Assembly (NCBI RefSeq): GCF_022829685.1
Contig: NZ_JAKSYE010000064.1
Coordinates: forward strand, 186,001-250,000
Length of the DNA: 64,000 nt
Source: Methylobacterium sp. E-045
GTDB lineage: Bacteria; Pseudomonadota; Alphaproteobacteria; Rhizobiales; Beijerinckiaceae
Direction: 5' to 3'
Positions 1 to 64,000 of the stretch are shown piece by piece. Position numbers and translations under genes: made by a program. The notes below the pieces were generated by a model that was not told the origin of the DNA, ran no database searches, and saw nothing but the letters and a program-made list of their open reading frames with translations. Positions within the stretch are counted from its first letter, which is position 1; every line of letters begins with the position of its first letter.

Positions 1-539
1 TGCCGGACGGCAACGCCATGCGTCCGGCCGACATCGTCACCTCCATGTCCGGCCAGACCATCGAGATCATCAACACCGATGCCGAGGGTCGCCTCGTCCT
101 CGCCGACGTGATCTGGCACGTGCAGAGCGCCTACAAGCCGAAATTCATGATCGATCTGGCGACGCTCACCGGGGCGATCATCGTCGCCCTCGGTCAGGAC
201 ATCGCCGGCATGTTCTCCAACGACGACGCCCTCGCCGCCAAGATCGCCGCCGCAAGCGAGGCCACCGGAGAGGCGGTGTGGCGGATGCCGCTGATCCCGG
301 CCTACGACAAGGCCATCGACTCGAAGTTCGCCGACATGAAGAACACCGGCGGACGCCACGGTGGTGCGGCCACCGCCGCCTCCTTCATCAAGCGCTACGT
401 CAACGACGTACCGTGGGCGCATCTCGACATCGCCGGGGTCGCGATGTCGTCGAGCCCCAGCGAGATCAACCGGAGCTGGGGCGCGGGTTGGGGTGTGCGT
501 CTCCTCGACCGGCTCGTGCGCGACAATTACGAGGCGTGA
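1..539 (+). CDS. pepA: Leucyl aminopeptidase (M17), C-terminal part
   Basis: Cytosolic metallo-aminopeptidase that removes N-terminal residues, notably leucine, from peptides. The reading frame is open from the first bases, so the N-terminal domain lies outside the window; about 179 residues remain. The M17 signature N-T-D-A-E-G-R-L is complete and contains two metal ligands (Asp and Glu) and the catalytic Arg. A second conserved stretch (K-F-A-D-M-K-N) follows. The TGA stop at 537-539 overlaps the ATG of the next gene, so the two are probably translationally coupled. Identification is secure; only the start is missing. Confidence 0.95.
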
Positions 540-1315
540 TGTCGTCCGGCGGCGCGTCCGCGGTGCTTGTCCCGGCCGCCGCCTCACCTCCCGCAGCTGC
601 GACATTTCCGGTCATGGCTGCGGCGCTTCCTCTGATGGCTGCGGTACTTGCGGTCTGCACCGCAGCCCTGACAGGGCTGAGCCAGGCCTCGGCGCTTCCG
701 CCCGAGCTGGCGGCGCGGTTCTATGGGTTCTTCCTGCAGCAATACCCGCTCTTCACCTTTGCGCTGATCTACGCTCTCGCGCGGATCGTCGCGATGGCGG
801 CGGCAAGCACCGCATCGCTCCCCAGGCGCATCGCCGGGGCCTCGGTGGGGGTCGCGCTGGTCCTCGTCCTCGGTCTTTATCCGACCTTCGGCGGTCTCGT
901 TCTCCGCGCAGGCTTCGCCACCGGGGGCATGACCTTCCTCACCTACCAGCCCATGAGCCTCGCCTTTGCCATCGGTTCTGCGGCATCGGCTTTCGTCTTC
1001 GGGGCGGCGTTGGCCGTGGGCGCGATCCTGATCGGCGGCCGCGCCTCCACGGCATCGTGGGGCCGCCGCCTCGCCACCGGCTTCTTCCGCGGCGGCACGG
1101 GCTTTCTCGCCCTCTGGTTCGCCTTCGCGGTGATCGGGCAGGCCCCGACGGCGGGTTTCGGGCCCTGGCCGCGCCGCGCCCTGTCGGCCGGCGAGACAGG
1201 AGTAGGAATGTCCCTCGTCCTCGCCGCGTTTCTCCCCCATGCCATCCTGGTCTGGCTGGCACTGCGTGACAAATCCCGGAGAACGAAACCCGGTGCCCCA
1301 TCGATTGCGGCTTGA
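539..1315 (+). CDS. Hypothetical integral membrane protein
   Basis: I do not recognise a family. The 258-residue product is strongly hydrophobic, rich in Ala, Leu, Val and Gly, with about five or six probable membrane-spanning segments (for example residues 22-45, 62-82, 93-112, 128-150, 165-185 and 215-232), and a basic C-terminal tail. The ATG is embedded in the pepA stop (TGATG), which argues for co-translation with pepA. A frame that continues further upstream inside pepA is out of phase with pepA and was not used. It could be a small-molecule transporter or a membrane anchor; nothing in the sequence decides this. Confidence 0.7.
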   Translation: MSSGGASAVLVPAAASPPAAATFPVMAAALPLMAAVLAVCTAALTGLSQASALPPELAARFYGFFLQQYPLFTFALIYALARIVAMAAASTASLPRRIAGASVGVALVLVLGLYPTFGGLVLRAGFATGGMTFLTYQPMSLAFAIGSAASAFVFGAALAVGAILIGGRASTASWGRRLATGFFRGGTGFLALWFAFAVIGQAPTAGFGPWPRRALSAGETGVGMSLVLAAFLPHAILVWLALRDKSRRTKPGAPSIAA

Positions 1316-1400
1316 TCCCATGCACGGGACACGGGAAAGATAGTTTATATGTGAACGAAGACGGCACCAAGCTGCCTCGCGCATCAAAGGGAGGATCGAG

Positions 1401-3104
1401 ATGATCCAAGGCATGGCCCAAGAGCCGGTTTCCGTGCGCCCGTGGCTTTCCATGTATCCGCCCGGCATACCCGCCGAGATCGATGTCGCGAGCCAGCGCA
1501 CCCTCGTGGACATCCTGCGCCACGGCACGAGGGAATGCGCCGCCCGCCCGGCGATCCGGTGTTTCGGCAAGTCCGTCACCTATGCCGAACTCGGCGCCTC
1601 GGCCGACGCCATCGCGGCCTGGCTGGTGGCCGAAGGGTTCGTTAAGGGCGACCGGATCGCCGTCATGATGCCGAACGTGCCGGCCTATCCGGCGGCGATC
1701 TATGGAATCCTCCTGGCCGGTTGTGTCGTGGTCAACGTCAACCCGCTCTACACCCCGCGCGAACTGACGGTGCAGCTCAACGATTCGGGGGCTCGGGCGC
1801 TCTTCGTCCTGGAGAATTTCGCCCATACCGTCGCCAGTGCGGGCGCCGACCTCGATCTGGATCGTATCGTCGTCGCCGGACCGGGCGACGGGCTCGGCCT
1901 GAAGGGCCGGATCATCGATCTCGCCTCGCGCCATATCAAGAAGGCGGTGCCTCCCTATCGCCTGCCTGCGGGGAAGACGCTGCGCTTCGACGCTGTCCTG
2001 CGCCATGGGCGAAGCCTGCCGAAAGCCTCTGTCACGGTCGGACCGCGGGATCTGGCGTTCCTGCAATATACCGGCGGGACGACGGGCGCCGCCAAGGCCG
2101 CGATGCTGACCCATGCCAACGTCGTCGCCAATGTGGATCAGTGCCGGATCTGGTTCTCTGTGTCAGAAGCCGATGGGGTCGAACGGGTGATGGTCACCGC
2201 CCTGCCGCTCTACCACATCTTCGCCCTTACCGGCTGCTTCTTCCTGTTCATGAGCATCGGCGGATGCTGCCTGCTCATTCCCAATCCCCGCGACGTGGAT
2301 GGGTTCGTGAAGACCCTGAAGGGCAACCGCTTCACGCATTTCTCCGGGGTGAACACGCTGTTCAACCTGCTCAACAACCATCCGAAGATCGCGGAGGTGG
2401 ATTTCTCCAAGATCCATTTCGTCATCGCCGGCGGCATGGCCGTGCAGGCTCCCGTGGCGGCCAAGTGGAAGGCGATCACGGGCAAGTCCATCGTCGAGGG
2501 CTACGGACTCTCGGAGACCTCTCCCGTGGTCTGCGTGAACGACCCGAAGGCGGATTGGACCGGCACGATCGGCTTTCCGGTTCCCTCCACCGATGTGGCG
2601 GTCCGCGATGCCGAGGGCAGGGACGTCCTCCCCGGCGAGCCGGGCGAACTCTGCGTGCGCGGCCCACAGGTCATGGCGGGTTACTGGAAGCGGCCGGACG
2701 AGACAGCGCGGGCGATGACCAGTGACGGCTATTTCCGTACCGGCGACGTGGCGGTCCTCCAGGCGGACGGACAGGTCCGCATCGTCGACCGGATGAAGGA
2801 CATGATCCTGGTCTCGGGCTTCAACGTCTACCCGAACGAGGTGGAGGAGATCCTCGTCGGCCATCCCGGCGTGCTCGAATGCGCCGTGGTCGGTACGCCC
2901 TGCGAAGAGACCGGCGAAATGGTCGTCGCGCATGTGGTGCTCAAGGACAGAAGCGTCGGCGTCGAGGCGCTGCGGACCTACGCCCGGCAGCAGCTCACCG
3001 GCTACAAGGTGCCGAGGCGCGTCGTTTTCCACGACGCACTGCCGAAGACCAATGTCGGCAAGGTCCTGCGCCGGGCGCTGCGCGACCAGACGCCGCGTGC
3101 CTGA
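1401..3104 (+). CDS. fadD: Long-chain fatty acid--CoA ligase (AMP-forming)
   Basis: Activates fatty acids to acyl-CoA through an acyl-adenylate, the entry step of beta-oxidation, probably at the inner face of the membrane. The 567-residue length fits FadD. Visible motifs are the P-loop-like Y-T-G-G-T-T-G-A near residue 223, the Y-G-L-S-E-T-S motif near residue 373, and the C-terminal D-R-M-K-D-M-I-L-V-S-G-F-N-V-Y-P-N-E signature with a late catalytic Lys (T-N-V-G-K-V) near the end. An excellent ribosome site (gggagg) precedes the ATG. It stands alone as a transcription unit, followed by hairpins. Substrate chain length cannot be read from the sequence. Confidence 0.9.
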   Translation: MIQGMAQEPVSVRPWLSMYPPGIPAEIDVASQRTLVDILRHGTRECAARPAIRCFGKSVTYAELGASADAIAAWLVAEGFVKGDRIAVMMPNVPAYPAAIYGILLAGCVVVNVNPLYTPRELTVQLNDSGARALFVLENFAHTVASAGADLDLDRIVVAGPGDGLGLKGRIIDLASRHIKKAVPPYRLPAGKTLRFDAVLRHGRSLPKASVTVGPRDLAFLQYTGGTTGAAKAAMLTHANVVANVDQCRIWFSVSEADGVERVMVTALPLYHIFALTGCFFLFMSIGGCCLLIPNPRDVDGFVKTLKGNRFTHFSGVNTLFNLLNNHPKIAEVDFSKIHFVIAGGMAVQAPVAAKWKAITGKSIVEGYGLSETSPVVCVNDPKADWTGTIGFPVPSTDVAVRDAEGRDVLPGEPGELCVRGPQVMAGYWKRPDETARAMTSDGYFRTGDVAVLQADGQVRIVDRMKDMILVSGFNVYPNEVEEILVGHPGVLECAVVGTPCEETGEMVVAHVVLKDRSVGVEALRTYARQQLTGYKVPRRVVFHDALPKTNVGKVLRRALRDQTPRA

Positions 3105-3111
3105 CACCCCC

Positions 3112-3126
3112 GCCGGTGTAACCGGC
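3112..3126. terminator. Short hairpin after fadD
   Basis: GCCGGT-GTA-ACCGGC just after the fadD stop, extendable by one C:G pair on each side. It lacks a T-run, so it may only assist the longer hairpin downstream. Confidence 0.35.
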
Positions 3127-3150
3127 GACGGCGGCGCGCCGAATGGTGAC

Positions 3151-3191
3151 GATCGGCCCCGCTTGCACGGACGGGCAGCGGGGCCGATCTT
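3151..3191. terminator. Probable terminator between fadD and msrP
   Basis: A perfect 13-bp stem (3151-3163 pairing with 3177-3189), rich in G and C, with a 13-nt loop, followed by only two T residues. It separates fadD from msrP. The stem is strong, but the missing T-run leaves the mechanism open. Confidence 0.5.
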
Positions 3192-3245
3192 CGCGGGATA
3201 CGGTCGCTTCCATGCGGCCATCCCCTCTCTGTTCGAGGACGCCAC

Positions 3246-4202
3246 ATGTACATCAAGCGCATACGCGGCTGGGAAATGCCTGAGCGTCTCGCGACCCCCG
3301 AGAGCGTGTTCCTGAACCGTCGGGCGCTGTTGGGGGGAGCCGCCGGCCTCGCGGCGACCTCTCTTGTCGGCGTGGAGGCAGCATTCGCCGCCGCCGACCC
3401 GACGAGCGGCCTCTATCCGGCGGCGCGGAACGAGGCCTATACGCTGGACCGTCCGCTGACGGCCGAGAAGTTCTCGGCGGATTACAACAACTTCTACGAG
3501 TTCGGCACGTCCAAGACCGTGCTGCCGGCAGCCAACGCCCTCAAGACGCGGCCCTGGACCATCAAGATCGACGGGTTGGTCGAAAAGCCGTTCGAGATCG
3601 GGATCGACGATCTCGTCCGGAAGATGAGCCTGGAAGAGCGCCTCTACCGCCACCGTTGCGTCGAGGCTTGGTCGATGTCGGTTCCCTGGACGGGATTCCC
3701 GCTCTCGAAGCTCGTGGCCCTGGCAAAGCCGGCCTCCGGGGCGAAGTACCTCCGCATGGAGACGTTCATGGACAAGTCCATGGCGCCGGGGCAGCGCTCG
3801 TTCCTGTACCCGTGGCCCTATGTGGAAGGACTGACGATGGAGGAGGCCAACAATGACCTCGCCTTCGTCGCCACCGGCATCTACGGCAAGCCGCTGGCCA
3901 ACCAGTTCGGCGCCCCGATCCGGCTTGCGGTGCCGTGGAAGTATGGCTTCAAGTCCGTCAAGTCGATCGTGAAGCTGTCCTTCGTCGCCGAGCGGCCAAA
4001 GACCTTCTGGGAAGGCCTGCAGGCCTCGGAATACGGATTCTGGGCGAATGTGAACCCGGCGGTCTCGCATCCGCGCTGGAGCCAGGCATCGGAGCGCGTG
4101 CTCGGAACCGACCAGCGCGTGCCGACCCTGATCTATAACGGCTACGGCGAGCAGGTGGCCGGTCTCTACAAGGGCCTGGAGAACGAGCGCCTGTTCGTCT
4201 GA
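3246..4202 (+). CDS. msrP: Protein-methionine-sulfoxide reductase catalytic subunit (YedY family)
   Basis: Periplasmic molybdopterin enzyme that reduces methionine sulfoxide in envelope proteins. The 318-residue product starts with a Tat-type signal: twin Arg (N-R-R-A-L-L) near residues 25-30, a hydrophobic stretch and an A-F-A-A cleavage region. The molybdenum-coordinating Cys is C138 in the motif H-R-C-V-E-A-W. A good Shine-Dalgarno sequence (gaggac) precedes the ATG. The usual haem partner gene msrQ is not next to it; the following gene is a convergent LysR regulator. Because it needs molybdenum cofactor, it is a plausible client of the Moe/Mob genes later in the window, though not linked to them. 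Confidence 0.92.
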   Translation: MYIKRIRGWEMPERLATPESVFLNRRALLGGAAGLAATSLVGVEAAFAAADPTSGLYPAARNEAYTLDRPLTAEKFSADYNNFYEFGTSKTVLPAANALKTRPWTIKIDGLVEKPFEIGIDDLVRKMSLEERLYRHRCVEAWSMSVPWTGFPLSKLVALAKPASGAKYLRMETFMDKSMAPGQRSFLYPWPYVEGLTMEEANNDLAFVATGIYGKPLANQFGAPIRLAVPWKYGFKSVKSIVKLSFVAERPKTFWEGLQASEYGFWANVNPAVSHPRWSQASERVLGTDQRVPTLIYNGYGEQVAGLYKGLENERLFV

Positions 4203-4215
4203 GCGGGTTTCCCGG

Positions 4216-5106
4216 TCAGTAGGTCCAGCGCTGGGCTTTCGCCACGAGGAAGTCGCGGAAGGCCTGCACCCGGGCGACGGAGCGCATCTCCTCGGCATAG
4301 ACGAGGTAGCTCTCCATATGCGGCATCTCGACGTCGCGCAGGACCTGCATGAGGCCGGTCTGCCCCTCCACGGCGTAGTCGGGGAGGATGCCGATGCCGG
4401 CGCCGGTCTCCATCGCCTTCTGCAGGGCGGCGATGTTGTTCACCGTAAAGTGGATCGACCGCCGCTCCTGCCCCTCGCGGCCCACCGTCGAGAGCCAGTG
4501 GGTCGCCAGCAGATAGGACGGCTCGTTGCCGCCGAAGGAGACGAGGCGGTGGTTGTCGAGATCCGCGATCACCTTGGGCTCGCCGAACCGCTTCACGTAA
4601 TCGGCCGAGGCGAAAGCATGGTAGTGCACCGTGAACAGCCGCCGCTGTATCAGGTCGGGCTGGGCCGGGCGCCTCATCCGGACGGCGACGTCCGCCTCGC
4701 GCATGGCGAGATCGAGTTCCTCGTTAGTGAGGATGAGTTCGACGCGCACGTCGGGATAGAGGTCGAGGAACTCGGCGACGCGCTGGGCCAGCCAGGAGGT
4801 GCCGAGGCCCGTCGTCGTCGTCACCTTGAGGTCGCCGCTCGGCCGCTCGCTCGTCTCCACCAGCCGCGCCCTGGTGTTTTCCAGGCGCAGCTTCATGTCC
4901 CGCGCCGCCCGGAACAGCAGGTCGCCCTGCTCGGTCAGGATGAGGCCGCGCGCATGGCGATGGAAGAGGGGGGCCTTCAACTCGCGTTCGAGGGCGCTGA
5001 TCTGGCGGCTCACCGCCGATTGGCTCAGGCCGATATCGTCGCCCGCGCGGGTGAAGCTGCCGGCTTCGGCAACGTTGAGGAAGATCCGGATCTTGTCCCA
5101 GTCCAC
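4216..5106 (-). CDS. LysR-family transcriptional regulator
   Basis: DNA-binding regulator with an N-terminal winged HTH (S-Q-S-A-V-S-R-Q-I-S-A-L-E within the first 45 residues) and a C-terminal LysR substrate-binding domain. The frame is open further upstream, but homologues typically begin at M-D-W-D-K-(L/I)-R-I-F, matching a GTG at 5106 with a G-rich ribosome site about nine bases away. A TTG at 5115 is the alternative. It converges on msrP with a 13-bp gap. The effector and target genes are unknown; it could act on the neighbouring msrP or trxB, but no operator was identified. Confidence 0.85.
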   Translation of the reverse strand: MDWDKIRIFLNVAEAGSFTRAGDDIGLSQSAVSRQISALERELKAPLFHRHARGLILTEQGDLLFRAARDMKLRLENTRARLVETSERPSGDLKVTTTTGLGTSWLAQRVAEFLDLYPDVRVELILTNEELDLAMREADVAVRMRRPAQPDLIQRRLFTVHYHAFASADYVKRFGEPKVIADLDNHRLVSFGGNEPSYLLATHWLSTVGREGQERRSIHFTVNNIAALQKAMETGAGIGILPDYAVEGQTGLMQVLRDVEMPHMESYLVYAEEMRSVARVQAFRDFLVAKAQRWTY

Positions 5107-5248
5107 GGCGTCCAACCCCCTCCCGCAGCCCCGTGCCGACGTCCGGCCTACCGAAGCCGGACCCGCTACGGGCTGGCATCGGTCCTTGCCGTGTCTCGGC
5201 GTGCCCGGCCGCCGTTTCATGCGGTTCGGCCGGTCAACATGGGACGCC

Positions 5249-5268
5249 GAGCCGATGGAACTCGGCTC
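5249..5268. terminator. Hairpin between trxB and lysR
   Basis: GAGCCGA / TCGGCTC, a 7-bp stem with a 6-base loop, lying downstream of the trxB stop on the minus strand and upstream of the LysR start. It may end trxB transcription. No T-run follows. Confidence 0.35.
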
Positions 5269-5338
5269 ACGCTGGTTTTAGGACAACGATCTTGCGATTA
5301 GGTTGATGCCCGACGCAAGGCGCCGGACGAAGATTTCC

Positions 5339-6313
5339 CTATTCCGCCGCAGCCTGCTGTGGGGTTTCGCCGAGTTCGAGGGCCGCGAGGTACTTCTCGG
5401 CCTCCAGAGCGGCCATGCAGCCCATACCGGCGGCGGTGATCGCCTGTCGGTAGACGTCGTCCGTCACGTCGCCGGCGGCATAGACACCGGGGATCGCCGT
5501 CTCGGTGGTGCCCGGCTTCGTCTCGATATAGCCGCCATGCCGCATGGCGAGCTGTCCCTCGAAAATTCCCGTCGCTGGCTGATGGCCGATGGCGACGAAG
5601 ACGCCGTCCGCCTTGAGCTCCGTGATCGCACCCGAGCGCGCGTCCTTCAGGCGCAGATGCGTGACCGAGGGCGGAGTCTGTGTGCCGCAGATTTCCTCGA
5701 TCGCGTGGTGCCAGACCACCTCGACGTTGGGATGCTTGAACAGGCGCTCCTGCAGGATGCGCTCCGCGCGGAACTCGCCCCGGCGGTGCACCACCGTGAC
5801 CTTCGCGGCGAGGTTGGCGAGATAAAGCGCCTCCTCGACGGCGGTGTTGCCGCCGCCCACCACCACGACCTCCTTGCCGCGAAAGAAGAACCCGTCGCAG
5901 GTGGCGCAGGCCGACACGCCGAAACCCTGGAACTTGGCTTCGGAGGGCAGACCGAGCCACTTCGCCTGTGCGCCGGTGGCGATGATGAGCGAGTCGCAGG
6001 TGTAGGTCTCGCCGGAATCCGCCTCGAGATGGAACGGCCGTGCCTGCAGATCGACCTTGGTGATGTATTCGGAGACGATCTTCGTACCCACATGCTCGGC
6101 CTGGAGCCGCATCTGCTCCATCAGCCACGGACCCTGGATCGGGTCGGCGAAGCCCGGATAATTCTCGACATCGGTGGTGATCATGAGCTGGCCGCCGGGC
6201 TGGAAGCCGGAGATCAGAAGCGGCTCGACCATGGCGCGGGCGGCATAGATGGCGGCGGTGTAGCCGGCGGGGCCTGAGCCGATGATGATGAGCTTGGAAT
6301 GGTGGGGGGGCAT
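5339..6313 (-). CDS. trxB: Thioredoxin-disulfide reductase
   Basis: Cytosolic FAD enzyme that passes electrons from NADPH to thioredoxin. The 324-residue length is normal. The N-terminal FAD fold is marked by G-S-G-P-A-G-Y, the redox-active pair is C136 and C139 in C-A-T-C-D, the NADPH fold by V-V-G-G-G-N-T-A, and the C-terminal G-D-V region is present. The frame stays open far upstream, but that part is the reverse shadow of the neighbouring gene; the family start M-P-P-H-H-S-K at 6313 is clear. The gene follows the ELM1-family gene after about 14 bases and may be co-transcribed with it. Confidence 0.95.
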
Positions 6314-6327
6314 GGTTCGGACGTCTC

Positions 6328-7383
6328 CTACGGCCGCGACGCAGGTGCCAACCCGGCGCGGTGCTCGATATAGGCGCGGGCCATAGCTTCTGCGATGGCC
6401 GGCGTCGCGTCGAGGGGGGTGTAATGCAACTCTTCCAGACGGCCGGTGAAGGGCTTCAGGGCGCCCACCATGGCCAATCCGGCAAAGAGCCGCCTGTGTC
6501 GGATGTAGGTCTTCGGGAGATCGAAGAGAAGCACCGGCGCACCGCTGCTCACCGCTTCTCCCACCATGTTGGCCGAATCCGACGTGACCACGATGGCGTC
6601 GGCCAGAGCGAGCAGGGCGACGTAGGGGTTCGCCCCCGAACCGTCCCAAAAGAAACCGCCCTTCTCCGAGACGAGGCGCTGGAGCGCCGCCCGCAGGGGC
6701 GGTGGCGTGCGGCGGGACACCGTGAGCATCAGCGACGATCCGCCATCGGCGAGCTTCGTCAAACGAGCGAGCAGCCGCTTCATGTCGGCGGAACGATAGC
6801 TGAGATGGCGGCTGTCGCCGCCGATCAGCACAGCCACGCGGGGCTCCGGCAATTGGACGAGGCGCGGGTCGGGGGAGCGGCGCGCCGCTGCCAGCCGCGC
6901 CGCCGTCACCTGATGCGGCGCCGTCAGGGTCGTGAACACGTTCGGCCCGCGAAGGTCGTCGTAATCCGGCACCCAGATGAAGTCCGCCGTGTCGTGGCCC
7001 GTCCGGGGATCCTTCAGGAATGCGGTGAAGGTCCGGCCTTTCGACGCCTTGCGGATCGCGCGGAGATAGGGAACCGCTCGGCGTCCCGAGGCGATCACGA
7101 TCTCGGGAAACGGGCCGGCCAGGGCACCGCCGCGAAGGCCGGGGCGGTCGCGCGGATCGATCGGTCCCCATGGAGCGAACCAGCCGAAGGGAGGACGGGG
7201 GGCGACGCGGTGGATCTCGAAATCGAGGCCGAGGGTCTCGGCGAGACCGATGCACTGGTTCTCATCACCGGCCTTGCCGTCGGTGACGATCCACGCTCCC
7301 ACCTGGGCCAGTTTGGAGGCGAGGCCGGGGCCGAGGTCACTTCCAGCAGATCGCATCACACCGGACGCTCCCGATATCGACAT
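6328..7383 (-). CDS. Mitochondrial fission ELM1 family protein
   Basis: About 351 residues. It matches the bacterial relatives of plant ELM1 (formerly DUF1022): an early [13 protein letters not shown] motif, a central L-I-G-G-D-S-R-H block, and a late V-T-S-D-S-A-N-M-V-(G)-E-A motif resembling sugar-nucleotide-binding glycosyltransferase folds. The bacterial function is not established. I chose the ATG at 7383, eight bases past the upstream stop; an ATG at 7356 has a better spaced ribosome site (ggag). It sits in a minus-strand run greA - secreted protein - ELM1-like - trxB, which may form one operon. Confidence 0.8.
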
Positions 7384-7390
7384 GGCGGCG

Positions 7391-7927
7391 TCAGTTCGAC
7401 GGGAATGCCCGGCGCAGCCAGCCGGCATAATGCTCGGCGATCGCGGCCACGCGGCGACGTTCCGAATCCGGATCGTACCATGCCCCACCCGAACTCGACG
7501 GCAGCGCGGAGAGCTGCGGATGCCGGGCGAGAATTTCGCCGCGACGGCCGACGATCAGGGCTTCCCCGTCGAGATAGTCGGAGGGCGAGCCGCCGCCGAT
7601 GCCGCTGCGGCCTCCCTCGCTCCCGGTATAGGGACGGAGCGACAGGCTCTTGATCCTCACCACCAGGACCGGACCGGCGCCGCCGATCCTGTCGGCGAAC
7701 TCGCGGTTCAGCGCGCCGAGGAGATCGTCACGCAAGGCTTCGGCAGGGGCGCCCCCGCCCTGTGCCAGGAGCGGCCCCACATCGACGCGGATCGACGACA
7801 GCCGCGTGGCACCGAAGGACGACAGTCCCTCGGCGAGGGCAGGACATGTCATGGCCAGGGCGGCGACGAGGCCGATCCAAGCCCGCCGCCGGCCCGTGAT
7901 GGACCGGCCGGATACGGTCTGGCGCAT
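7391..7927 (-). CDS. Hypothetical secreted protein
   Basis: No family recognised. The product of about 178 residues begins with a basic region and a hydrophobic stretch ending in C-P-A-L-A-E, a typical Sec signal peptide. The mature part has a Gly/Ser-rich segment near residues 110-120 and ends in A-W-Y-D-P-D-S-E-R-R-R. A TTG at 7948 would overlap the greA stop; the ATG at 7927 gives a better signal peptide. The tight spacing to greA before it and the ELM1-like gene after it suggests co-transcription. A periplasmic location is inferred from the signal alone. Confidence 0.65.
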   Translation of the reverse strand: MRQTVSGRSITGRRRAWIGLVAALAMTCPALAEGLSSFGATRLSSIRVDVGPLLAQGGGAPAEALRDDLLGALNREFADRIGGAGPVLVVRIKSLSLRPYTGSEGGRSGIGGGSPSDYLDGEALIVGRRGEILARHPQLSALPSSSGGAWYDPDSERRRVAAIAEHYAGWLRRAFPSN

Positions 7928-7944
7928 GGTCCGAACCTCGGGCG

Positions 7945-8427
7945 TCAAACGCCGTATTGGACCGCCACGACCTCGTAGGATTTGCCACCCCCGGGGGTCG
8001 TCACCTCCACCGTGTCGCCGACGCCCTTGCCGATGAGGGCGCGGGCGATGGGGGAGGTGATCGAGACCAGCCCCGAACGGACGTCGGCCTCCGGCTCGCC
8101 GACGAGCTGGTAGGTCTTCTCTTCCTCGGTATCCTCGTCGACGAGCTTCACCGTGGCGCCGAACTTGATCTTGGTGCCCGAGAGCTTGGTGACGTCGATG
8201 ACCTCGGCCCGGGCGATCATGCTCTCGAGCTCCATCACCCGTCCCTCGTTGTGGGACTGCGCCTCCTTGGCGGCATGATACTCAGCATTCTCCGAGAGGT
8301 CGCCGAGCGCCCGAGCTTCGGAGATGGCCTGGATGATGCGCTGACGCTCCACCTGCTGGCGATGCTTCAGCTCGGCTTCCAGCGCAGCGAACCCGCGCAC
8401 CGTCATCGGAACCTTGTCTATCGTCAT
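7945..8427 (-). CDS. greA: Transcription elongation factor GreA
   Basis: Binds the RNA polymerase secondary channel and stimulates cleavage of backtracked transcripts. The 160-residue product matches GreA length. It has an N-terminal coiled coil with the acidic tip (G-D-L-S-E-N-A-E-Y) and a C-terminal FKBP-like domain ([14 protein letters not shown]). The frame is open further upstream, but the start M-T-I-D-K-V-P at 8427 is the family start. It lies about 120 bases downstream of carB on the same strand, with a hairpin between them, and is immediately followed by the secreted-protein gene. Confidence 0.95.
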
Positions 8428-8516
8428 CGTCTCGCGCCACAATGAATAGGCCCGGTCGGGAGCGGAACGCTCCCTCCGGGCCAGAGTAAGATGGTCTTGA
8501 AGCCTTGGCATCTGCT

Positions 8517-8536
8517 GTGTCCGTCAAGACGGACAC
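8517..8536. terminator. Hairpin between carB and greA
   Basis: GTGTCCGT-CAAG-ACGGACAC, a perfect 8-bp stem with a 4-base loop, 12 bases past the carB stop on the minus strand. It is probably a terminator or attenuator between carB and greA, although no T-run is seen. Confidence 0.45.
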
Positions 8537-8547
8537 GACATCAAATG

Positions 8548-12033
<3,486 letters not shown>

Positions 12034-12350
12034 CGGGCGCCTTGGCTTGCGGACGCGCGCGTCCGTCAAGCGCGGCGCCACAATCTGGAGCGGGCCGGAT
12101 ATGGACGCGAGCGGCGTGAATGATCGTTAGGGTTCGCGTCTACACGCGGCGGGAGGGTTTTGGAAGAGCGCCGGGAGGCTTGGCGACGATTGTGCCCGCC
12201 CCGGACGGCCGCCGATCCGCCGCCAACGAAAATCAAACTATAATAACTATAAATCTAAGAACATACGAAATATTGCACGCTCGGCGGAGCCGTGTAATTG
12301 AGACGATCGGCGCCTCGTCGATCTCGAACAAGACTAAATCGAGGATAAGA
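12034..12350. other. Intergenic region between carB and pseudoazurin
   Basis: This 317-bp spacer separates the divergent carB and pseudoazurin genes and must carry both promoters. The part from about 12230 to 12290 is AT-rich, unlike its surroundings, and is the likely promoter area for pseudoazurin. No clear -35/-10 pair, regulator site or small gene could be fixed by eye. Confidence 0.4.
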
Positions 12351-12791
12351 ATGATAAAGCTAGGAACGCTCGTGGGCACTCTGGCCCTGTGCATCGCCAC
12401 CGGCCCAGCCGCTTTCGCCGCCGAGATTACCGTAAAGACCCTCAATAGCGGGCCGGGCGGTATGATGGTCTTCGACCCGGCCTTCGTGAAGCTGGCGCCC
12501 GGCGACAGCATCAAGTTCGTCCCCCAGGACAAGGGGCACAATGCCGAGCTGATCAAGGGCATGGCGCCCGAGGGGGCGGAAACCTTCAAGACCGTCGTCG
12601 GCAAGGAGGAGGTCGTCAAGTTCGACAAGCCCGGCGTCTACGGCATCAAGTGCTCGCCGCACTACCTCATGGGCATGATCGCCGTGGTCGTGGTCGGCGA
12701 CAAGCCGGAGAACCTCGAAGCGGCAAAGGCGGTGACGCACAACAAGCTCGCCGCCAAGCGGTTCGAACCCCTGCTCGCCCAGGTTCAGTGA
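12351..12791 (+). CDS. Pseudoazurin (type 1 blue copper protein)
   Basis: Small periplasmic electron carrier. The 146-residue precursor has a Sec signal ending A-A-F-A-A at about residue 24. All four copper ligands are present with canonical spacing: H63, C101, H104 and M109. The ATG at 12351 has a gaggat ribosome site; the frame is open further upstream but that part has no signal-like features. In related bacteria pseudoazurin feeds nitrite or nitrous oxide reductase, peroxidase or methylamine oxidation; no such partner is visible nearby, so its electron donor and acceptor are unknown. Confidence 0.93.
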   Translation: MIKLGTLVGTLALCIATGPAAFAAEITVKTLNSGPGGMMVFDPAFVKLAPGDSIKFVPQDKGHNAELIKGMAPEGAETFKTVVGKEEVVKFDKPGVYGIKCSPHYLMGMIAVVVVGDKPENLEAAKAVTHNKLAAKRFEPLLAQVQ

Positions 12792-12800
12792 CGTGAGAAA

Positions 12801-12823
12801 GGAGGCGGCGCCAAGCCGCCTCC
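12801..12823. terminator. Terminator between pseudoazurin and membrane-protein gene
   Basis: GGAGGCGGC-GCCAA-GCCGCCTCC, a perfect 9-bp GC stem between two convergent genes, so it can serve both strands. There is no T-run on either side. Confidence 0.5.
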
Positions 12824-12842
12824 GACGACCCGCGCGGTGTCG

Positions 12843-13220
12843 TCAGAGGCCGATGTAGAGGGCGGCCACCGCGCGATCGATGGAGAGATAGAACACGCCG
12901 AAGGCCACGGCGGCGGCGGCGGCGAATTCGAGGGCCACATTGGGCAGTGTCTGTGAGCGGCGCAGGATCTCGCGGCCGAAGAACACGCTGAGCCAGGCGA
13001 TCGTGAGAACGACGGGCAGGACGAACAGGAAGGACCAGGTGCTCTCGACGGTCTGGGCGCCGACGGCCGGGTCGATGAGCGCGCGGATGTTGCGGACCCA
13101 TGGGGCGTAGCAGGCCGAATACAGCGCGGTCATCCAGGCGAGGGCGACGGCCACGCCGAGATGGAACGTGAAGACCCGATGCAGCCGCGAGAAATCGTCC
13201 CGCGCGTCGTCGAACGTCAT
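12843..13220 (-). CDS. Hypothetical small inner-membrane protein
   Basis: No family recognised. The 125-residue product has three probable membrane helices, at about residues 20-42, 62-83 and 95-118, separated by charged loops (including F-F-G-R-E-I-L-R-R). It begins with a short acidic, soluble N-terminus. The gene converges on pseudoazurin and is divergent from the small secreted-protein gene at 13517, with a palindrome-rich control region between them. A link to electron transport is possible from context but is not shown by the sequence. Confidence 0.6.
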   Translation of the reverse strand: MTFDDARDDFSRLHRVFTFHLGVAVALAWMTALYSACYAPWVRNIRALIDPAVGAQTVESTWSFLFVLPVVLTIAWLSVFFGREILRRSQTLPNVALEFAAAAAVAFGVFYLSIDRAVAALYIGL

Positions 13221-13322
13221 GTGGAAACCCCGTGATCGTGGCCGCCGGACGATCGTTGGATGCGTCGTCTCTCAAGCTGGCCGTTGATGATTCGGGAATG
13301 CCGGCCAAAGCCGGATTTTTTG

Positions 13323-13433
13323 TGACGTCAGCTTCCGGGAGGTTCGACGATTCATGGGCGCGCGCCCAGACGTGATCGATCACGTTTGTACGGTCACGCG
13401 TGCAGGGGGGGGGGCGCGGTGAATTTTATTCAC
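13323..13433. promoter_or_regulatory. Cluster of palindromes between divergent genes
   Basis: Four inverted repeats lie within 111 bp between the divergent genes at 12843 and 13517: TGACGTCA at 13323-13330, TGGGCGCGCGCCCA at 13355-13368, ACGTGATCGATCACGT at 13370-13385 and GTGAA-N5-TTCAC at 13419-13433. A run of ten G residues (13405-13414) lies among them. The second, third and fourth look like dimeric regulator sites; the GTGA/TCAC arms recall CRP/FNR-family operators but spacing is not canonical. Which protein binds is unknown. Confidence 0.5.
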
Positions 13434-13516
13434 CTCGCCTACCACATATAGAGTATTACCGCACCGCGTTGTGAGACAATTCTCAAGGCTGTTCCAACAG
13501 CATTGAGGACGGCGCC

Positions 13517-13783
13517 ATGAATAGACTCAATCTTATCGGCCTTATCGCGATCCTGTCATTTGTCGAAATGTTGCCAGCGGCCGCAGGCAATCCGGCGCAT
13601 CGCGATGCCACAAATCATCATCAAGTACAAATTGAAAAGACCGCACCACAAAACTACGTGTCGTTAAACGAGGATTCCGCCTATCCGACCGCTCGCGAGA
13701 CACCGATCTCGCAAATGCTCGACGACAATACCCAGGCTGCAATCTATATTCAGGAATGCCATCACGGCGAAGGCGGTATTTGA
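13517..13783 (+). CDS. Small secreted protein of unknown function
   Basis: The 88-residue product has a signal peptide (hydrophobic residues 5-20, cleavage near P-A-A-A-G-N at 20-25) and a short polar mature part with His- and Glu-rich ends. A gaggac ribosome site precedes the ATG by six bases and the palindrome cluster lies upstream, both supporting a real gene. I know no homologue. Base composition is lower in GC than the neighbours, as in the following spacer, which may mean acquisition from elsewhere or weak coding constraint. Confidence 0.5.
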   Translation: MNRLNLIGLIAILSFVEMLPAAAGNPAHRDATNHHQVQIEKTAPQNYVSLNEDSAYPTARETPISQMLDDNTQAAIYIQECHHGEGGI

Positions 13784-14124
13784 CGTCGTAAATGTCGCCG
13801 AGAGACCCGTCGGTCGAGACAACGCTCCGGTGGCAAATGCTGCCACCGGGGAGGTCAGACGCGGCTTCCTTCGTATACAGTTACCAGGCCAAGTGCAGTA
13901 TCTTGAATATGCACCAGAGCAGCTTATATCGACTTGAGAAAATGAAAACTTGCAACAAGACCGATTGATTGGTAAATTTACGAAATTATCAGACGATATG
14001 ATTCTTATGGACCGGCGATAGTGGTGGATATATATTACCTATAACATCAAATAGACATTTAGGACACTGGTCATTCATTGTTTTCTCAAGCAGGTATTGG
14101 TTCCTCACTCAGGCATCCAACGCC
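13784..14124. other. AT-rich spacer before the LuxR gene
   Basis: This 341-bp stretch has no credible gene. A hairpin near its left end probably ends the small secreted-protein transcript. The part from about 13890 to 14090 is markedly AT-rich and contains the 10-bp palindrome GTAAATTTAC at 13972-13981, a candidate operator for the downstream LuxR protein or another factor. Confidence 0.4.
13827..13849. terminator. Hairpin after the small secreted-protein gene
   Basis: CCGGTGGCA-AATGC-TGCCACCGG, a perfect 9-bp stem with a 5-base loop, 44 bases past the stop codon. A T-run is absent. Confidence 0.45.
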
Positions 14125-15243
14125 ATGTCCGAGTTCGATTTAGGATTGATTATAGATGGGTGCTATGCGGCTGCGCTCGATCAGCGGCTTTGGCCCGACG
14201 CTCTTGCTGCAGTGAGCAGGGCAAGCGGAGCTCGCGGCTCCGTCATTGTCTCTCTGAACCCTCTGCGGACGCCTTCGCCCATTGCGTCGGACGGCCTCGC
14301 CGAGGCGAACGCAGATTATCAGGCGCGCTGGTGGCAGTTCGATACACGCGTAGCCAAGGCGAGGTCCTTCGGGTTACGCCCCGGCCACGTCTTGTTTGAC
14401 AGACATTTCCTAACTCCGGACGAGAAACGCGGCGATCCATTTTTCGAGGATTTCAGCGTTCGGCACCGACTCGGTGAACTGGCCGCATTCGCAGCCGTCG
14501 ACCCAATCGACGGCTGTACTTTTACGCTCAGCATGTTTCGAGATGCGCGCAGCGATCTCTATAGCGAGCGCGAGGTCAAGCGGATCGAGGTGCTCGCCCC
14601 GCACGTGGTCCGGGCCGTGGGTCTTGCGGCGGCGCTAGGCCAAGCGCATCGGCATTCTGAGGAGTTGGAGCGCGGGCTCGAACGAATGAGGTTCGGCGCA
14701 ATCCTGCTCGATGGGCAGGGGTGCGTGCGTCATGTCAGTCATCTGGCCGAGCGGTTGATGGAAGGACGGCTCCGTCTGGATGCCGACCGCCGCACCCGCA
14801 CCGTGGTTTGCTGTGAACAGGCCAGACTCGATGACCTGATCGCAGCCGCTTTGAAACCCGCTTCCCGGAACGATGGAGCATCACTTCTTCTCCACTCAGC
14901 GGGTGGACGTCGTCCGGTCTTCATCGAGGCGGTTCCTCTGCCCATCGACGTGGCGCGTGCGGCACCGAATGGTGGAGTACTCCTCATGTTGCGGGATCTC
15001 TTCGCTCCGACATCCGAAACGATCTGCCCACAACTCGAACAGCTGGGACTCAGCCCCGCCGAGGCTCGCGTCGCGATGCTGGTCGGTCGAGGTCATGCAC
15101 CAAGGCAGGTCGCGAAGATGCTGGGGATCACCGAAGGCACCGCACGGGTTCACCTCCGTGCGTGCTTTTCCAAGCTCGATCTCGTGCGCCAGAGCGAACT
15201 CGCCATCCTGGTCACGCGTCTCGACGATTGCGCCCGTTTCTGA
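14125..15243 (+). CDS. LuxR-family transcriptional regulator
   Basis: The 372-residue product carries a C-terminal GerE/LuxR helix-turn-helix (about residues 308-368: L-S-P-A-E-A-R-V-A, then G-I-T-E-G-T-A-R-V-H-L). The long N-terminal part has no autoinducer-binding signature that I can see; residues 190-290 resemble a PAS-like sensor (R-F-G-A-I-L-L-D-G). It is therefore more likely an orphan sensory regulator than a quorum-sensing receptor, and no LuxI synthase is nearby. It converges on carA with a strong hairpin between. Its targets may include the adjacent small genes, but that is a guess from proximity. Confidence 0.8.
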   Translation: MSEFDLGLIIDGCYAAALDQRLWPDALAAVSRASGARGSVIVSLNPLRTPSPIASDGLAEANADYQARWWQFDTRVAKARSFGLRPGHVLFDRHFLTPDEKRGDPFFEDFSVRHRLGELAAFAAVDPIDGCTFTLSMFRDARSDLYSEREVKRIEVLAPHVVRAVGLAAALGQAHRHSEELERGLERMRFGAILLDGQGCVRHVSHLAERLMEGRLRLDADRRTRTVVCCEQARLDDLIAAALKPASRNDGASLLLHSAGGRRPVFIEAVPLPIDVARAAPNGGVLLMLRDLFAPTSETICPQLEQLGLSPAEARVAMLVGRGHAPRQVAKMLGITEGTARVHLRACFSKLDLVRQSELAILVTRLDDCARF

Positions 15244-15249
15244 TGCCGC

Positions 15250-15289
15250 CTTACGGCATCGGAACATAACCACGATCCGATGCCGTAAG
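15250..15289. terminator. Bidirectional terminator between luxR-type gene and carA
   Basis: A 14-bp perfect stem (15250-15263 with 15276-15289, core TTACGGCATCGGA) and a 12-base loop between two convergent stop codons. No T-run follows. Confidence 0.6.
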
Positions 15290-15345
15290 CACTTGTCGTC
15301 GAACGATGAGTTTCGTGGATCGAAGGCCGTTTTCGGGCAGATGAT

Positions 15346-16614
15346 TCAGCTTGCGGCGGTCACTGTCTCCGCCTTGCCGCTGCGCATGAGCGCCACGAAC
15401 CGCTCGAACAGGTAGTGGCTGTCGCGCGGGCCCGGCGAGGCTTCCGGGTGGTGCTGCACCGAGAAGGCCGGACGGTCGGTGAGGGTGAGCCCGCAATTCG
15501 AGCCGTCGAACAGCGAGATATGGGTCTCGACCGCCGTCTCGGGCAGGCTGGCCGGATCGACGGCGAAGCCGTGGTTCATCGAGACGATCTCGACCTTCCC
15601 CGTCGTCTTGTCCTTCACCGGATGGTTGGCTCCGTGATGGCCCTGAGCCATCTTCACGGTGCGACCGCCCAGCGCCAGGCCCATGAGCTGGTGTCCGAGG
15701 CAGATGCCGAAGGTCGGCACCTTCTCGTCCAGAAGCTCCCGGATCACCGGAACGGCATACTCGCCAGTGGCGGCCGGATCGCCGGGACCGTTCGACAGGA
15801 AGACGCCGTCTGGCTTCATCGCCATGATCTCGGCGGCGGAGGTGGTGGCGGGCACGACGGTGACGTCGCAGCCGGCCGCGGCGAGGAGGCGCAGGATGTT
15901 GCGCTTCACCCCGTAATCGATGGCGACCACCTTGAGGCCTTCGCCGATCTGGCGGCTGCCGTAGCCGCTCTTCACCGCCCAGGTCGTCTGCGACCAGTCG
16001 GACGTCTCGCGGCTCGTGACCGGCGGTACGAGGTCGAGCCCTTCCATCGGGGCGAGGGCGGCGGCGCGCGCCTTCAGCGCCTCGCGGTCGAACCGGCCCT
16101 CCGGATCGTTGGCGATGACGGCATTGGGCATGCCGTGGTCGCGGATGAGGGCGGTGAGCGCCCGCGTGTCGATCCCGGTGATGCCGACGATGCCGCGCGC
16201 CTTCAGCCAGGCGTCGAGATGGCTCGACGAGCGCCAGCTCGACGGGTTGGTGACGGCCGAGGCGATGACCGCGCCGCGCACGCCGGAGGCGGGAGCCGCA
16301 TCGAGGCTCTCGAGATCTTCGTCGTTGGTCCCGGTGTTGCCGATATGCGGAAAGGTGAAGGTGACGATCTGCCCGGCATAGGAGGGGTCGGTCAGGATCT
16401 CCTGGTAGCCGGTCATCGCCGTGTTGAAGCAGACCTCGCCATCGGCGGCCCCGGTCTGGCCGATGCCGAATCCTTCGAGGACGGTGCCGTCGGCCAGCAC
16501 GAGGAGGGCTGTCGCGACCGGCTCGGCCCAGGGTGCGGGCGTGGAGGATGATTGCGCCGGGGCGCCTTCGTCTTGCAGCATCGTCGCGATCTCGCTTATG
16601 TCCGGCCGACCCAT
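15346..16614 (-). CDS. carA: Carbamoyl-phosphate synthase small subunit
   Basis: Glutaminase subunit that passes ammonia to CarB. The 422-residue product has the N-terminal small-subunit domain (A-D-G-T-V-L-E-G, F-N-T-A-M-T-G-Y-Q-E) and a C-terminal class I glutamine amidotransferase with the nucleophile Cys in G-I-C-L-G-H-Q and the His-Glu of H-H-P-E-A-S-P-G-P. The first 30 residues are an extra low-complexity tail; an internal ATG 33 bases downstream is possible. The gene is divergent from yqeY, sharing a 185-bp promoter region, and is separated from carB by unrelated genes. Confidence 0.96.
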   Translation of the reverse strand: MGRPDISEIATMLQDEGAPAQSSSTPAPWAEPVATALLVLADGTVLEGFGIGQTGAADGEVCFNTAMTGYQEILTDPSYAGQIVTFTFPHIGNTGTNDEDLESLDAAPASGVRGAVIASAVTNPSSWRSSSHLDAWLKARGIVGITGIDTRALTALIRDHGMPNAVIANDPEGRFDREALKARAAALAPMEGLDLVPPVTSRETSDWSQTTWAVKSGYGSRQIGEGLKVVAIDYGVKRNILRLLAAAGCDVTVVPATTSAAEIMAMKPDGVFLSNGPGDPAATGEYAVPVIRELLDEKVPTFGICLGHQLMGLALGGRTVKMAQGHHGANHPVKDKTTGKVEIVSMNHGFAVDPASLPETAVETHISLFDGSNCGLTLTDRPAFSVQHHPEASPGPRDSHYLFERFVALMRSGKAETVTAAS

Positions 16615-16799
16615 CGACGCCGGTGCGACGGCGCGTGCGGGTGGCGCTTTGTGCGGCGCTCATAACGAGCGGGCCGTGATGGGGTCAATGTGGCCCCTGT
16701 TCCCGACCGGCTCAACCACCTCGGTCGGCCGATCACAGCAATTCGCAGACCATCCGGGCGCCGAGCCCAGCGACCAAACCAATCTTTCAGGAGACGACC

Positions 16800-17261
16800 A
16801 TGCTGCGCGCGCGCCTTACCACCGAGATGAAGGAGGCCATGAAGGCCGGAGACAAGGCCAAGCTCGCCACCGTGCGGATGATCCAGGCCGCCTTGAAGGA
16901 CAAGGACATCGAGGCCCGCGGCCTCGGCAAGGAGCCGGCCTCCGAGGAGGAGATCCTCGCCCTGCTGCAGAAGATGATCAAGCAGCGCAACGAATCGGCC
17001 GGCGTCTACGACCAGGGCGGTCGTCCCGAACTCGCCGAGACCGAGCGGGCCGAGGCCGCGATCATCGCGAGCTACCTGCCCCAGCAGATGGACGAAGCCG
17101 AGACCCGCGCCGCCATCGAGGCCGCCGTGGCCGAGACCGGTGCGGCCAGTCCGAAGGACATGGGCAAGGTCATCGCCGCCCTGAAAGGCAAGTTCGCCGG
17201 CCGGATGGATTTCGGCAAGGCGAGCGGGCTGGTGAAGGACGTGCTCAACGCCAAGGCTTGA
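16800..17261 (+). CDS. GatB/YqeY domain-containing protein
   Basis: The 153-residue product is a stand-alone YqeY domain, all helical and highly charged, related to the C-terminal tRNA-recognition part of the amidotransferase subunit GatB. Motifs visible are E-M-K-E-A-M-K-A-G-D near the start, K-Q-R-N-E-S-A in the middle and P-K-D-M-G-K-V at the C-terminal part. A ggagac ribosome site precedes the ATG. Its exact role is not established; its position before dnaG-rpoD is conserved in alphaproteobacteria, suggesting a link to translation or macromolecular synthesis. Confidence 0.92.
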   Translation: MLRARLTTEMKEAMKAGDKAKLATVRMIQAALKDKDIEARGLGKEPASEEEILALLQKMIKQRNESAGVYDQGGRPELAETERAEAAIIASYLPQQMDEAETRAAIEAAVAETGAASPKDMGKVIAALKGKFAGRMDFGKASGLVKDVLNAKA

Positions 17262-17290
17262 GGGCAAGGCTCGAGGGCAAGGCTCGAAGG
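17255..17290. repeat. Short tandem repeat at the end of the yqeY-type gene
   Basis: A 13-bp unit (ggctYgagggcaa) occurs twice in full and once in part. The first copy holds the stop codon of the YqeY gene. Probably a local duplication by slippage. Confidence 0.6.
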
Positions 17291-17410
17291 CTTGCGCCGA
17301 TCGGGCGGACGGTGACGAGGCCCACGCGTCACCGTCGGATGCGTCGAAGCGTTCGGGACTCCTTAAACGCGGTGGGTTAGACTGCCGGCCTGCAAAGGTC
17401 TGGTTCACCC

Positions 17411-19333
17411 GTGCGTTACCCACCCCACATCCTCGAAGAGATCAGGGCGCGGCTTCCCGCCTCCGACGTGGTCGGGCGGCGCGTGCGGCTGAAGAAGGCG
17501 GGCCGCGAGTGGCGCGGCCTGTCGCCGTTCAATTCGGAGAAGACCCCGTCCTTCTACGTCAACGACCAGAAGCAGTTCTATCACTGCTTCTCGTCCGGCA
17601 AGCACGGCGACGTCTTCACCTTCCTCATGGAGACCGAGGGCCTCAGCTTTCCCGAGGCGGTGGAACGTCTGGCCGGAGAGGCGGGGGTGACCCTGCCTGC
17701 GCCCAGCGCCGATACGCGGGAGATGGAGACGAAGCGCACCGGTGCGTTCGAGGTGATGGAACTGGCGGCCGCCTATTACGAGGACCAGCTCAAGGGCCGC
17801 CTCGGCACCAGCGCCCGCGCCTATCTCGACCGGCGCGAGCTCGGCCCCGACATCCGCGCGCGGTTCCGCCTCGGCTACGCGACGTCGGAGCGCTACGGCC
17901 TGCGCGATCATCTGGCCGCGAAGGACGTGGACAAGGAACTGATGGCCGAACTCGGCCTGCTCGTCAGCGGCGACGACATCGCCGTTCCCTTCGACAAGTT
18001 CCGAGACCGGGTGATGTTTCCCATCACCGACAGCCGGGGCCGGGTCATCGCCTTCGGCGGCCGCGCGATGCAGGCCGACGCCAAGGCGAAGTACATGAAT
18101 TCACCGGAGACCCCGCTCTTCCACAAGGGCCAGGTGCTCTACAACCTGCATGGTGCCCGCAAGGCCGCCCATGATCGCGGGACGATCATCGCCGTCGAAG
18201 GCTATGTCGACGTCATCGCCATGACCATGGCCGGACACCCGAACGCCGTCGCCGGCCTCGGCACAGCCTTGACGGAGGAGCAACTGGCGCTGCTCTGGCG
18301 CCATGCCGACGAGCCGATCCTGTGTTTCGATGGCGACGGCGCCGGCCAGCGCGCGGCGTTCAAGGCCCTCGACGTGGCCCTGCCGGGACTGACGCCGGGC
18401 AAGTCGCTCCGCTTCGCCCTCCTGCCGGAAGGGCAGGACCCCGACGACCTGCTCCGCTCGGCCGGGGCCTCGGCCATCGACCGGGTGCTCGAAGGCGCCC
18501 GCCCCCTGGTGGAGGTGTTATGGTCGCGCGCCACCGAATCGACGCCGACGGATACGCCCGAACGCAAGGCAGGCCTCGCCAAGGGCCTGCGCGAGATGGT
18601 CGCCTCGATCCGCGACGAGACGGTGCGGCGGTTCTACAAGGACGAGATCGAGGGGCGCCTCCGGGTCCTTTCTCCCGGAGCGGGCGGAGGCCAGCGCCGG
18701 AGCGGCTACGAGCCCCGGAGCGGAGGTGGCTCGACGTTCCAGCGCAAGGCGAGACCGGGAGACCCGCCACCTTCGCCGCGAATCACCACGAAGTTCAATC
18801 CGCTCTTCGCCGGGTCGACGAATTCAGGCGGAACGGCTATGTTCAGGGATCGCGAGGCGATGATCGTCTCCAGTCTCCTCGCTCACCCGGAATTGTTGGG
18901 GATAGAAGCCGAGGATCTGGCGGCGCTGGAACTCGACGATCCCGATGCGCAGGCGCTGCGGTCCCTCCTGCTGGACCAGGCCGCCGACGCCGATCAGCCC
19001 GATGTCGAGGTTCTGGAGAGCCGGTTGCGGAGGGCGGGGCTCGACGGCGCGGCCCTTCGGCTCGCGACCCATGTCCGTCCGGGCGACCGCTGGACACTCG
19101 ATTCGCATGCGGACCGGATGCGTCTGGAAGACGCATTGCGTCAGGCCGTGATCTTGCACCGGAAGTCTGGAGCGCTAAATAGCGAACTTCGCGCTGCCGA
19201 GAGAGCACTGGCCGAGGACGGATCCGAGGCCAACTTCGCTTGGCTATGTGACGTCAAGGAACGTATGGCCGTGATCGCAGGGGCAGAGGCAGAGGCCGAC
19301 GAGCCGGAGTCCGACGATACGGCGGCCGCGTAG
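17411..19333 (+). CDS. dnaG: DNA primase
   Basis: Synthesises RNA primers for replication. The 640-residue product has an N-terminal CHC2-type domain, a TOPRIM catalytic core (V-E-G-Y-V-D-V-I near residue 262, and F-D-G-D-G-A-G near residue 303) and a C-terminal helicase-binding region. In the N-terminal domain three of the four expected zinc ligands are replaced: S38, N41 and S62 stand where Cys, His and Cys are usual, leaving only C59. I believe this state recurs in related Hyphomicrobiales. The gene sits in the classical yqeY-dnaG-rpoD macromolecular-synthesis block. Confidence 0.96.
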   Translation: MRYPPHILEEIRARLPASDVVGRRVRLKKAGREWRGLSPFNSEKTPSFYVNDQKQFYHCFSSGKHGDVFTFLMETEGLSFPEAVERLAGEAGVTLPAPSADTREMETKRTGAFEVMELAAAYYEDQLKGRLGTSARAYLDRRELGPDIRARFRLGYATSERYGLRDHLAAKDVDKELMAELGLLVSGDDIAVPFDKFRDRVMFPITDSRGRVIAFGGRAMQADAKAKYMNSPETPLFHKGQVLYNLHGARKAAHDRGTIIAVEGYVDVIAMTMAGHPNAVAGLGTALTEEQLALLWRHADEPILCFDGDGAGQRAAFKALDVALPGLTPGKSLRFALLPEGQDPDDLLRSAGASAIDRVLEGARPLVEVLWSRATESTPTDTPERKAGLAKGLREMVASIRDETVRRFYKDEIEGRLRVLSPGAGGGQRRSGYEPRSGGGSTFQRKARPGDPPPSPRITTKFNPLFAGSTNSGGTAMFRDREAMIVSSLLAHPELLGIEAEDLAALELDDPDAQALRSLLLDQAADADQPDVEVLESRLRRAGLDGAALRLATHVRPGDRWTLDSHADRMRLEDALRQAVILHRKSGALNSELRAAERALAEDGSEANFAWLCDVKERMAVIAGAEAEADEPESDDTAAA

Positions 19334-19383
19334 TCGCGACGAACGGAAATTAAGGTGCCGCTCGCGGCACATGGTTAACAGTC

Positions 19384-19407
19384 GGTCAAGCGTAGCGCTT
19401 GTAGACC
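19384..19407. terminator. Hairpin between dnaG and rpoD
   Basis: CAAGCG-TAG-CGCTTG with outer GGT/ACC pairs across a bulge, 50 bases past the dnaG stop. It may be a weak terminator, an attenuator or an operator in the rpoD leader. Confidence 0.35.
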
Positions 19408-19531
19408 GGGACATGAGATATCGACGCGGGCGCTTCGTGCGTGCCGCACATCAACGAGAATGGCGGCGTGGACGACGTGGAGTGAGCCGAACGCTCCCGC
19501 TCAACGCGACCAGGGCAACAATAGGCGGACC

Positions 19532-21532
19532 ATGGCGACGAAGGCAACGGAACGGGACGAGACGGATGCTGCTCCGGAGCAACAGACCGACGGACCGCTC
19601 CTCGATCTGACCGATGCCTCGGTCAAGCGGATGGTGAAGCTCGCCAAGAAGCGCGGCTACATCACCTACGAGGAGATCAACGAAGTGCTGCCCGAGGGCC
19701 AGTCCGATCCGGACCAGCTCGAAGACGTACTGTCGCAGCTCTCCGAGATGGGAATCAACGTCGTCGAGGCGGAAGAGACCGAGGATGCCGGCGGCGAGAA
19801 GCCGGCCAACGGCGAAGCCTCCGACGACGACGAGGCCGCCGAAGGTACGGAAGTCGCAGAAATCGCGCCGACCAAGCCCCTCGCCGTGCGCGAGACCACG
19901 GCCAAGGAGCCCACCGACCGGACCGACGATCCGGTGCGGATGTACCTGCGCGAGATGGGCTCGGTGGAGCTCCTCTCCCGCGAGGGCGAAATCGCCATCG
20001 CCAAGCGCATCGAGGCCGGCCGTGAAGCGATGATCGCGGGCCTCTGCGAGAGCCCGCTGACGTTCCAGGCCATCATCATCTGGCGCGACGAGCTCGTCGA
20101 CGGCCGTGTGCTTCTGCGCGACATCATCGATCTCGAAGCCACCTATGCCGGCCCGGACGCGAAAAACGCACCGCAGCTCACCGAGGGTGAGGACGGCGAC
20201 GAGGCCGAGGCGGAGGCACCGATCCCCGCCGAGGGTGGCGACGACGACGACGACATGGAGAACAACGTCTCGCTCGCGGCGATGGAAGCCGAGATCAAGC
20301 CGCGCGTTCTCGAGACGTTCGACAACATCGCCAACAATTACAAGAAGCTGCGCACGCTCCAGAACGAGCATGCCGACCTGAAGGCCGGGGGTGGTACGCA
20401 GACCTCCGCCCAAAGCCAGAAGCAGTCCGATTTCAAGGACACCGTCGTCGCCGACGTGAAGTCGCTGTCGCTGAACTCGAACCGCATCGAGGCGCTGGTC
20501 GAGCAGCTCTACGACATCAACAAGCGCCTCATCAGCCATGAGGGCCGCCTCATGCGCTATGCCGAGAGCCATGGCGTCGCCCGCGACGAGTTCCTGCGCC
20601 ACTATCAGGGCTGGGAGCTCGACCCGAACTGGATGGAGCGCGTCGGCAAGCTCGGCGGCAAGGGTTGGAAGAACCTCGTCGAGAAAGGCGCCAAGCAGGT
20701 CGCCGACCTGCGCGAGCAGATCCTGACCCTCGCCTCCGAGACCGGTCTCGAGATCGGCGAGTACCGCAAGATCGTCAACATGGTCCAGAAGGGCGAGCGC
20801 GAAGCCCGGCAGGCCAAGAAGGAGATGATCGAGGCCAATCTCCGCCTCGTGATCTCCATCGCCAAGAAATACACGAACCGCGGCCTGCAGTTCCTCGACC
20901 TCATCCAGGAAGGCAATATCGGCCTGATGAAGGCGGTCGATAAGTTCGAGTATCGCCGGGGTTACAAGTTCTCGACCTACGCCACGTGGTGGATCCGGCA
21001 GGCGATCACCCGCTCCATCGCCGATCAGGCGCGCACCATCCGCATTCCGGTGCACATGATCGAGACGATCAACAAGATCGTGCGTACGTCTCGCCAGATG
21101 CTCCACGAAATCGGCCGCGAGCCGACTCCCGAGGAACTGGCCGAGAAACTGGCCATGCCGCTGGAGAAAGTCCGCAAAGTCTTGAAGATCGCCAAGGAGC
21201 CGATCTCCCTCGAGACGCCCATCGGCGACGAGGAGGATTCCCACCTCGGCGACTTCATCGAGGACAAGAACGTCGTTCTGCCGATCGACGCGGCGATCCA
21301 GTCGAATCTGCGCGAGACCACGACCCGCGTGCTGGCCTCGCTGACGCCGCGCGAAGAGCGGGTGCTGCGCATGCGCTTCGGCATCGGCATGAACACCGAC
21401 CACACCCTCGAAGAGGTCGGCCAGCAGTTCTCGGTGACCCGCGAGCGTATCCGTCAGATCGAGGCGAAGGCGCTGCGCAAGCTCAAGCACCCGAGCCGGT
21501 CGCGCAAGCTGCGGAGCTTCCTCGACAATTGA
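19532..21532 (+). CDS. rpoD: RNA polymerase primary sigma factor (sigma-70)
   Basis: Housekeeping sigma factor. The 666-residue product has region 1.1 at the N-terminus, region 1.2 ([11 protein letters not shown]), a long non-conserved section including an Asp/Glu-rich run near residues 215-250, region 2 ([12 protein letters not shown] and W-W-I-R-Q-A-I-T-R), region 3 and region 4 with the HTH ([20 protein letters not shown]). The frame extends upstream but the family start M-A-T-K-A at 19532 is preferred. A long hairpin follows the stop. Confidence 0.97.
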
Positions 21533-21576
21533 GGTCCGCGCGGTCCCGCCTCTCGTGAGGAGGGACTGTCCGTCGG

Positions 21577-21616
21577 AAACGACAATGGCGCACCCGAGGG
21601 TGCGCCATTGTCGTTT
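21577..21616. terminator. Strong terminator after rpoD
   Basis: An 18-bp perfect stem (21577-21594 with 21599-21616) and a CGAG loop, flanked by AAA on the left and TTT on the right. It separates the convergent rpoD and the small secreted-protein gene and is probably bidirectional. Confidence 0.75.
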
Positions 21617-21664
21617 CAGGTCCCGACTCGAGACCGGGGAAGGCTACCCACCGTCGCCGAGGCT

Positions 21665-22054
21665 TCAGTGAGTCTCCGCGCGCTCCGGATCGAAGCCGCG
21701 CTTGCGCGAATAGATGCTTTCGGCATCGGGCATGACGGCGCCCGCCACGGGGGTCACGCGCCCGGTGGCCCGCTGCCTCTGCCGAACGCCATCCGTCCTG
21801 CAACCCGTGCAGAGAGATGCGATCGCCCGCTCGCCGCGGCGGGCGATCCGCTCGTTGAAGACCGCCTGACGCCGGCTGCTGGCTTCGTTGGACTCCGAAA
21901 AGCTCGACGTCGTCGGAACGCCGGCTTCTATCTGCGAGGCGGCAGGGGCCTGCGGGGGCAGGTTCGCCGCGGGAAGCAGGACGGGCTCGGCCTGCGCGGC
22001 CCCGGCAAGCGCCAAGGCGATCACGAGGGCGAGGGCGCGGGGTGCGAAAGGCAT
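21665..22054 (-). CDS. Hypothetical secreted protein
   Basis: The product of about 129 residues begins M-P-F-A-P-R followed by a hydrophobic core and A-A-Q-A-E, a clear Sec signal peptide. The mature part is Ala/Pro-rich at first, then basic, with a single C-T-G-C pair that could form a disulfide. An upstream ATG at 22090 adds twelve residues before the signal and is less likely. It is divergent from the adenylate cyclase gene. No family recognised. Confidence 0.55.
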   Translation of the reverse strand: MPFAPRALALVIALALAGAAQAEPVLLPAANLPPQAPAASQIEAGVPTTSSFSESNEASSRRQAVFNERIARRGERAIASLCTGCRTDGVRQRQRATGRVTPVAGAVMPDAESIYSRKRGFDPERAETH

Positions 22055-22214
22055 GGGGGGTCCGATGGCAGGATGGAATCTCGGCGTCATCTTCAGCCGG
22101 TCATGGTCATTTTCACCTTATCATGGCGCCAATGGGACGATATTTACCGTCGGACCTCGTGACGAACGGGCGACACCCGTTGCCGCTCGCCTCCCTCCGA
22201 CCCATTTTGGAAAC

Positions 22215-23465
22215 ATGCTCGATCTTGGCCCGCCTCATCCCTCGCCGACTGCCGAAGCGGATGGGTCGGAGGCGAATGACGTGCCGTTCGGGTCCCTGCA
22301 GGAATGTGTCGCCCTACGGGACTGGCTTCTGAGCGAGGGGGCACGCCTGCCGCAGGCGGACGATCTTCTGGCGGGCATGTCCGAGCGGCTGATCACCCTG
22401 GGCGTTCCCGTCGATCGGTCGTCCACCGCGATCGACACGCTCCATTCCGAGTATTCCGGGGTCGGCCGGTTCTGGACACCCGAGAGCGGATCGACCGTGC
22501 GTTTGTTTCCGCATGGAGAAGCGTCCGACCGGGCCTACCACGAAAGCCCGTTCTTCACCGTCCATGAGACCGGGGAGTGGCTGATCGTCGACCTGAACGA
22601 TGCCGATGATCTCCAATACTCGATCATCGGCGATCTGAAGGCCGGGGGCTACACGCACTACATCGTGGCGCCGCTGTTCTTCACGAATGGATCGCGCAAC
22701 GGCATCACCTTCGCGACCCGTGCCCCGGAGGGATTCCGCGACGAAGATATCGCCATACTTCGGTTCGTCATGCCGACCCTGGCGGCGGTGATGGAGATGC
22801 GGATCGTCAACAAGACGCTGGATCAGGTCCTGCGCATCTATGTGGGCGACGAGCCCCACCGGGCTATCCTGTCCGGCGATATCCGGCGCGGTCAGGTCAA
22901 GCGCATCCGCTCGGCCATCCTGTTCGCCGACATGCGGGACTACACCCAGATCTCCGCGAACATGACGCCGGAAGAGGCCGTCGACCTCCTCAACATCTTC
23001 TTCGACTGCCTGGTACCGGCGGTGGAGCGCGAGGGCGGTGAGGTTCTGAAATATCTCGGCGACGGGTTGCTGGCGATCTTTCGCGAGCGCGGCGACGATC
23101 TCGGCGGAGCCGCCAAGGGCGCACTCATCGCCGCCCGTTCGGCCCTCTCCGCCCTCGACGAGGCGAATTCCATCGGTCGTTTCGCGCAGCCGGTGGTCGC
23201 CGGCATCGCGCTCCACCACGGGGAGGCGGCCTACGGCAATGTCGGTTCCGGTGCGCGCCTCGACTTCACCGTCATCGGCCGCGACGTGAACCTGGCGAGC
23301 CGGCTCGCGCGCCTGAACAAGGTTCTCGGCGAACCGCTCCTGATGTCGAAGCCCTTCGTCGATTTTCTCTGGGACGAGTCGGAATCCCTCGGCGAGCACG
23401 ATCTCGACGGGTTCGCCGAACCCCTGGGCGTCTACCGGCCGGGCCGTACACCGGCGGCACTCTGA
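22215..23465 (+). CDS. Class III adenylate/guanylate cyclase
   Basis: The 416-residue product ends in a class III nucleotide cyclase domain (about residues 225-400). The two metal-binding Asp are D239 (F-A-D-M-R-D) and D283 (K-Y-L-G-D-G). K279 and T352 occupy the base-selecting positions and favour ATP over GTP. The 220-residue N-terminal part has no membrane helix and probably is a sensory domain of the kind often paired with such cyclases. The frame is open upstream; the ATG at 22215 begins downstream of the divergent gene's promoter area. The signal it senses is unknown. Confidence 0.88.
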   Translation: MLDLGPPHPSPTAEADGSEANDVPFGSLQECVALRDWLLSEGARLPQADDLLAGMSERLITLGVPVDRSSTAIDTLHSEYSGVGRFWTPESGSTVRLFPHGEASDRAYHESPFFTVHETGEWLIVDLNDADDLQYSIIGDLKAGGYTHYIVAPLFFTNGSRNGITFATRAPEGFRDEDIAILRFVMPTLAAVMEMRIVNKTLDQVLRIYVGDEPHRAILSGDIRRGQVKRIRSAILFADMRDYTQISANMTPEEAVDLLNIFFDCLVPAVEREGGEVLKYLGDGLLAIFRERGDDLGGAAKGALIAARSALSALDEANSIGRFAQPVVAGIALHHGEAAYGNVGSGARLDFTVIGRDVNLASRLARLNKVLGEPLLMSKPFVDFLWDESESLGEHDLDGFAEPLGVYRPGRTPAAL

Positions 23466-23536
23466 TACCGGCGGGGGTATCAAACGACGGTCACGGGGAT
23501 TGACCGCAGCCTGGTCCTTGCCCACATCAGTCGTGT

Positions 23537-23648
23537 TCCAGGGAGATCCCCGTCAAGGGGCTGAGAAACCGATGAGCGTGGCCCTCGGGTCCGCGCGGCG
23601 CGGAAATCCTTCGAACCTGAACCGGCTCGTACCGGCGTAGGGATTGGA
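23537..23648 (+). promoter_or_regulatory. TPP riboswitch (THI element)
   Basis: The leader of the thiamine operon contains the conserved aptamer words: gggg-ctgaga near 23557-23566, cc-tt-cgaacctga near 23609-23620, and ggc-gtaggga near 23634-23643. A variable P3-type extension lies between. A hairpin GGGTTTC / GAAACCC at 23653-23674 follows at once and is a likely part of the expression platform. Binding of thiamine pyrophosphate should lower expression of thiO-thiS-thiG-thiE. Confidence 0.92.
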
Positions 23649-23736
23649 CCGTGGGTTTCTCAAGACGGAAACCCGGCACGCTTCGGATCAGAAGCTGAAG
23701 GACACCAATCTCTGCGGATCATCGCGGAGGTTCCTT

Positions 23737-24948
23737 TTGGACGTCTCAGCCACCTCGACCACCCTGTCGCGCCGGTCCACCGGTCTCGTCATCGACGGCA
23801 ACGCTCTGCCCGCCCGGAGTGATGTCGTGATCGTGGGCGCCGGATTGATCGGCCTTTCGGCGGCCTGGCGCCTGGCTCGAGCGGGCCTCACCGTGACGGT
23901 CATAGAACGCGACACCGTGGGCGCCGGGGCGAGCCTTGCGGCCACGGGAATGCTCGCGCCCGCGGCGGAACACGAACCGGGCTCCGATCCGCTTCTCCCG
24001 CTGGCCCTCGAGAGCCTGACGCGCTGGCCGGGCTTTCGCGACGAACTCCAGGCTGCCTCCGGTATCGGCATCGACTACCGGGAGGAGGGGACCCTCGTCC
24101 TGGCCATCGGCCGCGACGAGGTGGACCGTCTGCGCTTTCGGCACGACCTCCAGATCCGGTCCGGCCTCACGGCGCGCTGGCTGTCGGGAACGGAAGTCCG
24201 TGCCCGCGAGCCGGCCCTTCGCCCTTCGGTCACCGCCGGCCTGTTCTGTGCGGAGGATCATCAGGTCGATCCGCCCCTCGTCATGGCGGCGCTCACGCGC
24301 GCGGCGCAGGCGGCCGGAGTGACCATCGTCGAGCGATGTCCGGTCGAAGCTCTGGATTGGCAGGGCGGCCGGGTCAGGGGCGTCGCGACGCCTCGCGGAT
24401 CCGCCTCGTCCGAGACCGTGATCCTGGCGGCGGGCGCCTGGAGCGGGCAGGCCGGGCTCCTGCCGGACGAACTCGCCTTGCCGGTCCGGCCGATTCGCGG
24501 CCAGTCGCTGGCTCTGAAGACCAACGCCCGGACGGGCAACCTCTCGCACATGGTCTGGACCGAGCAGGTCCATATGGCCCCGAAAGCCGACGGTCATCTC
24601 ATCGTGGGGGCCACGGTGGAGGATTGCGGCTTCGTTCCGGGTGTCACCGCCGGCGGTCTCTATGCTCTCCTGGAAGGGGCACGGCGCGTCCTGCCCGGGA
24701 TCGAGGAGATGGAGGTCGCGGCGGTCTGGAGCGGGTTCCGGCCCACCTCCGACGACGATGCGCCGATCATCGACACGCTGGCGCCCGGCCTCGTGGCGGC
24801 CACCGGCCATCACCGGAACGGATACCTTCTGGCGCCCGCCACGGCCGATGCCGTCTGCGCCCTTCTCACCACGGGCGCGCTGCCCGATTTCGCGCACGGC
24901 TTCGGCCTCGCGCGGTTCCAGCGGCCCGCGCGGAGGGCTGTCGCATGA
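23737..24948 (+). CDS. thiO: Glycine oxidase
   Basis: FAD enzyme that oxidises glycine to the iminoglycine used for the thiazole ring of thiamine. The 403-residue product has the FAD-binding V-I-V-G-A-G-L-I-G-L-S-A-A near residue 30, a DAO-type fold and the C-terminal A-T-G-H-H-R-N-G motif. I chose a TTG start at 23737 because a strong ggagg ribosome site lies six bases upstream; an in-frame TTG at 23644 lies inside the riboswitch. Its stop overlaps the thiS ATG (ATGA). First gene of the TPP-controlled operon. Confidence 0.93.
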   Translation: MDVSATSTTLSRRSTGLVIDGNALPARSDVVIVGAGLIGLSAAWRLARAGLTVTVIERDTVGAGASLAATGMLAPAAEHEPGSDPLLPLALESLTRWPGFRDELQAASGIGIDYREEGTLVLAIGRDEVDRLRFRHDLQIRSGLTARWLSGTEVRAREPALRPSVTAGLFCAEDHQVDPPLVMAALTRAAQAAGVTIVERCPVEALDWQGGRVRGVATPRGSASSETVILAAGAWSGQAGLLPDELALPVRPIRGQSLALKTNARTGNLSHMVWTEQVHMAPKADGHLIVGATVEDCGFVPGVTAGGLYALLEGARRVLPGIEEMEVAAVWSGFRPTSDDDAPIIDTLAPGLVAATGHHRNGYLLAPATADAVCALLTTGALPDFAHGFGLARFQRPARRAVA

Positions 24949-25157
24949 GGCTCACCGTCAACGGTCACACGCGCGAGGTCGAAGCGGAGGACCTGTCGGC
25001 CCTCTTCCGGGTCGAGGCGGAGGAGACGGGGATCGAGAGCGCCCAGGGCATCGCCATCGCCTTGAACGGCACCGTCATCCGCCGACGCGACTGGGAGACG
25101 ACCCCGGTCGCCGAGGGCGACAGGGTCGAGATCGTGCGCGCCATGCAGGGCGGATAG
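24945..25157 (+). CDS. thiS: Sulfur carrier protein ThiS
   Basis: Ubiquitin-like carrier of 70 residues whose C-terminal Gly-Gly becomes a thiocarboxylate that donates sulfur to the thiazole. It starts M-R-L-T-V-N-G-H and ends A-M-Q-G-G, as expected for the family. It overlaps thiO by four bases and precedes thiG by 16 bases, so it is translationally coupled within the thiamine operon. The adenylating enzyme ThiF and sulfur donor are not in this window. Confidence 0.93.
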
Positions 25158-25173
25158 TCGAGGGATCGGGATC

Positions 25174-25968
25174 ATGAACGGACACACGATCGAAACCGCT
25201 GCGGAGGACGCGCTGGTCATCGCCGGCGTGAGCTTGGGATCCCGCCTTCTGATCGGCACGGCGGGATATCCCACGCAGAGCATCATGGTCGATGCGGTGG
25301 AGGCCTCCGGCGCGGAGATCGTCACAGCCTCGATCCGCCGTGTCTCCCTGCAGGGCCATGGTTCGGATACGGTGCGGCGCCTGAAGGGCTATCACTTCCT
25401 GCCCAACACCGCCGGCTGCGAGACCGCCCGCGACGCGATCATGACGGCTGAGCTCGCCCGTGAGGCCCTCGACACGAATTGGATCAAGGTCGAGGTCATC
25501 GGCGACCGCGAAACGCTCTATCCCGACGTGGCCGAACTGCTGGAAGCCTGCCGCCATCTCGTCGATGACGGGTTCGTGGTGCTGCCCTATTGCAACGACG
25601 ACCCCGTCGTGTGCCAGCGGCTCGCCGATATCGGCTGCGCGGCGGTGATGCCGATGGGGTCGCTCATCGGCTCGGGGATGGGCGTCGCCAACCCCGCCAA
25701 TCTCGAACTGATCTGTCGCCGGGCCAGCGTGCCGGTCATCGTCGATGCGGGGATCGGAACCGCCTCCGACGCCGTCGTGGCCATGGAACTCGGCGCCGCC
25801 GGCTGCCTCCTCAACACCGCCGTCGCCAAGGCCGACGACCCCGTTCGCATGGCCCGCGCCATGCGCCACGCCGTCGAAGCCGGCCGGCTCGCCCATCTCG
25901 CCGGTCGCATCCCCAAGCGCGGCCGCGCCGAACCGTCCAGCCCGCAGCTCGGACTCGTCGGTTCGTGA
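25174..25968 (+). CDS. thiG: Thiazole synthase
   Basis: Condenses 1-deoxyxylulose 5-phosphate, iminoglycine and ThiS thiocarboxylate to the thiazole phosphate. The 264-residue TIM barrel shows G-T-A-G-Y near residue 28, the Schiff-base Lys K105 in N-W-I-K-V-E-V, the P-N-T-A-G-C motif, and the phosphate-binding D-A-G-I-G-T-A-S-D near residue 190. A gggatc ribosome site precedes the ATG. Its TGA overlaps the GTG start of the following thiE-type gene. Confidence 0.96.
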
Positions 25969-26597
25969 CACCGACGCCGTCCGGGCTCCTCCTGGTCACG
26001 GACCGGGCCGGAAGCCCCCGGACATTGGTCGAGAGAATCGAGGCGGCCCTCGCGGGCGGCGCCCGCTGGATCTGGTTCAGGGACCGCGACCTCGACGCGG
26101 CCTCACGCCGTGCCCTCGCCGAAGAGCTGATGGGGCCGGTGCGGGACGTAGGGGCGAGGCTCGTCGTCGGGGGAGACGTGGCGCTCGCCCGCGCCATCGC
26201 TGCGGATGGGGTCCATCTCGGCGGAGGGGCGAAGCACGAAGACATTGCGGCGGCACGTCGGGATCTTCCGCCCGGATGCCTCGTCGGCGTGTCGGCCCAT
26301 TCCCCGGTGGAGATCGGCCGCGCCGCCGAAGCGGGCGCGGACTACGCCACCCTCAGCCCCGTCTTCGCGACATCGAGCAAGCCGGGATATGGACCGGCCC
26401 TCGGCCCGGACATCCTCGAACGCGGTCCCAGACCGACGATCCCGGTCTTCGCCCTGGGCGGCGTCACCCCGGCGAATGCGGGACCCTGCCGCGACGGCGG
26501 GTTTTCCGGGATCGCCGTCATGGGCGGGGTGATGGGGACCGCGGATTCGGGAGCGGCGGTGCGTGCCTATCTCGCCGCCTGGGAAACCCGTGGCTGA
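25965..26597 (+). CDS. thiE: Thiamine phosphate synthase family protein (ThiE/TenI)
   Basis: ThiE joins thiazole phosphate and pyrimidine diphosphate to thiamine phosphate. The 210-residue product is a ThiE/TenI TIM barrel with [28 protein letters not shown] and a C-terminal G-G-V-T-P-A-N-A. Some ThiE motifs are altered: the usual N-D-R is G-G-D here. It could therefore be a divergent ThiE or a TenI-type tautomerase. The GTG start overlaps the thiG stop by four bases. No thiC or thiD lies beside it. Confidence 0.8.
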
Positions 26598-26633
26598 GCG
26601 CCCCTCCGAGGCCCGGAGCGAAGCGTCCCCGCG

Positions 26634-27383
26634 TCAGTGCGCAGCGGGGCCGTAAGGAGGCCGTGGGATGGCCCGGTGCGCCGCGCGCAGGGCCGCGGAC
26701 CAGCGCTCACGCAGATCGTGGAAGTAGGATTCTCCCGCCTCGATCCGATGGCTCACTTCGAGGTCGAGCGCATTGCGACGGGCCACGGCGATGTCGATGG
26801 GCAATCCCACGCCGAGATTCGAGCGCATGGTCGAATCCATGGAGACGAGGCTTACCTTGAGGGCGTCATAGAGGTCGGTCTCGAATTTCACGGCCCGGTC
26901 GAGGATCGGCTTGCCGTATTTGTGCTCACCGATCTGGAGGAACGGTGCATCGGTGCTGCACTCGATGAAGTTGCCCGCCGAATAGATAAGGAACAGGCGC
27001 ATGGGCTCGGTTCCGATCTGGCCGCCGAACAGCAGCGAGATCGAGAACCGGAGATTGGCCGCCTCGAACCCGGCCTTCTCGATGGCGCGGACGCGACGGA
27101 TCGCCTTGCCGATGAGCTGGGCGGCCTGGAACATCGTCGTGGTTTCGGTGAGCTTCAGGGTCGGTTCCCCGTCGTCGCCGGCAACGCCCTCGGCGAGCAT
27201 GCTGAGCACCGATTGGGTCACGGAGAGGTTGCCGGCCGAGGCCAGCATCATCACGCGCTCGCCGGGAACGTTGAAGTGATGCAGCTTGCGGTAGGTCGAG
27301 ATGTCGTCGAGCCCCGCATTGGTGCGGGTGTCGGCCACCATAACGAGCCCTTCCTCGACCAGGAGCCCGACGCAATAGGTCAT
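26634..27383 (-). CDS. Anbu proteasome-like peptidase
   Basis: Ntn-hydrolase of the Anbu type (ancestral beta-subunit), related to the proteasome and HslV. The 249-residue product begins M-T-Y-C-V-G; the Thr at position 2 is the expected N-terminal nucleophile after Met removal. It continues A-D-T-R-T-N-A-G and has the S-A-G-N-L-S motif typical of the family. Its gene is last in a minus-strand run with a transglutaminase, an alpha-E protein and a circularly permuted ATP-grasp, the known Anbu neighbourhood. Substrates are unknown; a role in cutting peptides made or tagged by the ATP-grasp partner has been proposed for such clusters. Confidence 0.92.
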   Translation of the reverse strand: MTYCVGLLVEEGLVMVADTRTNAGLDDISTYRKLHHFNVPGERVMMLASAGNLSVTQSVLSMLAEGVAGDDGEPTLKLTETTTMFQAAQLIGKAIRRVRAIEKAGFEAANLRFSISLLFGGQIGTEPMRLFLIYSAGNFIECSTDAPFLQIGEHKYGKPILDRAVKFETDLYDALKVSLVSMDSTMRSNLGVGLPIDIAVARRNALDLEVSHRIEAGESYFHDLRERWSAALRAAHRAIPRPPYGPAAH

Positions 27384-27440
27384 GATACCGATACCCCTGA
27401 TGGCCCGAGAGTCTCAGACCATTCTCGATGCTGTGACAGG

Positions 27441-28268
27441 CTACACCTGGACGGTGGCCTGAGCCTGTTCGACGCGAAGCTTTACGTCGAGTGTTTCAGT
27501 CCCGCCACCCATCCGGCTCCCCCTGATCGGGGCCGCACCTAAATAATCCAGCCCGATGGCGACGCGGATATGCGCCTCCGTCGTAGCGATACCATTGGCC
27601 GGGTCGAAACCGACCCATCCCAGACCGGGCACCAGAGCTTCCGCCCAAGCATGCCCCGTTCCCTGGTCCTCCTCGCTGTCGGCGTCGAAGAAATAGCCGG
27701 AGACGTAGCGGGCGGGAATTTCCAGATGCCGCGCGGCGGCTATGAAAATATGGGCGAGATCCTGGCAGACGCCCTTTCCGGCGGCGAAGGACTGCGCGGC
27801 GGTGGTGCTGGCGCTGGCCGGACCCGGCTCGAAGGCGACCGTGTCGAAGACGGCGGCGAGGAGACGGTGAAGGCAGGGAAGAACCGAGGAATCACCCTCG
27901 TCGACCACGCTCTTGGCAAAGGCCTGAAGCTCGCCGTTGGCCGTCGCGAGATCGGAATCACGCAGGTAGAACACGTCGGGCAGGCGTTCCACGGTGCCGC
28001 GGACGATGCCGTGCATCTCGTTGGTATCGACTTCGCCGGTCACCCGGATCGTCAGGGCGTCGGCGGGCTCGTCGGCCGTGAACCAGTGGGTGACGTTGCC
28101 GAACCCGTCCTCACGCTCGCTGATCCGCCCATCCACCGAGGGCTCGATCCGCCAGCGGCGGACATATTGCCCGTCATGGTCGCGCGGTCGAAGGCGAAGA
28201 AGCTGGATGAGACCCCGGGCCGGCTGCTCGTAGGTGTAGCTGGTCTCATGGAAGACGCGGATGCGCAT
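27441..28268 (-). CDS. Transglutaminase-family protein (Anbu cluster)
   Basis: The 275-residue product has a bacterial transglutaminase-like N-terminal beta domain followed by a papain-like core. The catalytic triad is visible: C168 in G-K-G-V-C-Q-D, H206 in G-T-G-H-A-W-A-E and D222 in G-F-D-P-A-N. Such proteins act as peptidases or amide-forming enzymes; here it probably hydrolyses or transfers on a peptide handled by the cluster. It lies 57 bases upstream of the Anbu gene and 36 bases downstream of the alpha-E gene, consistent with one operon. Confidence 0.9.
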   Translation of the reverse strand: MRIRVFHETSYTYEQPARGLIQLLRLRPRDHDGQYVRRWRIEPSVDGRISEREDGFGNVTHWFTADEPADALTIRVTGEVDTNEMHGIVRGTVERLPDVFYLRDSDLATANGELQAFAKSVVDEGDSSVLPCLHRLLAAVFDTVAFEPGPASASTTAAQSFAAGKGVCQDLAHIFIAAARHLEIPARYVSGYFFDADSEEDQGTGHAWAEALVPGLGWVGFDPANGIATTEAHIRVAIGLDYLGAAPIRGSRMGGGTETLDVKLRVEQAQATVQV

Positions 28269-28304
28269 GGACGTCTCTTGCAGAACTCGGGATTCGACGG
28301 AACC

Positions 28305-29249
28305 CTACACCAGATATTGTTCGATGACCGCCGCGCCGAGACGATTGTTCTCCACGATGAAGGCCGTCACGAACTCGTGCAGACCCGACCGGAAGACCCG
28401 GTCGATGTTCTCGCCTTCCAGGCGTGCGAGGGTGTTGCTGGCCAGACGCTGGCTCGCACCACGGCGGCCATAGGCGTCGGCGATCAGGTCGAGATGCTCC
28501 ACCAGCATGCCGTAGCAATTGGTCAGGGAGCGGGGCATCTGCCGGTTCAGGATGAGCAGGTCGGCGACCAGCAGCGGTTTCACGCTCTCGCGATAGACCC
28601 AGTGATAGGCGTTGAAGGCCGAGACCTCGCGCAGGATCGTGGTCCACTGGAAATAATCGAGGCTGCCGCCGACCTTCTCCGTGGCCGGCAGAAGGATGCG
28701 ATACTTCACGTCGAGGATGCGGGCCGTGTTGTCGGCCCGCTCGATGGCGGTGCCGAGCCGCGTGAACCAGTAGGCGTCGTTGCGCAGCATGGTGCGGTAG
28801 GCCGAGCCGTCGAAGGCGAGGGACACGCCCTTCACCCATTCGAGGAAGCGGCTGAACTCGTCGCGATTGAGATCGCGGCCCTCGTAGTTGCGCAGTTCGA
28901 GCCACGCACCGTTGATCGCGTCCCACATTTCCGTGGTCAGGGCGGTGCGGACGGATCTCGCATTCTCGCGCGCGGTCTCGATGCAGGAGCGGATCGAGGA
29001 CGGGTTGTGCGGCGAGAAGGCGAGGAAGTTGCACACCGTCGCTTCGTTGACGGTGTCATAGAGCGGCTTGAACACCTCGGGATCACCCGCCGAGGCCAGG
29101 GCCGACGCCCATTCGTTGGTCTCGCCGCCACCATAGCTCGAGGGGAGGGCGGCGAGCCGATGCGCCGCATCGAGGATGCGGGCGACGAACTCGGCCCGCT
29201 CGGCGTAGCGCGAGAGCCAGTACAGATTGTCGGCGGTCCGGGACAGCAT
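28305..29249 (-). CDS. Alpha-E domain-containing protein (DUF403)
   Basis: A 314-residue, mostly helical protein of the alpha-E family, beginning M-L-S-R-T-A-D-N-L-Y-W-L-S-R-Y-x-E-R-A-E, the family hallmark; a second such motif (W-F-T-R-L-G-T-A-I-E-R-A-D-N) occurs near residue 165, which suggests an internal repeat. Biochemical function is unknown; it always travels with the circularly permuted ATP-grasp and may bind its product or substrate. Lies between the ATP-grasp gene and the transglutaminase gene. Confidence 0.9.
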   Translation of the reverse strand: MLSRTADNLYWLSRYAERAEFVARILDAAHRLAALPSSYGGGETNEWASALASAGDPEVFKPLYDTVNEATVCNFLAFSPHNPSSIRSCIETARENARSVRTALTTEMWDAINGAWLELRNYEGRDLNRDEFSRFLEWVKGVSLAFDGSAYRTMLRNDAYWFTRLGTAIERADNTARILDVKYRILLPATEKVGGSLDYFQWTTILREVSAFNAYHWVYRESVKPLLVADLLILNRQMPRSLTNCYGMLVEHLDLIADAYGRRGASQRLASNTLARLEGENIDRVFRSGLHEFVTAFIVENNRLGAAVIEQYLV

Positions 29250-29316
29250 GGGCTTCCGTTAAGGCATGGGCGAGAAAACGATCCACCCCGCTTCCGAGGT
29301 GGGCTTTGGCTTGGCG

Positions 29317-30756
29317 TCAGGCGTCCAGCACCCAGGTATCCTTGGTGCCCCCGCCCTGGCTGGAATTGACCACGAGCGACCCTTCCTTGAGGGCGACGCG
29401 GGTCAGGCCGCCGGGAACGATCCTGATCTCGTCGGAGCCGCATAGCACGAAGGGCCGCAGATCGACGTGGCGCGGCGCGACGCCGGACGCCACGAAGGTC
29501 GGGCAGGTGGACAAGGCCAGGGTCGGCTGGGCGATGAACCCGTCCGGCGCATGGCGCAGCTTGCGGCTGAAGTCCTCGATCTCGCGCTTGGTGGCGTGCG
29601 GGCCCACCAGCATGCCGTAGCCGCCCGATCCGTTGACCTCCTTCACGACGAGGTCGGCGAGGTTGTCCATCACGTAGGAGAAGGCCTCCTTCTCGCGGCA
29701 GCGATAGGTCGGCACGTTGTGCAGGATCGGCTCTTCGCCGGTGAAGAACCTGACGATCTCAGGCATGTAGCTGTAGACGGCCTTGTCGTCGGCGATGCCG
29801 GTGCCGACCGCGTTGGCGAGGGTCACGGTCCCGCGCTCGTAGGCGTTCATCAGGCCGGGCACGCCGAGGACCGAATCGGGCCGGAACACCAGGGGGTCGA
29901 GGAAATCGTCGTCGAGGCGGCGATAGATCACGTCGACCCGGCGCGGACCTTCCGTGGTGCGCATGTAGACCACGTCGTCCTTGGTGAAGAGGTCGGAGGC
30001 CTCCACCAGATCGACGCCGAGCTTGTCGGCCAGGAACGAGTGTTCGTAGAAGGCGGAATTGTAGCGTCCCGGTGTGAGCAGCACGACGGAGGGGTCGCGC
30101 GTCGCCGTCTGCGGGGCGAGGCTGCGCAGGGTCGCCAGGAGCGCATCGGGGTAGTTCTCCACCGGCGCCACGCGATGGCGCGAGAACAGTTCGGGGAAGA
30201 GCCGCAGCATCACCTCCCGGTTCTCCAGCATGTAGGAGACGCCGGACGGCGTGCGGGCATTGTCCTCCAGCACGAAGAAGTCGTTCTCGCCGGTGCGGAC
30301 GATGTCGATGCCGGCGATGTGGACATAGAGGTCGTGCGGGACTTTGAAGGCCCGCATCTCCATCCGGTAGTGCGGGTTGCGATAGACGAGATCGGCCGGA
30401 ATGATTCCGGCCTTGATGCATTCCTGGGCGCCGTAGATGTCGCTGAGGAAGGCATTGATCGCGGTGACGCGCTGCTTCAGCCCGCGCTCGAGGAAGGTCC
30501 ATTCCGGCTTCGTGATCACCCGGGGGATGATGTCGAAGGGAATCAGCCGCTCGGTGGATTCGTTGGCGCCGTAGACGGCGAAGGTGATGCCGATGCGCCG
30601 GAACAGCATCTCGGCCTGGCTGCGGCGCGTGTTGAAGTGCTCGGGCGGCGTCGTATCGAGCCACGATTTGAGGCTGTCATAGGCTTCGCGAACCGAGGCA
30701 TCGCTCAGGGCGGCTCCCGGTATCCCATTCATTTCGTCGAACGCAGCGAGCGCCAT
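29317..30756 (-). CDS. Circularly permuted type 2 ATP-grasp protein
   Basis: The 479-residue product belongs to the circularly permuted ATP-grasp group predicted to form amide bonds (peptide-ligase chemistry). Motifs visible: P-F-D-I-I-P-R near residue 100, [12 protein letters not shown] near residue 190, L-L-T-P-G-R-Y-N-S, and a late [11 protein letters not shown]. An excellent ribosome site (ggggagg) precedes the ATG at 30756; the frame is open further upstream but lacks support. First gene of the Anbu cluster, so the cluster promoter should lie between 30757 and 30895. Confidence 0.9.
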
Positions 30757-30895
30757 TCGCGCCTCCCCTTTTATCCCGGCATCTTCGCAAGAGGCGCGCC
30801 ACCGGGACGATGTGCGCTTCGCAGCAGGCCGATGGTGTCGTCCGATCACCGCGAAGCGAACGATCCGCCGCGATCCGATCGCCAGAGTAGCACGT

Positions 30896-31615
30896 TCAGA
30901 TCAGCTTCAACCCTTTCAGACTCGCGTGTCCATCCCGGCCGAGGATGACGTGGTCGTGGACGACGATTCCCAGCGGGTCGAGGATCGCCACGATCTCCCG
31001 CGTCATCCTGATGTCGGCCGCCGACGGCGCCGGATCGCCGGAAGGGTGGTTGCGCGCGAGGATGATGGCGGTGGCGGAGAGTTCGAGGGCGCGGCGCGCC
31101 ACCTCCCTGGGATAGACGGGAGTGTGGTCGACCGTGCCGCGCCCCTGGACCTCGTCGGCGATGAGGTGGTTGCGCTTGTCGAGGAACAGCACGCGGAACT
31201 GCTCGCGCGGCGAGAACGCCATGGTGGCGCGGCAATATTCCAGGAGCGCCGCCCAGGAGGAGAGCAGGGGACGCGCGGCGATGGCGCCCCGGGCCAGGCG
31301 ATGGCCCGCCGCCTCGATGAGCTTGAGATCGGCGACGACGCCCTGGCTGACGCCCTCCACCTCCGCGAGGCGGTTCGGCTCCGCGCTCACCACTTCGGCG
31401 AAACTGCCGAAGCGGCGGATCAGGGCTTTCGCCAGGGGCTTCACGTCCCGTCGCGGGATCGCGCGAAACAGGACGAGTTCGAGGAGTTCGTAATCCGGCA
31501 GGGCATCCGCCCCGGCCTGGGCGAAGCGCGCCCGCAGCCGGTCGCGGTGCCCGACATAATGGGGCGTGTCCGAGGCCGCCTCGCCGGCGGGCGGTTCGAG
31601 GGGGAGGCGCGGCAT
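30896..31615 (-). CDS. radC: RadC/JAB domain protein
   Basis: The 239-residue product has an N-terminal helix-hairpin-helix part (residues 20-110) and a C-terminal JAMM/MPN+ domain. The metal site normally reads H-x-H-x10-D; here it is R188-N-H190 with D201 at the right spacing, so the first His is an Arg. The role of RadC is uncertain despite its name. The ATG at 31615 has a ggagg site seven bases upstream; an ATG at 31639 is weaker. It lies just downstream of map on the same strand and is probably co-transcribed. Confidence 0.88.
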
Positions 31616-31641
31616 CGTCTTGCCTCCGGACCCCCGCATCG

Positions 31642-32508
31642 TCAGGCGGAGGGATCGATCGGCTGATGCAGGCCCTTGGGCGAGAAGGTGAAGACCTCGA
31701 CCCCCGTCTCCGTCACCGCCACCGTGTGCTCGAACTGCGCCGAGAGCGAGCGATCCCGCGTGACCGCCGTCCAGCCGTCGGAGAGCACCTTCACCGCCGG
31801 GCGGCCGAGATTGATCATGGGCTCGACCGTGAAGAATTGTCCCGGCTCGAAGGTCACGTCGTAGCTCGGCTCGACATAGTGCAGGATGGTCGGGGCATCG
31901 TGATAGATGCGCCCGAGGCCGTGCCCGCAGAAATCGCGCACGACTGAGCAGCGCTCCGCTTCGGCATAGGCCTGGATCGCGCGGCCGATATCCGTGGTCG
32001 AGCCGCCCGGCTTGATCGCGGCGATGCCGCGCATGAGGCATTCGTGGGTGATCTCGCACAGGCGTGCGGCCTTGCGCGGCACCTCGCCGACATAGGCCAT
32101 GCGGCTGCTGTCGCCATGCCAGCCGTCCACGATGAGGCAGATGTCGAGATTGACGATGTCGCCGTCGCGCAAGGGCTTGTCGTTGGGGATGCCGTGGCAG
32201 ACCACGTGGTTGATCGACGTGCAGATCGACTTCGGATAGCCGCGATAGAGCAGCGAGGCCGGGTAGGCGCCGTTGTCCATGGCGAATTCGTAGGCGAGGC
32301 GGTCCAGCGCCTCGGTGGTGACGCCGGGGGCGGTGGCCTCCATCAGCACGTCGAGGGCTTCCGCCGTGAGGCGGCCGGCCTTGCGCATGCCCTCGAATCC
32401 TTCGGGACCGTGAATCGGCGGCCGAGGCGCGCGGCGTCCGCCTTCGACGACGGCCTGTTCGTTCTGGGTCATGAGGAACGTGGTTTCGTAAAAGCAGATG
32501 AGAGACAT
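31642..32508 (-). CDS. map: Type I methionine aminopeptidase
   Basis: Removes the initiator Met from new proteins. The 288-residue product has all metal-site motifs: H in V-V-C-H-G-I-P, two Asp in N-L-D-I and H-G-D-S-S, His in C-G-H-G-L-G, Glu in T-V-E-P-M-I and Glu in Q-F-E-H-T-V. The extreme N-terminus is uncertain: an ATG at 32472 (M-T-Q-N-E-Q) would give a normal-length protein, while the ATG at 32508 has a purine-rich stretch directly before it. Followed by radC. Confidence 0.94.
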
Positions 32509-32684
32509 CCCTCTCTACGGCGGCATGCGCGGGAGGCCAAGCCTCGACGATGCGGGCTTTTTGCTGGGCTCGGGGGATCGTCGGCGCTAGGCTTGAGGCC
32601 GTCGAGCGAGTAGAGAATGCCCCTGACGGAGCAATGGTGCCCGGGCGGGGCTCGGCCCCGGCGGGCAGGAGGCAGGATCGGGCG

Positions 32685-32939
32685 ATGGCTGACAAGGCGG
32701 TGCCGCATTTCCACAACGACCTCGGAGTTGCCCTGATCGAAGTGGGCTCGAAGGAGTTCATGTGCATCGGCGCCAAGCCGCCCTTCGATCATCCCCACGT
32801 CTTCCTCGACATGGGGACCGACGACGAGATCATCTGCCAGTATTGCTCGACGCTCTACCGCTATCGCCCGGGCCTGAAAGCCGGCACGGCCGATCCGGCC
32901 GCCGCCGTCTGGGACGACCGCGGCGCGAAGGCCGCCTGA
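32685..32939 (+). CDS. Zinc-finger domain protein (zf-CHCC, NDUFS6-like)
   Basis: The 84-residue product carries a CHCC zinc site: C27, a His in the D-H-P-H-V-F segment, and the Cys pair in I-C-Q-Y-C-S-T-L-Y. This is the family of the mitochondrial complex I 13-kDa subunit NDUFS6, widespread as a small alphaproteobacterial protein. A role as a complex I accessory is likely by homology but there are no nuo genes nearby. An aggagg ribosome site lies 12 bases before the ATG. It precedes the FAD monooxygenase gene by 32 bases. Confidence 0.85.
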
Positions 32940-32971
32940 TCGCTCACGATTCGCGAGGGCGAGATCCGCAG

Positions 32972-34189
32972 GTGTCCGACGGTTCCCATGGGTCGCGAAC
33001 CCCTCACGCCGCCCCCGGCCTGGCCGTCGCCATCGTCGGCGCGGGCATAGGAGGCCTGACCGCCGCCCTTGCCCTCGATGCCGCCGGGCATGAGGTGACG
33101 CTCATCGAGCGCAGGACAGGGTTCAGCGAGGTCGGCGCCGGCCTGCAGCTCTCCCCGAATGCCAGCCGCGTGCTGATCTCCCTTGGCCTCGGTGCCGCCC
33201 TGCGCCGGGCGGCGAGCGAGCCGCCGCGGGTGGTGGTCCGCGCTCTCGGGTCCGGTCGCGAGATCGGCGGCGTCGAACTCGGGGCCGAACTGCGCGGCCG
33301 CCACGGCGCGCCCTATTACGTCATCCACCGGGCCGATCTGCAGACGCTCCTCCTCGACTCCGTGCGCAGCCGGCCGGGAATCCGCCTGCTGATGGGGCGG
33401 GATGTCAGGGGACTCGCCGAATCGGACACGTCCGTCGAGCTGACCCTCGAAAGCGGCCAGGGCTTGCGATCCGAGACGCTGGCCGTCGACCTCGTGGTGG
33501 GAGCCGATGGCGTGCGCTCCACCCTGCGCGGCCATTTCGACGGCAGGCGGCTGCGATCCTGCGGCGAGGCCGCCTGGCGCGCGACGATCCCGCGCGATGC
33601 CGCGCCTCCGGAATTGCAGGGCGACGAGACCGGCCTGTGGCTGGGACGCCGCCGGCACGTGGTGCATTACCCGATCCAGGGCGGGCGGAGCATCAACATC
33701 GTGGCCGTGGTGCCGGAGCGCCTCGGCAGCGAGGATTGGGGCCAGCTCGGCGAACCCGCCGTCCTGCGCGCGCAGTTTCCGGACGCCACCCCGGTTCTGA
33801 CCGAGCTCCTGACCGCGCCGGATTCCTGGCTGGTCTGGTCCCTGGTCGACCGGCCGACGGCGCGGCCCATGGCGCGGGGCCGGGTGGCCCTCATCGGAGA
33901 CGCGGCCCATCCGGTCCTGCCGTTCCTGGCGCAGGGGGCGGCGCTGGCCATCGAGGATGCGGCCGTCTTCGCCCTGACCCTGCGGGCCGACGACGTGGCG
34001 GCGTCCCTGGCGGCCTATGCGGGCCTGCGTGCGCCCCGCACCCGGCGCGTGCAATCGGCCGCGCGCGGCAACGGCCGGACCTACCATGCGGGCGGCCTCG
34101 TCGGTTTTGCCCGCAATATCGTCATGCGCCGCCTCGGTCCCGCCGGGATGGGCCGCCGCTACGACTGGCTCTACGGCTGGGCGCCTTGA
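32972..34189 (+). CDS. FAD-dependent monooxygenase (salicylate hydroxylase-like)
   Basis: A class A flavoprotein aromatic hydroxylase of about 405 residues. It has the N-terminal V-G-A-G-I-G-G-L FAD motif, a middle G-A-D-G-V-R-S-T DG motif, and the C-terminal A-L-I-G-D-A-A-H-P-x-x-P-F-L-A-Q-G-A motif. The substrate cannot be read from sequence; salicylate and other hydroxylated aromatics are typical. The GTG at 32972 was chosen from spacing to the Rossmann fold. A longer frame exists but overlaps the zinc-finger gene. A tRNA follows. Confidence 0.88.
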   Translation: MSDGSHGSRTPHAAPGLAVAIVGAGIGGLTAALALDAAGHEVTLIERRTGFSEVGAGLQLSPNASRVLISLGLGAALRRAASEPPRVVVRALGSGREIGGVELGAELRGRHGAPYYVIHRADLQTLLLDSVRSRPGIRLLMGRDVRGLAESDTSVELTLESGQGLRSETLAVDLVVGADGVRSTLRGHFDGRRLRSCGEAAWRATIPRDAAPPELQGDETGLWLGRRRHVVHYPIQGGRSINIVAVVPERLGSEDWGQLGEPAVLRAQFPDATPVLTELLTAPDSWLVWSLVDRPTARPMARGRVALIGDAAHPVLPFLAQGAALAIEDAAVFALTLRADDVAASLAAYAGLRAPRTRRVQSAARGNGRTYHAGGLVGFARNIVMRRLGPAGMGRRYDWLYGWAP

Positions 34190-34226
34190 TCTCGGGGCCG
34201 GGCCTCGCTACCGCTGATCCCGCAAT

Positions 34227-34313
34227 GCGGACGTGGCGAAACTGGTAGACGCACGAGACTTAAAATCTTGCGGCTGAAAGGCTGTGCGGGTTCGAGTCCC
34301 GCCGTCCGCACCA
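34227..34313 (+). tRNA. tRNA-Leu (anticodon UAA)
   Basis: An 87-nt class II tRNA. The acceptor GCGGACG pairs with CGTCCGC, followed by discriminator A and an encoded CCA (34311-34313). The anticodon loop CTTAAAA carries TAA at 34261-34263, reading UUA and UUG. A long variable arm and a GGTTCGAGTCC T-arm are present. Confidence 0.95.
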
Positions 34314-34462
34314 TCGAACGAGACGAACCGCGATGGCCTGAAACGTGCTGAGCCGATTCGGTCATTGATCGTACCGCGCGGCGACCGATCTATCGCCGGC
34401 GAGACGAGCTCTCTACGTTTCTGACAGCAGGTGGCTTCGCATCAGCGAGGGAAGGATCTGCC

Positions 34463-36283
<1,821 letters not shown>

Positions 36284-36286
<3 letters not shown>

Positions 36287-36335
36287 AGCATTTTCAAGCG
36301 AGGTGGATGCCGGCTCGCGTGAAGAAAATGCTCTA
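36284..36335. repeat. Dispersed palindromic repeat between edd and eda
   Basis: Perfect 12-bp inverted ends, TAGAGCATTTTC and GAAAATGCTCTA, enclose a 28-bp core. The sequence matches a palindromic intergenic repeat I recall from Methylobacterium and related genomes. Its left end supplies the TAG stop of edd. In RNA it forms a stable hairpin that could adjust the edd-to-eda expression ratio. Confidence 0.7.
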
Positions 36336-36404
36336 GCCGAAGCCCTTCGAACCCCGTTCCCACGACCGACGGAACACTCCACCCTTCGCCAAGGACGGTT
36401 CTCA

Positions 36405-37022
36405 ATGACGACCATCGACGCGCTGATGCGCTCCGTTCCCGTGATCCCCGTCCTCGTGATCGAGGAGGCCGCCCATGCCGAGCCGATCGCCAGGGCGCTG
36501 GTGGATGGCGGGCTGACGGCCCTGGAGGTGACCCTGCGGACCCCCGCCGCCCTGGAGGTGATCCGCATCATGGCGCAGGTCGAGGGGGCCGTCGTCGGCG
36601 CGGGCACCGTGCTCAACGAGCGCGATCTCGACGCGGCGATGGAGGCGGGCGCGGAATTCATCGTCAGCCCCGGTCTCACCGACCCGCTGACGAAGGCCGC
36701 GATCGATCGCGGCATCCCGTTCCTGCCGGGGGTCGCCAATGCCGCCGACATCATGCGCGGCCTCGACCACGGCCTCGACCGGTTCAAGTTCTTCCCCGCC
36801 GAGGCCGCAGGGGGCATCAAGGCACTGAAGGCCCTCACCGGCCCGTTCGGACAGGTCCGCTTCTGCCCCACGGGCGGGATCACCGAAGCCACGGCACCGG
36901 ACTGGCTCAAGCTCGCGCAGGTTCTCTGCGTCGGCGGCAGTTGGGTCGTCCCGGCCGGCGAGCCGCAGCCGGAAGCCATCCGCCGGGCGGCGAGGGTCGC
37001 GTCGGGCCTGCGCCAGAACTGA
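36405..37022 (+). CDS. eda: 2-keto-3-deoxy-6-phosphogluconate aldolase
   Basis: Cleaves KDPG to pyruvate and glyceraldehyde 3-phosphate, closing the Entner-Doudoroff pathway. The 205-residue product shows the catalytic Glu (E41 in A-L-E-V-T-L-R-T) and Schiff-base Lys (K128 in R-F-K-F-F-P-A-E), both in family positions. The ATG at 36405 has an aagga site 10 bases upstream; the longer open frame runs through the repeat. Downstream of edd, likely the same operon. Confidence 0.96.
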   Translation: MTTIDALMRSVPVIPVLVIEEAAHAEPIARALVDGGLTALEVTLRTPAALEVIRIMAQVEGAVVGAGTVLNERDLDAAMEAGAEFIVSPGLTDPLTKAAIDRGIPFLPGVANAADIMRGLDHGLDRFKFFPAEAAGGIKALKALTGPFGQVRFCPTGGITEATAPDWLKLAQVLCVGGSWVVPAGEPQPEAIRRAARVASGLRQN

Positions 37023-37260
37023 CCGAAGCCTCGCGCCGACGGGTCTTCGGGGCCTTCGCCGGACGGGCCTGCTCGATCATCGAAGAATGCTTGCGCAGCT
37101 GAAGAAAAGGAATAGCATCCTCCCTTATCGACTTCACGAAGAATGTAGGTATCGCGGCTGAAGCACTTCCGAATGCTCGCGCCCGCGCTATGCGGGACGG
37201 GCTGGACCGGCCAAGCAGATCGCCCGGCATCTAGACCTCGTGATGCGACGTCGCCAAGCA

Positions 37261-37276
37261 TGGCATAGGGCATGCA
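37261..37276 (+). promoter_or_regulatory. Candidate sigma-54 promoter of the symporter gene
   Basis: TGGCAT-AGGGC-ATGC has the invariant GG and GC exactly ten bases apart, as in TGGCAC-N5-TTGC. A start near 37287 would give a leader of about 26 bases holding the ribosome site aaggaag. Dicarboxylate carriers are often sigma-54 dependent in Rhizobiales. The match is good but not perfect. Confidence 0.45.
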
Positions 37277-37312
37277 GGATCGTGGAGACGGTTCTGCCGA
37301 TAAGGAAGTGCG

Positions 37313-38587
37313 ATGCAGTCCAGGCTGACGACTTATATCTTCATCGGTATGCTTCTCGGCATCGCGGTCGGATATCTTTGTAACATCACCTGGCCGGACC
37401 CTCAGACGTCCAAGGAAATCTCCGGCTACATCGCCCTCGTCAGCGATGTGTTCCTGCGGCTGATCAAGATGATCATCGCCCCCCTGGTGTTCTCGACCCT
37501 CGTCGTCGGCATCGCGCATATGGGCGATACCGCCTCCGTCGGCCGTGTCGGCGGCAAGGCGATGCTGTGGTTCATCGGTGCCTCCCTGTGCTCGCTGCTG
37601 CTCGGCCTCGTGATGGTCAACATCCTGCGGCCCGGGGACGCCCTGAACCTGCCGCTGCCGGATGCCGGCGCCACCACCAACCTCAAAGCCGCGTCCCTCT
37701 CCCTCAAGGAGTTTGTCACCCATCTGGTGCCGAAGAGCCCCGTGGAGGCGATGGCCAACAACGAGATCCTGCAGATCGTCGTCTTCTCGATCTTCTTCGG
37801 CGTCGCGCTCGCGGCGCTGGGGGAGAAGGGCAAGCTCCTGGCCGAAGGCATCGAGGGCCTCGCCGACGTGATGCTGAAGATCACCGGCTACGTCATGGGA
37901 TTCGCCCCCGTCGCGGTGTTCGCGGCCATCGCGGCGACGATCACCACGCAGGGCATCGGCGTCCTCGTGACCTACGGCAAGTTCATGGTGGAGTTCTACT
38001 TCAGCCTCGCCATGCTGTGGTGCCTTCTGGCCTTCGCCGGATTCCTACTCGTGGGAAAACAGATGCGGCGGCTCCTCAACCTAATCAAGGAGCCCTTCCT
38101 CCTCGCCTTCTCCACCGCGTCGAGCGAGGCGGCCTATCCGAAGACCCTGCAGAACCTCGAACGCTTCGGCGTGCCCAACAAGATCACCTCGTTCGTCCTG
38201 CCGATGGGCTATTCGTTCAACCTCGACGGCTCGATGATGTACTGCACCTTCGCGGTGATGTTCATCGCGCAGGCCTACAACATCCCGCTGACCCTCGGGC
38301 AGCAGTTGACCATGCTCCTGCTGCTGATGGTGACGTCGAAGGGCATGGCCGGCGTGCCCCGCGCCTCGCTGGTCGTGATCTCCGCCACGCTCTCGACCTT
38401 CCATATCCCGGAGGCCGGTCTCCTCCTCATCATCGGCATCGACCAGTTCCTCGATATGGGCCGCTCGGCCACCAACGTCCTGGGCAACAGCGTCGCCACC
38501 GTCGCCGTGGCGAAATGGGAGGGGCAGCTGGAACTGACCGACCAGAGCCTCGACCGGGACGTGTCGCCCTTGGCCGAGCCGGCCTGA
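37313..38587 (+). CDS. Dicarboxylate/amino acid:cation symporter (DAACS family)
   Basis: A 424-residue inner-membrane secondary transporter of the DctA/GltP family with eight or so helices and two re-entrant loops. Motifs visible: the serine-rich loop T-A-S-S-E-A near residue 264, the cation/substrate site Y-S-F-N-L-D-G-S, and the C-terminal D-x-x-x-D-M-G-R-S-A-T-N-V-x-G-N. Substrate may be C4-dicarboxylate, aspartate or glutamate; the neighbours (glutamate-type binding protein, aspartase) favour aspartate, fumarate or succinate. A sigma-54-like promoter lies just upstream. Confidence 0.92.
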   Translation: MQSRLTTYIFIGMLLGIAVGYLCNITWPDPQTSKEISGYIALVSDVFLRLIKMIIAPLVFSTLVVGIAHMGDTASVGRVGGKAMLWFIGASLCSLLLGLVMVNILRPGDALNLPLPDAGATTNLKAASLSLKEFVTHLVPKSPVEAMANNEILQIVVFSIFFGVALAALGEKGKLLAEGIEGLADVMLKITGYVMGFAPVAVFAAIAATITTQGIGVLVTYGKFMVEFYFSLAMLWCLLAFAGFLLVGKQMRRLLNLIKEPFLLAFSTASSEAAYPKTLQNLERFGVPNKITSFVLPMGYSFNLDGSMMYCTFAVMFIAQAYNIPLTLGQQLTMLLLLMVTSKGMAGVPRASLVVISATLSTFHIPEAGLLLIIGIDQFLDMGRSATNVLGNSVATVAVAKWEGQLELTDQSLDRDVSPLAEPA

Positions 38588-38646
38588 ACGCCGACGGCCT
38601 CGCTCGCCGCCGATCGCAACCCCTACGGCATGACGGGACACGGACA

Positions 38647-39549
38647 ATGCACGCGAAGGGCATGATGGCAGCGGTCGCCGGGGCCCTGGTGCTCGCCTTG
38701 GGCGCCACCCCCGCCGCCGCCATCGATGTTCTCACCGGAACGCTCAAGAAGATCGCCGAGTCCCGCGCCGTCACCCTGGGCTACCGCGAAAACTCGCTGC
38801 CCTTCTCGTTCAAGGACGCGTCCGGGCATCCGGTCGGATACGCCATCGATCTGTGCCTGGAAGTGGTCGACGCCATCGGCAAGGAGATCGGCCGGACCGA
38901 TCTCGCCGTGCGCTACGAGCCCGTCACCTCGGAAACCCGGATTGCCGCCCTGACCTCGGGCAGGATCGACCTCGAATGCGGATCGACTACGGCGAATGCG
39001 GAGCGCCGCAAGCTGGTGGCCTTCTCGCCCATCACCTATTTCAGCGCCACCAAGCTCCTGGTGAAGCGCGGCGCGTCCATCGGTTCCTATCGCGACCTTT
39101 CCGGCAAAACCGTCGCGGTCACCGCGGGCACCACCAACGAGGCGGCTCTGCGCGCGCTGATGGCGCGGTTCAACCTGTCGGCCACCATCGTCACGGGCCG
39201 CGACCACGCCGAATCCTTTGCCATGGTCAGGGACGGCCGGGCCGACGCGCTCGGCCTCGACGATGTCCTGCTCTATGGCCTCATCGCCGCGGCGGGGGCG
39301 GACGGGGCGTCCTATACCGTGCTGGCGGACAAGCTCTCCTTCGAGCCCTACGGCCTGATGTTTCGCAAGGACGACCCGCAATTCGCCGGGCTCGTGAGCG
39401 CCGCCTTCGAACGTCTCGCCGAGTTGCGGGAGCTGCGCTGGATCTACGAGCGCTGGTTCCTCAAGCGGCTGCCGAACGGCGAGCGCCTCAACGTGCCGAT
39501 GTCCGACGAGCTGAAGACGAATTTTCAGGTCATCGGGCTTCAGGATTGA
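38647..39549 (+). CDS. Amino acid ABC transporter substrate-binding protein (GltI-like), orphan
   Basis: The 300-residue periplasmic binding protein has a Sec signal (residues 1-25, ending P-A-A-A) and a SBP_bac_3 fold: S-L-P-F-S-F, the R-I-A-A-L-T-S-G-R-I-D-L-E-C-G-S-T-T ligand-binding segment and a Y-G-L-M-F-R-K-D-D motif. It closely parallels the gltI product at 43606, suggesting glutamate or aspartate as ligand. Unlike that gene, no permease or ATPase follows; it lies between a symporter and aspartase. It may share the gltJKL membrane complex or act in sensing. Confidence 0.85.
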   Translation: MHAKGMMAAVAGALVLALGATPAAAIDVLTGTLKKIAESRAVTLGYRENSLPFSFKDASGHPVGYAIDLCLEVVDAIGKEIGRTDLAVRYEPVTSETRIAALTSGRIDLECGSTTANAERRKLVAFSPITYFSATKLLVKRGASIGSYRDLSGKTVAVTAGTTNEAALRALMARFNLSATIVTGRDHAESFAMVRDGRADALGLDDVLLYGLIAAAGADGASYTVLADKLSFEPYGLMFRKDDPQFAGLVSAAFERLAELRELRWIYERWFLKRLPNGERLNVPMSDELKTNFQVIGLQD

Positions 39550-39647
39550 GCCGATGTCAGCATTGCCCGCCGAGGGCGCTTGACGGCTGAGCCGCCGCAT
39601 GTGGCCTTCGGCGGTGCCGCCGCGAGCGCGGGCGAGGGAGATGGCCG

Positions 39648-41153
39648 ATGGCGACGGACACGCAGAAACCCACCGAGGCGCCGGCCGAGAACATCGCCGT
39701 CGCCACCGTGCGGACCGTCGAGATGGAGGGCGCGCAGACCCGGACCGAGCACGACCTCCTCGGCTATGGCGAGGTGCCGGCCGGAGCCTATTGGGGGATC
39801 CACACCAAGCGCGCGGTGGCCAACTTCCCCATCACCGGCGTGCCGGTGGGTCACTTTCCCGAATTCGTCAAAAGCCTCGCCCTGGTGAAACAGGCGGCCG
39901 CCCGCGCCAACAGGCGGCTGGGCTACCTCGCAGCCGACAAGGCCGATGCCATCGACCGCGCCTGCACCCTCGTCGCCACCGAGCCGCGCTTTGCCGAATC
40001 CTTCGTGGTGGACGCGATCCAGGGCGGGGCCGGCACCTCCACCAACATGAACGCCAACGAGGTCATCGCCAACGTCGCCCTGGAACTGATGGGGCACCCG
40101 CTGGGGCATTACGAGGCGCTCCACCCCAACGACGACGTCAACATGGCGCAATCCACCAACGACGCCTATCCGACCGCCCTGCGCCTCGCCGTCATGTTCG
40201 CGACCCAGCCCCTCATCAAGGCCCTCGACGACCTCGCCTACGCCTTCAAGGGCAAGGCCGTGGAATTCGCCGACGTCCTCAAGATGGGCCGCACCCAGCT
40301 CATGGACGCGGTGCCGATGACCCTCGGCCAGGAGTTCGACGGGTTCCACGCCACCATGAAGGAGGATGTGGCCCGGCTGAACGAGATCGTCGGGCTGTTC
40401 CGCGAGGTCAATCTCGGTGCCACCGCCATCGGTACCGGCATCAACGCGGATCCCCGCTATGCGTCCCTAGCGGTGGAGGAGCTGTCGCGCATTTCCGGAC
40501 ACCCCATGGTGCTCGCCTCGAACCTGATCGAGGCGACATCCGATCTCGGGGCGTTCGTGCTGTTCTCGGGCGTGCTGAAGCGCGTGGCCGTGAAGCTGTC
40601 CAAGATCTGCAACGACCTGCGCCTGCTCTCGAGCGGGCCGCGCACCGGGTTCGGCGAGATCCGGCTGCCGGCCGTCCAGGCCGGTTCCTCGATCATGCCG
40701 GGCAAGGTCAACCCGGTGATTCCCGAAGTGGTGAACCAAGTCGCCTTCCTGGTGATCGGCCACGACCTCACCGTGACCCTCTGCGCCGAGGGAGGGCAAC
40801 TCCAGCTCAACGCCTTCGAGCCGACCATCGGATATTGCGTGCTCAGTTCCCTGCGCATGCTCACCGCCGCAGTGGATACCCTGACGAAACGCTGCATCGA
40901 AGGGATCGAGGCCGACCGCGAACGCTGCCGTTCCCTCGTCCACGGCTCCATCGGCCTCGTGACCGCCCTGGTACCGGCCCTGGGATACGAGGCGTGCTCC
41001 AGGGTCGCTCAGCGCGCCCTGGCCGAGAATCGCCCGGTCGCCGACATCGTGCTGGAGGAGGGCCTTCTGACGGAGGCCCAGCTCGACCACCTGCTGGAAC
41101 TCGAGGCGATGACCCGTCCGTCCCGCGTGAGGCGCACCAATCCGGGGGCCTGA
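39648..41153 (+). CDS. aspA: Aspartate ammonia-lyase
   Basis: Deaminates aspartate to fumarate and ammonia. The 501-residue product belongs to the fumarase/aspartase superfamily, with the signature G-S-S-I-M-P-G-K-V-N-P near residue 345, G-G-A-G-T-S-T-N-M-N-A-N-E and N-D-A-Y-P-T substrate-binding motifs. The first 30 residues are an extra tail compared with E. coli. A gggag ribosome site precedes the ATG at 39648. With the symporter and binding protein upstream it forms a unit for using aspartate as carbon and nitrogen source. Confidence 0.92.
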   Translation: MATDTQKPTEAPAENIAVATVRTVEMEGAQTRTEHDLLGYGEVPAGAYWGIHTKRAVANFPITGVPVGHFPEFVKSLALVKQAAARANRRLGYLAADKADAIDRACTLVATEPRFAESFVVDAIQGGAGTSTNMNANEVIANVALELMGHPLGHYEALHPNDDVNMAQSTNDAYPTALRLAVMFATQPLIKALDDLAYAFKGKAVEFADVLKMGRTQLMDAVPMTLGQEFDGFHATMKEDVARLNEIVGLFREVNLGATAIGTGINADPRYASLAVEELSRISGHPMVLASNLIEATSDLGAFVLFSGVLKRVAVKLSKICNDLRLLSSGPRTGFGEIRLPAVQAGSSIMPGKVNPVIPEVVNQVAFLVIGHDLTVTLCAEGGQLQLNAFEPTIGYCVLSSLRMLTAAVDTLTKRCIEGIEADRERCRSLVHGSIGLVTALVPALGYEACSRVAQRALAENRPVADIVLEEGLLTEAQLDHLLELEAMTRPSRVRRTNPGA

Positions 41154-41619
41154 CGGCGATTGCCTGGCGATGGAGCCGTCTTCACCCTGGCTTCGCCCCG
41201 GCCGGCGCCGATGCGCGCCGACGCCGATCCATGACGGTCCGGTGACGGTGCACAGCACAAAATCTAAGCAAAGGGCGCGTTGGCGGGAATAACTGATCCC
41301 AATAGCGCCGCAGGATGCACTGGTTTTCTTCTCCGAGCCCTCTCTCTGACCATCAATCGACCCCGGCGATGACATGGTTTGCCGCCTGACGAACGTTGCA
41401 GCGCCGCCACAGCAGTTCAGAACCGATCTGGCATCCGCGATTCCGAGTTGCCCGCAGGAACCCGCTCGCACAGAGTGAATACGCACTGGGGAAACCCCGG
41501 GGCACGGTCGAGACGGGGCACTCAAGCCCTGCCGGCTAACAAATAAAGGCAAACGAACGCCGGTCCATGCCGGGTTGAAGTTGCCTGTCCCTCGGGTCTC
41601 GAAGCTTTTGGAGATATCA
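41154..41619. other. Long leader region upstream of the porin gene
   Basis: A 466-bp stretch without a supportable gene. It must contain the porin promoter and probably a long untranslated leader; the last 60 bases before the start are relatively AT-rich. A small GGGG-AAA-CCCC hairpin lies near 41490. No clear regulator site was found. Confidence 0.4.
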
Positions 41620-43242
41620 ATGAAGCTCTTGAAGAGCTCACTCCTCGGTACCGCCGCAGCCTTTGCGTCGGTCGCTGGAGCACACGCCGCCGACCTTCCC
41701 GTGAAGAAGGCCGTGCCGATCGAATACGTCCGCGTCTGCAGCGCCTACGGCGCCGGCTTCTTCTACATCCCCGGCACCGATACCTGCATCCGTCTCTCGG
41801 GCCGCGCCCGACTCGACATCGGCTACCAGCCGACCTCCGCGCGCAGCGCCGCTGGAAGCCAGGGTGACACGACAGGATACATCGCCCTCGCCCGCATCAA
41901 CGTCGATGCCCGCACCCAGACGGCCTACGGCACCCTGCGCGCCTTTACGCGTATCCAGTTCGCCTCACGTACGAGCGCCACTGGCGGTCTCCGCTCCGGC
42001 ACCCAGGAGCGCATCGGCTCCGCTTTCGGCGCCACCGGCCAGGACCAGTTCGGCCGCGACCAGCAGTTCGTGAACACCGACAAGGCGTTCATCCAGTTCG
42101 CCGGCCTCACCGCCGGTCGCGCCTCCTCGTTCTTCGACTTCTACGCCCACGACTTCGAGTTCGCCGGCGCGACCCTGAACTCCGACGTCCAATCCACCAA
42201 CCTCCTCGCCTACTCGGCCAAGTTCGGCGAAGGCTTCTCGGCTACGATCTCGCTCGAAGACCCGACCTTCCGTCGCAACACCATCTACTCGCAGACGTAC
42301 GCTTCGGGAACGGCCGCGGCTCCTTCTCCGGTCGCCGTTGCCTTTAATGCAGCTGGTGCACCCATCCTCTTCCAGAACGTGGATGTTGCACAGCGCAACC
42401 GTATGCCCGACTTCGTCGGCGTGCTCCGCTACGATGCGGCTTGGGGCTCTGCTCAGCTGTCGGGTGCAGTCAAGGAACTCAACACCGGCAACTACATCAA
42501 CAACTCCGGCTTTCTGCCCGGTGCTAGCGGCGCAGCCGGACTGCCGAACATCGCTGCGGCTATTCCCTCCAGCGAATACGGCTGGGCTGTTCAGGGTGGC
42601 GTGAAGATCAACACCCCGTTCATCGCTCCGGGCGACACGTTGTACCTGCAGGGTGCCTATGGCGAGGGTGCGACCCTCTACACCGGCTACTCCTCGTACA
42701 ATGGCAGCTACACATCCCGCGCCAGCACGATCAACGGTGCCGCTTTCGACCCCTACATGTCGGATGCGACTCTGAACCCGCTCACGGGCAAGCTCGAGAC
42801 CTCCACGAGCTTCACGGTTGTTGGCTCATTTCTGCACTACTGGTCGCCTGAATGGCGTTCGGCCGTGTTCGGCAGCTACGGCGAGATGTCCTTTGCCAAG
42901 GGTGCCCGTGAAGCCAACGCCGCTGCCTTCGGAAACCTCGGGACCACCGCGCAAAACAACTTCACTGGCGTTGTTGGCTCTCGTGCCTTCAGCCTCAGCC
43001 CGACTCTGCGAGACACCTACCAGATCGTAGCCGGCGCAAGCCTGATCTGGTCGCCGGTCAAGGATCTCGATATCGGTCTTGAAGGCTTCTACACCAAGGT
43101 CGGCCTGCAGAGCGGCCGGGTCGTGGACCAGTACAAGAACGGCGCCATTTCTGCGGCCAACTTGAACGCTGGTGCTGCTGTGAAGACCGTGGACGCTGCG
43201 GATACCTTCCAGATCCGCGCTCGCGTCCAGCGCGACTTCTAA
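41620..43242 (+). CDS. Outer-membrane porin (Rhizobiales type, porin_2 family)
   Basis: General diffusion porin of 540 residues. The signal peptide (residues 1-21, ending A-H-A-A) is followed by the family opening A-D-L-P-V-K-K-A and the segment V-R-V-C-S-A-Y-G-A-G-F-F-Y-I-P-G-T-D-T-C, with its two conserved Cys. The rest is beta-strand-rich and ends in a C-terminal Phe, as outer-membrane barrels do. The ATG at 41620 has a ggag site; a longer frame from a TTG is not needed. A classical terminator follows. Low-GC codons are a bit more frequent in its second half. Confidence 0.94.
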   Translation: MKLLKSSLLGTAAAFASVAGAHAADLPVKKAVPIEYVRVCSAYGAGFFYIPGTDTCIRLSGRARLDIGYQPTSARSAAGSQGDTTGYIALARINVDARTQTAYGTLRAFTRIQFASRTSATGGLRSGTQERIGSAFGATGQDQFGRDQQFVNTDKAFIQFAGLTAGRASSFFDFYAHDFEFAGATLNSDVQSTNLLAYSAKFGEGFSATISLEDPTFRRNTIYSQTYASGTAAAPSPVAVAFNAAGAPILFQNVDVAQRNRMPDFVGVLRYDAAWGSAQLSGAVKELNTGNYINNSGFLPGASGAAGLPNIAAAIPSSEYGWAVQGGVKINTPFIAPGDTLYLQGAYGEGATLYTGYSSYNGSYTSRASTINGAAFDPYMSDATLNPLTGKLETSTSFTVVGSFLHYWSPEWRSAVFGSYGEMSFAKGAREANAAAFGNLGTTAQNNFTGVVGSRAFSLSPTLRDTYQIVAGASLIWSPVKDLDIGLEGFYTKVGLQSGRVVDQYKNGAISAANLNAGAAVKTVDAADTFQIRARVQRDF

Positions 43243-43330
43243 GCATCCGAGCTGATCTGGATCGGAGCAACGATGCCCTCGCGGCAGCAGCGCTCCGATG
43301 CTGCAAGATGCTTCGAAATCTAACGAGACA

Positions 43331-43358
43331 GGCCCGGCTGAAGAGCCGGGCCTTTTTT
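43331..43358 (+). terminator. Rho-independent terminator of the porin gene
   Basis: GGCCCGGCT-GAAG-AGCCGGGCC, a 9-bp GC-rich stem followed by six T residues. The best intrinsic terminator in the window. Confidence 0.92.
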
Positions 43359-43456
43359 ATGTCGCTTGCTGATCTGCAAAGGGCTGGTCTTGCCTCGACC
43401 GAAGGAATTTCAAAGAGAGGGGATTGTCTCGCGTTAAAATTTTGAGGCCGACCTAA

Positions 43457-43472
43457 CGGCACGGTGATTGCT
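43457..43472 (+). promoter_or_regulatory. Candidate sigma-54 promoter of gltIJKL
   Basis: cGGCACG-GTGA-TTGCT matches the -24/-12 consensus TGGCACG-N4-TTGCW at all but the first base. Transcription would start near 43483, leaving a leader of about 120 bases before gltI. This implies an NtrC-, DctD- or AauR-like activator; no such gene is in the window. Confidence 0.55.
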
Positions 43473-43605
43473 ATGATGTCCGTCAGCGGTTGACATCTCC
43501 GGTGAGGCCTCATTCACCGATTGCGATGGGCGAGACCGCTGCTACGTTGAGCCTCAAGAGCCGGTCGTCCGATCGGTGAGAACCCCTCCGGGAGCCAGCC
43601 TTCAC

Positions 43606-44544
43606 ATGCAATTTGGTCCTCACAGGTCCGCCGCTCCGTCGACGGCGGTCGTCCTTGCATCGGCAATGAGCATCATGCTCGGCGCAGCCGGCGCCAATGC
43701 CCAGGAACTGACCGGCACTCTCAAGAAGATCAAGGAGACCGGCGAGATCACGATCGGTTATCGTGACGCCTCGGTCCCGTTCTCCTACCTCGACGGCGAC
43801 CAGAAGCCGGTGGGCTACGCCTTCGAGATCTGTAAGAAGATCGCCGAGGCGGTAAAGACCAACCTGAAGCTGACCAAGCTCGAGGTGAAGCTCAATCCCG
43901 TCACCTCCGCCACCCGCATCCCGCTGATCGCCAACGGCACCGTCGATCTCGAATGCGGCTCGACCACCAACAACGTCGACCGCCAGAAACAGGTGGCCTT
44001 CACGAACACCCACTTCCTCACCGCCACCCGCTACGTGGCCAAGAAGTCGGCCAAGCTCGACACGATCGAGGATCTCAAGGGCAAGACCGTGGTGTCCACC
44101 TCCGGCACCACCAACATCCGCCAGATCAACGAGGCCAACACCGCCAGGAGCCTCGGCCTGACGATCCTGCCCGCCAAGGATCACGCCGAAGCCTTCCTCA
44201 TGGTCGAGACCGGCCGCGCCGCCGCCTTCGTCATGGACGACGTGCTGCTGGCCTCCCTGGCCGCCAGCTCCAAGGAGCCCGGCGCCTACGCAATTTCGAG
44301 CGAGGCCCTGTCGAAGCCCGAGCCCTACGGCATCATGCTCCGCAAGGACGACGCGCCGTTCAAGGCCGTGGTCGATGAGGCGACGGCCAAGCTCTACAAA
44401 AGCCCCGAAGGCAAGGTCCTGTACGAGACCTGGTTCACCAAGCCGATCCCGCCGCGCGGCATCAACCTGAACCTTCCCATGAGCGACCCCATGAAGAAGG
44501 CCTTCGAGTCGCCGAGCGACAGCGCCGACCCGGCCGCCTACTAA
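43606..44544 (+). CDS. gltI: Glutamate/aspartate ABC transporter, substrate-binding protein
   Basis: Periplasmic binding protein of 312 residues with a signal peptide ending A-G-A-N-A-Q-E. SBP_bac_3 motifs include S-V-P-F-S-Y, T-R-I-P-L-I-A-N-G-T-V-D-L-E-C-G-S-T-T and P-Y-G-I-M-L-R-K-D-D. First gene of gltIJKL, followed after 28 bases by the permease. An in-frame GTG at 43576 is an alternative start. A sigma-54-type promoter lies about 135 bases upstream of the ATG. Confidence 0.92.
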   Translation: MQFGPHRSAAPSTAVVLASAMSIMLGAAGANAQELTGTLKKIKETGEITIGYRDASVPFSYLDGDQKPVGYAFEICKKIAEAVKTNLKLTKLEVKLNPVTSATRIPLIANGTVDLECGSTTNNVDRQKQVAFTNTHFLTATRYVAKKSAKLDTIEDLKGKTVVSTSGTTNIRQINEANTARSLGLTILPAKDHAEAFLMVETGRAAAFVMDDVLLASLAASSKEPGAYAISSEALSKPEPYGIMLRKDDAPFKAVVDEATAKLYKSPEGKVLYETWFTKPIPPRGINLNLPMSDPMKKAFESPSDSADPAAY

Positions 44545-44572
44545 GCCGCCGCATCGGAGCACACGACAGGCG

Positions 44573-45295
44573 ATGAACTATAACTGGAACTGGCGGATCT
44601 TCTTCGAACCGTCGCCGGAAGGCACCGGCACCTATGCCGACATGCTTCTCTCCGGCCTCTCTTGGACGATCGCCACGGCGCTCTGTTCCTGGATCATCGC
44701 CTTTTCCCTCGGCTCGCTCATCGGGGTGCTGCGCACCCTTCCGAGCCGGGGGGCCCAACGGGTCGGCACCACCTATGTGGAGCTGTTCCGCAACATCCCG
44801 CTCCTCGTGCAGATGTTCCTGTGGTTCTACGTGGTGCCGGAGATCCTGCCCGGCTCCTGGGGGACCTGGCTGAAGCAGCTGCCGAACTCGTCGTTCTACA
44901 CGGCGGTCATCTGCCTCGGCTTCTTCACGGCCTCCCGCGTCGCCGAGCAGGTCCGCACCGGCATCGAGACCTTGCCGCGGGGCCAGCGCATGGCTGGCAC
45001 GGCTTTGGGCCTCACCACGTGGCAGACCTATCGCTACGTGCTGCTGCCCAACGCCTACCGGGTGATCCTGCCGCCGCTGACCTCCGAGTTCCTCAACAAC
45101 CTCAAGAACACCTCGGTGGCGCTCACCATCGGCCTGCTCGAACTCACCGCGCGGGCCCGCTCGATGCAGGAGTTCTCCTCTCAGGTCTTCGAATCCTTCA
45201 CGGCGGCGACGGTCATCTATCTCGGCATCAGCCTTCTCGTGGTGACCCTGTCGAGCAAGCTCGAGACCCGCATCGCCGTCCCGGGATCGCGCTGA
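44573..45295 (+). CDS. gltJ: Glutamate/aspartate ABC transporter permease GltJ
   Basis: Inner-membrane permease of 240 residues with about five helices. The E-A-A-type cytoplasmic loop that contacts the ATPase reads G-T-A-L-G-L-T-T-W-Q-T-Y near residue 140, and E-L-F-R-N-I-P-L-L-V-Q is the HisM-family hallmark. Second gene of the gltIJKL operon, 57 bases before gltK. It pairs with GltK as a heterodimer. Confidence 0.94.
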   Translation: MNYNWNWRIFFEPSPEGTGTYADMLLSGLSWTIATALCSWIIAFSLGSLIGVLRTLPSRGAQRVGTTYVELFRNIPLLVQMFLWFYVVPEILPGSWGTWLKQLPNSSFYTAVICLGFFTASRVAEQVRTGIETLPRGQRMAGTALGLTTWQTYRYVLLPNAYRVILPPLTSEFLNNLKNTSVALTIGLLELTARARSMQEFSSQVFESFTAATVIYLGISLLVVTLSSKLETRIAVPGSR

Positions 45296-45352
45296 TGACG
45301 GCGCGCTTCCTCTCCCCATCCTTCGCGACCGCCAGACGGGACTAGAGGACCG

Positions 45353-46045
45353 ATGTTCACGGATTTCGACTTCGGGGTCGTCCTCTCATCCTTGCCGTAC
45401 CTGTTCGGGACGGGAATGGTGTTCACGCTGACGCTCACCGCGCTCGCCGCCTCGGGCGGCATCATCCTCGGCACCATCATCGCGATGATGCGCCTCTCCG
45501 GGATCACCGCCCTGGCGCTCCCGGCCAAGATCTACGTGAACTTCATGAGGTCGCTGCCCCTCGTGCTGGTGATCTTCTGGTTCTACTTCCTCGTTCCCTA
45601 TATCGGCCAATGGATGACGGGCGCGTCGCGGCCGATCTCGGTGGGCGCCTTCACCTCGGCCCTCGTCACCTTCACCCTGTTCGAGGCCGCGTTCTTCTCC
45701 GAGATCATGCGCGCCGGCATCCAGGCGATCCCGAAGGGCCAGACGGCGGCGGCCCAGGCCATCGGCCTGACCTACGGCCAGACCATGCGGACGGTGATCC
45801 TGCCGCAGGCCTTCCGCAATATGCTGCCCCTGCTGCTGACCCAGACCATCGTGCTCTTCCAGGACACGTCCCTGGTCTACGTCATCTCGCTCACTGACTT
45901 CCTCGGCGCCGCCTCGAAGGTCGCCCAGCGCGATGGCCGCCTCGTGGAAATGTATCTGTTCGCCGCGGCCGTCTACCTGGTGATCTGCATCACCGCCTCG
46001 ACCCTCGTCCGGCGTCTCCAGCGCCGCGTCGCCATCATCCGCTAA
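45353..46045 (+). CDS. gltK: Glutamate/aspartate ABC transporter permease GltK
   Basis: Second permease subunit, 230 residues, five predicted helices. Motifs include [11 protein letters not shown] and the ATPase-contact loop [12 protein letters not shown]. The D-T-S-L-V-Y-V-I segment after the loop is typical of the family. It lies 17 bases before the ATPase gene. Confidence 0.94.
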
Positions 46046-46062
46046 GCTTTCGAGGATCCGTC

Positions 46063-46827
46063 ATGCCCCCCATCGATCCCCAGGCTTCGGCGAAGCCGAT
46101 GATCGCCATCGACAACATCAGCAAGTGGTACGGCCCGGTCCAGGTTCTCAACGGCTGCACGACGCAGGTCACCAAGGGCGAGGTGGTCGTCGTCTGCGGG
46201 CCCTCCGGGTCCGGTAAGTCCACCCTGATCAAGACGGTCAACGCCCTGGAGCCGATCCAGAAGGGGGCGATCACCGTCGACGGCATCGGCGTCCAGGCCA
46301 AGGGCACCAACCTGCCCAAGCTGCGCGCCCGCGTCGGCATGGTGTTCCAGCATTTCGAGCTGTTCCCCCATCTCTCGATCATCGACAACCTGATGCTCGG
46401 CCAGTGCAAGGTGCTGGGACGGGCCAAGGACGATGCCCATGATCGCGGCCTGAAGCTTCTCGGGCGGGTCGGTCTCTCGGCGCATTCGCACAAATATCCG
46501 GGCCAGCTCTCCGGCGGTCAGCAGCAGCGCGTCGCCATCGCACGCGCCCTGTCGATGAACCCCATCGTCATGCTCTTCGACGAGCCGACCTCGGCCCTCG
46601 ACCCCGAGATGGTCGGCGAGGTGCTCGACGTGATGATCGAGCTCGCCCGCGAAGGCATGACGATGATGGTCGTCACCCACGAGATGGGCTTTGCCCGCAA
46701 GGTGGCCAACCGCGTCGTCTTCATGGATCGCGGCGAGATCGTCGAGGACGCCACCAAGGACGACTTCTTCGACAAGCCACGTTCCGAGCGCGCGCAGACC
46801 TTCCTGTCGAAGATCCTGGCTCACTGA
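46063..46827 (+). CDS. gltL: Glutamate/aspartate ABC transporter ATPase
   Basis: Nucleotide-binding subunit of 254 residues. Walker [11 protein letters not shown]-loop [10 protein letters not shown], signature L-S-G-G-Q-Q-Q-R and Walker [13 protein letters not shown], then the switch H (V-T-H-E-M) are all intact. Last gene of the operon. The next gene is convergent, with a hairpin between them. Confidence 0.96.
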
Positions 46828-46839
46828 TCCCGAACCCTC

Positions 46840-46866
46840 GGGCGAGGGCCGTCCAAGCTCTCGCCC
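46840..46866. terminator. Hairpin between gltL and the regulator gene
   Basis: GGGCGAG / CTCGCCC, a 7-bp GC stem with a 13-base loop, in the gap between two convergent genes. No T-run. Confidence 0.4.
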
Positions 46867-46894
46867 CTGGCCCGTCATGCGCGACGGTCTCGTT

Positions 46895-47875
46895 TCACCC
46901 ATAGCCCGGCGTGGCCTCCGCCCGCCGCCGAATGGCCGAGGCGATGGCATCCAGGCGCTCTGCACCGACGAAGGTGCGGACGGCCAGGAAGTACGTCTCC
47001 TCGCCGAGGGGCAGGTAATCGAGCTCGAACCGCTCCGCCACGGCGCGGGTCCCCATTCCCACATCGGCGGCCCCCGATGCGATCATGGCCGCCACGGCCT
47101 GATGCGTGAACTCCTCCGTCTCGTAGCCGCGTATCTCCGACCCGCCGATGCCGGCCTCGGCGCAGAGCCGGTCGAACCAGATCCGCGTCCCCGCGCCAAG
47201 TTGACGGTTGACGAAGCGGATACCGCCCCTGGTCAGGTCCGTGATGCCGGACACGGCGAAGGGATTGCCCCGCTCCAGCATCAGGCCCTGCTCGCGCCGC
47301 AGGACCGGGCGTGTGAGGAGGGCCGGGTCGGCGAGGATGTCGGCGAAGACGGAGCCCGGATCGGGCCTGGCCGCGCCGAAATGGAACCCCGCCCCTTCCG
47401 CCCGGCCGGCCTTCAGATGCGAGAGGGCGTCCATGCTCCCCGCGATGGTGACCGCAATGCCGCCCATCTCGCGCAGGGCGTCGAGCAGGACGGAATCGTG
47501 GCTGACCGCGAGGGTCAGGGGGCCTGCGGCGCCTCCGACCAGACCGGCGAGCGTCGCCTCCAACCGCCGCTCTTCTCGCGCGATGACCTCTACGCTCGCC
47601 CGCGATGCGTCGCCCAGCGCCCGATGGAACGCGGCTCCGAAGGCCGTCAGAACGGTGCCGTGCCCCTTGGTCTTGCGGATGACGGGCTGGCCGAGCGCCG
47701 CTTCGAGGATCTGAAACCGTCCCCAGGCGGAGCGATAGGACAGGTCGAGCCGCGCCGCGGCGCCCCTCAGCGAACCTTCCGCGGCCAAAGCCTCCAGAAG
47801 CACCAGGGTCGGGGCGAAGGCGAGGGGCCGGTCCGCCGCCGCAATGGTCCCGTCCAGCGTCAATCCGACCTTCAT
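46895..47875 (-). CDS. ModE-like regulator with binding-protein domain
   Basis: The 326-residue product has an N-terminal winged HTH of the ModE/LysR-like type (residues 20-90: G-S-L-R-G-A-A-A-R-L-D-L-S-Y-R-S-A-W) and a C-terminal periplasmic-binding-protein-like domain (PBP_like) with R-Q-L-G-A-G-T-R-I-W-F-D and G-A-A-D-V-G-M-G. It is divergent from the tungstate transporter genes, 75 bp apart, so it most likely senses tungstate, molybdate or a cofactor form and controls them. A nearly symmetrical repeat overlaps its own start codon, which would allow autorepression. The HTH also recalls regulators of molybdate genes with fused ligand domains. Confidence 0.85.
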   Translation of the reverse strand: MKVGLTLDGTIAAADRPLAFAPTLVLLEALAAEGSLRGAAARLDLSYRSAWGRFQILEAALGQPVIRKTKGHGTVLTAFGAAFHRALGDASRASVEVIAREERRLEATLAGLVGGAAGPLTLAVSHDSVLLDALREMGGIAVTIAGSMDALSHLKAGRAEGAGFHFGAARPDPGSVFADILADPALLTRPVLRREQGLMLERGNPFAVSGITDLTRGGIRFVNRQLGAGTRIWFDRLCAEAGIGGSEIRGYETEEFTHQAVAAMIASGAADVGMGTRAVAERFELDYLPLGEETYFLAVRTFVGAERLDAIASAIRRRAEATPGYG

Positions 47876-47893
47876 AGGCAATCCGTTTCCTAT
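47874..47893. promoter_or_regulatory. Inverted repeat at the regulator start, candidate operator
   Basis: ATAGGCAA-TCCG-TTTCCTAT: 8-bp arms with one mismatch, overlapping the start codon of the ModE-like gene and lying 58 bp before tupB. It is the only clear symmetry in the divergent promoter region and is well placed to be that regulator's own binding site. Confidence 0.5.
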
Positions 47894-47950
47894 TGAACTG
47901 GCGCAGAGAGCGGTAGCATGAGGTAGGCAGCCGCGCACAGCACCGGAGCC

Positions 47951-48646
47951 ATGCTTCAGACCCTCGAGGAGACGTTCCAGCGGATCGCCGCCCTCGATCC
48001 GGAGGTGATCGCCATCGCCGGCCTGTCGTTGCGGGTGAGCCTGTCGGCGGTGGGGATCGGAACCCTCGTCGGCGCGCCCCTCGGGGCCCTCGTCGCCGTG
48101 TCGGCGTTTCCGGGGCGAAGGCTGGTCGTGGGATGCCTCAACGCGGCGATGGGCCTGCCGCCGGTGGTCATCGGCCTCGTCCTCTACCTCATCCTGTCGC
48201 GGTCCGGCCCCCTCGGCAGCCTCGGCCTGCTGTTCACGCCGGGCGCGATGATCGCGGCCCAGACGGTTCTCGTGGTCCCGCTCATCGCCGCCCTCGCACG
48301 CCAGATCGTCGCCGATGCGGCGGAGCATCTTGGCGAGCAGCTTCGCTCCCTCGGCCTCGGACCCGCCCGGCGGGCCGCGATCCTGATCTACGATACGCGC
48401 TTCTCCCTGGTGACGGCGGTCCTCGCCGCGTTCGGCCGCGCCATCTCGGAGATCGGGGCCGTCCTCGTCGTCGGCGGCAATATCGACGGGCACACCCGCA
48501 CCATGACGACGGCGATCTCCCTGGAGACGCAGAAGGGAGACCTGCCCCTCGCTTTGGCCCTCGGACTCGTCCTCATCGCCATCGTCCTCGTCGTCAGCGC
48601 CACCGCCTCGCTGCTGCGCTCCTATGCCATGCGGGCCTACGGATGA
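47951..48646 (+). CDS. tupB: Tungstate ABC transporter permease
   Basis: Inner-membrane permease of 231 residues with five probable helices. It matches TupB-type permeases: S-L-R-V-S-L-S-A-V near the start, G-L-P-P-V-V-I-G-L-V in the middle, and the ATPase-contact loop R-S-L-G-L-G-P-A-R-R-A near residue 135, followed by G-R-A-I-S-E-I-G-A-V. The stop overlaps the tupC ATG (ATGA). Family members move tungstate with the TupA binding protein; specificity for tungsten over molybdenum is inferred from the family. Confidence 0.88.
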   Translation: MLQTLEETFQRIAALDPEVIAIAGLSLRVSLSAVGIGTLVGAPLGALVAVSAFPGRRLVVGCLNAAMGLPPVVIGLVLYLILSRSGPLGSLGLLFTPGAMIAAQTVLVVPLIAALARQIVADAAEHLGEQLRSLGLGPARRAAILIYDTRFSLVTAVLAAFGRAISEIGAVLVVGGNIDGHTRTMTTAISLETQKGDLPLALALGLVLIAIVLVVSATASLLRSYAMRAYG

Positions 48647-49374
48647 GCGCGGCGCTTCCCATCGTCATCGACGGACTGCGCTACCGGGTGGGAGACCTCC
48701 CGATCCTCAAGGGCGTCGACATGTCGGTGACGTCGGCCGGCATCACGGCGATCATCGGTGCAAACGGCGCCGGGAAGAGCGTACTCCTGCGCCTCATCGA
48801 CGGGTTGCTGGCGCCGACGGGCGGGACGATCAGCATCGGCCCATCGGCCGCTAACCGTCCGAGCACCGCCTTCGTGTTCCAGCGGCCCGGACTCGTCCGT
48901 GCGAGTGCGGCCGCCAACGTGGCGCTGGCCCTGGCGCCGCTCGGCCTCGGCGCGGGAGAGCGGGCGGAGAGGGTGCGGGCGGCACTCCAGCATGTCGGGC
49001 TCGCCGAGCGGGCCGGCGCTCCGGCCACCCGCCTGTCTGGGGGCGAGCAACAGCGCCTCGCCATGGCACGGGCCTGGGCGCGGGCGCCCGATCTCCTCCT
49101 TCTCGACGAGCCCACCGCCAATCTCGATCCGGCCTCGTCCCACGTCATCGAGGACCTCGTGGCTTCGATGGCGAAGGCCGGCACGAAGGTCGTCCTGGTC
49201 TCGCACAATCTCGGTCAGGTCATGCGTCTGGCCGAGGATGTGGTCGTCCTCGCCGGGGGGCTCGCCGTCGAGCACGGACCCGTGCGCACCACCCTGTCAT
49301 CCCCCCGTTCGCCGCAGGCGCGGGCTTATCTCACCGGAGAAATGCCATGGACCTCCTTCGCCGCTCTTTCCTGA
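48643..49374 (+). CDS. tupC: Tungstate ABC transporter ATPase
   Basis: Nucleotide-binding subunit of 243 residues. Walker A is G-A-N-G-A-G-K-S, signature L-S-G-G-E-Q-Q-R, Walker B L-L-L-L-D-E-P-T-A-N-L-D, switch H in V-S-H-N-L. It overlaps tupB by four bases and its 3' end overlaps the tupA start by 28 bases, so all three tup genes are tightly coupled. The frame open upstream is a shadow within tupB. Confidence 0.9.
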   Translation: MSAALPIVIDGLRYRVGDLPILKGVDMSVTSAGITAIIGANGAGKSVLLRLIDGLLAPTGGTISIGPSAANRPSTAFVFQRPGLVRASAAANVALALAPLGLGAGERAERVRAALQHVGLAERAGAPATRLSGGEQQRLAMARAWARAPDLLLLDEPTANLDPASSHVIEDLVASMAKAGTKVVLVSHNLGQVMRLAEDVVVLAGGLAVEHGPVRTTLSSPRSPQARAYLTGEMPWTSFAALS

Positions 49375-50183
49375 GCCTCGGCCTTCTCGTCGCGGTCTCC
49401 GGACTGTCGTCCTTACCGGGTGTCGCCGAACCCGCCGAGAGCATCACGGTGGCCTCCACCACGTCCACCGAGCAATCCGGCCTGTTCAAGGACTTACTAC
49501 CCAAATTCACGCAAGCCAGCGGGATCGGTGTGAAGGTGGTGGCTCTGGGCACCGGGCAGGCCCTCGATGCCGCCCGGCGCGGAGACGCCGACGTCGCCCT
49601 CGTCCACGACACCGCCGCCGAGGAAAAATTCGTCGGCGAGGGGTGGAGCACGAAGCGCTATCCGGTGATGTACAACGACTTCGTCCTCATCGGACCGAAA
49701 GACGATCCGGCCGGTGCGGCCGGCTCCAGCATCATCGAGGCCCTGCGCAAGATCGCCGCCGCCAAGGCGCCCTTCGTCTCGCGCGGCGATCGCTCGGGCA
49801 CCCACAGCGCCGAGTTGCGCTACTGGAAGGAGGCCGGTCTCGATCTCGGCGCCGTGCGCGGCGATTGGTACAAGGATGTGGGCCAGGGGATGGGCCCGGC
49901 GCTCAACACCGCCTCGGCCGCCAATGCCTATCTGCTCAGCGACCGGGGTACCTGGCTGTCGTTCAAGAACCGGGGCGACCTCAAGATCCTGGTGGAGGGC
50001 GACAAGCGCCTCTTCAACCAATACGGCGTGATGCTCGTGAACCCCGAGAAACATCCGCATGTGAAGGCGAAGGCGGGTCAGGCCTTCGTGGACTGGCTCG
50101 TTTCGAGCCCGGGTCAGGCGGCCATCGCCGCCTACCGGATCGGGGGAGAGCAGCTCTTCTTCCCCAATGCGGAGGCTCAATGA
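49347..50183 (+). CDS. tupA: Tungstate ABC transporter substrate-binding protein
   Basis: Periplasmic binding protein of 278 residues. The signal peptide ends near G-V-A-E-P-A-E. The mature protein opens I-T-V-A-S-T-T-S-T-E-Q-S-G-L, which matches the T-T-S oxyanion motif of TupA/WtpA-type proteins, and continues with A-L-V-H-D-T-A-A-E and S-R-G-D-R-S-G-T-H. A ggag site lies inside the end of tupC. Gene order B-C-A differs from the common A-B-C. Tungstate affinity is a family inference. Confidence 0.92.
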   Translation: MDLLRRSFLSLGLLVAVSGLSSLPGVAEPAESITVASTTSTEQSGLFKDLLPKFTQASGIGVKVVALGTGQALDAARRGDADVALVHDTAAEEKFVGEGWSTKRYPVMYNDFVLIGPKDDPAGAAGSSIIEALRKIAAAKAPFVSRGDRSGTHSAELRYWKEAGLDLGAVRGDWYKDVGQGMGPALNTASAANAYLLSDRGTWLSFKNRGDLKILVEGDKRLFNQYGVMLVNPEKHPHVKAKAGQAFVDWLVSSPGQAAIAAYRIGGEQLFFPNAEAQ

Positions 50184-50303
50184 CGGACGGTCCCCGACGA
50201 AACAGCGCGCCGCGCCGCCCTTGACACCTCTCGCCTGCCGCGCACCTTCCTTGGTCAATCGCGCCGTCGCAGCTGCGGCGGCTGGCCTCGGGAGGGCCGT
50301 GTC

Positions 50304-50888
50304 ATGATGAGTTTGGGTATCAGAGGGTTGTCCGTCGCGGCCGTGACGGCAGCGATGGCGATGGTTCCTGCGGTCGCATCGGCGGAGTCGGCGGGCAAGC
50401 CGGCCAATATCTGCAAGGAGCTCACCGCGTTCCTGCATGCGCCGGCGCAGCCGGCTGAGTCCGGTCCGTCTTCGGCCCAGGCGAGCACGGCCGTCACCGC
50501 TCCGGGGTCGGGGTCGCAGAAATCCTCGGGCAATGAGACGCAGAAGGATTCCGGCCTGAGCGGACCGACATCCTCGAACGGTCCCGGTGCCGCCGGTCCC
50601 CAGGGGGCGACCCAGAACGCGGCGGCACCGTCCGGGGCATCGGCTCAGGCCCCGGCTCCCGCGTCGGCCCAGCCACAAGCTCCCGCGGCAGCGGCCGCTC
50701 CGGCGGCACCACCGCCGAAGATGGCGAGCGCTGCCTTCATCGAGCAGGGCGATGCCGCCGCCGGTGCCAACGACATCGCGGGGTGCCAGCGGGTCGCCAG
50801 GCTGATCCGCCGCGACGGCGTCGTCATGCCGTCACCCCTGATGTCGCTCGCCGCCCTCGACCTGAAATATCTCGAAACGGCTCGGTAA
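50304..50888 (+). CDS. Hypothetical secreted Ala/Pro-rich protein
   Basis: The 194-residue product has a signal peptide (A-S-A-E near residue 28), a small N-terminal region with one Cys, a long Ala/Pro/Gln/Ser-rich linker (about residues 50-140) and a folded-looking C-terminal section with a second Cys. No family recognised. The linker would hold two small modules apart in the periplasm. Its position after tupA could mean a link to oxyanion uptake or be fortuitous; the 120-bp gap suggests its own promoter. Confidence 0.6.
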   Translation: MMSLGIRGLSVAAVTAAMAMVPAVASAESAGKPANICKELTAFLHAPAQPAESGPSSAQASTAVTAPGSGSQKSSGNETQKDSGLSGPTSSNGPGAAGPQGATQNAAAPSGASAQAPAPASAQPQAPAAAAAPAAPPPKMASAAFIEQGDAAAGANDIAGCQRVARLIRRDGVVMPSPLMSLAALDLKYLETAR

Positions 50889-50906
50889 GTCCGATCTCCT
50901 ATCGAC

Positions 50907-50944
50907 GACGAAGAACGGCCCCTCGCGAGGGGCCGTTCTTCGTC
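50907..50944. terminator. Bidirectional terminator, 38-bp palindrome
   Basis: A perfect 38-bp palindrome with the core AACGGCCCCTCGCGAGGGGC, between two convergent genes. It should end both the secreted-protein transcript and the TerC-type transcript. Confidence 0.85.
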
Positions 50945-50955
50945 TTGCACCCACC

Positions 50956-51657
50956 TCACCGGCGGCTCTGATCGGCGATCGGCTCGGGCGGCGCGATCGC
51001 CCGTTTCCAGATGAAGGCCACGGCGACGACGAGCACGGCGCAGATCGAGGCGGCGGCCCGGTGCGCGTGGGGCACGGAGGCCACGTGTTCGGCGACGTAG
51101 GGATCGGTGACGATCATCTCGCCGGCGATCCAGCCGAGGAGCGCGGCGCCTGCCCAGACGACCAGGGGAAACCGTTTCAGCAGCGTCGTGATGAGGGAGG
51201 CGCCCGCCACGATGAGCGGGATCGACAGGAGCAGGCCGAAGACGAATAGCGAGACCTCGCCCTTCGCGACGGCGGCGATGGCGACCACGTTGTCGAGGCT
51301 CATGACGGCGTCGGCGATGGCGATGGTCCGCACCGCCTTCCACAGGGTCTTGCTGGCTCCGACCGCGTGGCCTTCCTCGTCCTCGCCGAGGGCGAGCTTC
51401 ACCGCAATCCAGAGCAGCAGGAGCCCGCCGCCGATCCGCAGGAACGGCACCGCCAGCAGATAGGTGATGACGACGGCGAACAGGATGCGAAGCCCCACCG
51501 CCGTTCCCGCGCCGAGGAGGATGCCAGTGCGGCGCTGCTCGGGGGGCAGGGATCGGCAGGCCATGGCGATGACGACCGCGTTGTCGCCGGAGAGAAGCAG
51601 GTCGATCCAGACGATCTGCAGCACCGAGACGAGAAAATGCGAGTCGAGAAAGTCCAT
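50956..51657 (-). CDS. TerC family integral membrane protein
   Basis: The 233-residue product has about seven hydrophobic segments and the two TerC motifs: S-G-D-N-A-V-V-I-A-M near residue 23 and M-S-L-D-N-V-V-A-I-A near residue 120. Relatives are linked to metal-ion export, especially manganese (Mn2+), and to tellurite resistance. Here it lies between the tup genes and the moe genes on the minus strand. No known manganese riboswitch was recognised in its leader. A link to tungsten/molybdenum is only positional. Confidence 0.87.
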   Translation of the reverse strand: MDFLDSHFLVSVLQIVWIDLLLSGDNAVVIAMACRSLPPEQRRTGILLGAGTAVGLRILFAVVITYLLAVPFLRIGGGLLLLWIAVKLALGEDEEGHAVGASKTLWKAVRTIAIADAVMSLDNVVAIAAVAKGEVSLFVFGLLLSIPLIVAGASLITTLLKRFPLVVWAGAALLGWIAGEMIVTDPYVAEHVASVPHAHRAAASICAVLVVAVAFIWKRAIAPPEPIADQSRR

Positions 51658-51811
51658 CGGCGCTTTCGGTGGGGTCGGAGAGGCAATGGAAGAGGGCGAG
51701 CGGCTCTCCGCTCGAACACCGAGGATCCTCGGTCCTGACCGGGCACATCGTGCCGGAGGCCGCGCAATGCAAGCGTCGGTTACGCTCTCCGACAGGGAGA
51801 CGGGAGATTCC

Positions 51812-53068
51812 CTATCGGTACAGCACGACGTGAGGGTAAACCTCGATCGTGTCGCCGGGCTCGATCGCGGTGACCTCGTCGTGGAGCGCCGCCAGCCCGT
51901 CGCTGCCCGTGAGCGAGGTGAGGAGGCCGGCCCCGTCCCGGGGGAACTTTACCGCCTCCAAGCCGCCATCGCCCGAGCGTCTCAGGCTGACGCGCACGAA
52001 TTCGCGGCGGCCGGCCTTCTTGCGGTAGGTGAAGGAGGAGCGGACCGGGATGGCGAGAGGTGCTTCCGGACGCTCGCCGCCGAGACGCGCCAGCAGGGGG
52101 CGCACCACGAAGAGCAGGGTCACATAGGCGGCCACGGGATTGCCCGGCAGCCCGACGAAGGGTGTGCCCCGCACGACGCCCATCGCCACGGGCCGGCCCG
52201 GCTTGATGCCGAGACGCCAGAACACCAGGCTGCCCACGCTCTCCACCGCCGGCTTCACATGGTCCTCCTCGCCGGTGGAGACGCCGCCGGAGGTGAGGAG
52301 GAGATCGTGGGCGGACGCGGCCTCCGCGAGGCGCGCTGCGAGAACCGCCCGGTCGTCGCGCAGGATCCCGAGGTCGCTCACCTCCGCGCCGAGGCGCTTC
52401 AGCAGGGCGACCAGCATCACCCGGTTAGAATCGTGGATCGCCCCCGGCGCCAGGACGGCGCCCGGTTCGGCCAGTTCATTTCCTGTGGAGAACACCGCCA
52501 CCCTCAGGCGGCGGCGGACGGCCAGGGACGAGCGGCCGGTGGCGGCGGCCAAGGCCACGTCCTGCGGCGCCAAGCGACGCCCGGCGGTGACGATGACGCC
52601 GCTCTCGGGTACATCCTCGCCGGCGAGCCGGCGGTTCGCCCCGCGCTTCAGGCCCGGCGGCAGGACGATGTCCGCCCCCTCCACCGTCACGTCCTCCTGC
52701 ATGAAGACCGTGTCGGCGCCGTCCGGCATCCGCGCGCCGGTGAAGATGCGGACCGCGCTCGGCCCGCTCCCCAACGTCCGGCCGGCCTGACCGGCAGCGA
52801 TCCGACCTTCGACGATCATCCGCGTCTCGCCCGACGGGGCGAGGTCGGCATGGCGCACGGCGTAGCCGTCCACCGCCGAATTGTCGAAGGGCGGCAGGTC
52901 GATCCCGGCGGTCACGTCCTCCGCCGCGACGCGTCCGTCCGCCTCGCATAGCGGCACGTCGTCGATCCCGGCGAGGACGGGAAGCCGCTCCGCGATCAGC
53001 GCGAGGGCGTCGTCCACGCTCATGAGCTGCCCGCCGAAGGCGAAGCAATCGTCAGTCAGCTGCGCCAT
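51812..53068 (-). CDS. moeA: Molybdopterin molybdenumtransferase MoeA
   Basis: Inserts metal into adenylylated molybdopterin. The 418-residue product is a standard MoeA: P-P-F-D-N-S-A-V-D-G-Y-A near residue 60, the T-G-N-E-L domain III motif near residue 195 and S-G-G-V-S-T-G-E-E-D. The C-terminal beta domain is present. Its start overlaps mobB by 17 bases, so both are translated together. One of three MoeA-like genes in this block; this is the one with all canonical motifs. Confidence 0.95.
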   Translation of the reverse strand: MAQLTDDCFAFGGQLMSVDDALALIAERLPVLAGIDDVPLCEADGRVAAEDVTAGIDLPPFDNSAVDGYAVRHADLAPSGETRMIVEGRIAAGQAGRTLGSGPSAVRIFTGARMPDGADTVFMQEDVTVEGADIVLPPGLKRGANRRLAGEDVPESGVIVTAGRRLAPQDVALAAATGRSSLAVRRRLRVAVFSTGNELAEPGAVLAPGAIHDSNRVMLVALLKRLGAEVSDLGILRDDRAVLAARLAEAASAHDLLLTSGGVSTGEEDHVKPAVESVGSLVFWRLGIKPGRPVAMGVVRGTPFVGLPGNPVAAYVTLLFVVRPLLARLGGERPEAPLAIPVRSSFTYRKKAGRREFVRVSLRRSGDGGLEAVKFPRDGAGLLTSLTGSDGLAALHDEVTAIEPGDTIEVYPHVVLYR

Positions 53069-53606
53069 GGCCTTCGATCCTGTTCAGGACTGTATCCACC
53101 GGTTCGGCCAGGGACGCGACGAGATCGGCGATGGCCGCCACGTCGTCGAGATCGACCACGGGAATCCCCGCATCGGGAAACGAACCGTCGCTGGCGATGG
53201 CGACGATGCCCCGGTCCTGCGGGTGGAGGGGAGAGCGGCCGTTGGCGTCCCGATGCACTTCGAGCTTGGGATGGCCGTCGCGCTTGAACCCCTCAACGAG
53301 CACGAGATCGCAGGGGCTCAGACGACGCAGAAGGTCGGCGAGGCTGGCCTCCTCGCCGTCGCGCACCTCGTGCATCTGCACCCACCGGACCGCCGACGAG
53401 ATCAGCACTTCCGACGCGCCCGCCTGCCGATGGCGATACGAATCCTTGCCCGGCTGATCCACGTCGAAGGCGTGATGCGCGTGCTTGATGGTCGAGACCG
53501 TCAGTCCGCGGGCGGTCAGCGCGGGGATGAGCTTGGCGAGGAGCGTGGTCTTGCCCGCTCCGCTCCACCCGGCCAAACCGATCACCCGCATCGCATGCTC
53601 CGTCAT
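53052..53606 (-). CDS. mobB: Molybdopterin-guanine dinucleotide biosynthesis adapter MobB
   Basis: GTP-binding protein that assists attachment of GMP to the molybdopterin cofactor. The 184-residue product has a P-loop G-W-S-G-A-G-K-T-T-L near residue 12 and the family motifs K-H-A-H-H-x-F-D-V-D and D-L-V-L-V-E-G-F-K. It overlaps moeA at its 3' end and the MoeA-fusion gene by an ATGA at its 5' end. The guanylyltransferase MobA is not in the window. A bis-MGD cofactor is what formate dehydrogenase uses, so MobB fits the inferred role of the island. Confidence 0.93.
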   Translation of the reverse strand: MTEHAMRVIGLAGWSGAGKTTLLAKLIPALTARGLTVSTIKHAHHAFDVDQPGKDSYRHRQAGASEVLISSAVRWVQMHEVRDGEEASLADLLRRLSPCDLVLVEGFKRDGHPKLEVHRDANGRSPLHPQDRGIVAIASDGSFPDAGIPVVDLDDVAAIADLVASLAEPVDTVLNRIEGHGAAD

Positions 53607-55597
53607 GGCTGGGTCCGCGCGAGGGGAAAGCCGAGCTCGGCCAGGGCCGAGCCGGTCTCGGGCTCTCCGAGGAGGGAGAGGAAGGCGGCCAGAGCCGGTT
53701 CCAGCGCCCGGTCGCCGGCATAGGCGAAATCGTAGCGCTCGTCCGTCAGCGCCAGGAATCCGAGGCCGTAGGCGCGGGCGACGCTCTCGATGGCGACGCC
53801 CCAATCCGCCCGGCCCTGCGCCACGGCGGCGGCGACGGCATTGTGCGAGCGGGGCTGGTTCCAGAACCCCGGCGGCCGGGCTCCATCGAGCACCCCGTCG
53901 ATGAGGAGCCGCGTCCCCGAGCCGGTGTTGCGGTTCACCATGATGGCGTCCGGGTCGCGGACGAGGGACGAGACCGCCTCCGCCGCATCCCGCCCCGCGA
54001 ACCGGGCATCGCCGGGGCGAAACACCACGCCCTGCATCCGCCGCCAGCCCTCGGCGAGGCGCAAGGCCGGCGTGAGGAAGGGCGTGTTGTAGCGGCCGGT
54101 CTCCGGATCGAGGAGATGCATCGCGGCGACGTCGCATTCGCCCCGCTTGAGGGAGGCGAGGCCCCCCGAGGACCCGACCCAGATGGTGCGGGCGGTAATC
54201 CCGCGCTCGGCCAGGCGTCCGACGACGGCGTCGAGGCCGATGCAATGGCTGCCCACGATGGTGAGGTCGGGCGCGCGGGTGCCGGCCCCGATCCGCGAGA
54301 GACTCACCCGCTCGCCGGCCTCCATCCCCGCCCTGGCGGCGGGGATCGCGAAGAAGCCGTCGGCCTGGGAGAAGGCCGTCACCGAGCCGGAGCCCTTGGA
54401 GAGCGGGACCGCGACGGGAGCGTCGCGCCCATGGGTGAGCGAGGCCATGACGAACTCCATCCGTCCTCGCTCGGAGGCGATGCGCTGGGGCAGCGAAGCC
54501 TCGACGCTGTCCTCCTCCCGTGGGGGAAGCCCGGCGAGCGACCGGACGAGGGGCACCACGAATTCGTGGAAGGTGAACATCGCCGAGGTCGGGAAGCCCG
54601 GCAGCACCACGATGGCCTTGCCCTGCGCCTTGGCGAGGCAGAGGGGCTTGCCCGGTTTGAGGGCGACCCCGTGGACGAGGATGCCGGGCTCGCCGAGGCG
54701 CGAGAGAATGCGGTGCGAGACGTCGCCCGCCCCCTTCGAGGTGCCGCCCGACAGGACGACGACGTCGCACTCCGAGAGCGCGGCGCGGATCGCGGCCTCG
54801 AGCGCCCCCTCGTCATCGGCGACGATGCCGAACGGCACGGGCTCGCCGCCATTCTCGGCGACCGAAGCGGCGACGATGGCTCCGTTGGAATCATAGATGC
54901 CGGCGGGCGGCAGGGGCCGGCCCGGAGCCGCCAGTTCGTCGCCGGTGGAGAGTACGGCGATCCTCGGCCGGCGTACCGTTCCCACCTCGGCGAGGCCGCA
55001 GGCGGCGAGCATGCCGATCTCCCGCGCCGTGATCACGGTGCCCTTGCGCAGGACGGTCTCGCCGCGCGCCATGTCGGAGCCGGCATAACCGATGAACTGC
55101 CCCGGCGCGGCCGCCCGGTCGAGATCGATGGCGAGCGGACCGTCGCCGGACGCGATCCCGGTGGCCTCCACCATCACCACCGCGTCGGCGCCGCGCGGCA
55201 TCACGCCGCCGGTGGCGATGGCCGTCGCCGTGCCGGACAGGACGACGAGACGGGGCGCGACGCCGCAGGCGAGGATCTCGTGATTGAGACCGAGCCGGCG
55301 CGGCTCGGCCTGGCTCGCACCCATCGTGTCGGCAGCGCGGAGGGCGAAACCATCGACGAGGGCGCGGTCGAAGGGCGGTACGTCGATGGGCGAGGCGACG
55401 TCGCCCGCCAGGGCGCGGCCGAGGCAGGCGGCCAGCGGCACGGTCTCCGGCGGCAGCGCGATGTGCGGGATCGCCGCACGAAACCGAGAGACGGCCTCGT
55501 CGCGGCTGACCACCTGGAGGAACTGCTCCTGACGGGCCGCACGCGACAGCCTCGCCAGGAAATCCTCTCTCGTCTCAACTCCGTCGGGTCGGCTCAC
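53603..55597 (-). CDS. MoeA / binding-protein domain fusion
   Basis: The 664-residue product joins a MoeA part (residues 1-440) to a PBP_like C-terminal domain (about 450-650). The MoeA part has P-P-F-D-R-A-L-V-D-G-F-A near residue 75 (usual N-S-A replaced by R-A-L), S-T-G-D-E-L near 225 and S-G-G-T-S-K-G-A-G-D near 290. The C-terminal domain shows N-R-N-T-G-S-G-T-R-L-L-I-D, like the ligand domain of the ModE-like regulator at 46895. Such fusions may sense or deliver the oxyanion during cofactor insertion; function is inferred. The GTG at 55597 overlaps the upstream stop; a GTG at 55618 is the alternative. Confidence 0.85.
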   Translation of the reverse strand: MSRPDGVETREDFLARLSRAARQEQFLQVVSRDEAVSRFRAAIPHIALPPETVPLAACLGRALAGDVASPIDVPPFDRALVDGFALRAADTMGASQAEPRRLGLNHEILACGVAPRLVVLSGTATAIATGGVMPRGADAVVMVEATGIASGDGPLAIDLDRAAAPGQFIGYAGSDMARGETVLRKGTVITAREIGMLAACGLAEVGTVRRPRIAVLSTGDELAAPGRPLPPAGIYDSNGAIVAASVAENGGEPVPFGIVADDEGALEAAIRAALSECDVVVLSGGTSKGAGDVSHRILSRLGEPGILVHGVALKPGKPLCLAKAQGKAIVVLPGFPTSAMFTFHEFVVPLVRSLAGLPPREEDSVEASLPQRIASERGRMEFVMASLTHGRDAPVAVPLSKGSGSVTAFSQADGFFAIPAARAGMEAGERVSLSRIGAGTRAPDLTIVGSHCIGLDAVVGRLAERGITARTIWVGSSGGLASLKRGECDVAAMHLLDPETGRYNTPFLTPALRLAEGWRRMQGVVFRPGDARFAGRDAAEAVSSLVRDPDAIMVNRNTGSGTRLLIDGVLDGARPPGFWNQPRSHNAVAAAVAQGRADWGVAIESVARAYGLGFLALTDERYDFAYAGDRALEPALAAFLSLLGEPETGSALAELGFPLARTQP

Positions 55598-56700
55598 AGG
55601 GGTACGATCTCGATCCACTCGCCCTCAGGGTAGCCTTCCCGCTCCGGCGGCACCAGAACCGCGCCCTCGGCGAGGATCAGACGCCGCAGCGGCAGATCCC
55701 CGCCGCCGATGGGCTCCACGCCGCCCTGCGTCCTTCGCACGAAGACGATCTCGCTGACACCGACGGTGGAGGTGATCTTCCGGGTGAGGCGGCCCTCGAC
55801 GGCGCCGGGCGGGACCGCGCCCGAGAGACGGGCCAGCAAGGGCCGCCCGAGGGCGAGGAACGTCGCGAGAGCGGCGTCCGGCCGGCCGGGCAGCAGCAGG
55901 ACCGGGACCGTCCCGATCCGGCCGAAACCGGCGCTCTCCCCCGGATGCAGGGCGATCCCGTGCGCGTCGAGGTGGCCCACGCGGGCAAGGGCCTCCGCAC
56001 TGTGATCGGTGCGGCCGAACCCGGTGCCGCCGACGACGAAGACCGCGTCGGCTTCCCGCGCGCGAAGAGCCGCGGCGATGGATTCCCCGTCGCGGGCGGA
56101 AGCGCTCGACGTCACCTGGCCCCCCGCGGCCGCGACCCAGTCGGCGACCGCCGAGGCCGACCCAGTGCCGATCCCGACGATGTGGATGCGGGGCGTCCGG
56201 ACCACGACCGTGTCGATCCCGGCGCCGAGGAGGGCGAGGGAACGAAGGGACGTCAGCCGCTCGCCGGCTCTCGCCAGCACGTCCCCGAGCACGACGTCCT
56301 GACCGACGCGGGAGACGCCCTCGCCCTGGGCCGCATCGGAGACGATGTCCCCTTCAGGGCCGATCGCGTCCGGCGGCAGCACGGTGTCGGCGCCCGGCGG
56401 CATCGCGTCGCCATCCTCCACCCATGAGGGCGGTCCGCGCGGGGTGACGGGTGCGTAGGGGGAGGCGCCGGTCACATCCCCGGCGGCCACGGCCCAACCG
56501 TCGCGCCGCGCGCGCGGCGCGGCGGGATGATCGACGAGGGCGACCGCATCCTCGGCGAGGACCAAGCCGATCCCCTCCCGGACGGGCACGAGGATGGTGT
56601 CGACCGGCGCGACGGCGAACAGCCGCGCCAAGACCTCGTCGAGGGGCATCGAGGCCGAAGTGGCGGACCGGATCGACATGCGCCGGAACGGATGCGGCAT
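55594..56700 (-). CDS. Divergent MoeA-like molybdopterin-binding protein
   Basis: The 368-residue product has the MoeA fold but degenerate motifs: the conserved P-F-D-N-S-A-x-D-G-Y is A-P-R-A-R-R-D-G-W here, and the S-G-G-x-S-x-G motif is V-G-G-T-G-F-G. The overall length is shorter than MoeA. It may bind the cofactor without catalysing metal insertion, or serve tungsten. First gene of the minus-strand moe run; its stop overlaps the fusion gene start. An ATG at 56679 is an alternative start. Confidence 0.75.
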   Translation of the reverse strand: MPHPFRRMSIRSATSASMPLDEVLARLFAVAPVDTILVPVREGIGLVLAEDAVALVDHPAAPRARRDGWAVAAGDVTGASPYAPVTPRGPPSWVEDGDAMPPGADTVLPPDAIGPEGDIVSDAAQGEGVSRVGQDVVLGDVLARAGERLTSLRSLALLGAGIDTVVVRTPRIHIVGIGTGSASAVADWVAAAGGQVTSSASARDGESIAAALRAREADAVFVVGGTGFGRTDHSAEALARVGHLDAHGIALHPGESAGFGRIGTVPVLLLPGRPDAALATFLALGRPLLARLSGAVPPGAVEGRLTRKITSTVGVSEIVFVRRTQGGVEPIGGGDLPLRRLILAEGAVLVPPEREGYPEGEWIEIVPL

Positions 56701-56819
56701 CGCGGCCCGGTGGGCAACCCCGCCCGTGACGGATCAGCCGAGGGGTGGCTGGCGGGGCAGACAGAGGGCCTCGCCCCGGCTAATTCCAAACGTCCTTGGC
56801 TATCCAGGAGAGCGACGGC

Positions 56820-58160
56820 GTGGCGCAGACATCCGGGTTGTCCGTTCGACCTCGATTCTCCCGCTTGACGGGGCGTCATGCCCGGTCGATCTGCGCGGTG
56901 CTTCTCCTTCTCTCCACGTCCCTTCCGGCCTCGGCGCAGTTGCGCGGGCATGGCGGCCCGGTCCGGGCTCTCGCCATCGCGGCCGACGGACGCATGGCGA
57001 TCTCCGGCGGGTTCGATCACTCGGCCATCCTCTGGGGAATAGACCAGGGTGCGGCCCTGGCGATCCTGCGATTCCACGATGGCGCGGTGAATGCCGTCGC
57101 CGCCCTCGACGAGGGCCGCTTCGTCACGGCCAGCGAGGACGGGCGCATCGCCCTGTGGCAGGGGGGGCGCCCGGAGCCGGTGGAGGTCTTTTCCGACCAT
57201 TCGGGGCCGATCGCGGCCCTCGCGGTCTCGGCGGATGGAACGCGCCTCGCCTCCGCATCCTGGGACGGAACCGCCCATATCCGATCCCTTGCCGGTGGAC
57301 CGGTGCGGGTGCTGCGGGGCCATGCCGGCAACGTCAACGCCGTCGCCTTTCTCGCCGATGGCAGGCCCGTGACGGGAGGCTACGACGCCACGCTTCGGGT
57401 CTGGCCGCTGGCCGAGACCGCCGAGCCGCCGCGCATCGTTCAACTGCCGTCACCGATCAACGCCGTGGCCGTGACGCAGGACGGCGAGATCGCCGCCGCC
57501 GGGGCGGACAGCGTGGTGCGCTTCCTCTCCGCCGACGGGACCATCCGCGCGTCGGTCGATCTCGCGACCAACCCCGTCATCGGCCTTGCCGTGTCGCCGG
57601 ACGGGAGACGGGTGGCCGCCGCCACGGTGGCCGGCACCGTGGCCCTGATCGATCGAAGCGCTGCCAAGGTGGCGTTCAGCCTCGTCGGACCCGGACTTCC
57701 GGTCTGGTCCCTCGCCTTCCGGCCGGACGGGAGCGAATTGCTCACCGGAGGTGGAGACAGGCTGGTGCGCCGCTGGGATGCCAGGACCGGCGAGCCGATC
57801 GGGCCGCTGTCGATGGCGCGGCCGGTGGATGCGCTGGCCGCCTACAAGGGCGATCACGGGGCCGAAGTCTTTCGTGCCTGCGTGGCCTGCCACACCCTGA
57901 CGCCGGAGGAGGGCAACCGTGCCGGCCCCACCCTGAGCGGGGTATTCGGCCGCCGCATCGCCACCGCCGACGGCTACAAGTTCTCGCAGGCCCTGAAGGA
58001 CCTCGACATCGTCTGGGATGCGCGGACCATCTCGAAACTGTTCGAGGTCGGCCCGTCCCGCTACACCCCCGGCACCAAGATGCCCGAGCAGACGATCAAC
58101 GACCCGGCCGACCGCGAGGCGTTGGTGCGCTTCCTCGAAAGAGCGACGAAGACGCAGTGA
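56820..58160 (+). CDS. WD40-repeat / cytochrome c fusion protein
   Basis: The 446-residue product has a signal peptide (ending P-A-S-A-Q near residue 41), a seven-bladed WD40-like propeller (about 45-345, blades ending in sequences such as S-A-I-L-W and A-T-L-R-V-W) and a C-terminal class I cytochrome c domain: haem site C-V-A-C-H near residue 360 and a distal Met in T-K-M-P-E-Q. It is therefore a periplasmic electron carrier with a protein-binding platform. The GTG at 56820 has an aggag site; a TTG at 56796 is possible. It is divergent from the moe run and convergent with the ferredoxin gene. A partner dehydrogenase is inferred. Confidence 0.87.
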   Translation: MAQTSGLSVRPRFSRLTGRHARSICAVLLLLSTSLPASAQLRGHGGPVRALAIAADGRMAISGGFDHSAILWGIDQGAALAILRFHDGAVNAVAALDEGRFVTASEDGRIALWQGGRPEPVEVFSDHSGPIAALAVSADGTRLASASWDGTAHIRSLAGGPVRVLRGHAGNVNAVAFLADGRPVTGGYDATLRVWPLAETAEPPRIVQLPSPINAVAVTQDGEIAAAGADSVVRFLSADGTIRASVDLATNPVIGLAVSPDGRRVAAATVAGTVALIDRSAAKVAFSLVGPGLPVWSLAFRPDGSELLTGGGDRLVRRWDARTGEPIGPLSMARPVDALAAYKGDHGAEVFRACVACHTLTPEEGNRAGPTLSGVFGRRIATADGYKFSQALKDLDIVWDARTISKLFEVGPSRYTPGTKMPEQTINDPADREALVRFLERATKTQ

Positions 58161-58171
58161 TCCACGGCGGA

Positions 58172-60214
58172 TCAGGCTTTGCCGGTCCCGCCCGTCTCCC
58201 GCGCCCGAAAATAATCCTCGGAGGTTCGCGGCTTCGACCGCTCGGGCACCGTGTGCGGGTCGAAGGCCTCGTTGACGACCACCTCGACGCGGCAGGTGTC
58301 GCACATCATCAGGGTGCGGATTCGGGCCTCGCCGGCGCTGCCCTTGAACATCCAGTGGCGGCCCTGAAGCTTTTCGATGACCCGCTCGATGCTGCTGCGC
58401 GTGCCGAAGGGCTTGCCGCATGACACGCACTCGAACGGCTCCTCCTCCTTGACGATGCGGCGCGGCTGGCTCCAGGCGGCGAAATCCACCTGCGGCTTCA
58501 GGGTGATCACATCCTCCGGGCAGGTGGCGGCGCAGAGCCCGCATTGCACGCAGAGGCTTTCCTCGAAGGCCAGCAGCGGCCGGTCCTGGCTGTCGCTGAG
58601 GGCGTGGGTCGGGCAGGTGCCGACGCAGGCGAGGCACAGAGTGCAAGCCTCGCTGCGGAAATCGAGGCCGCCGAAGGGCGATCCGGCCTCCAGCGGGACC
58701 AATGCGACGGGGGCCGGGGCGGCGACATGCATCTCGCGGAAGGCGAAGTGCAGCACGTTGCGTTTGGGACCCACCGGCATGAAGGCGGCGGGAACCGGAG
58801 CGGGGGTGCCGAGGCTGCCGGACGACAGGGCGGACCCGAGCTGATCCGGATCGTCGGTCTCGATCAGGGAGACCACGGGCGTTCCGTCGGCGGACCCGTA
58901 GCCCAATGCCCCGGCGAGCGTGTCGGCGAGGAGCACCATCCTGCGCAAGGGTGCGATATCGTGCTTGGGACGGTCGCGGACGAGGAGGCGGATCCCCACG
59001 GCGCCGTAGGCGAGCAGTGCCGCGGCGGCCTCCGGTCCAAGCTGCGTAACCTCGTTGACCGCGACCGGAAGAACGTTGGCCGGCAGGCCGTCGCCGTAGC
59101 GGGCCAGCGCCTCGATCAGGGGCCCGCCATGCTCCTCGTCGTGGAACAGCACGATTCCGTCCCGTCCCCCGGCCTCGTGATAGGCGAGCATCAAGGTGCG
59201 CAGCCGCCGCATCAGCGCATCGGCCGCGGGCAAGGCATAGGCGGCCGCCCCTGTGGGGCAGACGGAGGCGCAGGATCCGCAGCCGGCGCAGATGTAAGGG
59301 TCGATGGCGACGTGATCGCCGGCGGGCGCGATGGCCCCGGTCGGGCAGACATCGAGGCAGCGCGTACAGCCGGTGATGCGCGAGCGCGAATGGGCGCAGA
59401 GATCGGCCTGGAAATCGACGAAGCGCGCCTTCTCGAACTCGCCCACGAGATGGGAGATCGTGAAGATCGCCCGCTCCACGGCGGCCGGGTCGCGGGGATC
59501 GGCGCGGACATAGCCGCTGCGCAGGTCGTGCGCGGGAAACAGCGGCATCCCCCCCGTCAGGTCGAGGACCACGTCGCAGGTGGAGGTGGCGCCGTTGCGC
59601 GACGGGCCGAAGGAGAGGGACTGGCGGGAGGACGGGCTCGGCACCGCGTAATCGTCGATGCGCAGGGAGAACGCCCCGAGATGCCCGCTGGCCGATACGA
59701 CACTCCCCTGGAGCACGGGAAAGTCGTGTCGGCGCGGCACCGGCACGTCGCGCGGCCGGCTCAGCAGCACCGTCACGTCGAGATGGTCGGCGAGGCGCCG
59801 CCCGGCCTCGATGGCCACTTCGTCGCTCCCATAGATCAGGGCGACGCCTTGGCTCACCATCGCGACGGTGCCCGGCGCGGGAGACATCTCCGCCGCAGCG
59901 GCGAGGAGGGCCGCGATCTTCGGCCCGGCCGCGTCGGCCTCCTTCGACCAGCCGGCCGTCTCGCGGATGTTGGCAAAGGTCACGCGGGTCTTCGCCCCGG
60001 CCCCGGCGGCGATGTCGGTGAAGAGGGGGGCCTGGAGCGTGCACGAGACGGTGATGGGCGCACCCTGCGCCAGGGCGTCCTCGAACCGGGCGATCTCGCG
60101 CCCGCACAACTGATCGGCGGTCTCCAGGCGGCCGCCGCATGCCTTTCCGATCACCTGCCCGTCGAGGGCGACGGTCTCATCGCAGGAGCAGGCGAACACG
60201 ATCCGGTCGGACAC
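58172..60214 (-). CDS. Multi-cluster 4Fe-4S ferredoxin-domain protein
   Basis: The 680-residue cytosolic product has an N-terminal region with several Cys, then two ferredoxin modules at about residues 283-320 (C-T-R-C-L-D-V-C-P and C-A-G-C-G-S-C-A-S-V-C-P), a middle non-Fe-S domain and two more modules at about 535-585 (C-T-L-C-L-A-C-V-G-T-C-P and C-V-Q-C-G-L-C-A-A-T-C-P). Near the C-terminus are two further C-x2-C pairs, F-E-C-V-S-C-G-K and M-C-D-T-C, likely a zinc or rubredoxin-like site. I know similar proteins near formate dehydrogenase genes. A GTG start at 60214 is chosen from the family opening S-D-R-I-V. Confidence 0.83.
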   Translation of the reverse strand: MSDRIVFACSCDETVALDGQVIGKACGGRLETADQLCGREIARFEDALAQGAPITVSCTLQAPLFTDIAAGAGAKTRVTFANIRETAGWSKEADAAGPKIAALLAAAAEMSPAPGTVAMVSQGVALIYGSDEVAIEAGRRLADHLDVTVLLSRPRDVPVPRRHDFPVLQGSVVSASGHLGAFSLRIDDYAVPSPSSRQSLSFGPSRNGATSTCDVVLDLTGGMPLFPAHDLRSGYVRADPRDPAAVERAIFTISHLVGEFEKARFVDFQADLCAHSRSRITGCTRCLDVCPTGAIAPAGDHVAIDPYICAGCGSCASVCPTGAAAYALPAADALMRRLRTLMLAYHEAGGRDGIVLFHDEEHGGPLIEALARYGDGLPANVLPVAVNEVTQLGPEAAAALLAYGAVGIRLLVRDRPKHDIAPLRRMVLLADTLAGALGYGSADGTPVVSLIETDDPDQLGSALSSGSLGTPAPVPAAFMPVGPKRNVLHFAFREMHVAAPAPVALVPLEAGSPFGGLDFRSEACTLCLACVGTCPTHALSDSQDRPLLAFEESLCVQCGLCAATCPEDVITLKPQVDFAAWSQPRRIVKEEEPFECVSCGKPFGTRSSIERVIEKLQGRHWMFKGSAGEARIRTLMMCDTCRVEVVVNEAFDPHTVPERSKPRTSEDYFRARETGGTGKA

Positions 60215-60342
60215 AGATTTACCCTGAACGTTTGGTCGCAGCGCCGAAGGGGCCGGCCCTCTCGCACGCAAGTTGGTGCATCGTATACTATAATGGCTCG
60301 AAACTAGGACACGCCATACGGGCGCAGGTAGAACCGAAACGC
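60215..60342. promoter_or_regulatory. Divergent promoter region of the ferredoxin and ligase-like genes
   Basis: Between two divergent starts lies an AT-rich island in GC-rich surroundings: ATCGTATACTATAAT at 60280-60294. It contains a perfect -10 hexamer TATAAT (60289-60294) for the plus strand and the palindrome GTATAC. The ATCGTATA part recalls the half-site of a molybdate-regulator box, but the symmetry is poor. Confidence 0.4.
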
Positions 60343-61080
60343 ATGGCGCCGAGCCCCGACCACCCGGACCTGATCCTGCCGCCCGTCTTCTCCCTCATGG
60401 TTACGAGCGGGCCAGAGAACGCGTTCGACGAAGCCTGCGCGGTCGCCGCCTCCGGTGACGCCACCGGGCGTCTCGTTTGGCGTCGAAGCGCAGAGGTGTT
60501 CGATCTCGCCGTCATCCTTGAGCCGGACGAGCCCCTCGCCCGGGCGCGCCGCGCCTTCTTTGCCGGCATGGTGGCGCTGGCCGACGCCATCGGTGCCCAT
60601 GGGCCGCCCGAGATCCCGGTTACGTTCGACTGGCCCGACACCGTCCGTTTCGACGGCGCGCGCCTCGGCGGCGGGCGTCTCGGATGGCCGCCGGCCTGCG
60701 GCGAGGACGAGGTGCCGGACTGGTTGGTCTTCTCTGCGACGGTCATCGCCTCGAAGGCGCGGGCCGGCGATCCCGGCCTGACGCCGGATTCGACGTCCCT
60801 GGAGAACGAAGGGTTCAATGTCGAGGACGGTCACGGCCCCCTCGTCGAGAGCTTCGCCCGGCATCTGATGAAAGCGTTCGCCGTCTGGGACGAGGACGGG
60901 TTCGCGGGGATCGAACGGCGCTATCTCCGGCGCCTCGCCGATGGCGGTCCGTCGGCTCGGATGGGGCGGATCGACGCGAATGGCGATCTCCTCGCCGATG
61001 GCGGTGAAAGACACCCTCTCGTGGCGGTCCTGACGGGGGTCGCATGGCGCGATCCGCATACGGGTGAGCCGCGCCTGTGA
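60343..61080 (+). CDS. Biotin/lipoate--protein ligase-like protein
   Basis: The 245-residue product belongs to a BPL/LplA/LipB-like family with a C-terminal DUF4444-type domain (conserved W-D-E-D-G-F near residue 185). The fold binds biotin, lipoate or a related carboxylate, but it lacks the usual G-R-G-R-x-G biotin ligase motif in this stretch, so activity is unknown. It is the first gene of a tightly overlapping operon. Its TGA overlaps the GTG of the porin gene. Context with cofactor genes suggests modification or handling of a cofactor on a metalloenzyme. Confidence 0.72.
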   Translation: MAPSPDHPDLILPPVFSLMVTSGPENAFDEACAVAASGDATGRLVWRRSAEVFDLAVILEPDEPLARARRAFFAGMVALADAIGAHGPPEIPVTFDWPDTVRFDGARLGGGRLGWPPACGEDEVPDWLVFSATVIASKARAGDPGLTPDSTSLENEGFNVEDGHGPLVESFARHLMKAFAVWDEDGFAGIERRYLRRLADGGPSARMGRIDANGDLLADGGERHPLVAVLTGVAWRDPHTGEPRL

Positions 61081-62372
61081 CCGTATCGGCGAACACCCGC
61101 ACCGCCCTCATCGTCGCGCTCGCGGCCTCCCTGTTCCTGCCGGTCGGGCTTCGGGCCGAGGATGCGCCGAGGGGCGCGGCCATCGAGGCCAAGGGCATGC
61201 CCGGCCCCTATGGCGAACAGCTCACCATCGACGACAAGGGCATCACCCTGACCTTTCCCGATGAGTCCGTGAAACTGCGCATCGGCGGCCGTCTTCACCT
61301 CGATTTCGGTGCGGCCGGCATCCGCCAATCGGGTTTCGGCGATCCGTTCAGCGACACGATCGCCGTTCGCCGCTCCTGGATCGAGACGACGTTGGGCCTC
61401 GGCAAGGATGTCGGGATCGGTTTCCAGTACGATTTCGCCGATCCGGTGACCCCAATCAACGATGCGGTCCTCGTCTATCGCGGCGTGCCGGACATGCTCT
61501 TCAGTATCGGCAACGAGAAGGAGCCGTTCGGTCTCGATCAACTCGCCTCGAACAACAACATCCTCTTCACCGAGCGAGCCTTGTCCGACGCGTTCGTGCC
61601 GGCCCGAAACTTCGGTTTCGCCGTCGGGGGGCACGGGAAGGACTGGAGCATCGTCACCGGAGTTTTCGGCGGCAACGCCAATACCGGCATCGGCACCGAA
61701 GGCATCGCCTCGACGAGCCGCGTCACCTACGCTCCGATCAACGACGACAACCGGACCCTGCATGTCGGTCTCGCCGGGAGCTACCGCGGCCTGCCCCGCG
61801 ACGAGAGCCCGCTCTCGCTGTCCAGTCGGTCGGAAGCGTTCCTGTTTACGAGAAGCTTCGTCGATACTGGAGACATCCGCGATGCCGCCAGCATCGCCCG
61901 CCTCGGCGCCGAACTGGCCTACCGCTCCGGCCCGCTGCTGGTGAGTGCCGAATACACGCGGACTGAGATCGGTCGCTTCGACGGTGCTAAGCCGCTGAGT
62001 TTCCAGGGCGGGTACGTCCAGGCGAGTTGGGTGCTGAACGGCGACAACCGGGCCTATCGCATGGCTCCCGACTTCAACGGAACGAGTTACGCCGTCTTCG
62101 GCGGCGTCAAGGTCGCCGAGGCCCAGCGCATCACCCGAGGCGGCTTCGGCGTGTTCGAGCTCGGCCTGCGGTTCTCGGCCATCGATCTCGACGATGGCGG
62201 CATACGCGGCGGCATCGAACGGGACGGCACCGTGGGACTATCGTGGTATCCTGACACCAACATCCGCATCATGGCCGATTACGTCCGGTCCCATACGTCA
62301 CCCTCGGCTCTTCAGAACGGCCGGACCATCGATGCCGATACGTTCATCGGCCGTTTCCAACTGTACTGGTGA
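61077..62372 (+). CDS. OprP/OprO-type porin
   Basis: The 431-residue outer-membrane protein has a signal peptide ending L-R-A-E-D near residue 27 and a phosphate-selective porin (OprP/OprO) fold: an early R-L-H-L-D-F-G and R-R-S-W-I-E-T, a long beta-barrel with many alternating hydrophobic residues and a C-terminal F-Q-L-Y-W. The GTG start overlaps the previous stop. Relatives are anion-selective channels, so uptake of tungstate, molybdate, phosphate or formate is plausible here; specificity is not readable. Confidence 0.87.
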   Translation: MTVSANTRTALIVALAASLFLPVGLRAEDAPRGAAIEAKGMPGPYGEQLTIDDKGITLTFPDESVKLRIGGRLHLDFGAAGIRQSGFGDPFSDTIAVRRSWIETTLGLGKDVGIGFQYDFADPVTPINDAVLVYRGVPDMLFSIGNEKEPFGLDQLASNNNILFTERALSDAFVPARNFGFAVGGHGKDWSIVTGVFGGNANTGIGTEGIASTSRVTYAPINDDNRTLHVGLAGSYRGLPRDESPLSLSSRSEAFLFTRSFVDTGDIRDAASIARLGAELAYRSGPLLVSAEYTRTEIGRFDGAKPLSFQGGYVQASWVLNGDNRAYRMAPDFNGTSYAVFGGVKVAEAQRITRGGFGVFELGLRFSAIDLDDGGIRGGIERDGTVGLSWYPDTNIRIMADYVRSHTSPSALQNGRTIDADTFIGRFQLYW

Positions 62373-62505
62373 ACCCGTGTCGTCCTTGTCCGCGAGCAAT
62401 CGCGGTCGCCCCGCACCAGATACCGGCCTTGAAAGCCGCGATCATCGCCGTCATCCGGAACGCGAGTCCGGCGAGCGGCGACAGGATGGGTCCTCGGAAT
62501 CGTCG

Positions 62506-63084
62506 ATGAGCAGTCTCAAACTTCCACGGACCCTTCGCCTCGACCCTTCGGACACCTTCGTCTTCGCGCAGGCTGCCGAGCCCGGTGAATGGGCGGTGAC
62601 CGGGTCGTTTCTGTTCTGGGATGCCGACGTTCCGCTGCTCCAGGGCAAGGAGCGGACGGCGTTCCGCTCCGGGTTCCTCGGGGTGACGTCCCTGGGATTC
62701 TCGACCCTGGTCGTCGTGAGCGAGGCGACACCGACCGAGCGGGACGCGGCGGTGGAGGATCTGGCACGTCATCTCTGCGAGCGCCTCGGCGCCCCGAGCC
62801 TCGACGTGGCCCGCGTCGCGGCGGCGGAGGAGATCGAGTTTGCCGGCTCCCTGTGCCAGCCTGCCATCGGCAGCGTGATCGCTCTGCACAGGACCTTCGA
62901 GGACGGGGAGATCCGGGAGGCGTTCCGCACCCTGCACCAGCGCGGGCTGGGTGTGGCGGGGGCGGACAAGCTTCATGCCCACGCCAGGGCCTTCACCTTC
63001 GTCGAGAGCGATGATGAGCCCGAGGAGCGGGCGGACCTCATCGGCCTGGCGACGGCACCGGGATCGAAAGGCGAAGCACGATGA
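62506..63084 (+). CDS. DUF6505-type protein of unknown function
   Basis: The 192-residue soluble product starts M-S-S-L-K-L-P-R-T-L-R-L-D-P-S-D and resembles a family I recall as DUF6505, found next to formate-dehydrogenase accessory genes. Recognisable words are G-E-W-A-V-(T/S)-G, R-(S/A)-G-F-L-G and H-R-T-F-E-D-G-E-I-R-E-A-F-R-T-L. No catalytic motif is evident. It starts 133 bases past the porin gene and its stop overlaps the next ATG (ATGA). The DUF number is from memory. Confidence 0.7.
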   Translation: MSSLKLPRTLRLDPSDTFVFAQAAEPGEWAVTGSFLFWDADVPLLQGKERTAFRSGFLGVTSLGFSTLVVVSEATPTERDAAVEDLARHLCERLGAPSLDVARVAAAEEIEFAGSLCQPAIGSVIALHRTFEDGEIREAFRTLHQRGLGVAGADKLHAHARAFTFVESDDEPEERADLIGLATAPGSKGEAR

Positions 63085-64000
63085 CCGAGTTCTGGGTCTC
63101 CAGCGGCCACCATCTTGCCGGGCGGACCGAGGGGGGCGGCCTCGCGGTCACCGACGAACTCATCCTCGCCTATCTCGCCAGGCCGGAATTGGTGCCGCCC
63201 GACGAGGCCTGCATGGCCGAGCGGGCGCTCCACCGCAGCCTCGTGAGCGCACCGCGCCGGCCGGTCTCCCCCGGAGAGATCGCCGCCATGGCGGATGGCG
63301 ATGCGCGCGAGAACTGGACGATGATGCTCGCCTTCCGCGACCGACTGACGGCCGCGCGCTCCGTGGAGGCCGCCTATCTCGATCTCGTTCGCAGGGGCCT
63401 GAACGGGACGCCGCCGATCTTCCTCAGCCAGTTGGCTCATCTCATCCTGCGCAATGCCCTCGATGGCTGCGACGATCCCTACACCCTTCGCGCGGGTGAG
63501 CTCTTCTTCCGGCCTCAGCGCGTGTCCTTCGTCGATGGCGCCGCCCTGCTGGCCGATGCCGAGGTGATCGAGGCGCGGGAGACCGGGGCCGCGCAATCGC
63601 CCCTCGTCGCCATGCTCGGCAAGGAGGCCGCGAACGAACTCGACGTGCTCACGGACGAGACCGCCTGGACCTATTGGAGCCGCTCCGACGCCTTCACCAT
63701 GGCGCTCAACCTCGGGAGCAACCCGAAGAGCCGCGACGGACTCGCCCGCGCCATCGAGGCCTGGATCCGCCACCTCCTGCACGTGCAGGCGACGGTGGAG
63801 CCGATCGCGTCCATGGACGATCCGGATTGGCGCTGGTTCGTCGGGCTCGACGCGCAGGCGACCCGGATCGGCAACGCCCTATGGAACGGCGAGTCCCTGG
63901 ACGAGACGAGCCGCATGCGCATCCTGGCCCTGTTCCGCCTGACCTTCGCCGATGACCGGCGGATCGACCCGCGCGCGGCCGGCCGGCCGGTCTATCTCCT
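63081..64000 (+). CDS. DUF6352-type protein, cut by the window end
   Basis: The frame is open from ATG at 63081 to the last base, giving at least 306 residues. It starts M-T-E-F-W-V-S-S-G-H-H-L and continues with V-T-D-E-L-I-L-A-Y-L-A-R-P-E-L and D-D-P-D-W-R-W-F-V-G-L-D, which I recall from a family called DUF6352 that accompanies the DUF6505 protein. No enzyme motif is visible; it looks all-helical and soluble. The four-base overlap with the preceding gene indicates co-translation. The family label is from memory. Confidence 0.7.
   Translation, partial: MTEFWVSSGHHLAGRTEGGGLAVTDELILAYLARPELVPPDEACMAERALHRSLVSAPRRPVSPGEIAAMADGDARENWTMMLAFRDRLTAARSVEAAYLDLVRRGLNGTPPIFLSQLAHLILRNALDGCDDPYTLRAGELFFRPQRVSFVDGAALLADAEVIEARETGAAQSPLVAMLGKEAANELDVLTDETAWTYWSRSDAFTMALNLGSNPKSRDGLARAIEAWIRHLLHVQATVEPIASMDDPDWRWFVGLDAQATRIGNALWNGESLDETSRMRILALFRLTFADDRRIDPRAAGRPVYL

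Follow-up and report, generated by a model that had tools for sequence, protein, structure and literature searches.

The closest described relative of this locus is the tungsten maturation cluster of Methylorubrum extorquens AM1 (META1p3047-3050), which encodes MoeA5, MoeA3, MobB and MoeA1, together with tupBCA (PMC13197769). In M. extorquens, the tungsten formate dehydrogenase (FDH) FDH1 cannot do without MoeA1 and MobB, and MoeA3 and MoeA5 are dispensable for it. The FDH activity of Mo-grown M. extorquens, in which FDH3 was not separated out, is independent of MoeA1 and MobB, which counts against a tungsten-dependent FDH3. FDH1 of M. extorquens is described, in the available part of one account, as unusual among FDHs for holding tungsten (PMC13396061), and a survey, as far as its available text goes, predicted tungsten FDHs in strict anaerobes only (PMC6147048). 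FDH3 of Methylobacterium and Methylorubrum is described as periplasmic (PMC12180729) and cytochrome-linked (PMC6520949) in excerpts that give no metal. The operons of dmsD/TorD with fdhGHI resemble the present locus in having DUF3305 and DUF3306 upstream of a Tat target and fdh genes, with 4Fe-4S genes also listed, whereas the accessible portion of that account names no DUF6505, DUF6352, ligase-like protein, WD40-cytochrome c or tungsten (PMC4464133). PBP-MoeA has been linked with TupA, in an account whose available sections draw no tie to FDH3 (PMC11733289); likewise here, MoeA-PBP is confined to genomes with TupA (27/27).

The island studied here probably links metal supply to one enzyme, FDH3, which would be a periplasmic FDH anchored in the membrane and would most likely hold tungsten. 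It resembles the AM1 cluster in its four cofactor genes, whose order matches by locus numbers, and in its tup genes (PMC13197769), with the published M. extorquens MoeA1 selectivity residues also occurring here. The studied client in AM1 is FDH1, with FDH3 unnamed in the text (PMC13197769), whereas here FDH3 is adjacent and FDH1 was not found. The tungsten module is already on record for FDH1 in M. extorquens; its assignment to FDH3 appears to be new.

Gene content of the window and its right flank

The window, meaning the whole 64,000-nucleotide stretch of Methylobacterium sp. E-045 that was analysed, ends with the following genes:

46895..47875, minus strand: LysR-type HTH-PBP_like regulator (PF12727, 165 bits; HTH_1, 35 bits)
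47951..48646, plus strand: tupB, tungstate ABC permease (PF00528), overlapping tupC
48643..49374, plus strand: tupC, ATPase (ABC_tran)
49347..50183, plus strand: tupA, tungstate-binding protein (NF041772, 207 bits; 3lr1, 232 bits; 5my5, 217 bits)
50956..51657, minus strand: TerC-family membrane protein (PF03741)
51812..53068, minus strand: moeA1, tungsten-type metal insertase (MoeA domains; K289/R292/A313)
53052..53606, minus strand: mobB (TIGR00176, 166 bits, cut-off 76.2)
53603..55618, minus strand: moeA3, MoeA fused to PBP_like (NF011068, 767 bits, cut-off 534)
55594..56700, minus strand: moeA5, short MoeA-like protein (MoeA_N, MoCF, MoeA_C)
56796..58160, plus strand: WD40 propeller-cytochrome c fusion (WD40, Cytochrom_C)
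58172..60271, minus strand: 4Fe-4S protein (Fer4 domains)
about 60343..61080, plus strand: BPL/LplA-like (ligase-like) protein (PF16917, 202 bits; 3bfm, 79 bits)
61077..62372, plus strand: Porin_O_P porin (PF07396, 165 bits)
62506..63084, plus strand: DUF6505 (PF20115, 187 bits)
63081..64000, plus strand, continuing to 64091 past the window edge: DUF6352 (PF19879, 198 bits)

All genes named in a first-pass annotation of this DNA were confirmed at about the positions it gave. Its "ModE-like" label for the regulator did not hold, with the ModE domain model TIGR00637 scoring 33.3 bits against a cut-off of 98.5, and its domain matches make the protein rather a fusion of a LysR-type HTH with PF12727. 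This PBP_like domain is the one that ends MoeA3 (BLASTP E 6e-15 between the regulator and MoeA3). The regulator is divergent from tupB here and in 10 named loci; across the regulator-tupB gaps (this gap entered twice plus those 10 loci, gene starts being approximate) we found no common palindrome, the best candidate occurring in 4.

To the right of the window, following DUF6352, the annotation of this locus (L004) places DUF3305, DUF3306, a TorD-like chaperone, a Tat-target peptide and FDH3 alpha, beta and gamma. The FDH alpha subunit, starting 2.3 kb past the window end, DUF3305 and DUF3306 had been predicted to lie right of position 64000, with the enzyme outside the window, and they are found there. 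FDH3 beta matches the FDH3_beta equivalog NF038355 at 341.6 bits (cut-off 240), gamma matches TIGR01583, the cytochrome b556 kind, at 158.7 bits (cut-off 115.85), and alpha contains PF00384, PF04879 and PF01568 (Molybdopterin and 4Fe4S domains), with a Tat motif, RRAFLRNS, spotted by eye. With its alpha, over-cut-off beta, gamma, Tat target and TorD-like gene, the locus is like FDH3 of Methylobacterium and Methylorubrum; the short Tat peptide was recovered by BLAST in 17/54 order-sample FDH3 stretches. Formate dehydrogenase N of E. coli (FdnGHI) is a Mo/Sec enzyme. Gamma aligns to its FdnI subunit (1kqf_C), with four histidines matching the FdnI histidines that we take to be haem ligands; unlike FdnGHI, the present system has a beta subunit of only 198 aa and an added WD40-cytochrome c.

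The first-pass annotation had treated the locus as a single 17-kb block. It is instead two units meeting, since the FDH3 accessory genes are near-obligate with FDH3 and the tungsten module also adjoins FDH1 or aldehyde oxidoreductase (AOR), each of them a tungsten enzyme. One unit is FDH3 with the WD40-cytochrome c, the 4Fe-4S protein, the ligase-like protein, DUF6505, DUF6352, DUF3305 and DUF3306, and the other, the tungsten module, is the HTH-PBP regulator, tupBCA and moeA1-mobB-moeA3-moeA5.

At least six accessory families track FDH3

Co-occurrence was counted in 199 genomes, all of one order, of which 72 carry FDH3; all such counts therefore come from that order, whose member genomes are akin and some of them incomplete. 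Gene neighbourhoods were read in 157 related stretches (77 order-sample and 80 named), FDH3 being borne by 54 order-sample stretches and by 59 named stretches at least 17 kb long.

At least six accessory families track the enzyme. FDH3 beta and the 4Fe-4S protein occur together in 71/72 FDH3 genomes (Fisher p 1.4e-45; 199 genomes), the ligase-like protein is present in 69 and DUF6505 in 60, with DUF6352 missing from 13/72, DUF6505 from 12/72, the ligase-like protein from 3/72 and the 4Fe-4S protein from 1/72. Across the 54 sample stretches with FDH3, the ligase-like protein and the WD40-cytochrome c are each found in 52, and the 4Fe-4S protein and DUF3305 each in 50; the WD40-cytochrome c is absent from 2/54 sample and 9/59 named stretches. 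DUF6505, DUF6352 and the ligase-like protein occur without FDH3 over the cut-off in 4 genomes each (G018, G057, G072, G161), and the 4Fe-4S protein in 6. The four named genomes have FdhB and/or FdhC matches close to contig ends, so that assembly breaks account for at least part of the cases of a partner without FDH3.

Upon examining the proteins themselves, we observe in the 4Fe-4S protein an N-terminal CxC..C..C, two 2[4Fe-4S] domains and a C-terminal CxxC..CxxC, with the cysteines of these motifs kept in at least 98% of 59 sequences. The WD40-cytochrome c has one CxxCH in 64/66 recovered frames and is probably secreted, from a signal peptide judged by eye. The DUF6505 and DUF6352 models have pLDDT values of 83.5 and 90.4; neither gave a Foldseek match with E at or below 0.001, which does not by itself make them new folds, and the best VIA-align Z values were 2.7 and 4.2, over short stretches. 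The catalytic residue of biotin/lipoate protein ligases is a lysine. In 61 sequences of the ligase-like protein, none of the 21 columns with at least 90% conservation is a Lys, and on this ground we rejected it as an active biotin/lipoate ligase; the PF16917 protein is probably not a ligase. The pathway had been called complete, a description that fails on this lysine and on mobA, fdhD and the early Moco genes, which are absent from the block's genes.

The metal of FDH3 and the client of the tungsten module

MoeA1 of the window has R292 and A313 at the tungsten-selectivity positions R291 and A312 of M. extorquens MoeA1, and K289 also matches. This K-R-A combination is found in 34/34 readable MoeA1 from FDH3-beta stretches (31 distinct sequences), R and A occurring together in 2/20 controls; among 12 further MoeA genes, 10 have K-R-A and two, distant second copies from two FDH3 genomes, have R-K-S. 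As for MoeA5 as an active MoeA insertase, the glutamate and lysine common to MoeA1 and MoeA3 are not retained: the counterparts of window-MoeA1 E198 and K289 are each kept in 1 of 44 rows, with other shared aspartates remaining (e.g. D67 in 43/44); all of these residues are presumably catalytic. A simple motif pattern for MoeA5 was dropped in favour of these column counts, with the loop found in only 29/47 MoeA1 and PGRP present in 18/44 MoeA5 rows.

TupA, called from matches that all lie under the NF041772 curated cut-off of 400 bits (reached in 0/199 genomes), is present in 72/72 FDH3 genomes versus 30/127 others, and ModA in 54/72 versus 105/127. Stratified by family, the association with FDH3 gives p 1.5e-9 for TupA and p 0.56 for ModA. 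When partitioning the genomes by transporter class, FDH3 is found in 18/24 with Tup only, 54/78 with both, 0/81 with ModA only and 0/16 with neither.

These counts bear on the reading that FDH3 is a Mo enzyme or accepts either metal, with TupBCA scavenging both oxyanions and the linkage reflecting a general Mo/W supply, which we consider unlikely. The 18 FDH3 genomes with TupA but no ModA match leave room for Tup also importing molybdate, other M. extorquens FDHs work with Mo, and the TupA matches fall below the model cut-off (207 bits for the window protein). The 81 ModA-only genomes, however, contain no FDH3, a tungsten-type MoeA1 stands beside FDH3 in every readable stretch, the R-K-S genes being second copies, and the solved proteins most similar to TupA bind tungstate, 3lr1 by its title and 5my5, which we take to be a TupA structure. 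The enzyme had been anticipated as a "W/Mo" FDH; the FDH stands, and the evidence separates the two metals, favouring tungsten. The earlier interpretation is thus partly supported, its enzyme prediction being kept, with the single block, the porin, the completeness and the W/Mo ambiguity needing change.

Still less probable is that the module serves FDH1 or AOR and lies near FDH3 merely through a shared C1 island. Module genes recur beside FDH3 in 37/59 named stretches (17 kb or more) and 20/54 order-sample stretches. Counting against a tungsten FDH3, the module is away from it in Methylorubrum (L100-L102) and in the named Bradyrhizobium stretches, and TupA and FDH3 beta are no more than 25 kb apart in 30/72 genomes. 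The module also adjoins a MeFDH1-type FDH or AOR elsewhere, which speaks for tungsten. In favour of FDH1 or AOR as clients, MoeA-PBP and FDH1 are 11.6-15.6 kb apart in five genomes (G035, G112, G143, G171, G194), FDH3 being some 3 Mb off or on another contig, and AOR adjoins the module in G027, G137 and G165. Against them, 19 FDH3 genomes including this one have no FDH1 match, although an absent FDH1 could be a miss since some genomes are incomplete, yet TupA is found in 19/19 of them versus 10/105 genomes without FDH3 and FDH1. Those 10 comprise three with AOR beside the module and seven others (G007, G014, G022, G057, G123, G141, G180), G180 having a weak AOR-like match (33.5%); in G083 and G153, FDH1 is present but TupA has no match. 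FDH1 had no match in the present genome at E 1e-170 and is unsupported as client there, though the genome may encode another tungsten enzyme. For an FDH-alpha relative at C97:55339, the nearer matches are 9wxb and 6tg9, at 1473 bits each, with the tungsten enzyme 7vw6 reaching 583 bits.

A chance neighbourhood of unrelated genes, which the porin and TerC show can occur inside the block, is scarcely credible given that the FDH3 accessory genes associate with FDH3 at p below 1e-31 and that they recur in rearranged orders across many genera; it is already refuted for the core genes but still applies to the porin and may apply to TerC.

Proposed route and lineage-specific genes

The best reading of these sequences is that FDH3 would be a tungsten-dependent, periplasmic, cytochrome-linked FDH with a dedicated maturation set. 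The HTH-PBP regulator would sense tungstate and control tupBCA, and TupBCA, by its family, would import it. MoeA1 and MobB may then put tungsten into molybdopterin, as shown by others in M. extorquens and suggested here by similarity and by both selectivity residues; MoeA3 and MoeA5 would be helpers, possibly FDH3-specific. In the cytosol, DUF3305, DUF3306, DUF6352, DUF6505, the ligase-like, 4Fe-4S and TorD-like proteins would load and check alpha before Tat export, a step to which co-occurrence and operon order point. In the periplasm, FDH3 would oxidise formate, with electrons moving through FdhB to di-haem FdhC; the WD40-cytochrome c is a probable further acceptor.

More tentatively, and with the balance leaning against it, an obligately tungsten-dependent FDH3 might be widespread in aerobic Alphaproteobacteria, with the ligase-like and 4Fe-4S proteins, DUF6505, DUF6352, DUF3305 and DUF3306 forming an undescribed machine that selects W-loaded bis-MGD and inserts it before Tat export, MoeA3/MoeA5 an FDH3-specific insertase and its partner, and the WD40-cytochrome c a fourth subunit. 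If FDH3 is a tungsten enzyme, an exported W-dependent FDH would be present in about a third of the sampled order genomes (72/199), with consequences for how soil and plant bacteria turn over formate and for enzymes of CO2/formate conversion. Furthermore, the orphan insertase paralogues MoeA3 and MoeA5 would gain a testable client, and six uncharacterised families would be shortlisted as candidate maturation factors of a single enzyme.

The TerC-family gene, missing from the first-pass list, is probably outside the system: none was found in the 157 related stretches, few of which span the tupA-moeA1 gap, nor in 15 module-stretch gene orders. An outer-membrane step of uptake through the porin had also been proposed. 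The porin occurs in 1/77 order-sample stretches (the sister genome G117) and 0/80 named stretches, and at 1/157 we rejected it as a conserved gate for tungstate or formate entry; the Porin_O_P gene is a lineage-specific insertion.

Formate dehydrogenase genes to the right of the window

Profile searches found all of the genes named in the first-pass annotation in the window, and the DNA to the right of position 64000 (stretch L004) contains the formate dehydrogenase alpha subunit, DUF3305 and DUF3306 that it had suggested looking for there. The DUF6352 frame stops at window-equivalent position 64091. DUF3305 and DUF3306 come next on its strand, overlapping by 4 bases, ahead of a TorD-like chaperone, a Tat-target peptide and FDH alpha, FDH3 beta and FDH gamma. 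Since the FDH3 genes belong to this run, FDH3 is most likely the enzyme served by the window block.

Genes in and beside the block
50956-51657, (-): TerC-family membrane protein lying in the tupA-moeA1 gap; missing from the first-pass list
Right of window (L004), same strand as DUF6352: Tat-target peptide (TIGR02811, 57.1 bits, cut-off 48.45)
Right of window (L004), same strand as DUF6352: FDH alpha, 980 aa
Right of window (L004), same strand as DUF6352: FDH3 beta (NF038355, 341.6 bits, cut-off 240)
Right of window (L004), same strand as DUF6352: FDH gamma (TIGR01583, 158.7 bits, cut-off 115.85)
L004:14326-15102, (-), opposite the FDH3 genes: MoeB homologue, directly after them

Among the gene orders of the sample stretches, MoeB follows FDH3 only in the window genome and its sister G117 (stretch L072). 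TerC had no match among the 157 related stretches compared, and the tupA-moeA1 gap is spanned by few of these. The host genome (5.58 Mb; window at G000:C97:186001-250000) carries a second FDH alpha on the same contig (G000:C97:55339-57282, stretch L012), nearest to 9wxb and 6tg9 and not to the tungsten enzyme FDH1.

Two units across the order

The comparison used a fixed set of 199 sample genomes from the order. FDH3 beta was above cut-off in 72, the 4Fe-4S protein was present in 77 (71 shared with FDH3), the strong PF16917 group of ligase-like proteins (E < 1e-45) in 73 (69 shared), DUF6505 in 64 (60 shared) and DUF6352 in 63 (59 shared). The MoeA-PBP fusion (MoeA3) was found in 27 genomes, 21 of them with FDH3, only 12 within 20 kb of it. 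The block is two units, an FDH3 unit and a tungsten module. We read 77 sample stretches of at most 20 kb around the marker genes, and across the 54 of at least 17 kb containing FDH3 beta the ligase-like protein and the WD40-cytochrome c each occur in 52, the 4Fe-4S protein and DUF3305 each in 50, DUF6352 in 45, DUF6505 in 44 and DUF3306 in 39. The common order in these sample stretches is TorD-(Tat)-FdhA-FdhB-FdhC-WD40cytc-ligase-like-DUF6505-DUF6352, with DUF3305-DUF3306 divergent from the 4Fe-4S protein; the porin occurs in 1 of 157 stretches. Two FDH3 beta genes above cut-off were seen in G171 (C97:277818, C97:564621) and G129 (C39:330077, C30:90087), and one 4Fe-4S protein match (G102:C68:88003-89109) lies inside a 24402-residue open frame, perhaps an N run or other assembly artefact.

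Tungsten-module genes, counted as any of MoeA1, MoeA3, MoeA5 or TupA, lie near FDH3 in 20/54 sample stretches and in 37/59 named stretches, the latter drawn from 80 loci (the best 80 of 570) that were retrieved via DUF6352, are biased toward it and partly duplicate sample genomes. The module adjoins FDH3 in, for example, Methylobacterium, Hansschlegelia, Mesorhizobium, Chelativorans and Aurantimonas, and is not beside it in the named stretches of Methylorubrum aminovorans, thiocyanatum and podarium. The tungsten module accompanies tungsten enzymes. When MoeA-PBP genomes lack FDH3, the module adjoins an aldehyde oxidoreductase (AOR) in G027, its stretches contain an AOR of 86-87% identity in G137 and G165, and it adjoins a MeFDH1-type FDH in G167, the module-linked AOR being closest to the tungsten-containing AOR 8c0z; for G123 and G155 no client enzyme was found for the module. 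Stretch L048 of G059 combines, within 16 kb, FDH3 accessory genes with tup genes, a tungsten-type MoeA and an AOR (70.5% to that of L178); because this AOR shares the stretch, the module there could serve either FDH3 or AOR.

Tungstate transporter and MoeA1 residues

TupA, whose window copy has a tungstate-binding protein as nearest solved relative, was called at a model match of E 1e-40 or better, with all matches below the curated cut-off, and was matched in 102/199 genomes. It was present in 72/72 FDH3 genomes versus 30/127 others (by genus, 40/40 versus 20/59), whereas the control transporter ModA was present in 54/72 versus 105/127 (p = 0.20), so that no comparable ModA-FDH3 link was seen in the 199 genomes. 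Family-stratified association with FDH3 gave p = 1.5e-9 for TupA and p = 0.56 for ModA, and FDH3 occurred in 18/24 genomes with Tup only, 54/78 with both, 0/81 with Mod only and 0/16 with neither. To exclude FDH1 as the cause of the TupA-FDH3 link, we searched with a protein matching MeFDH1 (7vw6) at 1301 bits; TupA was present in 53/53 FDH3+FDH1+, 19/19 FDH3+FDH1-, 20/22 FDH3-FDH1+ and 10/105 genomes with neither. This genome search did not find FDH1 in the window genome or its two sampled FDH3-bearing congeners, G117 and G196, and congener G174 keeps ModA and has no FDH3, TupA or FDH1 match.

According to the accessible text of PMC13197769, which does not mention FDH3, M. extorquens W-FDH1 requires MoeA1 and MobB, with MoeA3 and MoeA5 dispensable, Mo-grown FDH activity depends on MoeA2 instead, and R291 and A312 tilt MoeA1 toward tungsten. 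The AM1 genes META1p3047-3050 described there are the same four as the window set, matched by locus numbers. The M. extorquens MoeA1 residues recur in window MoeA1 as K289, R292 and A313 (K-R-A). Among rows of at least 45% identity with readable positions, some genomes being read twice, K-R-A occurs in 34/34 MoeA1 from FDH3 beta stretches (31 distinct sequences; 3 further unreadable, 2 partial) and in 13/13 from stretches without FDH3 beta, including the window's own gene (1 further partial). Rows below 45% identity included 12 K-K-S, all from stretches with MoeA-PBP and no MoeA1 in the gene order, and 2 K-R-A. Of 20 controls, hand-picked as the best-listed MoeA matches of TupA-negative genomes, two had both R and A, one of these also K. 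The remaining MoeA copies of the window genome are R-K-A and R-K-S, its MoeA3 is K-K-S, and 12 additional MoeA genes gave 10 K-R-A and two distant second copies with R-K-S. In FDH3+FDH1- genomes K-R-A was found in 16/19, a count that omits G089 and G114 and represents G173 by an R-K-S copy alone.

Prior literature and predicted roles of the parts

The literature search found no paper on DUF6505 or DUF6352, on periplasmic formate dehydrogenase and tungsten in Alphaproteobacteria, or on formate dehydrogenase with WD40 and cytochrome c in Alphaproteobacteria. DUF3305/DUF3306 have been reported with fdh genes (accessible text of PMC4464133), and the available part of PMC6520949 terms Fdh3 cytochrome-linked and states metals only for Fdh1 and Fdh2. 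The proposed tungsten assignment of FDH3 appears new within the literature searched, with the limit that the original 2004 and 2007 enzyme papers may state the metal.

Because the regulator and MoeA3 have a PBP_like domain in common (E 6e-15), their sequences suggest a single oxyanion-binding module in two roles, sensing and feeding an insertase. Channelling by PBP-MoeA has been proposed and its co-occurrence with TupA reported (PMC11733289, in part); here, 27/27 MoeA-PBP genomes have TupA. MoeA5 retains several MoeA aspartates, with E198 and K289 each kept in 1/44 rows, and given the loss of these two residues it is probably a partner rather than an enzyme. DUF3305 matches the DUF3305 part of the MobA-DUF3305 model (69.5 bits versus a cut-off of 820), which points to a putative role at the bis-MGD step. 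A cytosolic location is predicted for the 4Fe-4S protein, as no export signal was seen by eye. FdhC keeps four histidines that align with the haem-ligand histidines of FdnI. The WD40-cytochrome c, which could serve as an additional electron exit, has a single CxxCH in 64/66 frames, the other two being cut fragments.
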